Source: Limnomonas spitsbergensis
Lineage: Eukaryota; Chlorophyta; Chlorophyceae; Chlamydomonadales
Direction: 5' to 3'
Length of the DNA: 64,000 nt
NCBI GenBank assembly: GCA_037349105.1
Contig: JAYJMM010000112.1
Span: 5,664,501-5,728,500 of the forward strand
The notes beneath the pieces were generated by a model. That model saw only the letters and a program-made list of their open reading frames with translations. It was not told the DNA's origin and searched no databases. A program made the translations under genes and the position numbers. Shown piece by piece: positions 1-64,000 of the stretch. Every line of letters begins with the position of its first letter. Position 1 is the stretch's first letter.

Positions 1-979
1 CACCGTCGGTCTCAGCTGGGCAGGTTGGCTGGTACTGCATTGCATTGATTGGGTTGCAGCCTGATGCTGGCATGCTGCCCTACTTCGAAAACTGCTACTT
101 CTTGAAAAAGGCTGTTATCTGACTCTTAAAGCCTGGTCATTATGATATGACACTCGTGTCCCAAGAACTGTAGCTGTGACCGTTGATTTGAACTTCTGCG
201 CTGCGTCGACAGTGCATGCAGCCGGGCCAAGGCCTTGGAGGGGCGCCGTAGTAATTCACGTCAAGCCTTGAAGGGGCGGGGTTCGGCTGGATGCACAGTT
301 TAACTAATATTTTGTTGGTCCAGAGATCAGTCACGATTGCCTGTTGGGTTGAGAATGGTGGTAGTCGAACACACTGCCATCATGCCATGTCACGCCAGTC
401 GCGGTGCCCCCTGCCATCACCCTTGCCATCCGACTTTTCTCATGCACCAGGTCATAGCCACGTCACCAACGAGTTATGATAGCTCGGGAATTTGAAATTG
501 CGCAACCCTGACGAGATAGTGACTCGAATCCCCCACACAATCCCGGTCGCAGTCTAAAGCTGTCTAAAGCGAAGGTCTAAACCCCGCCCCAATTCTACCA
601 CCAACGCCCATCATTTGTGACGTGTCACCACCGCCACTGCTAGCATACGATCCTACAGCCAAACATCGATCTGACAAGCAGCCGCGACACCGAGCCTTGA
701 GGATTCGTAACTTTCACTGCAGAGAATGATACCCTCCAGGCTGTTTCAGGATGCTGGAATCCCTGCATTGGAATATGCCTCGAATCAGGGATCGCGGTCG
801 CAGGCCTTCTGTCCTGCTTCCGAGTAACAGCATCCTCCCCAGAGCGCTGGACCTTGGAAGGGACGGGCATCTGCACTCGTTCGAATGTGTTTTCAAACTT
901 AATCCAAGCAAAGAGCGAGACCCGGCCTCTGACCGCCAGTCACCCCGACTCCTAGAACAAGCTAGGCTGACAAAGCGGC
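1..979. other. gene-less leader stretch
   Basis: No convincing gene is seen. Only short unrelated open frames occur, with no recognisable motif. The right end is presumably the promoter and 5' UTR of the carrier gene that begins at 980, but I see no specific promoter element. Confidence 0.5.
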
Positions 980-3900
980 ATGTCGTCTCGACAGCGGCAG
1001 CAGCTACAGAAGCAGCAGCACCGTGCTCGATTCTGTGCGCGGCAGGGTAGTGACTGCACCTTTCTGTGCTCGGATTCCTCCTTCACGAGTCAAGCGCCCA
1101 TCTCCAACGCAGACTCCCCCAACGCTAGCGCCATCAACGCTCCCTCCTCTCCGCTCCCAAAATTCAAGCTCTCACCTTCAACCGGCCGCGTCAGCACCAA
1201 GGGTATATGCAGGTCTAACAAGCTCCACTTTGCCTCCCTGACCAGCTCGGGCCGCGGTGGTGCTTCCCACCCCCATCTGCTGCATGCCCCCATCACAGCT
1301 GCAGCCCTGGCCACTCCCGCCCGTTCCGCCTCCTCCTCATCCGCAGCCGCCCAGCAGCTACTGCTCCCCGGCGCCCGCTGGCTTCTCGCGCGTGTGGGCG
1401 CAGGCACCGCCGAACCTGCTGCTGAGGCCCGAACATGCATCAGAAGATCATCAGTGCTGCGGGGCAGCCCCCCACTGCTGCTACACCAGCAGTCAACGCA
1501 GCGACCAGCACCTGGGTCCTCAACAAGCAGAGCTGATCCAGCTGGAGCTGCAGCAGTGGCCGCTCGCAGCCTGGTCTCGGTGACAGGTGCCCGGAGCGCG
1601 GCCGCTGCTGCTGTCCCTGCTCAGGCCAGCAGGACACCGGAGGTGAAAGAGAAGGATCCATGGAACTGCGCCAAGCTGCTATTTTCAGGTACGTCCTCTC
1701 TGGGGGTCAAACTGTCAAAGTGGTACTGGGGGTGGTACTCCTGGTGGTACCGACATACAGATTGTACCGTAGAGGAATTCGAGCTGGGGTCGGGTCAGGA
1801 ACGCAGCAGAGGTTGGGGACAGGTGAGTGTACAGCAGACTGCTGTTCTCAGGTGCATGTCAGAGTTGAATTAGTCTGAAAAGTTCGCTCACGTAAAACTA
1901 GCTCCAGCAAGACCTGCCCCTCCCCCCCCTAGGGGCGCCCGCTTCAGGTGCGGAGGACTGCTTCAGGCGCCCCTCAAATCATTTCCAGAGTTCAGAAGGG
2001 AACCGCTTCTGAAAGACCCCACTTGACTGGAAAATCTCACCACCTCAGGAACCACCCTGTGAATCACAATTTGTAGTGCATGAGTGCATGACCCACTTGC
2101 CCACTCGTGATGTCGTCTCCACAGCCCTTGTGCCTGCACTCAAGGCACCATGCTGCGCTGTACCCTCACTGTACCCCCTCTCTACCCTTTCATCCACTTT
2201 GCTTGCACCAAGAGTTGCTCCCCTTCCACCCTGATGTGATCCTGCCTGGCCTGTTTCTGAACCCCGTTCCAGGTGCCATGACAGCTGTTGTGTCTCGAAC
2301 CTGCGTCGCCCCTCTGGAGCGCATCAAGATGGAGCTGGTGGTGAGACTGGGATAACACATTTTAAATTTAAATGTTTGAGCCCAAACCTGCGTCACCCCA
2401 CTCGAGCCCTTCAAAATAGAGCTGGTGGTCACAACCTGGTCAAAGCGAGTCCTGTGGAGTCAGATTTCTGAGTAGTGTTGGGCTCTAATCCTGTTTTTGA
2501 GTGGCGGGACGGAGATTGCTGAAATCAACCCTTTAGCCCTTAACCCTCCCCCGCAGCTCAAATATAGCAAGAGATCAGTTCCCAAACTTTTAATCCCTCC
2601 CCTGCAGCGCAAGCATGACATTCGATGACCCAATCAACCCTGCACCTTTTCGCATTCAAAACATAAAAGGGTGTCAGCTCCTCCATCTTGAACCCTGAAC
2701 CCTTTTGCAGCTTAAACAGAATACTGGATCCGCGCTCTCCACCGCCTCGGAAGTCTGGCGGACGGAAGGCGTTGCGGGCTTCTGGCGGGGAAACTTCGTT
2801 AACATCCTCCGGACTGCGCCATTCAAGGTACGGTGACGCCGCTGCGCTGGAAAGCCGTAGCTTGGGAGGAAGGATTGCCCTGTGCTGGTGTCCTCTGCCT
2901 ACAATTGTGCACTTCAAGGTATAACCCCTGGAATAACTGACATCTTCTGTTTACCTAGGGGGGTGCAGAGAGCCTAGGATGAGGTCTGAGGGATGGGGAG
3001 GCATCTGCTTGAGAGCGTGTCCCTACATCTTTAGAGTGTGTCCCTGCATCTTTTGTCCACACCTCTACCTGCTCCTTGAGGCCCTCACAGGCCACCTCAG
3101 CCCTCAACACTCCACACTGAGCACTCAGCTCCGCACCTATCGGGAGCTACTAGTGTCGAACCTTGATGTGGATGCTTAAAGCTTTTGCTCCCAATCCACC
3201 CCACTTGCACTTACATACATTGATATCTGTGTCCTGTGGTGTGATGCTGAAAGGCTTGTTGACCCCATGGGCCATCCTGGTTGCATGCTTGGTTGCCTTG
3301 GCCATCATATTCTTTCTTTTCCCCCTGTACCTGCCTGCCTGTTTGGATGCGCAGGCCATCATATAATCATATTCCTTTTTATACCCTGCCTGTCTGGATG
3401 CGCAGGCCATCATTTTCCTGTCCTTTGATATGTACCACAAGATGCTGGTGCGGATAGCGGGGGAGGAGTGCAACGCGGCAAGGTTCGCAGCAGGAGCATG
3501 TGCAGGTGGGTGGATGCAATGCATGGGTCTGAAATCTGAACAGTAGGGGAGGAGATGAACGCAGCGAGGCTCACGTTAGCAGCAAGGGCAACGGGCTTTG
3601 GCAAATGATGAGAGGTGCCAAGATTGGCTAGCTTCCACTGGATGTTACGCACGCGCGTGTTGGCTGCAGGCAGCATTGCATAACTGCATACTCGCAAGGC
3701 TGAGGTTTTTTTATCCTCCATCCTGTTTTGGCTGCAGGCATGACCGCCACGCTGGCATGCTTCCCGCTGGATGTTGCGCGCACGCGTCTGCTGGCCAAGG
3801 GAGGCGGCCCGCGGTACGGCGGACCGTTCAAGACGATCGCCGGCATTGCGCGGCATGAGGGCACGGGCGCACTATATGCGGGTGAGTGCAGGCAGGATTA

Positions 3901-6011
3901 TGATGCTTCCCTTGGCACATGAATACATGATGGTAGTAATCATTTTCTGGTGAATCGCGTACATGTGTTGTACCCCAGCCTGCAGCAGGATGCCTCAGGT
4001 GTGGCAAGCTATGCTGCTGGGGCATCTGGCTGCCGGCTGGTCCAGGTTACATCCACATTGGGCCTTTGGAGGGGGCAGGAAGGCCTGCCAATGGCGGCGC
4101 CTCGTAGCTGGGAAAACAGGCATTTCCTGATTTGCCATGTTGAAGCCTCAGCTCAGCCCGTCATTGCTCCCCTGTGGTTCCTCTTCACACATGTTATTCA
4201 AGCTCCCTAGCTCCGGATCCAGAATCCAGATATTGGAGGCTGCCATGTCCAATAAGGCCCCGTTGGTTTGCTAAAGGTTGTATGCCCGTCTCCCTCCTCC
4301 CCCACCCTTCAGGCTGCCTGCCTGCCCTGATTGGGATGGCCCCCGCCGGAGCCATCTTCTACGGCCTATTTGACATGCTCAAGCACCAGCACCTGGGACG
4401 CATGGCTACGAAGCGCGCGGCAAGCCCCTTCCCGCATTCCGCGGAGCCTCTGCAGCTGGAGACACACTGGACGCTCATTTACGGTGCCTTGGCAGGTAAG
4501 GCCTCAAAATACGTTCCACGGGTAAAAGCTCATCAAAGACTGCAAAAAAAGGAACCCTGAGGTCCACGGCCAGAGCGCAGTACTGGGGGAGCTGTGGCTG
4601 CAGGTGACGTGTCGAGGGGGGGTGATGTAGAGGTAAGGGCCGCACAAAGGCTTGCTGCACCCTAAGGCATGTGTTGTGGACTCTGATGACAAGTTGTAGA
4701 TAGTGATGATGACGAGTTGTGGTTTCTGATGTCGGAGTCCAAATGTGCGCACATCAGCTCGCCGGTAACTTGTTTCGCGCGGGTACCCTGTCCTCCACGT
4801 CAACAAGAGGGCCACCTCTGCACCCACCGCATGTGGAAGATTCAGATTTTAAGGTCGCTCCCTGATGTCCTTCTGTGACTCTCTCCCTGATGTCCCTCTG
4901 TGACTCTCTCTCTCTTTCTCTGAGCACATAATGATACCTTCTGGATTTCTGATTTGTGTTTTCGCCTGTTGCCCACCCCTCCATGCACACAGGTGTCTGC
5001 TCTGAGCTGGTGGTGTACCCGGTGAGTTGGTGGCGTTGGTTAGTTGATGGTTGGTTGGTTGGTGGTTAATGGTGTACCCGGTGAGTCTGAGTTGAGGGTC
5101 ATGCTCCATGTGGCATGTTGATAAGTTAATGCCTGGGGAAGGTTTGGGGTTATTGTTTGGGGAAACAGGGCGCCTGTATTTGGCTAAACCTTCAACCCTT
5201 TCCTCCCTCTATCTGCACCCTCCACACGTATCCTGAACCCTGCTCCCTCGCTGGCTGCATCCTTCACACTCAACCTGATACCTGCCCCCTTCCCACCCCC
5301 ACTTTCGCCCTAAACCCTAACCGCTGCCTCCTCTGTTTTTCCTTCAGCTGGAAGTTGTCCGCCGCCGGATTCAGGTCCAGAGCATGGCCATGGCGGCCGC
5401 TCGGCAATCGATGCGGCACCCCTCCGCGCTTACGGTCGGCGCGGCGGCGGCTGTGGCGCTCAACCGCGTCGGACCGCATCATGCTGCTGCCGCTGCTAGA
5501 GGCCTGAAAGGTATCTCGCAGACCTGCGCCGAGATTTGGCGGTCGGAGGGCGCCCGGGGCTTTTACAGCGGCATGGTGCCCAACATGATCCAGGTGAGAG
5601 GGAGGGGAAGAGGTGTGGAGATTCTGAGTGTGCAGGTCGGGCAGTTGGTTGGTGGGGGCAGAGGTGCGGAGGTTGTGAGTGCGGAGGTTGGACGGTTGGT
5701 TGGTGAGGGGAAGAGGTGCGGAGGTTGTGCGTGACGAGGGCACCTGGAGTTTTATCAGGGATAGGGTGCCCAACATAATCCAGTCAAGAATTGAACGGCT
5801 GGAAATGGAGCGTGAGGTATGGCGGACAGGGAGCAGTAGGGGGTGGGGAGGGTTTCCTAAGATTTGGCACGCATTTGAATTTGAATTTGAAATCTGCCGG
5901 GCCAGGATCCAACATGTGCTACCTCGAAATCAACCGCAGGTCCTCCCTGCCTCAGCGCTCAGCTACTACACGTACGACAGCCTTAAGCGCATGCTGAAAG
6001 CAGAGGCCTAA
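980..6011 (+). CDS. mitochondrial carrier family protein, adenine nucleotide transporter BT1/BTL-like (9 exons)
   Basis: Predicted 555-residue SLC25-type carrier that exchanges a metabolite, probably adenine nucleotides, across an organelle inner membrane. Exons by phase-matched GT/AG joins: 980-1688, 2273-2340, 2711-2827, 3406-3505, 3738-3881, 4313-4495, 4993-5021, 5348-5593, 5940-6011. Residues 1-235 are a long Ala/Ser/Arg-rich leader, likely an organelle targeting extension. Three carrier repeats follow, each with the signature Px[DE]xx[KR]: PLERIK (about 250-255), PLDVAR (341-346) and PLEVVR (450-455, split between exons 7 and 8). The segment GFWRGNFVNILRTAPFK in exon 3 is very close to plant BT1-like (BTL) carriers, which is why I prefer that subfamily. 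An Ala-rich insert lies in exon 8. The start is the first ATG of the open frame; the stop is TAA at 6009-6011. Substrate and organelle are inferred from family. Most introns contain decayed copies of the neighbouring exon ends (separate entry). Confidence 0.9.
1836..5783 (+). repeat. exon-edge copies in the carrier-gene introns
   Basis: Intronic sequences repeat the ends of the flanking exons. Donor-side copies: 1836-1850 (exon 1 end), 2385-2427 (exon 2 end, 87 bp after the original, still ending CTGGTG before GT), 2911-2918 (exon 3 end CTTCAAG before GT), about 3546-3590 (exon 4 end), 5071-5080 (exon 7 end GTGTACCCG, 59 bp downstream, again before GTGAGT) and about 5734-5783 (exon 8 end GTGCCCAACATAATCCAG). 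Acceptor-side copies: around 2556 and 2607 (before exon 3), about 3282-3320 and 3335-3370 (before exon 4; the second keeps TGGATGCGCAG then GCCATCAT) and about 3628-3673 (before exon 5, keeps the GGATGTT(A/G)CGC core). Similarity is read by eye. Confidence 0.75.
3985..4105 (+). mobile_element. dispersed GGCC-rich element, family A, copy 1
   Basis: About 120 bp inside carrier intron 5. It shares the order GTGTGGC(C)A, GCTGCT, GCCGGC, GGTCCAGGTT, CATTGGGCCTTT and CCTGCCAATGG with copies near 16700, 18945, 25610 (-), 44395, 45160 (-), 51175, 61150 (-) and 61440. No coding capacity. SINE- or MITE-like by size and dispersion; the class is not determined. Confidence 0.6.
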
Positions 6012-6557
6012 AATCACGCGGCCCGCATCCCGACAGTGGAGAAGCAGCAGTGGAGAAAGGCCCCTCATCCGACCCCTCTACTGTTGCTTCCACCAAGCGG
6101 CCGGACGCGCCAGGTCTCCCTTCTCACAGTAGATGGACTCCAAAGTTGACAACGGATCATTCAAGATCTCATGATCAGGTCCGCGAGGGCTCACATTGAG
6201 TTGCATCCGAACGTCTTCTGCTGATTCCAGGCAGCTTCCCTCTCCTGCAAATGTCACTGCTGATTCCAGCTGCAGCATCCCTATAGGTTGCAGATTGAGT
6301 TGCATGCAGGCATGTCGTAAAGATCTTGTTTTCCTCGTTCGTCCGCACACCTTCTCAACACCATCCCAGTTTTTTTTCTGGGCTCGTTCTTTCTGCACTC
6401 TGTACCCAGCCAATAGATGGGTGTCGCCACTGCTGCATCAACAGACTGGCACCTTCCAGTACATTCTCGCACCTTCTCTCCACCTTCCTTCAATTATTCA
6501 TCAGCTGGTACGGGTGGGGTACCTCTCAGGGTCCGCTTTGTGGAAGGAGGCATGGCT

Positions 6558-6620
6558 GCATTTGCAGCTGGCAGCCTGCATTTGCAGCTGGCAGCCTGCA
6601 TTTGCAGCTGGCAGCCTGCA
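6558..6620. repeat. 20-bp tandem repeat, three copies
   Basis: The unit GCATTTGCAGCTGGCAGCCT is present three times in a row without change. No function is apparent. Confidence 0.9.
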
Positions 6621-7210
6621 AATGGATTCATGCCACTGCCATGACAGCAACAGTGGGCTCGGCTACTGTCTTTGAGGCCCGATTCATGCCAGCTGCGGCG
6701 TGCCCATCAGCCTTGTCGCCAATGCCTCTGTTGGCCATGCATTCATTTTGTATGTATGTGGCCCATATTAGGCGTAGGTCATTTTAGTGTTGGATTCATT
6801 TTGTATTTGTACTTCAGCTCGAGCTTAAGCCCCTGGATATTATTTTCAACAGAGGGAGGGGGGGGAGCTCTGCACTCCAGTGCTTGCTTGAGGGTGCTTC
6901 ACCTGCAAATCAGCTTTTCATCGCGGCCCAAGGGACCTGGCGCAGCCGAGGGTGGAGGGGGCAGTCCCGCATTAGGGCTGGGCCCGTGCCCCCCTTTAGG
7001 CTGACCTCCAGGACTTAGTATGTCCAGAGGGTTTGGATAGGTGAAAAAGGTGAATGACACGAACCCATCCTTGTACTAGATCTCTCTATTCATCACCTTT
7101 CCTTGATATGGGCATAACATCGTTTTGTAATCCGGTCCCCAGTAATGAATAATATATGAAAATAGAAACAGTCGTGCCCCTCCTGGGCTAGCTTCCAGCG
7201 CGCACCTGCT

Positions 7211-7262
7211 GAGGTTAACGACGCTACACCTCTGGGCCATGATGAAATGAAGCTCGGCCACT
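7211..7262 (-). mobile_element. LINE-tail fragment (family B)
   Basis: Matches the 3' tail of the LINE at 52611-54609. It keeps the ACACCTCTGGGCCATG and GCTCGGCC blocks seen at 10448, 52365 and 52615. Probably the extreme 3' end of a 5'-truncated retrocopy. Confidence 0.55.
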
Positions 7263-7849
7263 TGGGCAAACATAATAATCGTCGAGGGAGAAGGCACAAG
7301 AGGAAAGGAAGGAAAGCAACTTCACCTTTTAAACAACATGAACAGCAATAAAGGTCAGGTGAACCGTATCCCCTGCCTCTGAAGAGACTAGCATTTACAA
7401 GTCTCGACTACAAGTTCCACAAAAGCCAGGGCCTCCCACTCCTGCCTGCGGGCTATTCTAGTTCATGTCTCGTAGGGAGCTAAAGGCAAAAGGGCGTTGT
7501 GTCTTGTAACGTTTGGCCATCATCTAAACAAATCAAACATGCATTTTTACCGGTATAAGAGGATTGCATGGTACGTTGATCAGATGAGGCCCAGCGAGAG
7601 GTATTGACGCAGCCAATTGCATATTGGGCACTGAAGCCGGGTTGTAACCTAAGCATGATGGTAAACATGAAGGATAAACAGAGACTGGGGGACGTGCTTG
7701 GATCGTCCCCCCTGATTTCTCTTTCAGTTTTGTACCATGCCAATGACATGACTCCGCCGTGTTACATGCACGAACTTGTGTGCTGACTGCTGAACCCTCA
7801 AGGACGACTTTGTTGATGTCGCATACGGTAATTGCTGAGAGTGCGGGCG

Positions 7850-8080
7850 TGAGGGCACTGGCTTTCCTTTCCAAACTCTTCCTTCTCAATTTCTTCCTCC
7901 TCTCTTTGAGGGGGGGCACAAAAAATAACTGAATACACCCCATCATCGAAAGTTGTAGAGCTTGACGAGGCCTTTCCATATCTGGTCTTAAAATTGTGTT
8001 TGGCCCAGGGGGCTGGGATATTTGGAGGGTCAAAGTGCGGGGGGGGAGGGGGGTAAAATGAAAAAAGGCATTTTTGGAAA
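7850..8080 (+). repeat. dispersed repeat family C, copy 1
   Basis: Shares about 140 bp, in opposite orientation, with 22290-22430. Common landmarks are GTAGAGCTTGACGAGG and TGGCCCAGGGGGCTGGGATAT, next to a G-run. No coding capacity; probably part of a mobile element. Confidence 0.65.
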
Positions 8081-8224
8081 CTTTAGAATCTTATTTAGGG
8101 ATCTCTTTTAGAGGAGACTGTAAAAAAAGTGTGCCTAGAAGAAAAAAGTGACTAAAAAAAAAAAAAAAACGCGCAACAGAACCTTCTATTCCAGCCTGAA
8201 CGGCTCACGACGCTCAGCAGGCAC

Positions 8225-8600
8225 CGGGCAGGCGATCAAAAGATGCGCATTGACAATGTGATTCTAATGCACTTAACGTCGGGTGTAGGCAATATGTATT
8301 CGAAAAGTTATTGCAGTCGCTGCGAATTGGGGGCCGATGGCATCTCTCGCCGGCCAACCACCCAATCACCCATGCTACATACCGAAACGAGTGGCGACGC
8401 TCGGCATGCACGGCCTGGGTTGCAACACAGTCTTCCGCCGCAAGCGCGGCATCGATTAAAAGCAGCGCATTAGCAATGTGGTTATATTGTTCTCAACGTC
8501 GGGTGTAGGCGATATGTATTCGAAAAGCAATCGCACATTATGCGCTGCGCGGCGATGACGTCGCTCACCGGCCACCCACCCAAACTAACTGCCCATGAGT
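8225..8600. repeat. diverged direct duplication, period about 220 bp
   Basis: Two adjacent copies share AACGTCGGGTGTAGGC, ATATGTATTCGAAAAG and a CCGGCCA(A/C)CCACCCAA block. Intergenic; no gene recognised in it. Confidence 0.7.
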
Positions 8601-9039
8601 AATGCCGTACAGGTGTCAGTCGCTTCTCGCCTCGCACGGACGAGACTGATCAAGCGAAGGTCGCGAATTCGATACCTGCTGGATGCAGAAATAATTATTG
8701 CAGACCGTGCGTTATTGCACTGACACGTCGATGGATGTTCAACCCGTAAAAAGTGCGAAGGGTTCAAGAAAAAGAAAAGACACAAAAAGAAACCCGGGGA
8801 AGGTGGCAAAGATCCCCACCCTGGTTTTTAACATCAGATTGAGACGATGGCAACACCGTTGCATTCCTACTGCCATTTGCTACAGATATGCATCATACAA
8901 AATTCCACACAGAATACCGGACCCCTCTTGGCATGCAATTTGGGTATGGGGGGTGTCATGGCTCTGGAACCACATGCACCGTTGTGCGTACACTCATTAC
9001 GGACTCACACGGTGTAGCTGCATTGGTATGAATTAAACA

Positions 9040-9911
9040 ATGACGACCTTCTGTGAGCATTGTTTGAAGCTCTCAAACTTCACAGACAACCCAGATGACT
9101 TAGGGAATCACCAAGAAGGGAAAGAGTGCAAGAGAGGAGCTGAGAAGCTGGCCAAGGAGAACTCGACGAAACGACAGCCCACAATCACATCATTATACTC
9201 CACTTCTACTTCTGCTACTCCCTCAGCTCCTGCTGCTGCTGCTGTTGCCGAGCATGCGGCTGTCGCCAAGCCTTCTAGCCCAGCTGGTGGGGGTCCTTGG
9301 TCAGCTTCCACCAGCTTCTAGCCACAACTTGAGCATGTCGGCTGAGTTCCCGTGCAGAGGCGATGATGCCAAGCCCTGGCCACTTTGCGATGACAACCCC
9401 CGAGAGTTGGAGGATGTTCAGCAAGAATATGGACCATCAGTAGTTGGGGATGCGCCGACGGTGTACAAGGTGCATGGCTGCGGGACGATAACCAAGCTAT
9501 CAGCTATGCGGTTGCACGTCGGAGCGCACATCTTGCTGCGCCAACGTGGGGCAGCCTGTAGCTTGGCGCCAGCGGGGTTCTGCCACTAATCCTTGCACCA
9601 GCAGACCAGTGGCTTGCACCATCTGCAGGAGAATCGCGGGTACCATCCGCCCGTATATGTGGAGTTATCACTTCCTAGATCACATGGAGTCAGCCCACCC
9701 TGGTGAGGAGCTGACGCAGGCAAATGTGACGAGATATGCCATCAGCGCTGAGGAGTTGAAGGGGTCGGTGGGCAAGGAGCTCCCCAAGAAGCGGAAGACC
9801 AAGCTTCTGAAGCAGCACTTCAGCACGCTTAAGTTAGATGCTAGTTTGATGCCACTCATGCGTGAGTCCTCTCATTTCTGGAGCCTCGAGGTCTCCAGCG
9901 AGGATAGGTAG
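9040..9911 (+). pseudogene. broken zinc-finger protein ORF
   Basis: Three overlapping open stretches in three different frames (9040-9321, 9245-9589, 9546-9911) read like one protein interrupted by frameshifts. The first begins with a Cys/His cluster (CEHC, then NHQEGKEC). The second holds a run ending in GDAPTVYKVHGCGTITKLS. The third has CTICRR followed by HFLDHMESAH, a C-x2-C-x14-H-x3-H arrangement near a classical zinc finger, and ends in a basic PKKRKTK stretch that could be a nuclear localisation signal. I do not recognise the family; a transposon-derived DNA-binding protein is the best guess. Very short introns instead of frameshifts cannot be excluded. Neighbours are repeats, which fits a mobile-element relic. 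Confidence 0.4.
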
Positions 9912-11889
9912 CTGGCAGGTGGTAGCAAGAATGGTATATTCTTTTGTTACACCGCTGAGCATTTGTGAACTAGCTACATTTATCGACACCATTAGAAGCG
10001 CACTGACGAGCTGATTGAAATTGACCCCGCTCCATTCCTTCAATTCTGATTTTTGACTGAGAAATCAAGGTTTTACTAGGTTCCGGAGGCGGGGGGTAGC
10101 CAGAAGTCGTTTCACATTTTCTTTATGAAGGGGTGTTTTACTTTTTTTTGCCCCCCCCCCTCGCCTCTCTTTCCTTAAGTATCCGTTACTCACACCTGAC
10201 ACAGGCGCCCGCTGCGGTTTGATCTTTGGAGCAGGGCCCAGAGGTAAAACGTCATAGATGACATTTCACAAACAAAACGCCAGAGGCGGTCATGCACATC
10301 ATGATAGCGTTTTCAATTCCCTCGGCTCAGAAGATGAGGTCGAGGCATATGATGATGAACCGGGCTGGCTCCCACCGTTACCGGTGCAGCCATGCACAGA
10401 AAGAAAAAGCTGCGACTCCCGTGAGGAGTGGGAGCACACGCGCATAGTCCATGACATTACACCTCTGGGCCATGCTGCAAAGGCTCGGCCGCATGGTGAA
10501 CTCCCAAATCGACGAGCATCGACTCCCTGACCCCTGCCTAATAGTTGGAGAGGCCACGTTTCGTCGGCACGCACATGTCTGGACAGACCTTCACCATATG
10601 TCGGAGGCACAGACAGCCAGAGCTTATGCGGGACCAGCCTGGGTGGCAAGTCGGCCTCACACATGACGAATCGAGCTGACAGCATCATCCAATGATCCAA
10701 GCAATGATGGTGCACCCCCTTGAACCCAGTTGACACAGCTTACCCCTCCTGACACTCTCCCAACATACAGCCCTGTCCGGAACAAAGCCCTCCCCATGTG
10801 TCCAGCACTATGCGCCTCCATGCACCTCAGCCTTCCATCAACAGGCTCGTCCCACCTTTTCAGCATGCCTACCCTGCCTCGTTTGCCCACAACAGCGCCC
10901 CCACACACACCTTCCCAATAATGCCATAATTGCTGCATTACCCCCCTTCCACACCCGATCCACCACGCAGGCTTTCCGAAATCCAGAATATCCGCATCCT
11001 CTCATGTTCGCCTTGCATGCGCATTGTTGGATTGCTGTCATCGCAGCTTCCCTCAGTACCCTCTCCACTACAATGCTCACATGACAGACCACCCTTGGCA
11101 GCCCCAGGCCCCTCTGGCTGTGAGAATGTTAGCTCAAGCACTCCAAGAAAGACAGCGCTGCCTGTTTCAGAATCAGTCTTGACTCGTGGTTCAGAGGCAG
11201 AAGACTACACAGGGCGGGTCCTTGACCGGTACGCAGCTCCTGTTGTCCGGCCGGTTCGGTTTTCATGCTGCTGCTGCCGCTCTCATACTGTTGCTGCTGT
11301 ATCAGTACCAGTCCTGTGGGGGGGGGGGGGGGGGGCACATTTCCGCACGCTGAGCTGGCGGTCACGCTTCTAATTTCGTATCTGGACCCATTAACACAGA
11401 TATGTGGTGGGGAACTGGGGTCAACTCCTAGGGCCCCGTGCAGAGTGCTGCCAGAATAGGGTCTGAAGCGGGATCTGTAGCAGGATCAGGATCAGGAGCA
11501 TGTTACCTTGAGGGGAATGGCCAATTACCCACGTCTCCCAGCATGAAGACTGGCCGGGCTTGCCCTGTGCATACTATAGCAGCGGTGTGGGAGCCAGAAG
11601 CGCACTGTGGGCTAGCCTTAGTAACAGCTCAGAGGCAACCAACTAAGCCACACCAGACTACCCATTGCAACATATCAAAACCTCATCTGCCCTCATAATT
11701 TACACTGTATGAGGTTCAGGGATGCATGCGTGTACTATTTATCCATTGTCCACCCCAGTTTCTAGTTGGAAATGACGAGTTCTTGTCAACATTTTGACCT
11801 GAGGGCAGCATTAAATTAAAATGAATCATTTTTTAAGCCTTAGGAAAGGCAAATCAGATCTACGGTATGCGTACATTTCTCACCTGCGA
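9912..11889. other. gene-poor stretch with repeat fragments
   Basis: Contains two short LINE-tail matches (10226-10262 on +, 10448-10492 on -) and a 16-base G-run beginning near 11319. No gene recognised. The left part (about 10080-10170) is rich in T and C runs. Confidence 0.45.
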
Positions 11890-12624
11890 TTATCGGCCAC
11901 GTCCCCTGCCACGTCCCCTGCCGCGTCCTCTGCCGCGTCCAGCACCACCTACCAGCACCAGTGCCAGAAAATTGATGCTAACAAAGGATTTGCCCATGTG
12001 ACATGGGAGACGAAAATTTTGCTCAGGAACAGATGCATCAAATATCTAGTCTGTCCAGTGATGCAGTTCCAATTTCATGTCATAAGAGCGTGCTCAATCG
12101 GCGGCATAATCCATACTGCATCACACAGTTCATATTGTAAGCCTCCCAATGCCTCTTCCTGTCTTCCATGCCTCACCCGGTCTTGATGGCTTCGTGGGTC
12201 GCTGCTTTGGTTTGTCTATGTCCACGAGTAGAGTATCCAGGTTGAGGCTATCAGGTAAGATATAGTAGCGAATGTTGTTGCCCCTGACACTGAGGGCATC
12301 CAAGCTAATGGGGTTCTTTCCCTTGGCGATCAGCTTGACCGCTTTCAAGTGAGTATTCATGGCGATGTCCACACCTGTCGATCGAAGCAGCACGGGGCGC
12401 TAAGTGGTGGATCCATGCGCGTTCAGAAAAAGCAGAGGCGACACAGACCTGTGATCGTGCCCTGAATGACGCTTCCGTTCTTAAGCTCAATTTGTACAGT
12501 CTCGTTCGCCAATTTCATAAGAAACCTGCGAGAGAACACCGAGTTCAGATGCGATGCGGCTGATATAATGGATTGCGGCCCCAGATCACGAAGCCTTTAG
12601 TGCATACCTGACTAGCTTCACCAT
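11890..12624 (-). CDS. SmD1: small nuclear ribonucleoprotein Sm D1 (4 exons)
   Basis: Core spliceosomal Sm protein that joins the heptameric ring on U1, U2, U4 and U5 snRNAs. Exons on the minus strand: 12624-12608 (17 nt, MVKLV plus a split Arg), 12525-12449, 12374-12177 and 11948-11890; all phases agree and give 116 residues, close to the family's usual length. Sm1 is seen as [10 protein letters not shown] then [14 protein letters not shown]; Sm2 as [20 protein letters not shown]. The last exon encodes an uninterrupted run of Gly-Arg dipeptides followed by TAA, the methylated RG tail typical of SmD1. The start is set by the mini-exon whose split codon restores the RFLMKL of the family. Introns are 82, 74 and 228 nt and show no clear exon-edge copies, unlike the neighbouring genes. 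A CAG/GTGAGA just after the stop could be a donor in the 3' UTR. Confidence 0.93.
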
Positions 12625-13619
12625 TTTGCAAAGGGCTACGTAGGATCAGGTTCAGCACGGACATGTCCTCTGTGTTGTCTGACTTGTACGGCCAGTGGCT
12701 TGGGGCAAACATGGGCTTGCCGAACCTCTCTGTGCCGAACTGGCATAGGGCACCCCTTGCCCCCTTGCCCCTTATCGGACACAACCTACGCCTACGCTAC
12801 CCAATACTTATTTTATTCAATCCAGCAGTAATCTCCCCCACCAGGTACACGTCATTGCCCCTTATCCGTTTTTTTGAAGAGTAAGTGAGGCGCAACTATG
12901 CTTCGAGTCGATGACACAGCAGACCGAGTTCGTTCCCACTCTTGTTATCCGTGTGTTCAACAGACGCAGCTGCTTAGAATCCTTCAGCATGACATTGTGA
13001 TACCGGTATAGTAACACTCGTGCAGGGTTGAATGAGTGTTCCGTCTCCCATGCCCCCCTCTTGTGATCGATGCTGGCTGAACTCTGCTTCCTCATCTCTT
13101 GAAGCGACTGGCTTCAACAATTGACAACGACTCAACCACTGCAACACGGAAATACTAGTCGGACTTACTGCATGCAAGGCTATGGTCACAGCTGAATGAT
13201 GCCTCATGCTAGGCCTGAACTTTCAAGATTGCCCCCTTCACTTGTTTGGTACCGTAGCCTAGTCAGTGCACTCCTCCAAAGCGCCGATTCTATCACTCTT
13301 CTCTGCTTCGACATGGTTGCGGCATTGCCATGGGTAGAGGGTCTCTCGAGGCGTCCACCGGTCCACTGTGCCCTGAGGGCAATGCCGAATGATGAGAGCT
13401 CAATCCTTCCTAAGTTTCCCACACACATGGACCCACATCCATTCAGCAGTGGGTCAATGGGCTCAGATTGTCGGGTCAGATTGCAGGTGATTGGGTGGGC
13501 TTCCGCCAAAGCATTTTAGTTGATAGGATTCCACAGTGGGTCAATGGGCCCATTCCCTGTCCTGATGCTCTAGCGAAGTTTTTGAAGTCGATCACGACGT
13601 CTTGGGGAATGACTGGGAC

Positions 13620-13742
13620 AGCAGGCAAGGGGGCACTGGCTTTTCTTACCAGTCTCTTCCTTCTCGGTTTTCTATTCGCCCTTCTTGTTCAAGTTCCTCA
13701 CAACTGGACGTTTGAGCAGGGCCCTGAGGTGTAACGTCATTA
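13620..13742 (+). mobile_element. LINE-tail fragment (family B)
   Basis: A pyrimidine-rich run (CTTCCTTCTC and similar) is followed by GAGCAGGGCCCTGAGGTGTA and ACGTCATTAAC, in the same order as the 3' tail of the LINE at 52611-54609. Likely a 5'-truncated retrocopy of the tail. Confidence 0.6.
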
Positions 13743-14885
13743 ACAAAATCCACACATGAAAATCGCAGTAGGGGATTGGTTGCACACGGGCAGACATCCA
13801 CACAGCTGAGGCGTTCACGCACATATTGACAACATGTAACCCTTAAGCCCTGCTCAAAAGACACGGTCCAGGCGAATACTCACCAGCCGGGCTGACACCC
13901 ACCACTGCCGGCCAGCCCCTGCAGCCCCATGCTCAAGGGGACAGAAAGCTGCACCTCGTGCGAGGTGTGGAACTGTGTGCAACGCAGCATGGGCCGAGGC
14001 GACATCTGTGCTGAAAAAGGCGGATCAGCCAGTCTGGTGTCCACTAAGGCCTTGGGGTTTACAAAATGATAACATCTCGTCTTAAACCAGGTACTCCTCC
14101 CAGTTTGAGTGATAATGCTAGCCCACCTGATCCGCCAGCCCGGACAAAATAAGTCAAGCTTCCAACTAGTCACGATATAGAGGTTGCCTATCAACAGTTA
14201 TTTCAGGGATGAATCAGCTACACCTGGGCTAAACTTCAGCCAAACTTCAGCTACAATAATAAGGTACTTGTTGCCTGACTAGAGCGCCGGGTTCCATGTT
14301 CCTGCCCCCACACATAGGAGGATGGCATGGCTGCACCATGGCCCAGGCTGTGCATGGTACCTGGAATTGAGCCTAGTCATTCCCTACCAGCCCCACATTG
14401 CCGAGCGTTCAGCAGGGCCCAGCGGGTATACTTTGTTCTAAACCTGTTGCCTGGGATCTTTGCCGCAGGTCAGTCCAGGTCTAAGCCCCATGAGCCCAGC
14501 GGTCACTATGCGACATCCCCTGAAGGGGGTGTGGAGCACACTAAAAAAAACACTGCTAACCAGACCTGGCAAACTCAGTGCACTATCTGCATGCTCCCTT
14601 TGCATTGATCACCAATCAAACAATCAATCAATCAATCTTGTCCACCATGAGGTCACGCTCCACTAGAAGCGTCATTCGCCCCACCAGGAGTCAGCTTGGT
14701 CCCATGGATGCACGCTGAATCATCAGTCCAATTCGCCCCACTTGCAGTCTCACTTGATCCGCCTGGGGGAAAATGGTCCAGTGGTACAATGCTGGAGGCA
14801 CCCATACCCAAAGGTTGAGAGATCGAAAGCGCCACACGATCTTCTCTCTAACCCTGCCTAGATCGCCAGGTCCATGTTCCTCAAC

Positions 14886-14925
14886 AGGAATTGTACCGGT
14901 AGGGTTTGGGGTTTGATCCTGAAAC
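14886..14925 (+). repeat. inverted copy of the exostosin stop/3' UTR segment
   Basis: The plus strand here reads GTACCGGTAGGGTTTGGGG then GATCCTGAAACTACAG, which matches the minus-strand sequence around the exostosin stop codon (15387-15389) and just beyond. It is therefore an inverted copy about 500 bp downstream of the gene. Confidence 0.7.
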
Positions 14926-14935
14926 TACAGTAATT

Positions 14936-15060
14936 GATCACAAGCCAACGACGTGAAACCTTTATCACATGTCAATTTCTTCACACATTTCCCACACACC
15001 AATGCCGCTACACCTTGATCACATGTCAACGACGTCACACCTTGGTCACAGGTACAACTC
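14936..15060 (-). repeat. short tandem repeat with Cys codons
   Basis: Imperfect repeats built on TTGATCACATGTCAACGACG. One minus frame reads a degenerate motif (SLTCDQGV, ALVCGKCV, KLTCDKGF, SLACDQ). The frame is only 70 codons and has no other sign of being a gene. Confidence 0.5.
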
Positions 15061-15222
15061 GCCCCACATGGAGTGCAACCGCCTGCAAATGAAAAATAAC
15101 AGCCAAGGTAAGCCAGCAGCAACGGGTGAAAACACATTCAAGGGATTTGAGAAGGCAACACGGCACATTTCTGTTTGGCTGCCCCCCCTGACTTTCTCTA
15201 CACCCCTGAGAAGCCACTTTAT

Positions 15223-15386
15223 GGCATACTTGTACGCCAGGTTTCAGTGTCAAACCCTGAACCCTACCCGTACAGCGTTTTGATGGTGTAGTACTGTTGT
15301 GCAAGGATCAAACCCTCAACCCTAGGCCCTGCTGGTACAGCTATTTGATGTTGTAGTACTGTAGTTTCAGGATCAACCCCCAAACC
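15223..15386 (-). repeat. tandem copies of the exostosin stop/3' UTR segment
   Basis: Beyond the stop codon the end of the coding region recurs twice (about 15308-15356 and 15248-15294). Each copy keeps TAC(A/C)A(A/C)CATCAAA and a GTAC..G block followed by AGGGTT. One copy still encodes a TAG at the equivalent place. Confidence 0.75.
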
Positions 15387-18300
15387 CTACCGGTACAACG
15401 ATTTGATGGTGTAGTTGTATGCCATGCCATTGTGAGCAGGCTCCCAAATGAAAGCTCGGTAGTGCTCTGCCATCTTCAGCCGCATCAAACGCTGCTCCTC
15501 TAGGGTGATGGACCTGCAAACACGTGTCCAGCTACAGTTCAGCTACAGTCCAGCTGCATTTCAGCTACAACACACCATCTACAGCAGCATCAGATGCTGC
15601 TCTTCTAGGGTGATGGACCTGCAATCAAATGTCCAGTTACATTTCAGCTACATTTCAGCTACAACACACCATCTGGAGCCACATCAGACACTCCTTTTTC
15701 ATGCTCATGGACCTGGGAAGGGCTCTGGCATACACTGTGCTTCTCGGGTGCCTCAGCTGCAATTCAACTACACCACGCCGTGTATTGCAATCCTGAACTC
15801 CTAGAGGCCAATGGACCTACAGCGAGCGCCGGTGTGATTGAGCAACTTTCATCACCTTCAATTAAACTGACTGGTTTTATTCAGCACCGCTTTTCATTTT
15901 TCAGACAGATGCCGGTACCAGGGCCCAAACAATATAAATTTATTTAGCTGCTTGCTGAATTGAGTTGAGGCCAGTCTGCACCCCTTCTCTTCCTGAAAGG
16001 CCGGGTCAGGACAAGGTCCTCCTCTCCAATCCTCTCTCCATTTAAATTCCCTTCCTTCTTACCTTCCTTCTGTTCCCCCAATCCCCCCTCCTGAATTCTC
16101 TGTCCTTCCTTCCTTCTCTCCCGAGACTCCTTCCCTCCCCTTCCACACCCTGCCTCCATCCCCCCTATCCCCCCTCCTGATGCTCTCTCTTTCCTTCCTT
16201 CTCTCCCGTGCCTCCCCTACCACACCCGGCCTCCATTCCCCCTATCCCCCCTCCTGAATTCTCTGTCCTTCCTTCCTTCTCTCCCGAGCCTCCTTCCCTC
16301 CCCTTCCACACCTGGCCTCCACTCCCCCTATCCCCCCTCCTGATTTCTCTGTCCTTCCTTCCTTCTCTCCCGTGCCTCCCCTTCCACACCCTGCCTTCAT
16401 TCCACCTGGCTTGATCTCACATCAGGAGAGGGTTGAGGCCCTTCCCACACACCTGGCTTGACCACCCTATCCTCTTCCAGTAAAACCTACAACTTAACCT
16501 TAATGGAACAAGAGCGGACATTCTCCTTCGAATCGGTACGAGGTCCTCCCTTAGTCCCTTTCAGACATGTCATCAACTTCACCTTCCTCTTGGTATCATT
16601 TTGCTTGGACTGAACACGGTGGAAGGCTGGCCGACCAGCCCTTGGTTTTAAGCACTATGTTTTCGTATCTCCGCTTCACCCCAGCCTAAAATGGAAGCCC
16701 CAGGTGTGGCCAGCTGAGCTGCTTGGGTCGCCGGCTGCTGGCCTGTCCAGGTTAGGTCCCCATCGGGCCTTTTGCTGAGGCAGGGCCGCCTGCCACTGGT
16801 GGCCTTGCAGCAAGGAACACGACTTGCATTATGAAGTCCTAGAGGTCCTACTTGGTCATATCTGCAGCTTGCGGTGAACCTCCATCAAAAAGTAAAACAA
16901 CCCCCAAGAGAATCATCCCAGACCACTTGTACCTTAGGATGGGTATGAGGTCAGGAATGTCATTCTTGGATATCCGCACCGCAATCTCGTCGTACGGAAT
17001 AATATCCTCAAACATCTGAAACACGTGATCCTGAAAAGGGAGGGGTGAGAGGGTGTGCACTGCTTGTATATTGGGTCACTGCGATGTTCGAAACACGTAG
17101 ACTTGAGGGGAAAAGGAAGTGTGGGAAGTGTGATAAGGAGTAAAATGCCACTGTAAATAATGCCGTTTTGCGTGTGAATCAGGTGGGGAGAATAATGTGC
17201 GTGTTGAGTCTCTGACCGACAAAAAATGTGTGTGACAGTCCACCCAACCCAATTGCATGTGTGAGAAGGTGTGGACTGTCAGTGCCCGGGGTGAATCAAA
17301 TATCTGAAGCGCATGGTTGCGGCTTGCGAGGCGAGGGGGGTGGAAGAGTGACATGTGTGCCATGTATGGGTCATGCATATGCATTGCCATTGTGGGTTGA
17401 GTCACTCCAACATCTGACCACAGAGGGGACATGAGAACAAGAAGTGTGGATGGTGTGATACATGTGAGATGCATATCCTGATGTTGTAAAATGCGAACTG
17501 TGGAAAATGTGATACGTGTGACAGCAGATGGTCAATGGGATGGGCCTCTGAAAATCTGAAGCACATGGTCATGAGGGAGCGGGGAAGATATACCAAACAG
17601 TGTGAGATGTGTGACTGTGTGAGGAGAAGGGGTGAGCTGCTAGTGGATCTGAGGTCGGCCGGTCAGGGAGAGGGGTGTGGAGGTAGGGTTCAGGGTGGCG
17701 AATGTTTGCTTTTGGTGATTACGGTTTAGGATTTAGGGTTCAGGATTTCAGTTCGATGTGCGTGCGTGTGCAATCCGTAATTCCAGGGTGCAGTGAATGA
17801 TTTCTCCTCCACACCTTTCACACCTTCTTCACACCCGATTACCTGGATTACGACTGGGATGCAGCCATGCACCATCGCGATGGAAAGCCGGATGCCAAAA
17901 CCGCCACCTGCCGGCAGGGAGGCATGAGGGGCGAGCATGAAGGGGTATACTCAATTTGTCACCAGCAGTCATAAGTCATAACCAACACAAACATAAGCAG
18001 ACACACACTTTGGTTTCCACTGCAGTGTACAATGAAGTGAAGTGAAGTATCAATGTACTTCTTATAATGGTGCCAGACGACCGTACTGCCAGAACAATTG
18101 TAAAAGTGGTTGAACACGTTACCCTACTGGCCTCAGGTGCCGAAAGGCCGACATTTGGATATGATCAGCTTCCCTCCCCCCCCCAGTTTTCTTGAGTTTC
18201 CCGTGTGTGTTCCTGAGCTACCAGTGAGGTGCGTGGTATAAGGTATTGGTGCGGTACAACTCTCGGCCCTGGTCTGTGAAGGCCGTTGATGTACATGACC

Positions 18301-21300
18301 TCATTGTCGTTCACACTTCACACTCCTGGTATGACCCCCCCCCCCCACACTCTCACCATGAGGAGCCAAGCAAAACTTGGTGGTGCGGTACAACTCCCGG
18401 TACTGGTGTGTCTGGCCATCAATAAAAAGTACATCGCTGTTTTCTGCCAGGTCACCAGTTTTGTTGAGATCCATGAAGAGCCTCTGTACCGCCTGCCGCA
18501 CTCCGCCACTGCGGTACAGTGCCAAAGAAGTATTAAGGGCCTGCCACAACAACGGTCATTGGGTTTGTTGAGGTCAGGGATGGTCCTCTGCACTGCCTGT
18601 TGCACACCACTACAGCAGTACGGACATCCCTTGTACCGCCTGTTGTACACCGCCACAGCAGTAAAATAACAGGGGATGGTCTAATATGTATGTCGCTGCT
18701 GTACTCACAATCAGCAGCGTTATTGAGATGTAAGAAGAGGTGATGTACGCCTTGGCTCACACCAGCACTACAACACAAGTTAAGGGAGGGGGTGAAGGGC
18801 CTGCCATGACGACCGTCATCTTCTTGTGCATACCTATATAGAGTTTCCGTACGGCCTGGCACACGCCCCCGCCTAGGTCCAATGGCAGGGAAAGAGCTAA
18901 GCGCTTGCCACAGCAGTGCTTGTTTTTACGACTCAGCTACAAGTCAGCTACACTCCGGCCACTGGCCAGAGACAACATTTGTGGCCACCCTTGCTGCTTT
19001 GGCCACAAATTTCAGGCCGGTCCAGGTTTGGTCTTGATTGGGCCTTCGGCAGCCTCTTGGCGACCTGCCAAAGTTATACTTGTAGCCGGAAAAAAAATCC
19101 CCACCGTGAATATCATGAATGCGTTTTCCCAGCTTTTAATCAGCCTTGCGCACGCCCCTGCTGTGGTACAGCGGCAGAGGGAACCCCACAGTGATGGCCA
19201 AAGCAGCCAGCGGCAGGACCCAATTATCTCCAACTACTCGCAGGAATAAATTGCTTGACGATCTCCCGCACCCGCCCACCCTCATGGGGCCTGCCTCACG
19301 AAAGTATGCGCTTCACACCCCCATCAAAAAAAAGGCGACTGAGGTTTGTTGCTTCCACAATTTTGGACACCTGCACCTGCCCGACGACCTGCCTGTAAAT
19401 GGAATCTTTGGCGCGCACCCCCCCGGCGAAGAAAAACAGATTGGTCCTCTCAGAGCTGACTCCGTTGTCCTTCAAAATCTGCATGGGCGGGACGCATGGA
19501 CGGGTTGTACGAGTGGGTTGCATGGGCGGGGTACATGAGCACCTTGCATGGGCGGGTTGTATAAGTGGGTTGCATGGGCGGGGTGCATGAGCACCTTGCA
19601 TGGGCGGGTTGCGTGTACATGGGCACCTTACATGGGCGAATTGTATGGGCGGGGTACATGGGCGGCTTGCATGGGCGGGTTGCATGGGCGAGGTACATGA
19701 GCACCTTGCATGCACGGGTTGTATAAGTGGGTTGCATGGGCGGGGTGCATGAGCACCTTGCATGGGAGGGTTGCATGTACATGGGCACCTTACATGGGCA
19801 AATTGTATGGGCGGGGTACATGGGCGGCTTGCATGGGCAGGTTGCGTAGGCGGCTTGCATGGGCGGGTTGCGTGTACATGGGCACCTTGCATGGGCGGGT
19901 TACGTGGGCGGGGGACATGGGCGGCTTGCATGGGCGGGGTACATAAGCGGCTTGCATGAACGGGGTACATGGGCAGGTTGTATGGACTGGAGGGCGGCTT
20001 ATTGATCTCGTGTATCCTCGTATCCCATGCTGTGGTACGGGGATGCAACCCCATCCCAGACCAGGTCTTCGACGCACCCATGCAGATGATCTAGATCTAG
20101 ATCTCACCTGCTCATAGATCACCTTTGCATCTTCGTATCCTATTTCGTTGTACGGGGAAGCCACCACATCCCTGGCTGGGTGGACGCATCCATGCAGAGG
20201 ATCTATATCTAGATCTCACCTGCTGATAGATCACTTTTGCATCTTCGTATCCTATTTCGTTGTACGGGGAAGCCACCACATCCCTGGCTGGGTGGACGCA
20301 TCCATGCAGAGGATCTATATCTAGATCTCACCTGCTCATAGATCACTTTTGCATCCTCATATCCAATGTCGTTGTACGGGGAAGCCACCACATCCCTGGC
20401 TGGGTGGACGCAGCCATGCAGAGGATCTAGAGGCTCTGGGTTCAATATCGATACGCCTTGCAGGCCCTGCAATTGGCATGGAAGAAATAGCAGGATCAAA
20501 AAGGGCAAATAAATACGCAAAAAGTAGCGTGTCCATCTCTTTAAGCGCTACATAATGCCGTCATCATGTGTGACCTGCAGTATAGAGGGACAAAGAGCAG
20601 AATCATAGAGGAGCAGTTGTGCCTGTCCTTCCCCCCAAAGCTACCTCCCTGCTCCCATCGCAATGCTCAAATGTCAACCAGAAAGCAAGAGCCAGCTTGC
20701 TCCCCTCCCCTGCCCCCCTGCTCCATGGCTCTCACCCCCCCCCCTGCTACCAATTCCAGCGCCCCCCCCTCCCATCACCACAGCACGTTGTTTAATATCA
20801 ACCAGAAAGCAAGAGCCAGCTCGCTCCCCCCCCCCCACAGCTCCCTCCCTCTCCCTGCTCTCCTCTCCCCCTATCTCCCCCGCTATCCCCACCCCTGTCC
20901 CCCTACACACAGCTCCCGCTCTCCCCGCTCCCCCCCCCGCTTCTCCTTTCCCCCTTCCTCCCACTTTCTAGCGCCCCCCCCCCCTCCCATCACCACATCA
21001 CCTCGTTCAATACCAACCAGAACGCAAGAGCCAGGTCGCCCCCCCCCCCCACAGCTCCCTCCCTCCCCCCCGCTCTCCCCTCCCTCTGTCCCCCCTCCCC
21101 CCCCCCTGTCCCCCTACACACAGCTCCTGCTCTCCCCGCCCCCCCCCCCCCGCTTCTCCTTTCCCCCTTCCTCCCACTTTCTAGCGCCCCCCCCCCCTCC
21201 CATCACCACCTTGTTTAAATGGTAACCAAAGTGCACCAACTTTATGACGGATGCGGCTTTGGGGGGCGCGTAGCATGCCCCTTTATCACCTGTAACAAGC

Positions 21301-24300
21301 AGCCAGCATAAGGGCAACAAACAGGTCAGTCGGGATAAAAGGCCAACATCAAAAAACAAATCACGCACATAATGGTGGAGGCGGCTTTGGGGGGCGCGTA
21401 GCATGCACCTAAAACATTGCAACAAGGCCAACATACCGTACGACCACATAAACTTCACTCAAAATTAATTGACTTTTGGCCTGCGCGGACATGGCTGCGC
21501 GGACATGGCTGCGCGCTAATAATAATAGTTCAAAACTCGCTGCTGTGCGAAGTTGAAGTCAGGTTTTCGTCGCCATTGCTGCGCGGGGTGTCAGTCAGGT
21601 GTCTGTTGTGACGGCTGTGCAGCAATAAATTAATGTAAGTGCACAGATTTTGTCGTTGCGCGCAAGGGGAGGGGGGCAAAAAAAAGCCAGGGACCCCATG
21701 CCCCCCGGCCCCAAAACGAGGACCCAACGAGCCCCCCGCCCCCCCCCCACCCCCGCCTCTGGAACCCATTGAAATTTAAATATCTCAGTCGAAATTCAAA
21801 TTACAGGGCATGTAAGGGGCGTTTTTTATTAGCTTATTTCAAGGCGCTTCTACTGGTATTTTTTAATTCGTTAGGGTGATGACATGCCAACAGTCTTTGA
21901 ATCGCGTGGTATCGCGGAAGCTGCCATCCGTGCCATGCACTCCCTCCCATTCTGGTGGCGTCTGACGTTTGCAGGGCCAGCGGATTTGAGGACCTTGCCC
22001 CAACGACCACAAGTGATCAATTCATTCATGATCCACCCGACCCACACTACCATGTGCTGCGTATAATACAGCTCTTTCTAAGGATGACTCAGCTGGTTTC
22101 AGGGTGTGTCCAATGGAGCCAAACCCTCAGTGTGGGGGGTCATGTGGTAATTCAATCAACATTTTAGGATGTAAATGGACTCATGTTGGCAAGGAGAACA
22201 CAGAGGTGCCGCTGCCAGTCTCAACAGACCTCTAGAAAAAAAAATACGAAGTTTGGGGGAAAAAACAAATGTTGGATATCTTGGGATCCCCCCCCCCACT
22301 TGGCTCCCCCATATCTCCCACCCCCCTGGGCCAAAAACATTTCAAAAACAGCTATGGAACGCTCTCGTCAAGCTCTACACAAAAGGGGCATGGGGTTGAT
22401 TTTTTTGGTTTTGCCCCCCCCCCTCGGTTGCGCGGCCGTTTTTCAATTATGCTTCGCTGCACGACGAAAAACAAATTACCTATATTTTGCTGCGCAGACC
22501 CCTTGTGATTTTACGGTAAGGGCAAAATGTCAGTCGCTATGACAGGCCGACATCGCCTAGTTTAGGGTTTAAACTTAGGGTTTAGGAAACCCTTCACCCT
22601 ACAAAACACCTGCACAATAATTGATGCAGCTTCCTACACAACAAGGTCAGCCTAACAAAGAGGTCAGTCACGATATAAGGCGGAGGTGTCTAAGTGCACC
22701 AATAGCTGCCTGATGCATCCAAATGCGGGTGGCGCGTAGCATTCCCCTTCATGACCTTCACCAAGGGCAACATATCAAAGAGGGAAGTCGGGATAAGAGG
22801 CCGACATATTGAATTGCACCAAAAGCTGTTTGATGGATTCAGATGCGGATGGTGCATAATGCCCTTTTATGACCTGCGACGAGGGTAACAGAACAATGAG
22901 TCAGTCAGGATAGATGTCAAAATGCATTCATAGCTGTGTGATGGATCCAAATGGGGGGGGTGCGTAACATCCCTTTAATCACCCACAATGAGGGCAGCAG
23001 AACAAACAGGTCATTAGGGGTAAGGCGCCGAAATATTGAAGTGCACCAATAGCTGTGTGATGGATCCAAATGGGGGGGGTGCGTAACATCCCTTTAATCA
23101 CCCACAATGAGGGCAGCAGAACAAAGGGTTCAGTCGGGCTACGAGGTCCACACCCGGGATACGAAGCCAGTGCAACAGAGGGGTCAGGCTGAATTAAATT
23201 AAAGTAAAGGGGCTGAGTTTAAGGGGCTGAATTAAATTAAAGGGGCTGGATTGAAGGGCTGAGTTTAAGGGGCTGAATTAAATCGGGCTGAATTACATTT
23301 AAGGGGCTGGTTTGAAGGGGTGAGGGTCACGGCAGGGGGATGAATTAAATACGTTTTATTTGGGTGGAGGTCGTTTAATTCTTACTTACGGGTCCAGGTA
23401 TTTCCAGGCGTGCGGTAAAGTAAATCTCTCACTACCCTGATCTCTCTATTCAAATGCGCCCACCCCCCCCCTCCCGGTTTGCCCGCGCCTCACCCGTGAA
23501 CCACATGAAGTGGTCCTTGCCTTGATTCCGGTTGAAGAAGGGGAACGTCTGATTGATGTAACTGGGGGGGCACGAAGGCAGCAGGGGGGAGGTATGAGAT
23601 AGAGGGCAGGAGGGCAGGGGGGGAGGGTATGAGATAGAGGGCAGGAGGGAGGGGGGGGGATATGAGATAGAGGGCAGGAGGGAGGGGGGGGGATATGAGA
23701 TAGAGGGCAGGAGGGAGGGGGGGGGGATATGAGATAGAGGGCAGGAGGGAGGGGGGGGGGTATGAGATAGAGGGCAGGAGGGAGGGGGGGGGGATATGAG
23801 ATAGAGGGCAGGAGGGAAGGGGGGGGGGGAGATATGAGATATAGTGCAGGAGGGAAGGGGGGGGGGATATCAGATATAGTGCAGGAGGGAAGGGGGGGGG
23901 GATATGAGATAGAGGGCAGGAGGGAAGGGGGGGGGGATATCAGATATAGTGCAGGAGGGAAGGGGGGGGGGATATGAGATATAGTGCAGGAGTGGGGGGT
24001 ATGAGATATAGTGCAGGAGGGAAGGGGTGGGGGATATGAGATATTGTGCAGGAGGGGGGGGGGTATGAGATAGAGGGCAGGAGGGAAGGGGGGGGAGGGT
24101 ATGAGATAGAGGGCAGGAGGGAAGGGGGGGGGATATGAGATAGAGGGCAGGAGGGAAGGGGGGGGGGTATGAGATAGAGGGCAGGAGGGGAGAGGGGGGG
24201 GTATGAGATAGAGGGCAGGAGGGCAGGGGGGGTGGGGGATATGAGATAGAGGGCAGGAGGGGGGGGTATGAGATAGAGGGCATGAGGGCATGAGGGGGGG

Positions 24301-27300
24301 GGGAGGTATGAGATAGAGGGCATGAGGGCAGGAGGGAAGGGGGGGGATATGAGATAGAGAGCAGGAGGGCAGGAGGGGGGGATATATGAGATTTAGTGCA
24401 GAAGGGCAGGGGGGGGGGGGATATGAGATAGAGAGCAGGAGGGCAGGGGGGGGGGGAGATATGAGATGATGTGCAGGATGGCAGGAGGGGGGGAGATATG
24501 AGATTTAGTGCAGAAGGGCAGGGGGGGGGGGATATGAGATAGAGAGCAGGAGGGCAGGGGGGGGGGGATATGAGATAGAGAGCAGGAGGGCAGGGGGGGG
24601 GAGATATGAGATGATGTGCGGGAGGGCAGGAGGGAAATACAAGTTAAGGAGCAGGGGGGAATATGAAATTGATTGCAGAAGAGTGCACATGGGCAGGAGA
24701 GGGGGGGAGGATGAGATAGAGTGCGGGAGGGCAGGAGGGCAGGAGGGTAAACGAGGGCAGGGGGAGGGGGAATGTGATATAGAGCGCGGGAGGGCAGGAG
24801 GGCAGGAGGGTAAAAGAGGGCAGGGGAGGGAGGATGTGATATGGAGCGCGGGAGGGAAGGAGGTCAGGAGGGTAAAAGAGGGCAGGGGGAGGGGGGATGT
24901 GATATAGAACGCGGGTGGGCAGGAGTCCAAGCTGCCAAACAAAAGGGGGGTCCGGAAAGGGAACACAATCTGTGGCCGCACTTAAAAGCAGACCCAAAGC
25001 CATTTGGTCACAACTATCAATCTATTCGGTCCAAAGGTCCAAACCCATCAAGTTCATATCCGTATGCTTCAGCTCGAATCCTTGCTGACATTTCAGCTCG
25101 AATCCTTGCTGACATTTCAGCTCGAATCCTTGCTGACATTTCAGCATGTCCTTATCCATTTGTGTGAACTCCAGCCAATCCTAATCTGCAGCGATTTAGC
25201 TGGGTTAACAAACCGCGACCTTCCAAACCCATTAAGGACACTTTTTGTAGTTCCAAATCTCTATTCTGAGAACTGAAGTGTGACCTGTGGGGATGGATTG
25301 TGCATGGCCATCCAATAATCACACTAAAACTCGCCACAGTCACACTACCGGTACTATTTGAACAGCTGCCCGACAGGCAGGCTCTGGTTGCCAGTTCATT
25401 TCGCACACAAGAAAGAAAGCTACGCCCTGTGGGGGGCGTGAGAGTTCAGGAAACAGCGCAGCCTGGGCCGATTCTCACTCTAATACACGGACGAGGTGTG
25501 GACCTGGCTCTCCGGTGTTGCTGCTGTACGAATACGTGAAAGCGGGGATGTAGAACAGGTTGGCCTGCATATCAAACAACGAAATGGCAACAGTTTGCTG
25601 AGATGAGTCGAGCGCAACCGCCAAAGGCCCGATTAGGACCAAAGCTGGACCGGCTTACACCGACTGGTGGCCAAGGCAGCAAGGCTGGCCACGAATGGGG
25701 CCTCCGGCCAGCGACCGGAGTGTAGCTGACATGTACCTGAGTCACAAGAAATAACTCCTGCTAGTGTACCCTCAATTCTAAACCCTTGTCCTTTAACACC
25801 CTTCCAGGGATCCTCCGCTCTTTAGTCAAGCCTACATTCATCCCACCCCCCAAGAGGCTCCCTTGTTCTCAGTTGGGCCTAAGTCTTGAACCCACCTACC
25901 TTCACCCACGTCTCACACATCCCTAAACCCACCTCCCAAGGATTCTCTGTCCTGAGCCGGGCCTACACCCTAAACCCACCTCCCAAGGATTCTCCGTCCT
26001 GAGCCGCGCCTACACCCTAAACCCGCCTCCCAAGGATTCTCCGTCCTAAGTCGGGCCTACAACCTAGACCCACCTCCCAAGGATTCTCTGTCCTGAGCCG
26101 GGCCTACACCCTAAACCCACCTCCCAAGGATTCTCCGTCCTGAGCCGGGCCTACACCCTAAACCCGCCTCCCAAGGATTCTCTGCCCTGAGCCGGGCCTA
26201 CACCCTAAACGTACCTCCCAAGGATTCTCTGCCCTGAGCCGGGCCTACACCCTAAACCCACCTCCCAAGGATTCTCTGCCCTGAGCCGGGCCTACACCCT
26301 AAACCTACCTCCCAAGGATTCTCTGCCCTGAGCCGGGCCTACACCCTAAACCCACCTCCCAAGGATTCTCTGCCCTGAGCCGGGCCTACACCCTAAACCC
26401 ACCTCCCAAGGATTCTCTGTCCTGAGCCGGGCCTACACCCTAAACCCACCTCCCAAGGATTCTCTGTCCTGAGCCGGGCCTACACCCTAAACCCACCTCC
26501 CAGGGATTCTCTGCCCTGAGCCGGGCCTACACCCTAAACCCACCTCCCAAGGATTCTCCGTCCTAAGCCGGGCCTACACCCTAAACCCACCTCCCAAGGA
26601 TTCTCTGTCCTGAGCCGGGCCTACACCCTAAACCCACCTCCCAAGGATTCTCCGTCCTGAGCCGGGCCTACACCCTAAACCCACCTCCCAAGGATTCTCT
26701 GCCCTGAGCCGGGCCTACACCCTAAATCCACCTCCCAGGGATTCTCTGTCCTGAGCCGGGCCTACACCCTAAACCCACCTCCCAAGGATTCTCTGTCCTG
26801 AGCCGGGCCTACACCCTAAACCCACCTCCCAAGGATTCTCTGTCCTGAGCCGGGCCTACACCCTAAACCCACCTCCCAAGGATTCTCTGCCCTGAGCCGG
26901 GCCTACACCCTAAATCCACCTCCCAGGGATTCTCTGTCCTGAGCCGGGCCTACACCCTAAACCCACCTCCCAAGGATTCTCTGTCCTGAGCCGGGCCTAC
27001 ACCCTAAACCCACCTCCCAAGGATTCTCTGTCCTGAGCCGGGCCTACACCCTAAACCCACCTCCCAAGGATTCTCCGTCCTGAGCCGGGCCTACACCCTA
27101 AACCCGCCTCCCAAGGATTCTCCGTCCTGAGCCGGGCCTTCACCCTAAACCCACCTCCCAAGGATTCTCTGTCCTGAGCCGGGCCTACACCCTAAACCCA
27201 CCTCCCAAGGATTCTCTGTCCTGAGCCGGGCCTACACCCTAAACCCACCTCCCAAGGATTCTCTGTCCTGAGCCGGGCCTACACCCTAAACCCACCTCCC

Positions 27301-30300
27301 AAGGATTCTCTGCCCTGAGCCGGGCCTACACCCTAAACCCACCTCCCAAGGATTCTCTGCCCTGAGCCGGGCCTACACCCTAAATCCACCTCCCAGGGAT
27401 TCTCTGTCCTGAGCCGGGCCTACACCCTAAACCCACCTCCCAAGGATTCTCTGTCCTGAGCCGGGCCTACACCCTAAACCCACCTCCCAAGGATTCTCTG
27501 TCCTGAGCCGGGCCTACACCCTAAACCCACCTCCCAAGGATTCTCCGTCCTGAGCCGGGCCTACACCCTAAACCCGCCTCCCAAGGATTCTCCGTCCTGA
27601 GCCGGGCCTTCACCCTAAACCCACCTCCCAAGGATTCTCTGTCCTGAGCCGGGCCTACACCCTAAACCCACCTCCCAAGGATTCTCTGTCCTGAGCCGGG
27701 CCTACACCCTAAACCCACCTCCCAAGGATTCTCTGTCCTGAGCCGGGCCTACACCCTAAACCCACCTCCCAAGGATTCTCTGCCCTGAGCCGGGCCTACA
27801 CCCTAAACCCACCTCCCAAGGATTCTCTGTCCTGAGCCGGGCCTACACCCTAAACCCACCTCCCAAGGATTCTCTGTCCTGAGCCGGGCCTACACCCTAA
27901 ACCCACCTCCCAAGGATTCTCTGCCCTGAGCCGGGCCTACACCCTAAACCCACCTCCCAAGGATTCTCTGTCCTGAGCCGGGCCTACACCCTAAACCCAC
28001 CTCCCAAGGATTCTCTGCCCTGAGCCGGGCCTACACCCTAAACCCACCTCCCAAGGATTTTCTGTCCTGAGCCGGGCCTACACCCTAAACCCACCTCCCA
28101 AGGATTCTCTGCCCTGAGCCGGGCCTACACCCTAAACCCACCTCCCAAGGATTCTCCGTCCTGAGCCGGGCCTACACCCTAAACCCACCTCCCAAGGATT
28201 CTCCGTCATGAGCCGGGCCTACACCCTAAACCCACCTCCCAAGGATTCTCCGTCCTGAGCCGGGCCTACACCCTAAACCCACCTCCCAAGGATTCTCCGT
28301 CCTGAGCCGGGCCTACACCCTAAACCCACCTCCCAAGGATTCTCAGTCCTGAGCCGGGCCTACACCCTAAACCCACCTCCCAAGGATTCTCTGTCCTGAG
28401 CCGGGCCTACACCCTAAACCCACCTCCCAAGGATTCTCTGTCCTGAGCCGGGCCTACACCCTAAACCCACCTCCCAAGGATTCTCTGCCCTGAGCCGGGC
28501 CTACACCCTAAACCCACCTCCCAAGGATTCTCTGTCCTGAGCCGGGCCTACACCCTAAACCCACCTCCCAGGGATTCTCTGTCCTGAGCCGGGCCTACAC
28601 CCTAAACCCACCTCCCAAGGATTCTCTGTCCTGAGCCGGGCCTACACCCTAAACCCACCTCCCAAGGATTCTCTGCCCTGAGCCGGGCCTACACCCTAAA
28701 TCCACCTCCCAGGGATTCTCTGTCCTGAGCCGGGCCTACACCCTAAACCCACCTCCCAAGGATTCTCTGTCCTGAGCCGGGCCTACACCCTAAACCCACC
28801 TCCCAAGGATTCTCTGTCCTGAGCCGGGCCTACACCCTAAACCCACCTCCCAAGGATTCTCCGTCCTGAGCCGGGCCTACACCCTAAACCCGCCTCCCAA
28901 GGATTCTCCGTCCTGAGCCGGGCCTTCACTCTAAACCCACCTCCCAAGGATTCTCTGTCCTGAGCCGGGCCTACACCCTAAACCCACCTCCCAAGGATTC
29001 TCTGCCCTGAGCCGGGCCTACACCCTAAACCCACCTCCCAAGGATTCTCTGTCCTGAGCCGGGCCTACACCCTAAACCCACCTCCCAAGGATTCTCTGCC
29101 CTGAGCCGGGCCTACACCCTAAACCCACCTCCCAAGGATTCTCCGTCCTGAGCCGGGCCTACACCCTAAACCCACCTCCCAAGGATTCTCCGTCCTGAGC
29201 CGGGCCTACACCCTAAACCCGCCTCCCAAGGATTCTCCGTCCTGAGCCGGGCCTTCACCCTAAACCCACCTCCCAAGGATTCTCTGTCCTGAGCCGGGCC
29301 TACACCCTAAACCCACCTCCCAAGGATTCTCTGCCCTGAGCCGGGCCTACACCCTAAACCCACCTCCCAAGGATTCTCTGTCCTGAGCCGGGCCTACACC
29401 CTAAACCCACCTCCCAAGGATTCTCTGCCCTGAGCCGGGCCTACACCCTAAACCCACCTCCCAAGGATTCTCTGTCCTGAGCCGGGCCTACACCCTAAAC
29501 CCACCTCCCAAGGATTCTCTGTCCTGAGCCGGGCCTACACCCTACACCCACCTCCCAAGGATTCTCTGCCCTGAGCCGGGCCTACACCCTAAACCCACCT
29601 CCCAAGGATTCTCTGTCCTGAGCCGGGCCTACACCCTAAACCCACCTCCCAAGGATTCTCTGCCCTGAGCCGGGCCTACACCCTAAACCCACCTCCCAAG
29701 GATTCTCTGTCCTGAGCCGGGCCTACACCCTAAACCCACCTCCCAAGGATTCTCTGCCCTGAGCCGGGCCTACACCCTAAACCCACCTCCCAAGGATTCT
29801 CTGCCCTGAGCCGGGCCTACACCCTAAACCCACCTCCCAAGGATTCTCTGCCCTGAGCCGGGCCTACACCCTAAACCCACCTCCCAAGGATTCTCTGTCC
29901 TGAGCCGGGCCTACACCCTAAACCCACCTCCCAAGGATTTTCTGTCCTGAGCCGGGCCTACACCCTAAACCCACCTCCCAAGGATTCTCTGCCCTGAGCC
30001 GGGCCTACACCCTAAACCCACCTCCCAAGGATTCTCTGTCCTGAGCCGGGCCTACACCCTAAACCCACCTCCCAAGGATTCTCCGTCCTGAGCCGGGCCT
30101 ACACCCTAAACCCGCCTCCCAAGGATTCTCCGTCCTGAGCCGGGCCTACACCCTAAACCCACCTCCCAAGGATTCTCTGTCCTGAGCCGGGCCTACACAC
30201 TAAACCCACCTCCCAAGGATTCTCCGTCCTGAGCCGGGCCTACACCCTAAACCCACCTCCCAAGGATTCTCTGTCCTGAGCCGGGCCTACACCCTAAACC

Positions 30301-33300
30301 CACCTCCCAAGGATTCTCCGTCCTGAGCCGGGCCTACACCCTAAACCCACCTCCCAAGGATTCTCTGCCCTGAGCCGGGCCTACACCCTAAACCCACCTC
30401 CCAAGGATTCTCTGTCCTGAGCCGGGCCTACACCCTAAACCCACCTCCCAGGGATTCTCTGTCCTGAGCCGGGCCTACACCCTAAACCCACCTCCCAAGG
30501 ATTCTCTGCCCTGAGCCGGGCCTACACCCTAAACCCACCTCCCAAGGATTCTCTGTCCTGAGCCGGGCCTACACCCTAAACCCACCTCCCAAGGATTCTC
30601 AGTCCTGAGCCGGGCCTACACCCTAAACCCACCTCCCAAGGATTCTCCGTCCTGAGCCGGGCCTACACCCTAAACCCACCTCCCAAGGATTCTCTGTCCT
30701 GAGCCGGGCCTACACCCTAAACCCACCTCCCAGGGATTCTCTGCCCTGAGCCGGGCCTACACCCTAAACCCACCTCCCAAGGATTCTCTGTCCTGAGCCG
30801 GGCCTACACCCTAAACCCACCTCCCAAGGATTCTCTGCCCTGAGCCGGGCCTACACCCTAAACCCACCTCCCAGGGATTCTCTGTCCTGAGCCGGGCCTA
30901 CACCCTAAACCCACCTCCCAAGGATTCTCTGTCCTGAGCCGGGCCTACACCCTAAACCCACCTCCCAGGGATTCTCTGCCCTGAGCCGGGCCTACACCCT
31001 AAACCCACCTCCCAAGGATTCTCTGTCCTGAGCCGGGCCTACACCCTAAACCCACCTCCCAAGGATTCTCTGCCCTGAGCCGGGCCTACACCCTAAACCC
31101 ACCTCCCAAGGATTCTCTGCCCTGAGCCGGGCCTACACCCTAAACCCACCTCCCAAGGATTCTCTGTCCTGAGCCGGGCCTACACCCTAAACCCACCTCC
31201 CAAGGATTCTCTGCCCTGAGCCGGGCCTACACCCTAAACCCACCTCCCAAGGATTCTCCGTCCTGAGCCGGGCCTACACCCTAAACCCACCTCCCAAGGA
31301 TTCTCTGCCCTGAGCCGGGCCTACACCCTAAACCCACCTCCCAAGGATTCTCCGTCCTGAGCCGGGCCTACACCCTAAACCCACCTCCCAAGGATTCTCT
31401 GTCCTGAGCCGGGCCTACACCCTAAACCCACCTCCCAGGGATTCTCTGCCCTGAGCCGGGCCTACACCCTAAACCCACCTCCCAAGGATTCTCTGTCCTG
31501 AGCCGGGCCTACACCCTAAACCCACCTCCCAAGGATTCTCTGCCCTGAGCCGGGCCTACACCCTAAACCCACCTCCCAGGGATTCTCTGTCCTGAGCCGG
31601 GCCTACACCCTAAACCCACCTCCCAAGGATTCTCTGTCCTGAGCCGGGCCTACACCCTAAACCCACCTCCCAGGGATTCTCTGCCCTGAGCCGGGCCTAC
31701 ACCCTAAACCCACCTCCCAAGGATTCTCTGTCCTGAGCCGGGCCTACACCCTAAACCCACCTCCCAAGGATTCTCTGCCCTGAGCCGGGCCTACACCCTA
31801 AACCCACCTCCCAAGGATTCTCTGCCCTGAGCCGGGCCTACACCCTAAACCCACCTCCCAAGGATTCTCTGTCCTGAGCCGGGCCTACACCCTAAACCCA
31901 CCTCCCAAGGATTCTCTGCCCTGAGCCGGGCCTACACCCTAAACCCACCTCCCAAGGATTCTCCGTCCTGAGCCGGGCCTACACCCTAAACCCACCTCCC
32001 AAGGATTCTCTGCCCTGAGCCGGGCCTACACCCTAAACCCACCTCCCAAGGATTCTCTGTCCTGAGCCGGGCCTACACCCTAAACCCACCTCCCAAGGAT
32101 TCTCAGTCCTGAGCCGGGCCTACACCCTAAACCCACCTCCCAAGGATTCTCCGTCCTGAGCCGGGCCTACACCCTAAACCCACCTCCCAAGGATTCTCTG
32201 TCCTGAGCCGGGCCTACACCCTAAACCCACCTCCCAGGGAGAGCCGGGCCTACACCCTAAACCCACCTCCCAAGGATTCTCTGCCCTGAGCCGGGCCTAC
32301 ACCCTAAACCCACCTCCCAGGGATTCTCTGTCCTGAGCCGGGCCTACACCCTAAACCCACCTCCCAAGGATTCTCTGTCCTGAGCCGGGCCTACACCCTA
32401 AACCCACCTCCCAAGGATTCTCTGCCCTGAGCCGGGCCTACACCCTAAACCCACCTCCCAAGGATTCTCTGTCCTGAGCCGGGCCTACACCCTAAACCCA
32501 CCTCCCAAGGATTCTCTGTCCTGAGCCGGGCCTACACCCTAAACCCACCTCCCAAGGATTCTCTGCCCTGAGCCGGGCCTACACCCTAAACCCACCTCCC
32601 AAGGATTCTCTGTCCTGAGCCGGGCCTACACCCTAAACCCACCTCCCAAGGATTCTCTGCCCTGAGCCGGGCCTACACCCTAAACCCACCTCCCAAGGAT
32701 TCTCTGTCCTGAGCCGGGCCTACACCCTAAACCCACCTCCCAAGGATTCTCTGCCCTGAGCCGGGCCTACACCCTAAACCCACCTCCCAAGGATTCTCTG
32801 CCCTGAGCCGGGCCTACACCCTAAACCCACCTCCCAAGGATTCTCTGTCCTGAGCCGGGCCTACACCCTAAACCCACCTCCCAAGGATTCTCTGCCCTGA
32901 GCCGGGCCTACACCCTAAACCCACCTCCCAAGGATTCTCTGTCCTGAGCCGGGCCTACACCCTAAACCCACCTCCCAAGGATTCTCTGCCCTGAGCCGGG
33001 CCTACACCCTAAACCCACCTCCCAAGGATTCTCTGTCCTGAGCCGGGCCTACACCCTAAACCCACCTCCCAAGGATTCTCTGCCCTGAGCCGGGCCTACA
33101 CCCTAAACCCACCTCCCAAGGATTCTCTGTCCTGAGCCGGGCCTACACCCTAAACCCACCTCCCAAGGATTCTCCGTCCTGAGCCGGGCCTACACCCTAA
33201 ACCCACCTCCCAAGGATTCTCTGTCCTGAGCCGGGCCTACACCCTAAACCCACCTCCCAAGGATTCTCTGTTCTGACCGCCCAGTCCTGAAGGAATAGCT

Positions 33301-36300
33301 CCAAGAAGTGGGTGTAAGCACTGTAGATAGCTGTATCATCCTGAAGCGGAGGGGGATAGGACAACCAGGTATGAGTCATCACTTGAGGATGCAGCAGTAG
33401 TATGCTGCAGGCAGCTGTGTGGTCCTGAGTAGTGGGGATAAGGGCAGCCGGGTAAGAGACACACGAATCCTCCTCACATCCAGGCTAGAAGTGGGTGCAT
33501 GCCCTGTATATGAGGGTGGTGTCCGGCAAATCAGCCACCAGGGGAGAGACAGTAGGTCAGGCAAAACTCACCAGATCAGGGGAGCAACCGGGTCAAGTCA
33601 ATAAAAATCTCAGGTCCACCATCCAGGCCAGGTAAGCCATGGAACAAACTAGGTCAGGAGAAGCAACCAGGTCAGGAGAAGCAACCAGGTCAGGAGAAGC
33701 AACCAGGTCAGGAGAAGCAACCAGGTCAGGAGAAGCAACCAGGTCAGGAGAAGCAACCAGGTCAGGAGGAGCAACCAGGTCAGGAGAAGCAACCAGGTCA
33801 GGAGGAGCAACCAGGTCAGGAGAAGCAACCAGGTCAGGAGGAGCAACCAGGTCAGGAGAAGCAACCAGGTCAGGAGAAGCAACCAGGTCAGGAGAAGCAA
33901 CCAGGTCAGGAGAAGCAACCAGGTCAGGAGGAGCAACCAGGTCAGGAGAAGCAACCAGGTCAGGAGAAGCAACCAGGTCAGGAGGAGCAACCAGGTCAGG
34001 AGGAGCAACCAGGTCAGGAGAAGCAACCAGGTCAGGAGAAGCAACCAGGTCAGGAGGAGCAACCAGGTCAGGAGAAGCAACCAGGTCAGGAGGAGCAACC
34101 AGGTCAGGAGAAGCAACCAGGTCAGGAGAAGCAACCAGGTCAGGAGAAGCAACCAGGTCAGGAGAAGCAACCAGGTCAGGAGGAGCAACCAGGTCAGGAG
34201 AAGCAACCAGGTCAGGAGAAGCAACCAGGTCAGGAGAAGCAACGTGCGACGCACCGGCAGCTTGTCCACAAGCACCACAGGAGTGGCAAGGATGTGTGGG
34301 ATTTCATACCACATGTGACAAGTACTGCAAGGGAAACGTACCGCACAACACCCGGGCTGTAAGAGGCAGTACGCGCCCGGACATCACTGAAGGTCCAAGG
34401 GAGCGGAAACGCTACGGGGGACATTGCATCTTGTACTGCACATGACATGTACTGCACGCGACATGTACCGCACAGCAGATTGTTGTCTAGCACCACTGGG
34501 CGGGCAATCTGCGTGCGGTCTTGTACATGTACCGCACGAGACACGAGCCTCGTGAAATATGTACCGCACCAGATGAACGCACCGGCAGATTGTCGTCTAT
34601 CCACATTGGGGCGGGAATACTGCGTGAAGGCTTGTACATATATCGCACGTGACACACTGCATACGACTCGTGAGTCACATTATATGCACCGCATGAGATG
34701 TACGCACCGCCAGGTTGTCATCCAGCTCCACTGGGGCAGACACACTGTGAGGGAGCTCGTACATGTAGATGACTGGGCGAGTCCGCGTCGGCAGGCAGGC
34801 AGGGAGCTCGGGGAAACTCTGCACATTTTCAAAATTCGAATATTGGAAAAGGGAGCCAACAGGTTACACGAGGGCATGCCCTCTCACACCATGAATTCAA
34901 AAATCTGCCAGTACCGTATGAGCACGTCACTTTTTATTCAGGCGAATTCAGCTAAAATTCAGCTGCAGCACGGCCCACGACCAGGGGAGCATGATGTAGC
35001 AAGCTCTGCGGATTGATGATATGCCCTCCCTTGGCCTGATGGTCGCTGCACAGCGGCCTTTCAATAGTGGTCTGGAGCGTTCTGAAATGAACTCTGAACC
35101 CTAACCCTTGTCCGTTACCTTTTAAACACTGAAACAAACCCATTACCCTTAACCTTAGCCCCTGAAATGAACCCTGAACCCTGACCCTTGACCGTAACCT
35201 GTCAACAATGAAATAAACCCTGAAGCAAACCCATTACCCTTAACCTAAGCCCCTGAAATAAACACCGGTGCTCATATGTACCAACATGAGGTAGCCGTGC
35301 AGGTCAGAGCACAGTCTTGCGCCTGGAATTCTAAATACATCCACCCTGGATCCAGCTCTGCCCACCCCAGATCCATCCTTCGATATAGATATAGATATGT
35401 CCAGCACAAGCCACCCAGAGAGTTCCAGCTTAGCGTATTGAATATTCCTATTATCGCAGCACGCTTTATCCACAGCCAAATAATTTACCAAGCAATATAA
35501 AATATCTTCAGCCTACTTATCCCACCCCAACCAACGAATCCATCCCCAACCAGCTCGATCAGCTGTATCAGTCAGGGGAGGATGCCCAGAGGCCCCCTGC
35601 AGGTGGTGCAGTGCGCATTTTAAGACACATTGGCAGGCCCGCCTTGGATCTAGAGCAGTCCAACACCAACCACACTGGCAGGCCCACCTTGGATCTAGAG
35701 CAGTCCAACACCAACCACACTGGCAGGCCCACATTGGATCTAGAGCAGTCTAACCCCATCCCAACTGGCAGGCCCGCCTTGGATCTAGAGCAGTCCAAAC
35801 CCAACCCCACTGGCAGGCCCACCTTGGATCTAGAGCAGTCCAACACCAACCACACTGGCAGGCCCATATTGGATCTAGAACAGTCTAACCCCATCCCAAC
35901 TGGCAGGCCCACCTTGGATCTAGAGCAGTCCAACACCAACCACACTGGCAGGCCCACCTTGGATCTAGAGCAGTCCAACCGCAACCCCACTGGCAGGCCC
36001 ACATTGGATCTAGAGCAGTCCAACACCAACCACACTGGCAGGCCCACATTGGATCTAGAGCAGTCCAACCCCAACCAAACTGGCAGGCCCACCTTGGATC
36101 TAGAGCAGTCCAACCCCAACCCCACTGGCAGGCCCACCTTGGATCTAGAGCAGTCCAACCCACCCACACTGGCAGGCCCACCTTGGATCTATAGCAGTTC
36201 AAACCCAACCCCACTGGCAGGCCCACATTGGATCTAGAGCAGTCTAACCCCATCCCAACTGGCAGCCCGCCTTGGATCTAGAGCAGTCCAAACCCAACCC

Positions 36301-39300
36301 CACTGGCAGGCCCACCTTGGATCTAGAGCAGTCCAACACCAACCACACTGGCAGGCCCATATTGGATCTAGAACAGTCTAACCCCATCCCAACTGGCAGG
36401 CCCACCTTGGATCTAGAGCAGTTCAACCCCAACCCCACTGGCAGGCCCACCTTGGATCAAGAGCAGTCCACCCCAACCACACTGGCAGGCCCACATTGGA
36501 TCTAGAGCAGTCCAACACCAACCACACTGGCAGGCCCACCTTGGATCTAGAGCAGTCCAACCGCAACCCCACTGGCAGGCCCACATTGGATCTAGAGCAG
36601 TCCAACACCAACCACACTGGCAGGCCCACCTTGGATCTAGAGCAGTCCAACCCCAACCGCACTGGCAGGCCCACATTGGATCTAGAGCAGTCCAACCCCA
36701 ACAAAACTGGCAGGCCCACCTTAGATCTAGAGCAGTCTTGCCCGAACCACGGTGGCTTGCAGTGGCAGAAGCCCCGCGAGCAATTGCCGCGACCGTTGCA
36801 GTTATTGGGGCAGTACTTGGTGGCCACTTCGTTGCAGCTCTCACCGGCCCAGCCCTTGTGGCATTCGCAGAAAGCTGGCTTCTCCTCGCCAGGGTGGCAG
36901 TCCTGGGGCGGTACAGGGTCAAGTGTCAATGGACCCTGTACATTTTCTTACCAGCGTTCAGTATCAATTTCAAGCGCACCCAAGCCTGAGAAAGTGTGAA
37001 TGCGGTTGTGGGACTCGTTCAGCAAGCTGGCCTCAGCTTGCCAGAGTGGAGGTCCTGGAAGAGTGTGATGCTCAGTGCTGTAGATGTAGCTTGGGGGGAT
37101 TCATCATACAAATCACTGAGCCCTCTCGTGGGACTCGCAGAGAGCTGTCTTCACCTGCCAGGGTGCCCATCCCGTGCCGGCATACACCACACTGTCTACC
37201 GGTATCTCAAAGTATTTCAGCTACAATTCAGCCACAACTCAGCTACATAATGGCTAACAGCCAGGAGACCCGGTTCAACAAGCAAGGAATGCCATCAGCA
37301 GGCAGCATGAAGGTGATGTACAGTCAAGCATTCAAATGGTATTCTAAGGCAGCACAAAGAACACAATTAGTGTCACTGTCTTCGTTTTGTAAAACCAATA
37401 AAGAATAGGCCATGTATGAGAAAGTGTGAAGTTGAGGCACGGAAATTCGGAAAGCCTTTGTTTTCTTAATCAGCGTGAGACTCAAACAGGTTCGGATTTA
37501 AGAATTAAAAGCCTAAACCCTGTACCCGTAGATCCCAAACAGGTTGGTGTTCACAGGGCACCCAATATGACTGGGAACTGGGAACTATGCACTTTCCACC
37601 CTTTCTTAATACCCTAGATCTGGGTAGGGTTTGCGCACCCCGGATTTCAACATTTAAGCAAATCGTGTGTTTTCCGGCAGGAGAAGAGGCCGACTGCCCT
37701 GAACTGAACAGCCCTGCTAGATAGTGCTGCTAGACAGTCCACGGCGTTATGCCGATATTTTTATATTTGGTACCGGAAATCAGTCCTTGCTCCCACTCAA
37801 ATAGTTTTTGGGGCCTGTGACTACCAAGTTCGCGCAGCAGGAATTCTCGAATTATTTTCACTGCGCATAGTGTTCGCGCACCCCCCAAAATAAATATTTT
37901 AAGGCGGAGCGACACCGGTTCTACGGTAGCTGCTCTTGTAAAAAGCTGTGTGGATCGAACGGAAAGGACGCAGGGCCTGCAGCCTCCAGCCCATCACAGC
38001 TCTTCAATCACCGGGTGCCTAAAACGACGGCCTTTTGGCAGCCACCCAAAGGATTCGGGGTTTATGGCTTAGGTACCGCAGACTCCGCGCACCCCCCAAA
38101 AATGATTTTGTTTTCCGTCGCGCAGCTATAAAGAATTAAAAAAACGGTCGCGCAGCAACGAAATTTTAATTTAATTTAACGTCGCGCAGCAGGTAATTTA
38201 ATTGAACATCGCGCATCACTAAAAATAATTTAAATTTCCCTCCGCGCAGCACTTTCAGCCATCACGATAGCTCGTGTGTCGCTGTACCGCTTGGAAGATT
38301 AAGCCTGCCACTTGGGGGTGCTCCAGCCATCTACGCCTCGGGGACCCTAGCAAGTTCTGCCTGGGGACAGTAATGACCGCGCGTGGTACTAGTTGGTGCG
38401 TGGTTTTGGGAGGGCGTCCAACAGGCCTCTTCGGCACCGGTGTCGCCAGCCCCATCGCCCGGGCATCCTCACGAGTGTCAGCCTCCGCCTCCTCCCTTCG
38501 CTTCCTTGCCTCTGCGTTCCTGGTCAACTCCTGTTGGGTGAGCTCACTAGTTTCTTGAAGATGTTTAATATAGATGGTTGTTTCATTGACCAAATTATGT
38601 CAGATGCAAGGCGCCGCATGGACATCAGGTGACACAAACCGTACAACCGTTTTACGAACGGGATTATGCTCGGCAAAGTGCTCTATGCCACCACTTACAA
38701 ATGGCGTCGCCGTCACCGTGCCATGTTGCCTCCAACATGAACAGTACTAGTACTAGGCAGCGTAAACTACCAAAGTCTATGCTCTAAACTCAAAATTAGG
38801 CACACTTGACAAGGATGACTGAACGGATGTCAAATCAAACAGTCGCGCGCTAGCGCGCACATTTTTGTAAAAAGTGCTGTTTTAATTCATACCGCGCACC
38901 CCGAAAATAGTTGTTTGGGCAACTGACTGATGCCCCGCGCAGCGGAGATTTTGAATTAATATTAGCGCGCAGCCATGTCCGCGCACCCCAAAAATTATTT
39001 AATTACGAGCGGAGCCAAAGTGGTTCTACGGTACTGGGTAAAACCAGCCCTGAAAAGGAGTTCCAAATACACACCCTTCAAATTGAGTAGCACTGTCCAA
39101 CGCTTTCTCGGGTGAACCCTATTGCATTATGCACAGAGTGATGCACTGATATCTCCCCCCTTCATTATGCACAGAGTGATGCACTGATATCTCCCCCCCT
39201 TCATTATGCACAGAGGGATGCACTGATATCTCCCCCCCTCCATTATACACAGAGTGATGCACTGATATCTCCCCCCTTCATTATACACAGAGTGATGCAC

Positions 39301-42300
39301 TGATATCTCCCCCCTTCATTATGCACAGAGTGATGCACTGATATCTCCCCCCCTTCATTATGCACAGAGTGATGCACTGATATCTCCCCCCCTCCATTAT
39401 ACACAGAGTGATGCACTGATATCTCCCCCCTTCATTATACACAGAGTGATGCACTGATATCTCCCCCCCTTCATTATACACAGAGTGATGCACTGATATC
39501 TCCCCCCTTCATTATACACAGAGTGATGCCCTGATATCTCCCCCCCTTCATTATACACAGAGGGATGCACTGATATCTCCCCCCCTTCATTATACACAGA
39601 GTGATGCACTGATATCTCCCCCCCTTCATTATACACAGAGTGATGCACTGATATCTCCCCCCTTCATTATACACAGAGTGATGCACTGATATCTCCCCCC
39701 CTTCATTATGCACTGAGTGATGCACTGATATCTCCCCCCCTTCATTATGCACAGAGTGATGCACTGATATCTCCCCCCTTCATTATACACAGAGTGATGC
39801 ACTGATATCTCCCCCCCTTCATTATGCACAGAGTGATGCACTGATATCTCCCCCCTTCATTATGCACAGAGTGATGCACTGATATCTCCCCCCCTTCATT
39901 ATGCACAGAGTGATGCACTGATATCTCCCCCCTTCATTATACACAGAGTGATGCACTGATATCTCCCCCCCTTCATTATACACAGAGTGATGCACTGATA
40001 TCTCCCCCCCTTCATTATGCACAGAGTGATGCACTGATATCTCCCCCCTTCATTATACACAGAGTGATGCACTGATATCTCCCCCCCTTCATTATGCACA
40101 GAGTGATGCACTGATATCTCCCCCCTTCATTATGCACAGAGTGATGCACTGATATCTCCCCCCCTTCATTATGCACAGAGTGATGCACTGATATCTCCCC
40201 CCCTTCATTATGCACAGAGGGATGCACTGATATCTCCCCCCTTCATTATACACAGAGGGATGCACTGATATCTCCCCCCTTCATTATACACAGAGTGATG
40301 CACTGATATCTCCCCCCTTCATTATACACAGAGGGATGCACTGATATCTCCCCCCTTCATTATACACAGAGGGATGCACTGATATCTCCCCCCTTCATTA
40401 TACACAGAGTGATGCACTGATATCTCCCCCCTTCATTATACACAGAGGGATGCACTGATATCTCCCCCCTTCATTATACACAGAGTGATGCACTGATATC
40501 TCCCCCCTTCATTATACACAGAGGGATGCACTGATATCTCCCCCCCTTCATTATGCACAGAGTGATGCACTGATATCTCCCCCCTTCATTATACACAGAG
40601 GGATGCACTGATATCTCCCCCCTTCATTATACACAGAGGGATGCACTGATATCTCCCCCCCTTCATTATACACAGAGGGATGCACTGATATCTCCCCCCT
40701 TCATTATACACAGAGTGATGCACTGATATCTCCCCCCTTCATTATACACAGAGTGATGCACTGATATCTCCCCCCTTCATTATACACAGAGTGATGCACT
40801 GATATCTCCCCCCCTTCATTATACACAGAGTGATGCACTGATATCTCCCCCCCTTCATTATGCACAGAGGGATGCACTGATATCTCCCCCCCTTCATTAT
40901 GCACAGAGTGATGCACTGATATCTCCCCCCTTCATTATACACAGAGTGATGCACTGATATCTCCCCCCTTCATTATACACAGAGTGATGCACTGATATCT
41001 CCCCCCCTTCATTATGCACAGAGTGATGCACTGATATCTCCCCCCTTCATTATACACAGAGTGATGCACTGATATCTCCCCCCTTCATTATACACAGAGT
41101 GATGCACTGATATCTCCCCCCTTCATTATACACAGAGTGATGCACTGATATCTCCCCCCCTTCATTATGCACAGAGTGATGCACTGATATCTCCCCCCCT
41201 TCATTATACACAGAGTGATGCACTGATATCTCCCCCCCTTCATTATACACAGAGTGATGCACTGATATCTCCCCCCTTCATTATACACAGAGGGATGCAC
41301 TGATATCTCCCCCCTTCATTATACACAGAGTGATGCACTGATATCTCCCCCCCTTCATTATGCACAGAGTGATGCACTGATATCTCCCCCCCTTCATTAT
41401 ACACAGAGGGATGCACTGATATCTCCCCCCCTTCATTATACACAGAGTGATGCACTGATATCTCCCCCCCTTCATTATACACAGAGTGATGCACTGATAT
41501 CTCCCCCCTTCATTATACACAGAGTGATGCACTGATATCTCCCCCCCTTCATTATACACAGAGTGATGCACTGATATCTCCCCCCCTTCATTATACACAG
41601 AGTGATGCACTGATATCTCCCCCCCTTCATTATACACAGAGTGATGCACTGATATCTCCCCCCTTCATTATGCACAGAGTGATGCACTGATATCTCCCCC
41701 CCTTCATTATACACAGAGGGATGCACTGATATCTCCCCCCCTTCATTATGCACAGAGTGATGCACTGATATCTCCCCCCTTCATTATGCACAGAGTGATG
41801 CACTGATATCTCCCCCCCTTCATTATGCACAGAGTGATGCACTGATATCTCCCCCCCTTCATTATGCACAGAGGGATGCACTGATATCTCCCCCCTTCAT
41901 TATGCACAGAGTGATGCACTGATATCTCCCCCCTTCATTATACACAGAGGGATGCACTGATATCTCCCCCCTTCATTATACACAGAGGGATGCACTGATA
42001 TCTCCCCCCTTCATTATACACAGAGTGATGCACTGATATCTCCCCCCTTCATTATACACAGAGGGATGCACTGATATCTCCCCCCTTCATTATACACAGA
42101 GTGATGCACTGATATCTCCCCCCTTCATTATACACAGAGGGATGCACTGATATCTCCCCCCCTTCATTATGCACAGAGTGATGCACTGATATCTCCCCCC
42201 TTCATTATACACAGAGGGATGCACTGATATCTCCCCCCTTCATTATACACAGAGGGATGCACTGATATCTCCCCCCCTTCATTATACACAGAGGGATGCA

Positions 42301-45300
42301 CTGATATCTCCCCCCTTCATTATACACAGAGTGATGCACTGATATCTCCCCCCTTCATTATACACAGAGGGATGCACTGATATCTCCCCCCTTCATTATA
42401 CACAGAGTGATGCACTGATATCTCCCCCCCTTCATTATACACAGAGTGATGCACTGATATCTCCCCCCCTTCATTATGCACAGAGGGATGCACTGATATC
42501 TCCCCCCCTTCATTATGCACAGAGTGATGCACTGATATCTCCCCCCCTTCATTATACACAGAGTGATGCACTGATATCTCCCCCCTTCATTATACACAGA
42601 GTGATGCACTGATATCTCCCCCCCCTTCATTATGCACAGAGTGATGCACTGATATCTCCCCCCTTCATTATGCACAGAGTGATGCACTGATATCTCCCCC
42701 CCTTCATTATACACAGAGTGATGCACTGATATCTCCCCCCTTCATTATACACAGAGTGATGCACTGATATCTCCCCCCTTCATTATACACAGAGTGATGC
42801 ACTGATATCTCCCCCCCTTCATTATGCACAGAGGGATGCACTGATATCTCCCCCCCTTCATTATACACAGAGTGATGCACTGATATCTCCCCCCCTTCAT
42901 TATGCACAGAGTGATGCACTGATATCTCCCCCCCTTCATTATGCACAGAGGGATGCACTGATATCTCCCCCCTTCATTATACACAGAGTGATGCACTGAT
43001 ATCTCCCCCCCTTCATTATGCACAGAGTGATGCACTGATATCTCCCCCCTTCATTATACACAGAGTGATGCACTGATATCTCCCCCCCTTCATTATGCAC
43101 AGAGGGATGCACTCACTGATATCTCCCCCCTTCATTATACACAGAGTGATGCACTGATATCTCCCCCCTTCATTATGCACAGAGGGATGCACTGATATCT
43201 CCCCCCTTCATTATGCACAGAGGGATGCACTGATATCTCCCCCCTTCATTATGCACAGAGGGATGCACTGATATCTCCCCCCCTTCATTATGCACAGAGG
43301 GATGCACTGATATCGCCCCCTTCAATTTTTTGCTGACTGCGACCAACCTTTATGCACGAGCCTCGTCGGCTGCAGCTTCCGGGACACTCTGATATCGGCA
43401 TCGGCTTGCATCCGGTATGACCCCAAATGTTCAGCGTGGTGCGGCCATCAGCCTCAGAGACAGGCCTGCACCCATTCAAACGGAAAACAGGCCGGCTCAA
43501 GACAGGGGACAAGAGGGAAAGGGGGGGGAGGAGGGGGCAAGAACGGGGGAAGGGGCGGGGGCAAGAGAGAAAGAGTGGGCGGGGGCAAGAAGGGTGGGGG
43601 GGGGGGTAAAAGGAAGGGGGATGTGAACAAGAGGAGCAGTGAGGGGGAGGAGGTAGGAAAAACCAAACACCCAGGAGAAAAGCATTAGGAAGGCGCCCAT
43701 ACCTCGTCTTAAGTTCCTTCCAGTATCCTGTGCCATTACAGAGGGTTCCTAAGGCGACCCCCCTGGCCCACACCTTTCTCTCAAGTCGCTTCTTATCCTG
43801 TGCCATTAAAAATCGCAGCTAAAGCAAACCCCTTGTCCCTACATTGTCTTGATGTCTCAGCCTATCCTGAGCCATTAAAGCAGGGCAGCGAAGACGACCA
43901 CCTTTTGCCCCCACCTTGTCTTTAGGTCGCTACTGATCCTGTGCCATAACAAAAGGGCCCTCCTCCACCCCTCTGCCCCCACCTTGTCTCGGAATCGTTA
44001 CTGATCCTGTGCCATAACAAAAGGGCCCTCCTCCACCCCTCTGCCCCCACCTTGTTTTTAAGTCGTTACTGATCCTGTGCCATGTCACGCCGGCTGCGCC
44101 CTTAGCCGGCATGTCTGACCACTGCTCTGCCGCAGTCTTGCCTTCCAGCTCAAAACAACGAGCCTGTAGGATGAGCACGAAGGATCAGGGGAAGAGGAAA
44201 CCCAGACTTGCTGCAAGTGGCCTTTGCCATACTTTTCATCAAACATGGCGCTCAGAACCGGCATGTCTGACCACTGCTTAACCGCTTGCTTGCCCTCCAA
44301 TTGAAGACACAGCACCTAGCACAAACAGCTCGAAGAATCAGATGGGGGTGAGACCCAGACTCGCTGCAAGTGGCCTTTGCCGCAGATTCCATTATGTGGC
44401 TCAGCCACAGTCCAGCAGCTCTTCAGCCACAGTTGACAGTTCAGCTACCTCCTGACTTGTAGCTGAAGGCCCCACATGGCACAGCCCTCAGCCATGCTGC
44501 TTGCTTAAGGTTTGGCCCCTACAGGCATCGGGCCTTTGGCGGCCGGCTGAAGTGGGCTGGTGGCCCAAAGACGAAATACAGTCCCTCACTGGCATCAAAC
44601 TGACAACTCGACGATGATAAGGGCATCCTCATGGTGTAGGGTTTAGGCCAGTACTGTACCGATTATGGTTTGCACGGTAGCTGAACTATGTAGCTGACTT
44701 TCAGTCGTTGTAATTTCAAGGCAAATTCAGCTACTTTTACCAGTAAGACACCGTAATTATTATCACTATCTCTGAATTACGTCGGCATTGCACAACACTG
44801 GGTCAGAGGCCCCAACCTCATGAAGCAGCACCAAGAGCTCTTACGCTGCCTATGGATCTCTGATAGATTGCAATCTGGCAGGTTGAGAGCGCAAGATCCG
44901 GCTTGCAGCTGAAGAACTCCCAGGCCTGCTTGTAGCATTCGCAGCCTGCAGAGGCATGCGGTGGGTTGTTCACACTTTTGTATAGCAGATAGAACTCCCG
45001 GGTCTTACAGAAAGCCACTCAGCATTCGTAGCCAGCAGTGGCAGCAAATAAGTAGACGCTCACACTTTTGAGCAGCCTGTCACGTTACTTCAGGGAGCAT
45101 GGCAATCAGTGTTCATTTCAGTGTGCGCCAGACGACTTGTTGGGGGCTGCCGGGTGGGCAATACTGGACAAATGAAACCAAAGCTTGACCGGCCTACGGC
45201 CGGCGGCCCAAGCAGCAGGGCTTGCTGCACCAGGCCCCCCCGGCCGTAGGCCGTGATGTAACTGAAGTGCAGCTAAAGCGCACTAAAATAAACACTGATA

Positions 45301-46295
45301 GGAAATGTACGATCCAGCCATTTCAAACGCAACAGCAGCATCATGTGAAAAGAGAAAGAAAGACGATCGGTCACTGGCATATAATATAATACAATTGCTG
45401 TAAATAAGATGCGATTCCAACTTCCTGAAATCACTCTCACACACATATACGCACGCTGAGTCAGCGCAGCTTGGCATGCGCTCACCTCTCACCCCTTTAT
45501 TGTGATTTATCGCACGCTAACCAAGCCGGCCCCAACCCATTCTCACTCTTGGGCATGAAGATGCCCCAGAATGGCTCATCTGTGGCGGATGCCTGGCATG
45601 CCGGAAGCTGCGGCACATCACAGGCAGGCCCTGCAAATGGAACATGCAGCGGAGGCATAGGTTCAGACTAGCCAGTAACGCGCTTCCAGGCACTATCTAC
45701 TCAGAATGACATGACAGGGCATGGCCTGCCACTCGCTCACAGATGCATGGCGCATCCCCTCGCTCAGCCCCCCCAGCCCACCTCCAACGCCAATGGCGCA
45801 CTCGCAGCGCCCCTCATCCATGTTGCAGTTACCCCGTTCGGTGCAGCCAGCAGCACAGGACTTTCCCGCATAGCTCTGTGGCACCGCACAGTCTCCGACA
45901 GGAGGAGTTATGGCCGGGATCGGGGACCCCTCCTTTCCCTCCTTCAGCGTCACACTTTTCTTCTCCTCCAACTCGTCCATGATGCCATCGATGAACATCT
46001 CGTCGCCGGGGTAACCTAGGCCACCAGAGGGGCCCTGGAGCAGTGCCATGCGTAGGCGACGGGTGACCCGGTGCATCCAACTCCATGCAGGTGTCAGGGC
46101 TGCTTGGCCATGCAAAGCAGGCAGCCTCTGGCTGTGCGCTAGGAGATGTGAAAATTTACCCTGCGTGGCTGCATTGCTCAACCTGACGTGTACTCCACTG
46201 TCGCTGTTCTTATTCCGAATCTGACAGCTAGCTGACGAGATGGCGAGCAGGATCAGCAGCATCGACGCTGCCGATGTCATTTTAAGTGCACTCAT
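15387..46295 (-). CDS. secretory EGF-repeat exostosin family (GT47) glycosyltransferase, 17 exons, about 31 kb
   Basis: Predicted 747-residue protein; exostosin-family enzymes transfer sugars from nucleotide-sugar donors to glycans in the ER/Golgi. Exons on the minus strand: 46295-45782, 45630-45547, 44945-44845, 44163-44051, 43465-43348, 36902-36720, 34818-34708, 33340-33254, 25564-25479, 23561-23494, 21289-21210, 20466-20332, 19478-19389, 18540-18357, 17907-17843, 17030-16933, 15513-15387; phases agree at every join. Residues 6-24 are a signal peptide or anchor. EGF-like Cys clusters lie at about 136-166 and 312-367 (CNGRGNCSRGFCHC, then PWFGQDC). The GT47 domain runs about 387-706: VIYMYELP, NLFYIPAF, FNRNQGKDHFMWFTG, GCVHPARDVV, NLFFFAGGVR, KFCLAPHGGGFGIRL, GCIPVVIQ, PFxDIIPYDE-like. 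Acceptor and linkage are unknown. Uncertain points: exon 4 has a second open copy just upstream (about 44210-44330), and the exon 13 donor (GTCGTC) is weak. At least 13 of 16 introns carry exon-edge copies. Confidence 0.85.
15560..15830 (-). repeat. acceptor-side copies of exostosin exon 17
   Basis: Upstream of the last exon, three decayed copies of its 5' end are seen near 15580-15640, 15670-15715 and 15795-15825. The nearest keeps TTGCAG followed by GTCCATCACCCTAGA and AGAGCAGC; the others keep GGTCCAT(T/G)G or similar. Confidence 0.75.
16020..16420. repeat. pyrimidine-rich tandem repeat, about four copies
   Basis: Units of roughly 85-110 bp built on CCTCCTGAATTCTCTGTCC, TTCCTTCTCTCCCG and CCCCTTCCACACC. 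It lies in exostosin intron 16, where the coding (minus) strand is purine-rich. Confidence 0.8.
16700..16805 (+). mobile_element. dispersed GGCC-rich element, family A, copy 2
   Basis: Shares AGGTGTGGCCAGCT, GCCGGCTGCTGGCC, GTCCAGGTTAGGTCCCCATC and GGGCCTTTTGC with the other family A copies. Inserted in exostosin intron 16, antisense to the gene. Confidence 0.65.
17040..17600 (-). repeat. acceptor-side copies of exostosin exon 16
   Basis: Several decayed copies of the exon 16 start, spaced roughly 100-150 bp apart. Examples on the minus strand: ACGTGTTTCGAACATCGCAG near 17080, GCGCTTCAGATATTTGATTC near 17300, GGTCAGATGTTGGAGTGACTC near 17410 and GTGCTTCAGATTTTCAGAGG near 17555. The exon itself starts GATCACGTGTTTCAGATGTT. 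Confidence 0.65.
18245..18300 (-). repeat. donor-side copy of exostosin exon 14
   Basis: Matches exon 14 at 18379-18435 with an offset of about 131 bp. Shared plus-strand words are GGTGCGGTACAACTC(T/C)CGG, CTGGT(C/G)TGTG and TGATGTACAT. Confidence 0.8.
18560..19205 (-). repeat. acceptor-side copies of exostosin exon 14 and donor-side copy of exon 13
   Basis: Four decayed copies of the start of exon 14 lie upstream of it (about 18590-18660, 18700-18800, 18830-18910, 19140-19205). In each a GGCAGG- or GCAG-type start is followed by a GTGGTGTGCAACAGGCAGTG-like stretch. They still read SGVQQAVQRTIPDLNK, AGVSQGVHHLFLHLNN, GGGVCQAVRKLY and YHSRGVRKA against the exon's SGGVRQAVQRLFMDLNK. A donor-side copy of exon 13 lies at about 19285-19340 (TTTTTTGATGGGGGTGTG). 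Confidence 0.75.
18945..19080 (+). mobile_element. dispersed GGCC-rich element, family A, copy 3
   Basis: Within exostosin intron 13. It keeps GTCAGCTACACTCCGGCCAC, a GCTGCTTTGGCCAC block, GGCCGGTCCAGGTTTGGTC and GATTGGGCCTTCGGC. Confidence 0.65.
19485..19985 (-). repeat. acceptor-motif array upstream of exostosin exon 13
   Basis: About 500 bp of reiterated CCGCCCATGCA(A/G) words on the coding strand with CCGCCCATGTACC variants and a higher-order period. The true acceptor of exon 13 is CCCGCCCATGCAG at 19479, so the array looks like expanded copies of that 3' splice site region. Confidence 0.75.
19990..20331 (-). repeat. 112-bp tandem copies of exostosin exon 12 with its donor
   Basis: Exon 12 ends at 20332. 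Near-identical copies end at 20220 and 20108 (period 112 bp), and a decayed fourth copy reaches about 19996. The two close copies keep CACCCAGCCAGGGATGTGG, CCCCGTACAACGA, GTGATCTAT(C/G)AGCAG and the donor GTGAGATCTAGAT. The period is not a multiple of three, so reading through all copies would break the frame. Confidence 0.9.
20640..21209 (-). repeat. donor-side copies of exostosin exon 11
   Basis: Three copies of the exon 11 end and its intron start, near 20660-20760, 20790-20980 and 21000-21200. The coding strand reads GGTTGATATTAAACAACG or similar where the exon has GGTTACCATTTAAACAAG. Long C-rich tracts and the shared GGGGGCGCTAGAAAGTGGG segment separate the copies. Confidence 0.8.
21345..23140 (-). 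repeat. acceptor-side copies of exostosin exon 11 (with an insertion)
   Basis: Upstream of exon 11 (21210-21289), copies of its 5' half occur at about 21350-21420, 22690-22760, 22810-22880, 22920-22990 and 23035-23110. The last two are nearly identical over about 90 bp. They keep GTGCACCAA, GATG(G/C)ATCC(A/G)AA and a TAACAT/TAGCAT block corresponding to the exon's GCATGCTACGCG. Between 21480 and 22540 lies other material, including GCGCG-rich and family C sequence. Confidence 0.75.
21475..22540. mobile_element. probable mobile-element material in exostosin intron 10
   Basis: Alternating GCTGCGCG words and AT-rich stretches (about 21480-21660 and 22425-22515) resemble the element at 37850-39040. 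Between them is a family C repeat (22290-22430, minus orientation). Boundaries are uncertain; no coding capacity recognised. Confidence 0.45.
23190..23345. repeat. short AAGGGGCTGAATTAAAT repeat
   Basis: About seven imperfect copies of an AAGGGGCTGRATT(T/A)AA word, in exostosin intron 10. Confidence 0.7.
23575..24910. repeat. G-rich tandem array, units about 34-60 bp
   Basis: About 1.3 kb of GATATGAGATAGAGGGCAGG, AGGGA(A)G and a G-run. The right part (from about 24610) has a variant unit with GCGGGAGGGCAGGAGGG. On the coding (minus) strand it is one long pyrimidine tract immediately upstream of the exon 10 acceptor at 23562. Open frames in it are repeat artefacts. Confidence 0.9.
25070..25145. 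repeat. 24-bp tandem repeat, three copies
   Basis: The unit CAGCTCGAATCCTTGCTGAC plus four T/A bases is present three times, in exostosin intron 9. Confidence 0.9.
25610..25740 (-). mobile_element. dispersed GGCC-rich element, family A, copy 4
   Basis: Reverse orientation copy: GGACCAAAGCTGGACCGGC, GGCCAAGGCAGCAAGGCTGG, GGCCTCCGGCC and GTGTAGCTGACATG. Adjacent to exostosin exon 9. Confidence 0.65.
25800..33253 (-). repeat. 47-bp satellite, about 158 units, each with a copy of the exon 8 end and donor
   Basis: Fills nearly all of exostosin intron 8. Each unit on the coding strand reads GACAGAGAATCCTTGGGAG followed by GTGGGTTTAGGGTGTAGG. The true exon 8 ends with AACAGAGAATCCTTGGGAG at 33254, directly before GTGGGTTTAGGG, so the array begins exactly at the exon and reiterates its last bases plus the 5' splice site. 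Units differ mainly at a few positions (CTCTGTC, CTCTGCC, CTCCGTC). The CCCTAAA word occurs once per unit; it is not a telomere. Confidence 0.95.
33400..33520 (-). repeat. acceptor-side copies of exostosin exon 8
   Basis: On the coding strand, CTCAGGACCACACAGCTGCC and ATATACAGGGCATGCACCCA, each followed by CTTCT- or CTGCATCC-like words, match the exon start (CTTCAG then GATGATACAGCTATCTACAG, TTACACCCACTTCT). Confidence 0.65.
33648..34245. repeat. 18-bp tandem array, about 33 units
   Basis: The unit AGGTCAGGAGAAGCAACC alternates with an AGGAGG variant. It is in exostosin intron 7. Long open frames on both strands are a consequence of the 18-bp period and are not genes. Confidence 0.95.
34246..34707 (-). 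repeat. donor-side copies of exostosin exon 7
   Basis: Three decayed copies of the exon 7 end follow the exon (34818-34708), about 110-120 bp apart. The exon reads MYELPHSVSAPVELDDNLA; the copies read MYKPSRSIPAPMWIDDNLP, DRTQIARPVVLDNNLL and WYEIPHILATPVVLVDKLP. Two keep the donor GTGCGT. The 18-bp array begins directly after the last copy. Confidence 0.85.
35085..35268. repeat. tandem duplication, period about 80-90 bp
   Basis: Two copies of a segment with TGAACCCT(A/G)ACCCTTG, CC(G)TTACC and AAACCCATTACCCTTAACC. In exostosin intron 6. Confidence 0.8.
35635..36719 (-). repeat. 45-bp array, about 24 units, each with a copy of the exon 6 end and donor
   Basis: Each unit on the coding strand reads GGACTGCTCTAGATCCAAG followed by GTGGGCCTGCCAGT. 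The true exon 6 ends GACTGCTCTAGATCTAAG at 36720, directly before GTGGGCCTGCCAGT. The period is a multiple of three, so the exon frame reads on into a repeated DCSRSKVGLPV peptide. The open frame on the opposite strand is a mirror artefact. Confidence 0.95.
36990..37200 (-). repeat. acceptor-side copies of exostosin exon 6
   Basis: Two decayed copies of the exon 6 start, near 37000-37065 and 37125-37180. On the plus strand GCAAGCTGGCCTCAGCTTGC and GAGAGCTGTCTTCACCTGCC correspond to the exon's AGAAAGCTGGCTTCTCCTCG. Confidence 0.75.
37850..39040 (-). mobile_element. probable insertion with GCGCGCAGC/AT-rich mosaic ends
   Basis: About 1.2 kb inside exostosin intron 5. Both flanks contain a GCGGAGC...GGTTCTACGGTA word (about 37907-37927 and 39008-39032) and strings of CGCGCAGC or GCGCACCCC separated by AAATTTAAT-type stretches. 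Between them lies a minus-strand open frame with an AT-hook. No recognised transposase. Boundaries and class are uncertain. Confidence 0.5.
38255..38593 (-). CDS. small AT-hook ORF inside the inserted element
   Basis: 112 codons from ATG. The first half is polar and helix-prone (AEARKRREEAEADTRE). A KRPVGRPPK core matches the AT-hook minor-groove-binding motif, and a basic stretch (SPRRRW) follows. I do not recognise a family. It could be the DNA-binding part of an element-encoded protein or a fragment of a larger gene captured by the element. No neighbouring frame clearly continues it. Low confidence that it is expressed. Confidence 0.3.
   Translation of the reverse strand: MVNETTIYIKHLQETSELTQQELTRNAEARKRREEAEADTREDARAMGLATPVPKRPVGRPPKTTHQLVPRAVITVPRQNLLGSPRRRWLEHPQVAGLIFQAVQRHTSYRDG
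39125..43320 (-). repeat. 38/39-bp satellite, about 109 units, next to exostosin exon 5
   Basis: The plus-strand unit is TTCATTATACACAGAGTGAT, GCACTGATATCT and six or seven C. It varies at TATAC/TATGC and AGTGAT/AGGGAT. On the coding strand it starts about 30 bp after the exon 5 donor. It shares GATATCAG...TCCC and CT(C/CT)GTGCATAA(T/-)(G/-)AAG with the exon 5 end (GATATCAGAGTGTCCC, CTCGTGCATAAAG), so it may also descend from that exon edge after an internal deletion. No spacers, so it is not a CRISPR. Many 70-120 codon frames in it are artefacts. Confidence 0.93.
43500..43630. repeat. G/A-rich low-complexity tract
   Basis: About 130 bp of GGGGGCAAGA-type words on the plus strand, which is a pyrimidine tract on the coding strand just upstream of the exon 5 acceptor. 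Confidence 0.7.
43690..44050 (-). repeat. donor-side copies of exostosin exon 4, about 70-bp period
   Basis: Five copies follow the exon end at 44051. Each has a TGGCACAGGATCAGTAACGA-like start, a GA(C)TTAA(A/G)AACAAG-like end and a GTGGGGGCAGAGG-like continuation. The exon reads WHRISNDLKT. The closest copy is almost identical; the most distant ones have lost much of the match. Confidence 0.88.
44195..44400 (-). repeat. acceptor-side copies of exostosin exon 4
   Basis: Upstream of exon 4 (44163-44051) lies a strong second copy whose frame reads CLQLEGKQAVKQWSDMPVLS against the exon's CFELEGKTAAEQWSDMPAKG. A further partial copy of the GGCAAAGGCCACTTGCAG block lies near 44375. The strong copy could itself be a used exon. 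Confidence 0.75.
44395..44590 (+). mobile_element. dispersed GGCC-rich element, family A, copy 5
   Basis: In exostosin intron 3. It keeps TTGTAGCTGAAGGCC, CAGCCATGCTGCTTGC, GGTTTGGCCCCTACAGGCAT and CGGGCCTTTGGCGGCC. Confidence 0.55.
45003..45075 (-). repeat. acceptor-side copy of exostosin exon 3
   Basis: CTGCTGGCTACGAATGCTGA on the coding strand repeats the exon 3 start (CTGCAG then GCTGCGAATGCTACAAG). Both copies are associated with a CACACTTTTG word. Confidence 0.65.
45160..45290 (-). mobile_element. dispersed GGCC-rich element, family A, copy 6
   Basis: Reverse copy in exostosin intron 2. It contains ACCGGCCTACGGCCGGCGGC and CCGGCCGTAGGCC, which can form internal hairpins, and a TGATGTAACTGAAGTGCAGC end. 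Confidence 0.65.
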
Positions 46296-46767
46296 GAATT
46301 CAGTCCTCTGCTTGCACAGGATGGCCCGGCATTGAGGCTAGGAGGTGATCTGAGTGCCTCACTTTGACACAAACGAGTTTATGAAATGCCCTCGCGCACG
46401 ATAGTCTAGTGTTCCAAGCAGAATGTCGGCATGTCAGCCCAGCTTTTAAAAATTGGCCGCTCCTCACCCGGCCGCACCTTTAGCAGCCCACGCGAGGATC
46501 CCAAAAATGAAAAAGATCCGTTAGAAACCCAGAGATCACAGCCCACCCGATTTCACGGTCCCGAAACGCACTGCTGTGTATGGCCACTTTCCACGGCTCA
46601 GGGTCAAACTGTATCAAACTTCATATATTCGCTCTACTTCTGCGTTCGGCCCTGCTGTTGCTCTGCCAGAAAGCGATGCCGAACATTTTGTCTTCGAAGC
46701 CGTGACATGATGACCTCTTACTGAGGACAATGCTTCTCACGGCGTCGATATCAATGTCGTAATTGAT
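46296..46767. promoter_or_regulatory. upstream region of the exostosin gene, possibly a divergent promoter
   Basis: 472 bp between the exostosin start codon (minus strand) and the next plus-strand open frame. It would contain the exostosin promoter and, if the plus frame is real, be bidirectional. No specific element recognised. Confidence 0.35.
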
Positions 46768-47277
46768 ATGTCAAACTCCCAATGCTGTTTACCAGCATGG
46801 CCCGAAGATGAGTACACCACTTTGGCCGATGATGGCTTCAGCCTTTCCCTCCTTCGAGCGTGGCAAGACCTTGACAAAAACCAGCCAGAGCACAGCGCCC
46901 AGAGCGTCGAGACTTTTAAAGAGGTCTGCTTTGAGGAAGGCGGAGCGGAGGCCGAAGGCGCCTCAGAAGAAGAGGCGGAGGAGGACAACAACCCTGGCGA
47001 CCAGCCCAACCCTGGCTGTGCTGCGACCCTTCCCTCGAGCTCCGCTGCATCTCTCTTCTGGACTGCTTTCTCCCCAGGGCTTGAGGATACCGTGGCGACC
47101 GTGGTGAAGCGGAAATCTATCAAGGGCAAGCTCATGAGCACAGCCCAAGTGCCCCATGCAGCACCCAGCGCGAGGCCCACGGCCAAGGCGTTGCGGACGA
47201 TGCCGGCCTCCCCATCCATGGACATGGTCCTGGATGTGCTCTCCAGCGGCGGGGACGACGCAGAACAGACAGGGTGA
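46768..47277 (+). CDS. uncertain low-complexity ORF (strand ambiguous)
   Basis: 169 codons with an acidic middle (EEGGAEAEGASEEEAEED) and no recognised domain. The frame may splice out at AGACAG/GGTGAG near 47270, because the preceding segment (ATGGTCCTGGATGTGCTCTCC) recurs about 130 bp later as ATGGTCCTAGACGTACTCTCC before GTAGGG, as in the exon-edge copies of other genes. The opposite strand is also open (47309-46737), with a hydrophobic segment ALAVGLALGAAWGTWAVL. There the same duplicated segment would be an acceptor edge with a good pyrimidine tract (CTGTCCCCACAG). I cannot decide between the strands; at most one is likely real. No function is suggested. Confidence 0.3.
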   Translation: MSNSQCCLPAWPEDEYTTLADDGFSLSLLRAWQDLDKNQPEHSAQSVETFKEVCFEEGGAEAEGASEEEAEEDNNPGDQPNPGCAATLPSSSAASLFWTAFSPGLEDTVATVVKRKSIKGKLMSTAQVPHAAPSARPTAKALRTMPASPSMDMVLDVLSSGGDDAEQTG

Positions 47278-47289
47278 GAGACCGAATAA

Positions 47290-47500
47290 TGTGTTACTGT
47301 GTTCACCATGAAGACTTAAGGTTGTTTGCAAAGATGCAACAAGAACAACGATGGGCTCATTGGGCATGGTCCTAGACGTACTCTCCAGCTGTGGGGACAG
47401 TGGGGAACAAATAGGGTAGGGAACGAATAGCATTTTGCTGCATACTGCCTGTTACAGTGGCGAAGGGGGAAAGGATGAGAGACCAAATTGTGCTCACCAT
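47290..47500. repeat. duplicated exon-edge-like segment
   Basis: The block ATGGTCCT(G/A)GA(T/C)GT(G/A)CTCTCCAGC and the following GGACAGTGGGGAACA / GGACGACGCAGAACA recur about 130 bp apart. A third partial copy (GATGAGAGACCAAA, GCTCACCATTTACC) lies near 47480. Confidence 0.7.
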
Positions 47501-47699
47501 TTACCGGTAGCATGAGTGAGAGCAGGCCAAGCCCCTAGGGGGTGGATGAGGGCCGGAAATGTTTTTATTTATATGGATTATTGACACTACGTGCTGTCGT
47601 GCACCAAACCACCCATTAGCCTATTTCCTAAGGGCCATACTGTGCAAACAAGAAAGTTGATTATATCAGTCTACTTTGATCCTATGTGGTGGCGTGAGC

Positions 47700-48140
47700 C
47701 TGAGGCCTGTCTGTGTGAGAGCAGGCCATGTGGGGCAGGGGGGAGGAGTTGCAACAGGGGGTGAAACAGCATGGAGTTAAGCAAGCATGCGTTGGAGATG
47801 GAGGGTGTTGGAGCGGAATAGTGGGTGCAGAGAGGGGGGAGTAGAAAAGTGGGAAGATGGGGGACGGGGGGTGGGTGGAATACAGGGAGTACAGAGGGGG
47901 GAGTAGAAAAGAGGGATGATGGGGGGGGGGGGAGTAGCAGTGGGAGAAGAGAGGGTGGGGGGGGGTAGAAAAGTAGGATGGTGGTGGAGGGGGCAGTGGA
48001 AGAGTGGAAGCAGAGAGGGGGGGGTAGAAAAGTGGGATGATGAGGGATGTGGGAGTAGAAGAGTGGGATGATGAGGGATGGGGGAGTACAAGAGTGGAAG
48101 CAGAGAGGGGGGAGTAAAAAAGTGAGATGATGGGGGCGGG
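47700..48140. repeat. G/A-rich tandem array, left part
   Basis: Imperfect units built on GGGAGTAGAA(A/G)AGTGGGATG and AGCAGAGAGGGGGG, continuing after the insertion at 48141-48345 to about 48580. Confidence 0.8.
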
Positions 48141-48345
48141 GAGTGTAAGAAAGAAAGTCCACTCCACCGCGAGGCGGTGGCGTGAAGGGTTGGGGAGTCC
48201 CTAGACCGCGGCTTTAGACATCCCACTGATAGGTTATTTCATAGTGGACCCGAACCACTCTTTCCTGACTAAGCGCAGGGGTTTCTCAAGTCCCTCGGAA
48301 AGGTGTGTCCGATCGGTTTCGAACCCACGACCACCAAAGGGCAGG
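48141..48345 (-). mobile_element. possible tRNA-derived SINE-like insertion
   Basis: About 200 bp interrupts the G/A-rich array. On the minus strand it starts with GGTGGTCGTGGGTTCGAAAC, CGATC; the GGTTCGAAACC fits a Pol III B box and T-loop. I see no convincing A box or full cloverleaf, so it is not annotated as a tRNA. Confidence 0.4.
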
Positions 48346-48580
48346 GAGTAGAACGTGGGAGGAGAGAGGGGGGGCTAGAAAGTGGAATGATGGTGGAGTT
48401 GGCGGTGAGTAGAAGAGTGGGAGCAGAGAGGGGAGAGTAGAAGAGTGGGATGGCAGGGGTGGGATGAAAAGGGTGACAGCAGAGAGGTTGGAGTAGAAAC
48501 GGTGAGGTGGCCGGTGTGGGAGAGGAAGAGCGGGATCAGAGAGGTAAGAGAAGAAGCGTGGGATAAAGGAGATGGGAACA
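48346..48580. repeat. G/A-rich tandem array, right part
   Basis: Continuation of the array at 47700-48140 with units such as AGAAGAGTGGGAGCAGAGAG. Confidence 0.75.
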
Positions 48581-50512
48581 CCTGGTGAAGGTCTACGAAC
48601 ATCTCGCAGGACCCCTGGGCCTCAGGCCGGGATGGAGCTAAATTGTATCCACATTTTAAAATATAGCAATCATTTATGTGATTCCCGTGTGCACCCTTGC
48701 TGGCTTATATTCCCGCCGCCCCCTTCCCAAAGCCTTGCCTGTTCCGGTGTCCCCCCCCCCCCCCGCACTGAACTCCCTCACCTCCCCACTCACCACGGCA
48801 ACAGAACCCCGCTACCGCCTGTGCCTCCGCTCCCCGCCTCTGCCCCCGCCTGTCGGCCCTTGCTCCGCACTGACATTGCCCGCCACCCCCCCCTCCCCAC
48901 CACCACCCTGCTCCCCCATAGCTTCCGAGCCTCCTCCTCAGCCTCAGCCTTAAGCTCATACCCAGCCTTGGCCTCGCCCCAAGCCTTGGCGCTCCGCAAA
49001 TCATTCATGGCCAGGCGCCTCGCGCTGTCCAGCCGACCTTGCATCTCAGTCTGTGTCGTTACCTCCGCCTACTCGTCAGCGTTCGATTACGTACCCGCTG
49101 TATCTCATTCGGATGAGGCTGTCTGCCAGCCGATAGCCCCGCTGAGTGGCCATCACAATGCCACGATCAGTGGTCAGCAGACAGCTTCGTCGGGCAGCCA
49201 CCATGTGGCTCCGTTGAGCGGCCTACACGTGTCCCCGTTGAACGGCCAACAGACAGCCGAGCTGAGCAGCTACCATGTGTCTCCGTTCAACAGCCAGCAG
49301 GCAGCCCCGCTGAGTGGCCACCCCACGGCTCCGATGGCCAGCCACCACACGGCTCCTCTGGGTGGGATCGCCTATCTGACGTCCAGGGCAAGGAGTTTGA
49401 CTCCACCTAGGTCGGTGTCGAGGAGCGGTTGCCTTGCGCCGGACATCAGGCAGCTGATAGCGCCTAGCCTCGATGACTCTGCGCTAGGGCTGGCTACCCG
49501 GGGCGTCCTGTCCCCTGCCAGCCCATCCTCCGCGCCCGCCACCAGCAGCCCCCACAAGACCTCCCACCCAATCGAGCTCTCGCCTCGCGGGGGTCAGCAA
49601 AGGGGGGAAGATGCGGAAGACGGCTCCTCGGGGCTTCTAGACCTACATATTGGGTCATGGGGGGCCAGCCGACTTCCGGTTAAACGGCCGGGTGGGGGTG
49701 CAATGAGGGGCTGTGCGGACACTGCAGGGGGGGCAGGCCCGCCGCCGCCGCCGCCGCCAAGCAACCGCCCGCGTGCGCAGGGCGGCGGGGCGCTGCTCCC
49801 ACCGCTGATGGCAACACAGCAGGCTCAGGGTCAGATGGGTCGTTCGCCGAGGTCGCCGCGGCTGGGTAACGCTGTGGCAGCGCAAGGGCGATTGCTGCGC
49901 TCGCCTCGGTCGCCACAGTCGGGCAGCGCCGCCGCGGCGCCAGGTTCGCAGGCGAGGTCGCTGTTGCCGCCGCAGACAAGCAACCTTGCGGCGACGTCCG
50001 CTGATGCGCCGCTGTCGGGTGAAGCAGCGTTCCCTTTGGTGGCATGCCCTGCAGGTTTCGCTGGCCAGGCAGGTAGCGGTGGCTCAGTCTGCAGCGGCGA
50101 CGGCGACGGCGGCCGGAGCCTCAGCCTCAGCGGCGTCAGGAATGAACGCCGCGGCAGCGGGAGTTTGGGCACGGACGTGCCGACGACGGCTGTGGCGCCG
50201 CTACCCGACGTGGCGACGACCCGCATGGCCGGAGTTGCAGCAGCCACTGTTATGTGGGTAGGCGCAAGCTCCGCGACCGAGCTGTTGCTGGACGTGTGGC
50301 CGAGCGCGCCCAAGCATCCGCTCAGGCGCTTTTGCTCCAGGTTCGTCATGCAGGGCGACGAGGCGGGGATGGCGGCGTCCAGGGCGGGAATGTGCGGTGT
50401 CAGCCTCTCAGGCGTGAGCCTGTCCAGCAAGAGCGCTGTTAGTAGCTCAGACGGACGGAGCAGGACCGGGGTTCGAAGCCTGGATCGCGGCGGGGGAGGA
50501 CGTAGGGCCTAG
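48572..50512 (+). CDS. long Ser/Pro/Gly/Ala-rich ORF, hypothetical
   Basis: 646 codons open on the plus strand. The first ~100 codons are Pro-rich and possibly not coding. From about 49100 the frame carries imperfect repeats (PLSGHH, ISGQQT, PLNGQQT, PFNSQQAA, PLSGHP), then SPR-type motifs (RSPRSPRLGN, RSPRSPQSGS) that look like disordered phosphorylatable segments, and a Gly/Ser-rich end. No enzyme or structural domain is recognised. GC-rich sequence keeps the opposite strand open in part as well (50430-49831), so length alone is weak evidence. After the stop, a roughly 60-bp tandem repeat follows, like the donor-side copies of other exons here; the frame may therefore splice out near its 3' end. 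Confidence 0.38.
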   Translation: MGTPGEGLRTSRRTPGPQAGMELNCIHILKYSNHLCDSRVHPCWLIFPPPPSQSLACSGVPPPPRTELPHLPTHHGNRTPLPPVPPLPASAPACRPLLRTDIARHPPLPTTTLLPHSFRASSSASALSSYPALASPQALALRKSFMARRLALSSRPCISVCVVTSAYSSAFDYVPAVSHSDEAVCQPIAPLSGHHNATISGQQTASSGSHHVAPLSGLHVSPLNGQQTAELSSYHVSPFNSQQAAPLSGHPTAPMASHHTAPLGGIAYLTSRARSLTPPRSVSRSGCLAPDIRQLIAPSLDDSALGLATRGVLSPASPSSAPATSSPHKTSHPIELSPRGGQQRGEDAEDGSSGLLDLHIGSWGASRLPVKRPGGGAMRGCADTAGGAGPPPPPPPSNRPRAQGGGALLPPLMATQQAQGQMGRSPRSPRLGNAVAAQGRLLRSPRSPQSGSAAAAPGSQARSLLPPQTSNLAATSADAPLSGEAAFPLVACPAGFAGQAGSGGSVCSGDGDGGRSLSLSGVRNERRGSGSLGTDVPTTAVAPLPDVATTRMAGVAAATVMWVGASSATELLLDVWPSAPKHPLRRFCSRFVMQGDEAGMAASRAGMCGVSLSGVSLSSKSAVSSSDGRSRTGVRSLDRGGGGRRA

Positions 50513-50514
50513 CT

Positions 50515-50700
50515 GTGTCCATCATCGGCCAAAGGGGGCGTCAGACATAGCTGTCTCCGTCATAGGCAAAAGGAGGAACAGGGCTTGGATGGCCCCATCA
50601 TCGGCCTAAGGAGGAGCAGGGCAGAGGTGACTCCAGCATCGGCCTTAGGGGGCGCAGGGCAATGCCAGTGTCATGAGGGCCAGGGTGCCGGCCTCAGCCA
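50515..50700 (+). repeat. about 60-bp tandem repeat, four copies
   Basis: Units with CATCATCGGCC(A/T)AA(A/G)G, GGAGGA(A/G)CAGGGC and intervening sequence directly follow the long ORF. Possibly decayed copies of its exon end. Confidence 0.6.
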
Positions 50701-51174
50701 TCTCCTTCCTTTCACACGGCCTGGCCCCTCCAGATAATACAGTGCGCTGGATGGTTAGCGTGGACAAGTTGTAGCAACCGGCATCAATGTCATTGCCAAG
50801 TGTGGGTTGTCCTTGATCGTAAGATAAAGGACGATGGGTTGGTTATTATGAGGGACGGTGCAGCTGAGGGCAGGGTTGTATTCGGCATCAGCAGCAGCAG
50901 CAGAAGCTGCATAGAGGGGCAGTATAGCATACAGGGGCAGTACAGCTCTCGGCACTTTCCATTTGAGAAGCAGAGGCAGTGCTTTCAGGGGCCTGGTAGT
51001 GGCAGTGGCATGGACGTGTGGCACTTCCCATAGGAGCAGCAGGGTGAGAGGGGGAGCACAGAAGTTGGCGCGTTCTATTTGGTCCCTTGGAGGTATATTT
51101 TATTCAGCAGGGTGGTGGCCTCCTCGGCCTTTTCACATTATAATGCCCTAGTGTGTTTTTGGTGTCTTGTTTTA

Positions 51175-51335
51175 GACAGCTACTTGTCAACTACACCCCG
51201 ACCGTCTTTCGGAGGGCCTAGGTGTGGCCAGCTATGCTGCATGGACCGCCGTCGATCCAGGTTGGGTGTCCGTCAGGCCTTTTGCGGCGGCAGGGCGGCC
51301 TGCCAATGGTCTCGAGACCTGCCAATGGTGGCCTC
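51175..51335 (+). mobile_element. dispersed GGCC-rich element, family A, copy 7
   Basis: GACAGCTACTTGTCAACTAC leads in; then AGGTGTGGCCAGCTATGCTG, GATCCAGGTTGGGTGTCCGT and CAGGCCTTTTGCGG. Trailing CTGCCAATGG words are repeated three times. Confidence 0.65.
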
Positions 51336-52364
51336 GAGGCCTGCCAATGGCCTCGAGGGGGCAATGGATTCGTTTTTTTGTGTCTCTTGTGCAGCTCCTC
51401 AGTTTTCTGGAAGTAGTTCACCTTTTATACTGACCAAGGCATGCCCCAGCACAGATGGCGGGCTTCGATGTTCTAGTACCTCATCTGAGCAAGTATTGTC
51501 TTGACTGATGGCTTGCTTCTGGACAAGTTCTTTAGCCTTTTACTCTTTCCCGTTAATTGGCTATGTGGCATATGACTAACATTCGAACAGAAAGAATCCT
51601 ATGAAAGCCTCGGAAATTGTACCTGAATAAGTAGGTCAGACCTTGGACAAGACGCGAATTGGTATTGATTTCCTGGAATCATTAGCTCAGCATGTTTTTT
51701 AGTTTTGAATAATTACCATCCTTACTGTACCCAGACTTAGGAAATGGAGAGTGGTGCATTTCCAAATAGCTGTGGGCACTTCGATTTATTGTGCCGAGGT
51801 AGGGACTCCGGAAACGCCGCCTGGGCCAATCCTGGGCCGATACAATTCCTTATATCTTCAAGGTTTTGCCAATAAAGATTGCACAATGGATTAATATTGA
51901 GATTCAACGTTGTTTGACGGTACTCTGTTGTGTTAGACTTTACAAGTCTTGCAATTAGAATACCAGGAGGTATAGTGCACGTGTTTGTATGCGCACTATA
52001 AATGCTCAATTATGAACATGCATGTTTTCCGGATATTTTTTTTCGTCATGCTTATTTTTTGATGACACGAGTTGAGTAGAATGAGGATTCATTCATCGTC
52101 TTGGAGCTGAAGACGATGAGCAATGGATTACGGTATGGAGGAAATCAGATATTGGGATAGCAACTACAAGGTTGCAACAAAACGAGAAGTAATGTATTGA
52201 CAAAACGATGTCACTTCCCTATTCTTAGGCCATTTGATGTCGGAAGTCGTTATGCTCGGTGGTTGGCTCTCTCTAGCATGAGGTGCGTTGCCCTATACAC
52301 AGCTTGGCGAAGGTCCAAGGGGGTACCAACAGGGCGATTACGCCATGTGAGGGACTCGGGCCGA

Positions 52365-52530
52365 TGACGTCACACCATTGGGCCATGCTAACAAAATGCC
52401 CGGCTGCTTGGGCCCCCGACTGTCTGATTGGGAGGGAAATAAAGTAATGGGTAGAGGCGACAGAAAAGGAACAGACGGGAAAAGGGACTCCACAAGGGTA
52501 AATGTGACTCTGGTGTAACATAAGATGGTG
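52365..52530 (-). mobile_element. LINE-tail fragment (family B)
   Basis: GATGACGTCACACCATTGGG, CCATGCTAACAAAATGCCCGGC and a following purine-rich stretch match the arrangement at the 3' end of the LINE that lies next to it. Possibly an older copy of the same tail. Confidence 0.5.
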
Positions 52531-52610
52531 GCGTTTTTAAAGTGAAGTTTTTACAGTCTCACAGAGCACCACATAACACTGCCCCTTACGACACTCACCA
52601 TTCTTCGATG

Positions 52611-54609
52611 CATGGGACATGTCAATGACATTACACCTCTGGGCCCTGCTCAAAAGGCTCGGCCGCGTAGGCGCCTAACTGTCTCGTTGGGAAGAAACTT
52701 AAGAGGGAAAGAAGGAGGAGAAAACAAAGGAAAGAACTACCCCCCCACCAAAAGGAAAAGGCAGCCCGAAGTAAATCTTGTCCCTCTCAAGCCTATTCCC
52801 CAAGAAGGCAAAGAAAAACAACAAAACTAGGCCTTAACAGAACGAACGACGTCCTCAAGAAAAGTCAGAGCCTCCCATCCAAGCCTGCCCTGGTACAACT
52901 GTTGAAAGTCTGTGGCAACTTCCGGGGGTGCTGTCCAACCTCGCTCCCTAAGCCTCTCATTCACGGTAGGGCACTGGAAGCAGACATGCAGCGCATTCTC
53001 CACATGTTCACCATCTCCCCTTGCCCAACACCGTTGGCAGCACCGTCCGTCACGCTGCTGACCGCTGCGCCATCCTCGAGTGTCAGCTGTGCTGACGGCG
53101 TCGAGCCGCAGCCTTAAGTTCGTGCGCATGCAAGCACACTCCCTTCGACTGGCGCGGCCCCTGGCCTGTGCCCGCCGAAGACTGAAACCAGGTGCGGTAG
53201 GCCGCCGTAGACCGGTGTTCAGTGGCAGGATCTCTGGGGTCCCCTCTGCCAGCTGCATCCAGCTGCGCCCGCTCGTATGCTGCATCAACTAGCGCCAGCA
53301 CCTCTGGGGCAGGTAGCGGCTGTAGGTCAGTCGCTGTCTGACGCAGTTTGGGGACGGCTGATCCCAGCTCCAGCTCCTCCAAAGCACCTAGCAATTCCCT
53401 GAACCAATTGCGCCCTCCGGTGCCCTGTCTGACAGAGAGCTCCATGTCGGCCGCCATGGCTGCAGCCATGAATGGGCTGTCTTGCTGTGTTGCTGGTGCC
53501 CCCGCGGCGTTGCAGAAGCGAAGCACATGCTGCCACCAACTTCGCTGTAACGGCTGTATATGCAGCTCCCTCATGACCCTCCAACTTGCAGCTGATGGAG
53601 GTAGCCCTGCAGCATGGCGCAGATGCTGGAGGAAGCTGGACTGCATCTTGCTCTTGAGGCAATGCCGCGGCCTGAGGTGATCGGTGGCCCACACCACATC
53701 ACCGTAGTTGGCCGCAGGCGCTGCATAGACAGATGCCAACCGGATGCGTGTAGGCAGATGATGCCTGAGCCGCACCTTGGCGGTCATGCGGCGGACACGA
53801 TGCAACGCGGCAGCCAAAGGCCCCTCTCTTGCTTCCTCGCATGGCCTTCCTCATGCTGCCGCTCTGGTGCTGGATGCTGCCCAAGAACTTGAATTCTTGG
53901 ACACGCTTCAGCGCTATCCTATCGGGGCCGTACACGCAAGGATGGGCTGATTGCCGGCGCTGCGCTGCTAAATGTGTTGCCCCGTTGGACTGTAAAAACT
54001 TCACATTCACAAACTTCACAAGCGGCTGCCAAACTCCAACATCTCTGTCTTGCTAACGTTGACCTGGAGCTATTTGACCGCCGCATATCCATGCAGGGCA
54101 TGTAGCATGTGTTGCAGCCCTGCCGGGCTGCTGGCTAGCAGGGAGAGATCATCAGCATATAAGAGGCACCTGAGTCTTCGCCCCGCCCCCAGCACAATGC
54201 CCTCTGCCGGGCACTGGGCTGCGATCTTGCCCGGCAGAACATTGATATAGCCGAGGCTGAAGAGGAAGGGGCTGAGTTGGCAGCCCTGCTTGATACCTCG
54301 AGGGCAAGGCACATGGCCAGTGCTTTTATGGCCGTCTATGAGCGTGTAGACTAAACCTTTGTAGAGCGCTTGCACAGCGCATAACAGGCATACAGGCATG
54401 TGAAGCCGTTCAGACAGGTGCTGCCATAGCTGCTCCTGTGGCACACAGTAACAGGCCTTGGTGAAATCCACAAAGGCCACATGCAGTTTGCCACGGCCCG
54501 CAGCTGCCCGTTGCGCATAGACTGCGTGCCTCAAGGGAAAAGCAGCTTGGGCGTGCTTAGGCTGAGGGCCGCGCGGCAGGGCGGCCCTCAGTCTAATCCA
54601 AACAGGCAT
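52611..54609 (-). mobile_element. 5'-truncated, frameshifted non-LTR retrotransposon (LINE)
   Basis: Read on the minus strand. 54609-54070 encodes reverse transcriptase palm motifs: HVAFVDFTKAC (motif A region, with Tyr-Cys where most have Phe-Asp), RGIKQGCQLSPFLF (motif B) and CLLYADDLSLLA (the catalytic YADD). 54019-53699 holds KRVQEFKFLG. 53817-53083 is the post-RT connection region. 53288-52827 ends in a zinc-binding C-terminal segment, CQRCWAR...HVENALHVCFQCP, as in LINE zf-RVT modules. These parts are in different frames, so the copy is broken. No endonuclease or upstream ORF is seen, so it is 5'-truncated. About 210 bp of tail follow the last stop, ending in GAGCAGGGCCCAGAGGTGTA and ATGTCATTGACATG; this tail recurs alone elsewhere in the window. 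Confidence 0.88.
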
Positions 54610-54630
54610 ACCTCATCTGGTGTCTCACAT

Positions 54631-54734
54631 CGCCGCGACGGGGAATCGAACCCCGGTCTCCCGCGCTCTGATAAGATTAGTGTTGTGTTACTCCCGCTGA
54701 CAGGCGGGGATAATTACCATTATACGATCGCGAC
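54631..54734 (-). tRNA. tRNA-Asp(GUC) with a 32-nt intron
   Basis: Minus strand. Acceptor stem GTCGCGA pairs with TCGCGGC, discriminator G. The D arm contains TATAATGGTAATTAT. Anticodon stem CCCGC/GCGGG with loop CTGTCAC, anticodon GTC. T arm CGGGG-TTCGATT-CCCCG. The mature 72 nt are 54734-54698 plus 54665-54631. The intron (54697-54666) sits after the base 3' of the anticodon, the canonical 37/38 position. It begins GCGGGAG, repeating the start of the second exon (CGCGGGAG). Internal A and B box sequences are present; no obvious T-run terminator in the next ~20 bases. Confidence 0.9.
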
Positions 54735-54779
54735 TTTGGTGATGATTAACGGTACCTTTTCCTGCTCCGATTCTACAAT

Positions 54780-55087
54780 ACCCAAGAACAAGAAGAAGAA
54801 GAAGAAAGAAGAAGAAGAAGAAGAAGAAGAAAGAAGAAGAAGAAGAAGAAGAAGAAGAAGAAGAAGAAGAAGAAGAAGAAGAAGAAGAAGAAGAAGAAGA
54901 AGAAGAAGAAGAAGAAGAAGAAGAAGAAGAAGAAGAAGAAGAAGAAGAAGAAGAAGAAGAAGAAGAAGAAGAAGAAGAAGAAGAAGAAGAAGAAGAAGAA
55001 GAAGAAGAAGAAGAAGAAGAAGAAGAAGAAGAAGAAGAAGAAGAAGAAGAAGAAGAAGAAGAAGAAGAAGAAGAAGAAGAAGAAGAA
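54780..55087. repeat. (GAA)n microsatellite, about 300 bp
   Basis: Nearly pure GAA/AAG triplets on the plus strand with two AAAG interruptions near the left end. Translated frames (poly-Arg, poly-Glu, poly-Ser) are artefacts. Confidence 0.97.
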
Positions 55088-57329
55088 TGGTGAGTGTCGT
55101 AAGCGACAGCGTTAGATTCTAACGCGTTAGAGGGTTTCAGGGTTCGGAGGGGCGCGCTGGGCGAGGAAGAGTGACGGACTTCTAAGGAATGCGCCTGTAT
55201 ATGTTCCTGAAGGCTAACAAATGACAAGCCTTGCCGGAAACAGGACCATAAGCTAACGTGCTGATTTGAACGCCAACGAGCAGGACGGCCGCGAGTGGAG
55301 GTGGGCACTGTCGTCGCATCCGCCATGCATGGCGACACTGTTGACGCATCGGTGCCTCGGATGTGACTAGGTGAGGCGCTAAACATGGGCTACGATGCGC
55401 GTGGAGGGGACAGTGTCGAATTAAAAGAAGAGTTACGCTTTGCTCCAGGTTGCCACGTTGATTATGATGTGTTGTGTTACGCAGAAGTTGGGGAGGCGAG
55501 CGAGCCAGAACACGCGAGACTGAAGGGACAAGCAAGGAAGGAAGCAACAGCAATGTCGACATGAGAGGTGAGTGAATTCGAATCGAATTCAACTGGATGG
55601 AATCCACTGTTGTGCGCGAGCGCCGAGGCACACGCCATGCTTTTGAATTACGTGCCCTGGTTACTACTTCCCATGATTTCGTGCCCTGGTTACCTCCCAT
55701 GATCAAGATCAAATGCCATTGTCATTGACGGCAGGAAACGTCAACAATTGGACACATGGTTACAGTTCATGGCCACGACCAAGCTCGGCAAGGACGTCCT
55801 GACGGTGAGTTCGACCAGGGGTTCGACCCAGGAATCCACATGAAGTCCATTCGGCATGTTGCCATCTCAGTGATTTCCAGAAATGCGACACGTACTGCCC
55901 CTGAATAATGGTAGCCTGATGCGTTAAAAGTTGACATGATGCTTAGCTCTGTGATGATGCATAGGGAATACTGATGTGTTGCGGGAGCGCGAACGTTTGC
56001 CATTGGCTTCCTGTTAAAAAAATAGGCCGAACGAAATCACTTGACCTGAGCGATGTCGCAACACCTGTCACAGATGCTCGAGAAGATGGAGAGGGCGATT
56101 CGAGATCGAGGAGCTCAATCAAGACTGACATGACTGAGCTGGCTGCCGTGGAAAGAGCATGGCAGAGTAGTAGCATTGTCTCGTCGCCCCTGTTTCTGTT
56201 ATGGCCGCATGGGCCTGAATACCGTATGGACGTTGCTATCACCAAATGATATTTTACTAATTTGCTGGCCATGGAATTGGCACGGATGAGTTTTGTGTTC
56301 GGTACTTCGGTTTTGTGTGTACTCTCTCCCTTGGTTGCTTCGTTGGCCCAAATTACCTCACGAGGGCGTTGGTATCGCAAAAAATGATGTAACTGGAGCT
56401 GGAAACTTAAAAAAATCTGGAATCTAACGTCTAACATCTAACATCTAACGCTCTGACCCATATAAGGTTATATATAACTATATACAAGCAAGGGCGCCGA
56501 CGCGCAAACATCTTGTACGCCAGCCTACGTCCAGACCTTGCAGGTTCCAGTCGGACTTCGGCACGGGGTAGTCGCGCGACTTTACGTTTTGACAGGTCGG
56601 TAGCTTCCAGTCGGGCGGAGGGGGGTGCCCACTTCCCACACGTCAGCCAGCACCTCCCCCGCGCGACCCACCACCGACGTCAGGGACATCAGCATCGCAA
56701 CTCGCACACACTGGTATTCGGACCATTCTGGGATCGATTCATCTAGCTATTGCAAAGTGAAGCCTCTGGATCAGAACCCTCCGGAGAAGACATCTCTGCC
56801 TGTGGCCGGTTAGTTCCTGGCCACCGACATGAAACTTGCTGAGGCGATTGGGGCTCCGGAACGTCAGCAGTCATGCACTCATGCACCCCGCCCCATGTGT
56901 GTCTTAGGCCTGTGCTAGGCCGTACCCGCCGCCACCCCCACAAACAGGGCATTGAACCAAGGAGGCCTATGAGAGGGCCCAGGGTAGCAAGCCGCACCAA
57001 AGAGCTAGGGCAGCGTCTGGGACAGCAGGGGCAGCAAGCAGCTCACGTGTCTCACATGTCGGCACTTCCGGTTGGGCTGAGCGAGACGGGTGGCAGCAGT
57101 CTCTGGAGTATATGGTCAGTGAGGTATGTAGTGGCCCTCATGACTCAAGTCAGGTAAATAGCGAAACCATACGCGGTTAAGCAGGCAACCCACACAACTA
57201 AACCCAGATCGTTCCTCCCAGCCTCCAACAGCAAGGAGGCGGACGATGCCCTCCACCCCACACGCCACACGTGTGGCACTAGTTACCAGGTAAGGAGCCA
57301 AGAGGCATTCCATGGTCAAAAGTAAGTGT
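55088..57329. other. gene-poor stretch
   Basis: No gene recognised on either strand. It includes a short CTAACATCTAACGTCTAACA-like repeat near 56420-56450 and AT-rich TATATAAC words near 56465-56485. Confidence 0.45.
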
Positions 57330-58025
57330 CTCACTGTCTGACCAATAAGACAGAGATCATGGAGTTTGGCAGCCGCTTAGCCTTTTAACGCCAACAGCCA
57401 GCCCATGTTTGCGTTTATGGCCCTGACCGTGCCATGTTGAAGAGTGTCCAAGAATTCAAGTTCTTGGGCATAACTCAGCACGAAAGCGGCGGCCTAAAGA
57501 GGGCCATGGAGGGTAGAGAGGCGCCTTTGGGCTTTGGCTGCCGCGTTGCACTGCGTTCGCCGCATGGCAGCCAAGGTGGGCCTAAGGCGCCATCTTCTAA
57601 CCAATATCACGTTTGCAGTTGTGTTCGCAGCGCATGCATGTTATGGCCAGCTATGGCGATGTGGTGTGGGCGACCTGCCACCGTTGGCCGCGGCATTGTC
57701 TCCCCAGCAAAATGCAGTCCAGCTTGCTTCAGCACCCAGGCTGCGGGGCTACTTGCATCAGCCGCCAGTTGGGGAGTCCTGAGAGAGCTGGAGCTTTAGC
57801 CACTACAACGAGACTGGTGGACCCATATCCTCCGCTTCTACAATGCAGCGGTGTCACCGGCGGCACAGCAATACAGCCCTTTCATGGCTCAAGCCATGGC
57901 AGCAGATATGCAGCTTGCAGTCAGCCAAGGCACTGGCGGCCGCACTTGGTGCTCTGATCTGCTGGGTGCATTAGAGGAGCTGAAGCGGGGAACAGCCACC
58001 CCCACCAGCACGGCTGGACGAATGT
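57330..58025 (+). mobile_element. second LINE fragment, truncated at both ends
   Basis: Plus-strand relative of the LINE at 52611-54609. Frames read SVQEFKFLGITQHESGGLKR, MAAALHCVRRMAAKVGLRRH and YSPFMAQAMAADMQLAVSQG, matching KRVQEFKFLGSIQHQSGSMR, MAAALHRVRRMTAKVRLRHH and DSPFMAAAMAADMELSVRQG of the other copy. The pieces are in different frames. Neither the RT palm nor the 3' zinc region is present. Confidence 0.85.
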
Positions 58026-58531
58026 GGCCGTTAATCTGCTGTGATGAGTCGCTTGCTTGGTGACTTCTGATGACTGTAGATATCTCTGATTGCTCAGATG
58101 GTCGATTTGGAGCCACAGTAAAGGCTTTGGGTTGGAGTTGTGATGGTAGTGGTGTGGTAATATCCAGCTGTAGGGCTGGAGATATGCCTTGTTAAGGGGC
58201 AGGAATAATTCTAATCGCTGCTGATAGTCGACTGTTGGCCTAGATGCTCTGCCAGCTTCGTATTAGGAGACTTGTTGATGCTTATAGGGTCGCTGTTGAC
58301 CTAGATGCTCTGCCAGTTTCCCCTTAGTAAGACTTGGTGACGATTAACTTGCAGAAGCGATATTCAAGAACAATAGCTGAGAACGTTGAGAGTCTATTGA
58401 AGGCCGTGAAATCGCAGTAAGAAAGAAAAAGTGAAGGACCCACTTCGGGATCCTCTAAGACGGCAAACACACTTGTTCATGTTCACACATAACTTCCAAC
58501 CGAAAAAGCAGTTGGCGCGGTCAAACGCACG
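58026..58531. other. gene-less stretch
   Basis: No gene seen. An imperfect direct repeat (GTTG(G/A)CCTAGATGCTCTGCC) occurs at about 58233 and 58295. Confidence 0.5.
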
Positions 58532-59101
58532 GTGCAGTCACACGTCGTGACAGGGACCCCATGGACCCTACCACCGAGCACAAATATGCGGCAACCTCCT
58601 GGCGCCGCCGACCATGACTCAGACAACAACTCCAATGGGAGCGGCAAGGGCGGGCTATGGAGCCTCCTGACGACGATCCGCACGCTGCGGTGGCCGTCGC
58701 GCGTGGCTGTGACGCCATCGCCTTGTCTGACCTCACGCGGCAGTGCGAGGGACAGCGACGGCCCAGGCGGCAGACGGGGAGGCAGCCTGGGGGACGGCCC
58801 TGCAAGCGGTGGACGGGGAGGCGGCTTGAGGGGTGGCCCGGGAGGCAACAGCGCGCTGGCATTCCTGCAGGCGTCGTCTCCTCTGATCCTTACCAGCCAT
58901 GCCGTGCCAGCCATCGAGCAGCTGAAGCAGGCCAGCGGCAGCTGCCCAGGAGCTGGGTATGGTGACCGCCCCCGAGGGAAGGGGGACGCGGGCGTGGCTT
59001 TGCCCTCCCGCGGGTTAGCAGGGTGGCAGGAGGTCGTGTCCATGGATCTTGCTAGTGCACTGGCAGAGCTCAGGAATGGAAGCGCACGCAGGCAGCAGTA
59101 G
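58532..59101 (+). CDS. Gly-rich ORF, hypothetical
   Basis: 189 codons with a Gly/Arg/Ser-rich middle (GGRRGGSLGDGPASGGRGGG) and a more ordinary C-terminal part (ALAFLQASSPLILTSHAVPA, then EVVSMDLASALAELRNGSAR). No domain recognised. GC-rich composition also keeps the other strand open (59043-58483), so the call rests on the more protein-like C-terminal part. A partial echo of the ORF end (AGCAATGGCCGGGAGGCAGG) lies near 59168, as with exon edges elsewhere. It may be one exon of a larger gene. Confidence 0.3.
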   Translation: MQSHVVTGTPWTLPPSTNMRQPPGAADHDSDNNSNGSGKGGLWSLLTTIRTLRWPSRVAVTPSPCLTSRGSARDSDGPGGRRGGSLGDGPASGGRGGGLRGGPGGNSALAFLQASSPLILTSHAVPAIEQLKQASGSCPGAGYGDRPRGKGDAGVALPSRGLAGWQEVVSMDLASALAELRNGSARRQQ

Positions 59102-60982
59102 GTCCCTCCTGAACCCTAAACCCAAACCCTTTACCCTGAACCCTAAACCCTTGGCGAGGGAGGTGTTAGCAATGGCCGGGAGGCAGGAGGCAGCCAAGAA
59201 TCCTGGGATGTAACTCAGTAGAAAGCAGGCAGAGCCACTTAAAGGGTTTTCCCGAGCACAGAGATATTGGACAAAAGCGCAATCTTATTCATATTGATCA
59301 TGTTGACACCTCCGCAGTTGAGCAAGAGCGACGTCATGGCATGGCCGGCTTGCACGCGTTTGCGCTTTCGCGCATTTGCGTTCATGGGCGTTGGCGTTGT
59401 GGGTGGAGAGCTTGTGTGTGCTGTTGCATTTCTACCAGCCTGCTGCCAATGACCCGTTTCAGAGGGATTTCAGTTGTTTTCCGTAACCTCTTAGAAATGT
59501 GCCTCAGAGTCCTCAGAGGCTGCTTGCATACAATATACATGAATTCTGTCATGATCTGTGAGTGTACCTGTCGTCGAATGGAGCCTGATGGATGATTGCT
59601 TTGAGGTTTGACGGCATTGTGTGCCATGTTTTTCGAACAACGTAAGGGCCCCCCTCGGGCTCCACTTCATAGATCCCTCCTTCATTTCAAGGAGCTTCCT
59701 GCTTGGGTTCTATTCAGCCAGTCATTATCTGACATGTGAGCTGACCAGGCAGGCTTTTCATTCATTGGGTCTCATTTTGTTTTTCCCTCTCTGCTCCGGT
59801 AGGCTCACTGGGCACATTCCCAGGGCAAAGCTTTGCGCAAGTTTGAAATGAATGCTTCACATTTGCTATTCCGCTGAAGGTACAACAACCGGTATATTAG
59901 CAAGGCAAGCAAGCTCATTTTAGGGCAGGAAACCCGTGAATTTCTGCTTAATATAGGGAATTGGTTTTCCTCGTTCGTGGTGGCGAGGCGATTCTGGTTA
60001 GTAAGGAAAATCTGATGCTGGGAGGTTTTGAACTGGTGCCATGGAATTGTGCGGCATGTCCCTCTGCACACTTGAGTTTTTTATTGAGTGCCACCAGGAT
60101 GGAGCTGTCGGCTTTGTGTTGGGGGACTGGGCGTCCAGATTGTATCCACCTTCAAAAACATTCCGTGCTAATATGGCCCACTTGTTGAACATTAAGAAGT
60201 GGCTTGAAAGACAGTGTACGCGTCGAAGTGAGAGATCTTGCATTTGCTGCAATCTTGCCTGAGTGTTATAAGGCACACGTCATGATTTGCTGCCCTTTAA
60301 CGCTGGCTTTTGCTATGAGTTTAATTTAACTTTCCGACATTTCCGATCTGTTGAGGTGGGATGATGAAGCGATGCATGAGCATGAGTGGAGAGTGGTATA
60401 AAAAATGTGCGTAGATTTGTGTTGATTTGTGTGGAATATGGGTCCCTTTATATAAATACGCATTATAAAATATGTTGTCAGACGTTGAAATCTTGTTCGG
60501 CGCTCAGTCAATTTTCTAAATTGGCAGGTGGTGCTGTACTTCAAGCTTGTGAAGCGCCCACGTCATTTATTTTTAATGCTGGCTTGTCTGCCACACAAAC
60601 GGGTGACTTTCTACACCACGAGACAATGCTGGTTGATTGCTCATAGCAAGCCGGGATAGGGTAGATAGGGGAGGGAGGGGGGCACTTGGTTTATGCCGCT
60701 GTCCTAGCTTATTTTGCCTGAACCAATTTGTCAGCATCTGTTCCACACATGACCACAATGGAGATGCGTGATGCGCGATCCTTATCAAGTTTCCGCGATT
60801 CATCACGAGTTGACTATAATAGTGCTCAGGATTTATTCCAATCCGTCCACGCATCGGATGTGATGCTCTGCTACACTTCAATATTTACACAGATACAAAT
60901 ATTCATAGTGGCCTGATAGATCCTCCTTCCATGCCATACTGTTCTTCACATTGGTACTCACGGTATGCCAAAATGGCAGCCT

Positions 60983-61020
60983 TTTTTAGCAGGGCCCAGA
61001 GGTGTAACGTCATTGACCTA
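60983..61020 (+). mobile_element. LINE-tail fragment (family B)
   Basis: TTTTTTAGCAGGGCCCAGAG followed by GTGTAACGTCATTGACC, the terminal block of the LINE tail, without the rest of the element. Confidence 0.6.
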
Positions 61021-61149
61021 TTCCGAGGTGGACCTGGCGGTTGTAGTGAACTGCGTTGGCGGTTAAATTTCTACGTAATTCGAGTGTTTAAGTCACTTGT
61101 CTCATCATGCACCTATCGGGATGCTCCGCTCAACTGTTGGATGGTCATT

Positions 61150-61275
61150 GCATGGCTGAGCGATAGGAACCGAAACTAGACACGTGGCCTAAGCATCAGG
61201 GCTTGCCACACCCGTCCACCCTGGCCATGAGCTGCAATGTAGCCTAACTGCGAAGATCCTTAAATAAACAACAAA
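61150..61275 (-). mobile_element. dispersed GGCC-rich element, family A, copy 8
   Basis: Reverse orientation: AGGAACCGAAACTAGACACG, TGGCCTAAGCATCAGGGCTT and GAGCTGCAATGTAGCCTAAC. Confidence 0.5.
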
Positions 61276-61439
61276 ACAGTGATATTCCGTGTGCAGTCCG
61301 TCAGAGTTCAGGCGTGATGTAGGTGCTTACAGTTATTCGGTTGTACACTAGGGCGGTGGCAGAAAACTCTGTGCCCTGCCCCTCTCGTACTCCCCACCCT
61401 CTCTGCCTGAACTACATTGTTTAATTCAGGATGATTTAC

Positions 61440-61570
61440 GACTGACCTGTGGCCGTGGGGGCCTGCAACAGCTAGACTTGTTACTCGGGCCGCCAGCCGT
61501 AGGCCGGTCAGTGTTTCGTCCCCATCGGCCCACTGGTGCCTGCAGCGGCCTAAAAATAGTGTTTTAGAGC
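61440..61570 (+). mobile_element. dispersed GGCC-rich element, family A, copy 9
   Basis: Contains GTTACTCGGGCCGCCAGCCG, TAGGCCGGTCAGTGTTTCGT and CCCCATCGGCCC, in family A order. Confidence 0.55.
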
Positions 61571-62072
61571 GCACTGAAACAAGCTGTTGGAATTACAGGC
61601 AATTGAGAGGGCCCAAGAAGGTGCATTGGACCCCTTCCCCTTAACCAGGCACCGGTACTTGTCTTTCTTTCTTTCTATTGGAAATAAAACCTCCGAGCGC
61701 CCATCGTCTACATGATTATCGGGCCCTTAAGCTGGAGCTTGCGTTCGAACACGACATGATCTAACGCATGGGTTTGGGCAAAATTTGTGGGCAGCAAGTC
61801 TGGCAGTGTTTGACGTGTATTGCCGGGTGTACTGCCGCCCATAACGTCGAAGGTCGAAGCCGGTTTCTGCCCCACTCGCCAGCACAATGTACCCAACCAT
61901 CCCCATTTCGAAACCATTAACTGCGTTCTTGTCATTCCTCATCCCGGTTAGCGCGTTGCGCTCAACCCGCGATTGGACGCACTGACAGTGCTACCTTGGG
62001 CCAGGAGGCAGAGCAGAAGCAGCAGCGAGCAAGGCAGCCGACATTAAAGCTGTTCCGCCCAAACCCGTTCGC

Positions 62073-62314
62073 ATGTACGGCCAAGGTCCTACGCATTATG
62101 GCGTCCACCAACATAGCAGCCCACACCAGCATGCGCCACCGCAACAACAGCAGTGGCATGGACAAGCAGCGCAGCAGCAACAATACAACCAAGGGAACCA
62201 TCAGACCGAGCAGCCGCAGTGGCTGGCGCCAGCGCCGCCACAACCGCATGGCATGATGCATCCGGGCTCCCAGCCCAACCAGCAGCAACAATATCATACG
62301 CAGCCGCCGCCACT

Positions 62315-62346
<32 letters not shown>

Positions 62347-64000
62347 CGCAAAAGCAGCAGCAGCAGTGTCAGCTTAATATCCCCGTATGGCTCCAAGAGG
62401 AGCCGCAACAGCATGGCAACAGCCCCATGCAACAGCTGCACCACCAGCGGAGCACGCAGTACTTCTCACCAAAGTACAGTTCGCAGCCCCAGCAGCAGTA
62501 CCAGCAGCAAACGCCGCCGCCACCGCCGCAGCAGCCCCTGCAGCAGCAGCGACAGCAACAGCCCCAGCAGCAGCAGCAGCAGCAGCAGCAGCCCCAACAG
62601 CCTCTACAGCCCCAGCCCCAGTCCCAGGCGGGCATCGGCGACATGCTGCAGCATTACCAGCAACATCATCAGCAGCCGCCAGCCAGCCAGCCGCAGCCGC
62701 AAAGCTTCAATATGTGGCCAGTTTGGAAGCAGCAACAGCAGCAACAGGGAATACAGCACCCGCCGCCACAGCAGCAGCGGCAACAGCAGCCGCAAACACC
62801 GGGGCAGCAACAACCGCAGCCGCAGCAGCAGGCGCAACGCTTCTTGACGGGGAACACGCCAGCAGGGACGCCCCATGGCCACCATGCTGCCATGCAGGTA
62901 GTGCGCAGATCCCATATGCAGGGCTTAGATCCTGCTATACCGTAGATTTGATTTGCCTCCCCCCTCGTAAGAAAAAGTGTATTTTAATAATGATGCCCTC
63001 AGGGCAGATTACCCAAACTCTTACTTTCTGACTGAAATTGGCGTTCGACAATCGATAATGAGTATACGGTACTGTATTCATGGATCCCTCAACCCAAAAT
63101 AACGTTGATTATAAAAATTACGAGGGAAGGCATAACAAATCTACAGTCTGGCAGGATGTGGAGGGCTCATATAGTTATATCCCTAGAGGATAACGCGTTT
63201 GAGCCTTGGCGACAAGCGCTGCACTCTAGATTGGGCAGAACAAGTTGAGGGTCGTGGTTCAGGGTCCTTAAAACCTAAGCTGGACACCGAATTGCATGAT
63301 CTGTGTGCAGCATGCTTATGGTTGGGGTTTAAAACCCTAAACAAGAAGCAGAGCACTTGACGCTGAGGTGGATGTTTTGTGCACACTGCGCCCTCCCCCT
63401 ACCCCACCCCTCTTTTAAACCTTAAGTGGCCTTTATCCTTGACCATTAATCCCTCAACCTCTCCTTAATTGTGCACACACACAATTACTGGACTTTGAAT
63501 CTCAAACCCTGAAACCTGAATCCTGACTCCTGAATCCTGACTCCCCAATCCTGACTCTCCAACCCCGATCCCCAACCCCGTTCCGCAGACTCTCAACCCT
63601 CAATCCCAAACCTCAAACCCCAAACCTCGACTCCCACCCCTCAACCCTGAACCCTTAAGGGACAACCGACACAGCAGGCGGGCGCAAGCGTGGCCGCCCA
63701 GAGGTCGGAGTACAATCAGCAGTACCCTCCCCCACAGCCCTTCAGCAGCGGCCAGCCTGGCAGTACAGGCCTGCCGCCGGGCGTGGTGCAGTACAGTACA
63801 TCGAGGCAGTACGGAGCGGTACCAGGAGCTCCGCAGCAGCAGCAAGCAGCTCCTCATGCGGCTGGCGCGTACCGGCCACCGATCCACATAGACATCCCTG
63901 GCAGGGGTGCATATGGAGGGGTGAGTCGCGCATGGAGAGGCGCAGAAGCGCAGGTGGAGGGTTGAATTGCATATGGAGGGGTGAGGCGCATGTGGTGGGG
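62073..64000 (+). CDS. Gln-rich low-complexity protein, 3' end outside the window
   Basis: First exon 62073-62897 (275 codons from MYGQGPTHYG) ends CATGCAG/GTAGTG in phase 0; second exon 63678-63920 (81 codons) starts after CACAGCAG and ends in phase 0 before GTGAGT. The gene then leaves the window. The protein is dominated by CAG/CAA-encoded Gln runs with Pro and His, interspersed with non-repetitive segments (NIPVWLQEE, GIGDMLQHYQ, FNMWPVWKQ, PPIHIDIPGRGAYGG). Such regions are common in transcription co-regulators and RNA-binding proteins; no folded domain is visible, so no function is assigned. The other strand is also open in places because of composition. After exon 2 its end is copied: GCATATGGAGGGGTGAG recurs 50 bp later. 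An upstream exon before 62073 is possible. Confidence 0.55.
63470..63660. repeat. C-rich ACCCTGAAT-type simple repeat
   Basis: Imperfect CCTGA(A/C)TCC, CAACCCC and CAAACCC words in the intron of the Gln-rich gene, ending near the exon 2 acceptor at 63677. Confidence 0.7.

Follow-up and report, generated by a model that had tools for sequence, protein, structure and literature searches.

The introns of the green alga Limnomonas spitsbergensis contain real copies of the edges of their own exons. This was confirmed in 26 of 50 sampled introns (p ≤ 0.01), namely 14 of 17 in an exostosin gene, 4 of 8 in a mitochondrial carrier gene, and 8 of 25 in kinesin genes. As an earlier note on this DNA had described, the copies are tandem, include the splice sites, and occur in all grades of decay. 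Copying of exon edges is not more frequent than copying of random DNA, and the pattern is most likely the product of a widespread tandem duplication that is blind to splice sites and is filtered by selection on exons.

Exon-edge copies in introns

Exon edges were compared with introns against a null of random segments of the same length, repeats included, drawn from 200 kb of unannotated flanking DNA (500 draws for the genes of the window, which is the whole 64,000-nucleotide stretch analyzed here, and 300 for the kinesins). In 97 tests of each kind, edges matched the intron next to them 30 times, the reverse complement of that intron once, and an intron of another gene, with one random partner each, not at all; this is the comparison of own with unrelated introns that the earlier note had proposed. 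The copies are local, in direct orientation only, and approximately 60–100% identical to the exon, and significant ones were found on seven contigs (C112, C123, C103, C76, C35, C109, and C124). The idea that both junctions of an intron are copied did not hold up, as most introns show a single copied edge and both edges were copied in only 4 of 50. The alignment comes within one base of the exon border for 25 of the 30 significant edges, as tallied from the alignment spans. The tendency of the nearest copy to be the best one is a trend only (13 of 18 multi-copy edges with differing copies, p = 0.096).

The exostosin gene (GT47/EGF; 15046–46295, minus strand) was modeled from homologues, alignment, and Pfam. 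It has 18 exons, at 46295–45782, 45630–45547, 44945–44845, 44163–44051, 43465–43348, 36902–36720, 34818–34708, 33340–33254, 25564–25479, 23561–23494, 21289–21210, 20466–20332, 19478–19393, 18508–18357, 17907–17843, 17030–16933, 15513–15391, and 15082–15046, and these are joined across 17 introns into a single open frame of 746 amino acids. Two of the exons, 11 and 18, entered the model following the homologue alignment, with which they were compared by eye only; the preceding 698-residue model matched Chlamydomonas eustigma P0122 (57% over 95%) and contained PF03016. No close paralogue was seen among the matches listed, and the named homologues of this gene and of the carrier come from Chlamydomonas, Volvox, and other green algae. 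Codon-based gene finding was weak in this DNA (0.17 nats per codon). The earlier estimate of at least 13 of 16 exostosin introns was borne out by the 14 of 17 reported above, with seven copied donor edges, seven copied acceptor edges, and no intron with both.

The copies in this gene, all on the minus strand, range from long arrays to decayed remnants. The largest array (25921–33276; 7.3 kb) consists of approximately 157 units of 47 bp that carry the end of exon 8 (AGAGAATCCTTGGGAG) and its donor GTGGGTTTAGGG, and it extends into exon 8 (TRF; p = 0.002). Another array, at 35626–36737, extends into exon 6 and repeats the end of this exon, the donor GTGGGC, and intron sequence in approximately 25 units of 45 bp (TRF; p = 0.002; 24 copies detected). 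The near-identical 112-bp units noticed earlier after exon 12 are indeed present (20071–20429; TRF), with copies of the exon end and donor at 94%, 94%, and 72% identity. Units of 68–71 bp with the end of exon 4 and its donor lie at 43695–44083 (four or five copies in two scans, identity 0.89 to 0.71), and decayed copies of the end of exon 7 and its donor at 34250–34700 (three or four in two scans, identity 0.68–0.75). On the acceptor side, the 5′ part of exon 11 was detected five times at 21350–23152, four of these at 1.4–1.8 kb from the exon, and that of exon 14 four times at 18540–18905. Exon 17 has copies of its 5′ end at 15574–15715 (one at an offset of 105 bp with 90% identity and a second at 72%) and two donor-side copies of its 3′ end at 15241–15365. 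A 38-bp satellite in intron 5, which by eye resembled exon 5 with a deletion, was not retained (p = 0.535).

The mitochondrial carrier gene (980–6011, plus strand; PF00153 and homologues) has nine exons, at 980–1688, 2273–2340, 2711–2827, 3406–3505, 3738–3881, 4313–4495, 4993–5021, 5348–5593, and 5940–6011. Its copies at p ≤ 0.01 involve four donor edges and one acceptor edge, and a fifth intron among its eight has an edge copy only at p = 0.022, so the previous count of at least six of eight was overstated. The 3′ end of exon 2 with its donor GT recurs in intron 2 at 2376–2429 (offset 88, 80% identity; p = 0.001 and p = 0.002 in two tests). Intron 4 holds both the 3′ end of exon 4 (3546–3590, 71%) and the 5′ part of exon 5 (3617–3671, 71%). 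The end of exon 7 and its donor have an exact 17-bp copy in intron 7 (5070–5086), and the 3′ end of exon 8 is copied in intron 8 (5712–5783, 70%); all of these are on the plus strand. A putative open frame at 46768–47273 also has a donor-edge copy (47348–47417, plus strand; p = 0.002). For the Gln-rich gene, which the earlier note had included, a tile scan of 62.0–63.5 kb revealed no local copy of the first donor, and a near-exact repeat of the second donor (~63921) 60 bp downstream (63909–64000, plus strand) was identified by eye and appears as a TRF row.

The kinesin sample lies outside the window and used 66 of 139 matches, those lying in 20 regions. From 46 neighboring exon pairs, 19 were dropped for profile gaps or overlaps and two for an inconsistent frame, leaving 25 intron models at 18 loci, of which two (kin10 and kin23) are weak. 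One young pair of paralogues, L042 and L043, differs at 9 of 405 nucleotides in two exons and at 6 of 64 four-fold sites; this likeness could stem from gene conversion. L042 has nine exon-edge units of 88 or 89 bp, including the exon's own, and L043 has one. Between the two genes, introns 1 and 4 retain some similarity (p = 0.002 and p = 0.038), and the similarity of introns 2 and 3 is not above background (p = 0.34 and 0.32).

Splice junctions compared with other DNA

The earlier note had proposed slippage or unequal exchange seeded at junctions, or a repair process tied to splicing or R-loops. Indeed, arrays with units of 45, 47, 112, and 213 bp straddle or abut junctions, as expected if splicing- or R-loop-linked breaks, or microhomology between AGGT motifs, started the duplications. 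However, the rate at exon edges (30 of 97) equals that at random points in the same 200 kb of flanking DNA (131 of 400; Fisher p = 0.81), which leaves both the seeding and the link to splicing or R-loops unsupported. Intron interiors are not below the edges either (119 of 287 tiles, with an average of 0.31 across 44 introns). When the set of introns is kept fixed, self-duplicated coverage has no peak at the junctions and is flat or rises slightly away from them; in the 22 introns of at least 600 bp, it goes from 0.37 to 0.48 inward from the donor and from 0.42 to 0.60 from the acceptor. A steeper rise with distance (0.26 to 0.77) was dropped as evidence, as it is mostly a long-intron effect: the far bins contain only long introns, and therefore only the lack of a junction peak was kept from the coverage profile. 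In addition, 21 of the 30 significant alignments continue at least 2 nt beyond the junction, into the six bases of intron that the query included; in most cases, therefore, the splice motif is not where the break falls.

The carrier gene alone reverses the overall pattern, with 5 of 14 edges positive versus 1 of 27 interior tiles. We attribute this reversal to the decay of both intron copies. Among the non-splice controls, one of two stop edges and neither of two start edges was positive. The region beyond an exostosin end placed near 15387 was tried as such a control and rejected: homologues revealed a further exon past this point, and the copies there thus belong to a donor. At the actual stop edge (15046), a downstream copy is present (p = 0.006). 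Together, the equal rates make it improbable that duplication is seeded at splice junctions.

Tandem duplication that ignores splice sites and is filtered by selection on exons accounts better for these observations. Short stretches, with most units measuring tens of base pairs, would be duplicated in tandem throughout the genome at a high rate. Duplications within exons would mostly be purged by selection, and those within introns would be neutral. Duplications that cross a border would be tolerated because the first donor or the last acceptor would still give the same mRNA. The exon, kept constant by selection, would then be a preserved reference that reveals old copies in the intron; since exons stay fixed and introns decay, many introns would recognizably hold old copies of the edges of neighboring exons. 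Some units presumably grow into long homogeneous arrays by slippage or unequal exchange, and intron length would largely be a by-product of this process. In the two window genes, none of 25 exon-internal 60-mers was copied within its own exon; the coding run of the Gln-rich gene is an exception, as it contains all 10 of the 25 tiles that reached z ≥ 4 in the scan of 62.0–63.5 kb. TRF arrays occupy 78,922 of 264,000 bases. Intron length correlates with the duplicated fraction (rho = 0.66, p = 2e-7, n = 50), by a coverage measure that low-complexity DNA inflates (0.16–0.22 in order-3 shuffles versus 0.25–0.37 in genomic windows). The loci collected for breakpoint microhomology comprise 91 two-copy loci, many of them within arrays.

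Other origins of the copies

Selection might maintain the copies as spare splice sites, decoys, or alternative exons. The donor dinucleotide is retained in 0.93 of copies per edge versus the 0.76 predicted by flanking identity, a value computed on 29 of 31 edges and biased upward by alignment and array homogenization, and this raised retention could hint at selection. However, acceptor retention is close to expectation (0.74 versus 0.68), the copies are partial exons, many with only 65–75% identity, and five aligned homologues cross the exon joins without them. Edge copying is also not more common than the copying of random DNA, and we consider such a role very unlikely.

It is also very unlikely that the introns themselves arose from duplicated exon sequence containing AGGT, in the manner of Rogers. 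AG|GT is frequent in the copies, and intron gain of this kind is documented in two sources: the potato RdRp gene, with a tandem duplication that crosses an intron–exon boundary (PMC4974935), and a review (PMC3443670). Those cases share with the alga a tandem duplication that crosses or contains splice-site sequence, but they create a new intron (PMC4974935, PMC3443670), whereas the duplications in the alga extend introns that were already there and leave the reading frame as it was. Derivation of both splice sites from one duplicated exon segment was not found here: no more than 4 of the 50 introns have copies of both edges, and most copied blocks (21 of 30) include intron sequence past the junction, which implies that the intron existed before the duplication. 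Human introns reportedly derive from tandem arrays in work by Zhuo and colleagues from 2007; these arrays, which also carry splice sites within genes, are reported to give rise to new alternative introns and not to a general lengthening. Least probable of all is an assembly artifact or a set of mobile introner elements: the genome is repeat-rich and its long arrays may have been assembled with the wrong number of copies, but the copies span about 60–100% identity on seven contigs and no edge matched its other-gene partner intron.

Exon stuttering and intron growth

The earlier note knew of no description of such intron growth, but Hron et al. (2026) report it in birds, where it affects chicken dot chromosomes and is called sequence or exon stuttering (PMC12954441). 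Exon stuttering has the same anatomy as the algal copies: both are local, imperfect tandem expansions in introns, and their units measure from tens to hundreds of bases; lateral parts of exons are copied with their splice donor or acceptor, the source being at the exon border; and exons remain intact and intergenic DNA is affected too (PMC12954441). The alga indeed has local imperfect tandem copies, copied parts that reach the exon border, and coding exons that are unaltered except in the Gln-rich gene. In the chicken, a strict screen scored 236 introns as positive, and 190 of these, from a total of 5,572 dot introns, lie on the small GC-rich dot chromosomes, a strong concentration (PMC12954441). 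Among the sampled introns, the algal copies are not concentrated in this way: they were found on seven contigs, with a GC content of 0.55 in 264 kb and in 26 of 50 introns by a more sensitive test, so that the two rates are not directly comparable. Variation in intron length among individuals was demonstrated in the chicken (PMC12954441), and for the alga, represented by one genome, the paralogue pair is a proxy. We take the concentration on dot chromosomes to be the context of the bird case, and class the algal system as a variant of stuttering, not a member.

Among the top-ranked matches in the open-access literature, none described copies of exon edges in an alga. What is new here is the green alga itself, the occurrence on seven contigs and in approximately half of 50 sampled introns, and the test against junction targeting. 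Tentatively, blind local stuttering may be the main route by which introns, and perhaps the genome, have grown in this algal lineage, possibly through the weakening of a function in replication or repair by which short tandem duplications are normally kept in check. On this tentative reading, splicing would cope with up to approximately 157 copies of a donor, apparently by taking the first, and the instability would have arisen independently on bird dot chromosomes, which would make it a general state of genomes rather than something peculiar to birds.

From a biological perspective, a newly named instability is extended from vertebrates to a green alga. The equal-rate test corrects the idea of the junction as a seed, as exons mainly reveal a general process. 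The question of what sets the length of an intron becomes measurable, and introns that naturally carry dozens of copied donors offer a test bed for the choices of the spliceosome.

Gene models and surrounding features

The window lies on contig JAYJMM010000112.1 of a 260-Mb genome in 124 contigs, and its proteins are closest to those of green algae, which suggests a chlamydomonadalean host. The mitochondrial carrier gene (+ strand, 980..6011) has nine exons and a PF00153 Pfam domain, and its homologues include a metagenome protein (66%) and proteins from C. eustigma (63% over 67%), MMETSP1391 (60% over 74%) and Volvox reticuliferus (47% over 95%). The exostosin gene (GT47/EGF, - strand, 46295 to 15046), with a C. 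eustigma homologue at 57% over 95%, started as a 16-exon model. Two exons were added because the five aligned homologues provided a stretch absent from that model and a longer C terminus; the predicted 18-exon model has a 746-aa frame with no internal stops. None of these five homologues carried residues matching intron copies across the exon joins; P0126 showed an insertion of its own in the alignment. The frame requires a GC donor at exon 13 (window 19392), likely marking a GC-AG intron.

Other features include a candidate gene at 11893-12640 (- strand) with an RG-rich tail, which we take to resemble the core splicing protein SmD1, and a dispersed ~100-130-bp element at 3972-4098, 16678-16803 and 51211-51310 (72-76% alike among the three sites). 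By eye, long open frames at 52827-54609 (- strand) resemble a putative retroelement reverse transcriptase and adjoin a 300-bp AAG run (54784-55087). In the 200 kb to the right of the window, two coding-like stretches, numbered 225134-232656 and 243418-250244 once window and flank are joined into 264 kb, lie ~17.6 kb apart; their second frames have 3963 bases each and their first frames are unequal in length. This pair is perhaps a duplicated mobile element.

Copies of exon edges within introns

The earlier note described introns built from tandem, decaying copies of their own exon edges, and such copies are present. Each query took in at most 100 nt of an exon edge and 6 nt of the adjoining intron. 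Its alignment to that intron was scored against random equal-length segments from the 200 kb adjoining the window, with repeats kept in (500 draws for the window genes, 300 for the kinesin sample). At p<=0.01, an edge copy was found in 14/17 exostosin introns, 4/8 carrier introns and 8/25 introns of a separate sample from kinesin motor domains, where 11/50 edges passed and 0.5 were expected. Pooled, 26/50 introns and 30/100 edges had a copy. In a uniform design with 60-bp edges (n=97, three edges with exons <50 nt being left out), 30/97 edges matched their own intron, 1/97 matched it reverse-complemented and 0/97 matched an intron of another gene, a comparison of the kind that the earlier note proposed. 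The copy signal is local, direct-oriented and gene-specific.

Some of the copies are organized in arrays. Exostosin exon 6 ends in GACTGCTCTAGATCTAAG and is followed by ~25 units of 45 bp, each comprising the exon end with a single base substituted, then the donor GTGGGC, then more intron sequence. Exon 8 ends in AGAGAATCCTTGGGAG, and the 7.3-kb array behind it consists of ~157 47-bp units that include the exon end and its donor, as seen with TRF and in the sequence. After exon 4, 68-71-bp copies range in identity from 0.89 to 0.71. On the donor side, copies reach significance after exons 4, 6, 7, 8, 12, 14 and 17; on the acceptor side, they do so before exons 3, 4, 6, 11, 14, 16 and 17. Across all sampled genes, 31/102 edges had copies (16 donor, 15 acceptor) and 19 had more than one, in a set that takes in one kinesin intron added by hand with its array already known. 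By our tally of the 30 edges at p<=0.01, 25 alignments reached the exon border or missed it by one base, and 21 ran at least 2 nt beyond it.

Two further arrays lie in exostosin introns. The 18-bp x33 array in intron 7 (33647-34243) starts directly after the last decayed exon-7 copy and is apparently purely intronic. The 38-bp x109 array (39125-43324), which starts no more than ~30 bp from the donor of exon 5, was not significant as an exon copy (p=0.535).

Intron turnover in a kinesin pair

Two paralogous kinesin genes, L042 and L043, lie 15 kb apart on contig C124 and differ at 9/405 nt in two exons and at 6/64 four-fold sites. At the end of exon 4, L042 has nine 88/89-bp units including the exon's own, each made of 49 nt of exon end and ~40 nt of intron, the donor being GC, whereas L043 has one unit and a GT donor; the L042 intron is likely GC-AG. 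Similarity between the paralogues was not above background in introns 2 and 3 (p=0.34 and 0.32), was marginal in intron 4 (p=0.038) and extended over 96 columns at 73% in intron 1 (p=0.002). By these comparisons, a large part of the intron sequence has been replaced over a period in which roughly one silent site in ten changed, a turnover that exon gene conversion could exaggerate. Formally, the difference may also reflect loss of the array in L043 instead of growth in L042.

Splice junctions, mechanism and known systems

Seeding at splice junctions, which the earlier note offered as part of a plausible mechanism, is not borne out, and there was no sign that junctions are special. A local copy was present for 30/97 edges, for 131/400 points drawn at random from the 200 kb of flank (Fisher p=0.81 against edges) and for 119/287 intron-interior tiles; the comparison with interior tiles, if biased, favours edges, since both sides of such tiles decay. 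In fixed intron sets, self-duplicated coverage stayed level or rose slightly with distance from the junction; a steeper rise in an earlier profile was mostly a long-intron effect. Longer introns were more duplicated (rho 0.66, n=50), by a measure that also scores low-complexity DNA. The carrier alone showed the reverse trend (edges 5/14, interior 1/27), which we attribute to age but which still counts against a junction-blind reading. None of 25 tiles from within carrier and exostosin exons had a copy; the Gln-rich coding run at 62120-62840, with local repeats in 10/25 scan tiles at z>=4, is an exception to this scarcity.

The best-supported explanation is that tandem duplications arise often, take no account of gene structure and are filtered by selection. 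Its basis is the local, direct-only copies, their equal rates, their scarcity in ordinary exons and the paralogue difference. A duplication over a junction would not displace the first donor or the last acceptor, so that the mRNA can stay the same; the extra copy would turn into intron, and the exon would afterwards serve as a preserved reference. We infer both the molecular step of duplication and the choice of splice site.

Intron growth by re-copying of junctions, which the earlier note held to be undescribed, has a precedent in the chicken. Hron et al. (2026, PMC12954441) describe sequence stuttering on dot chromosomes, where introns carry repeated copies of lateral exon parts with their splice sites (190/5,572 dot-chromosome introns in a stricter screen) and intergenic DNA is also affected; among other vertebrates they report it in gerbils alone, for which data are not shown in the paper. 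Models of intron gain by tandem duplication (PMC3443670, PMC4974935) concern new introns. The copies in the alga match chicken stuttering in anatomy; they differ in host and in how they are spread over contigs, and the frequencies were measured by unlike screens.
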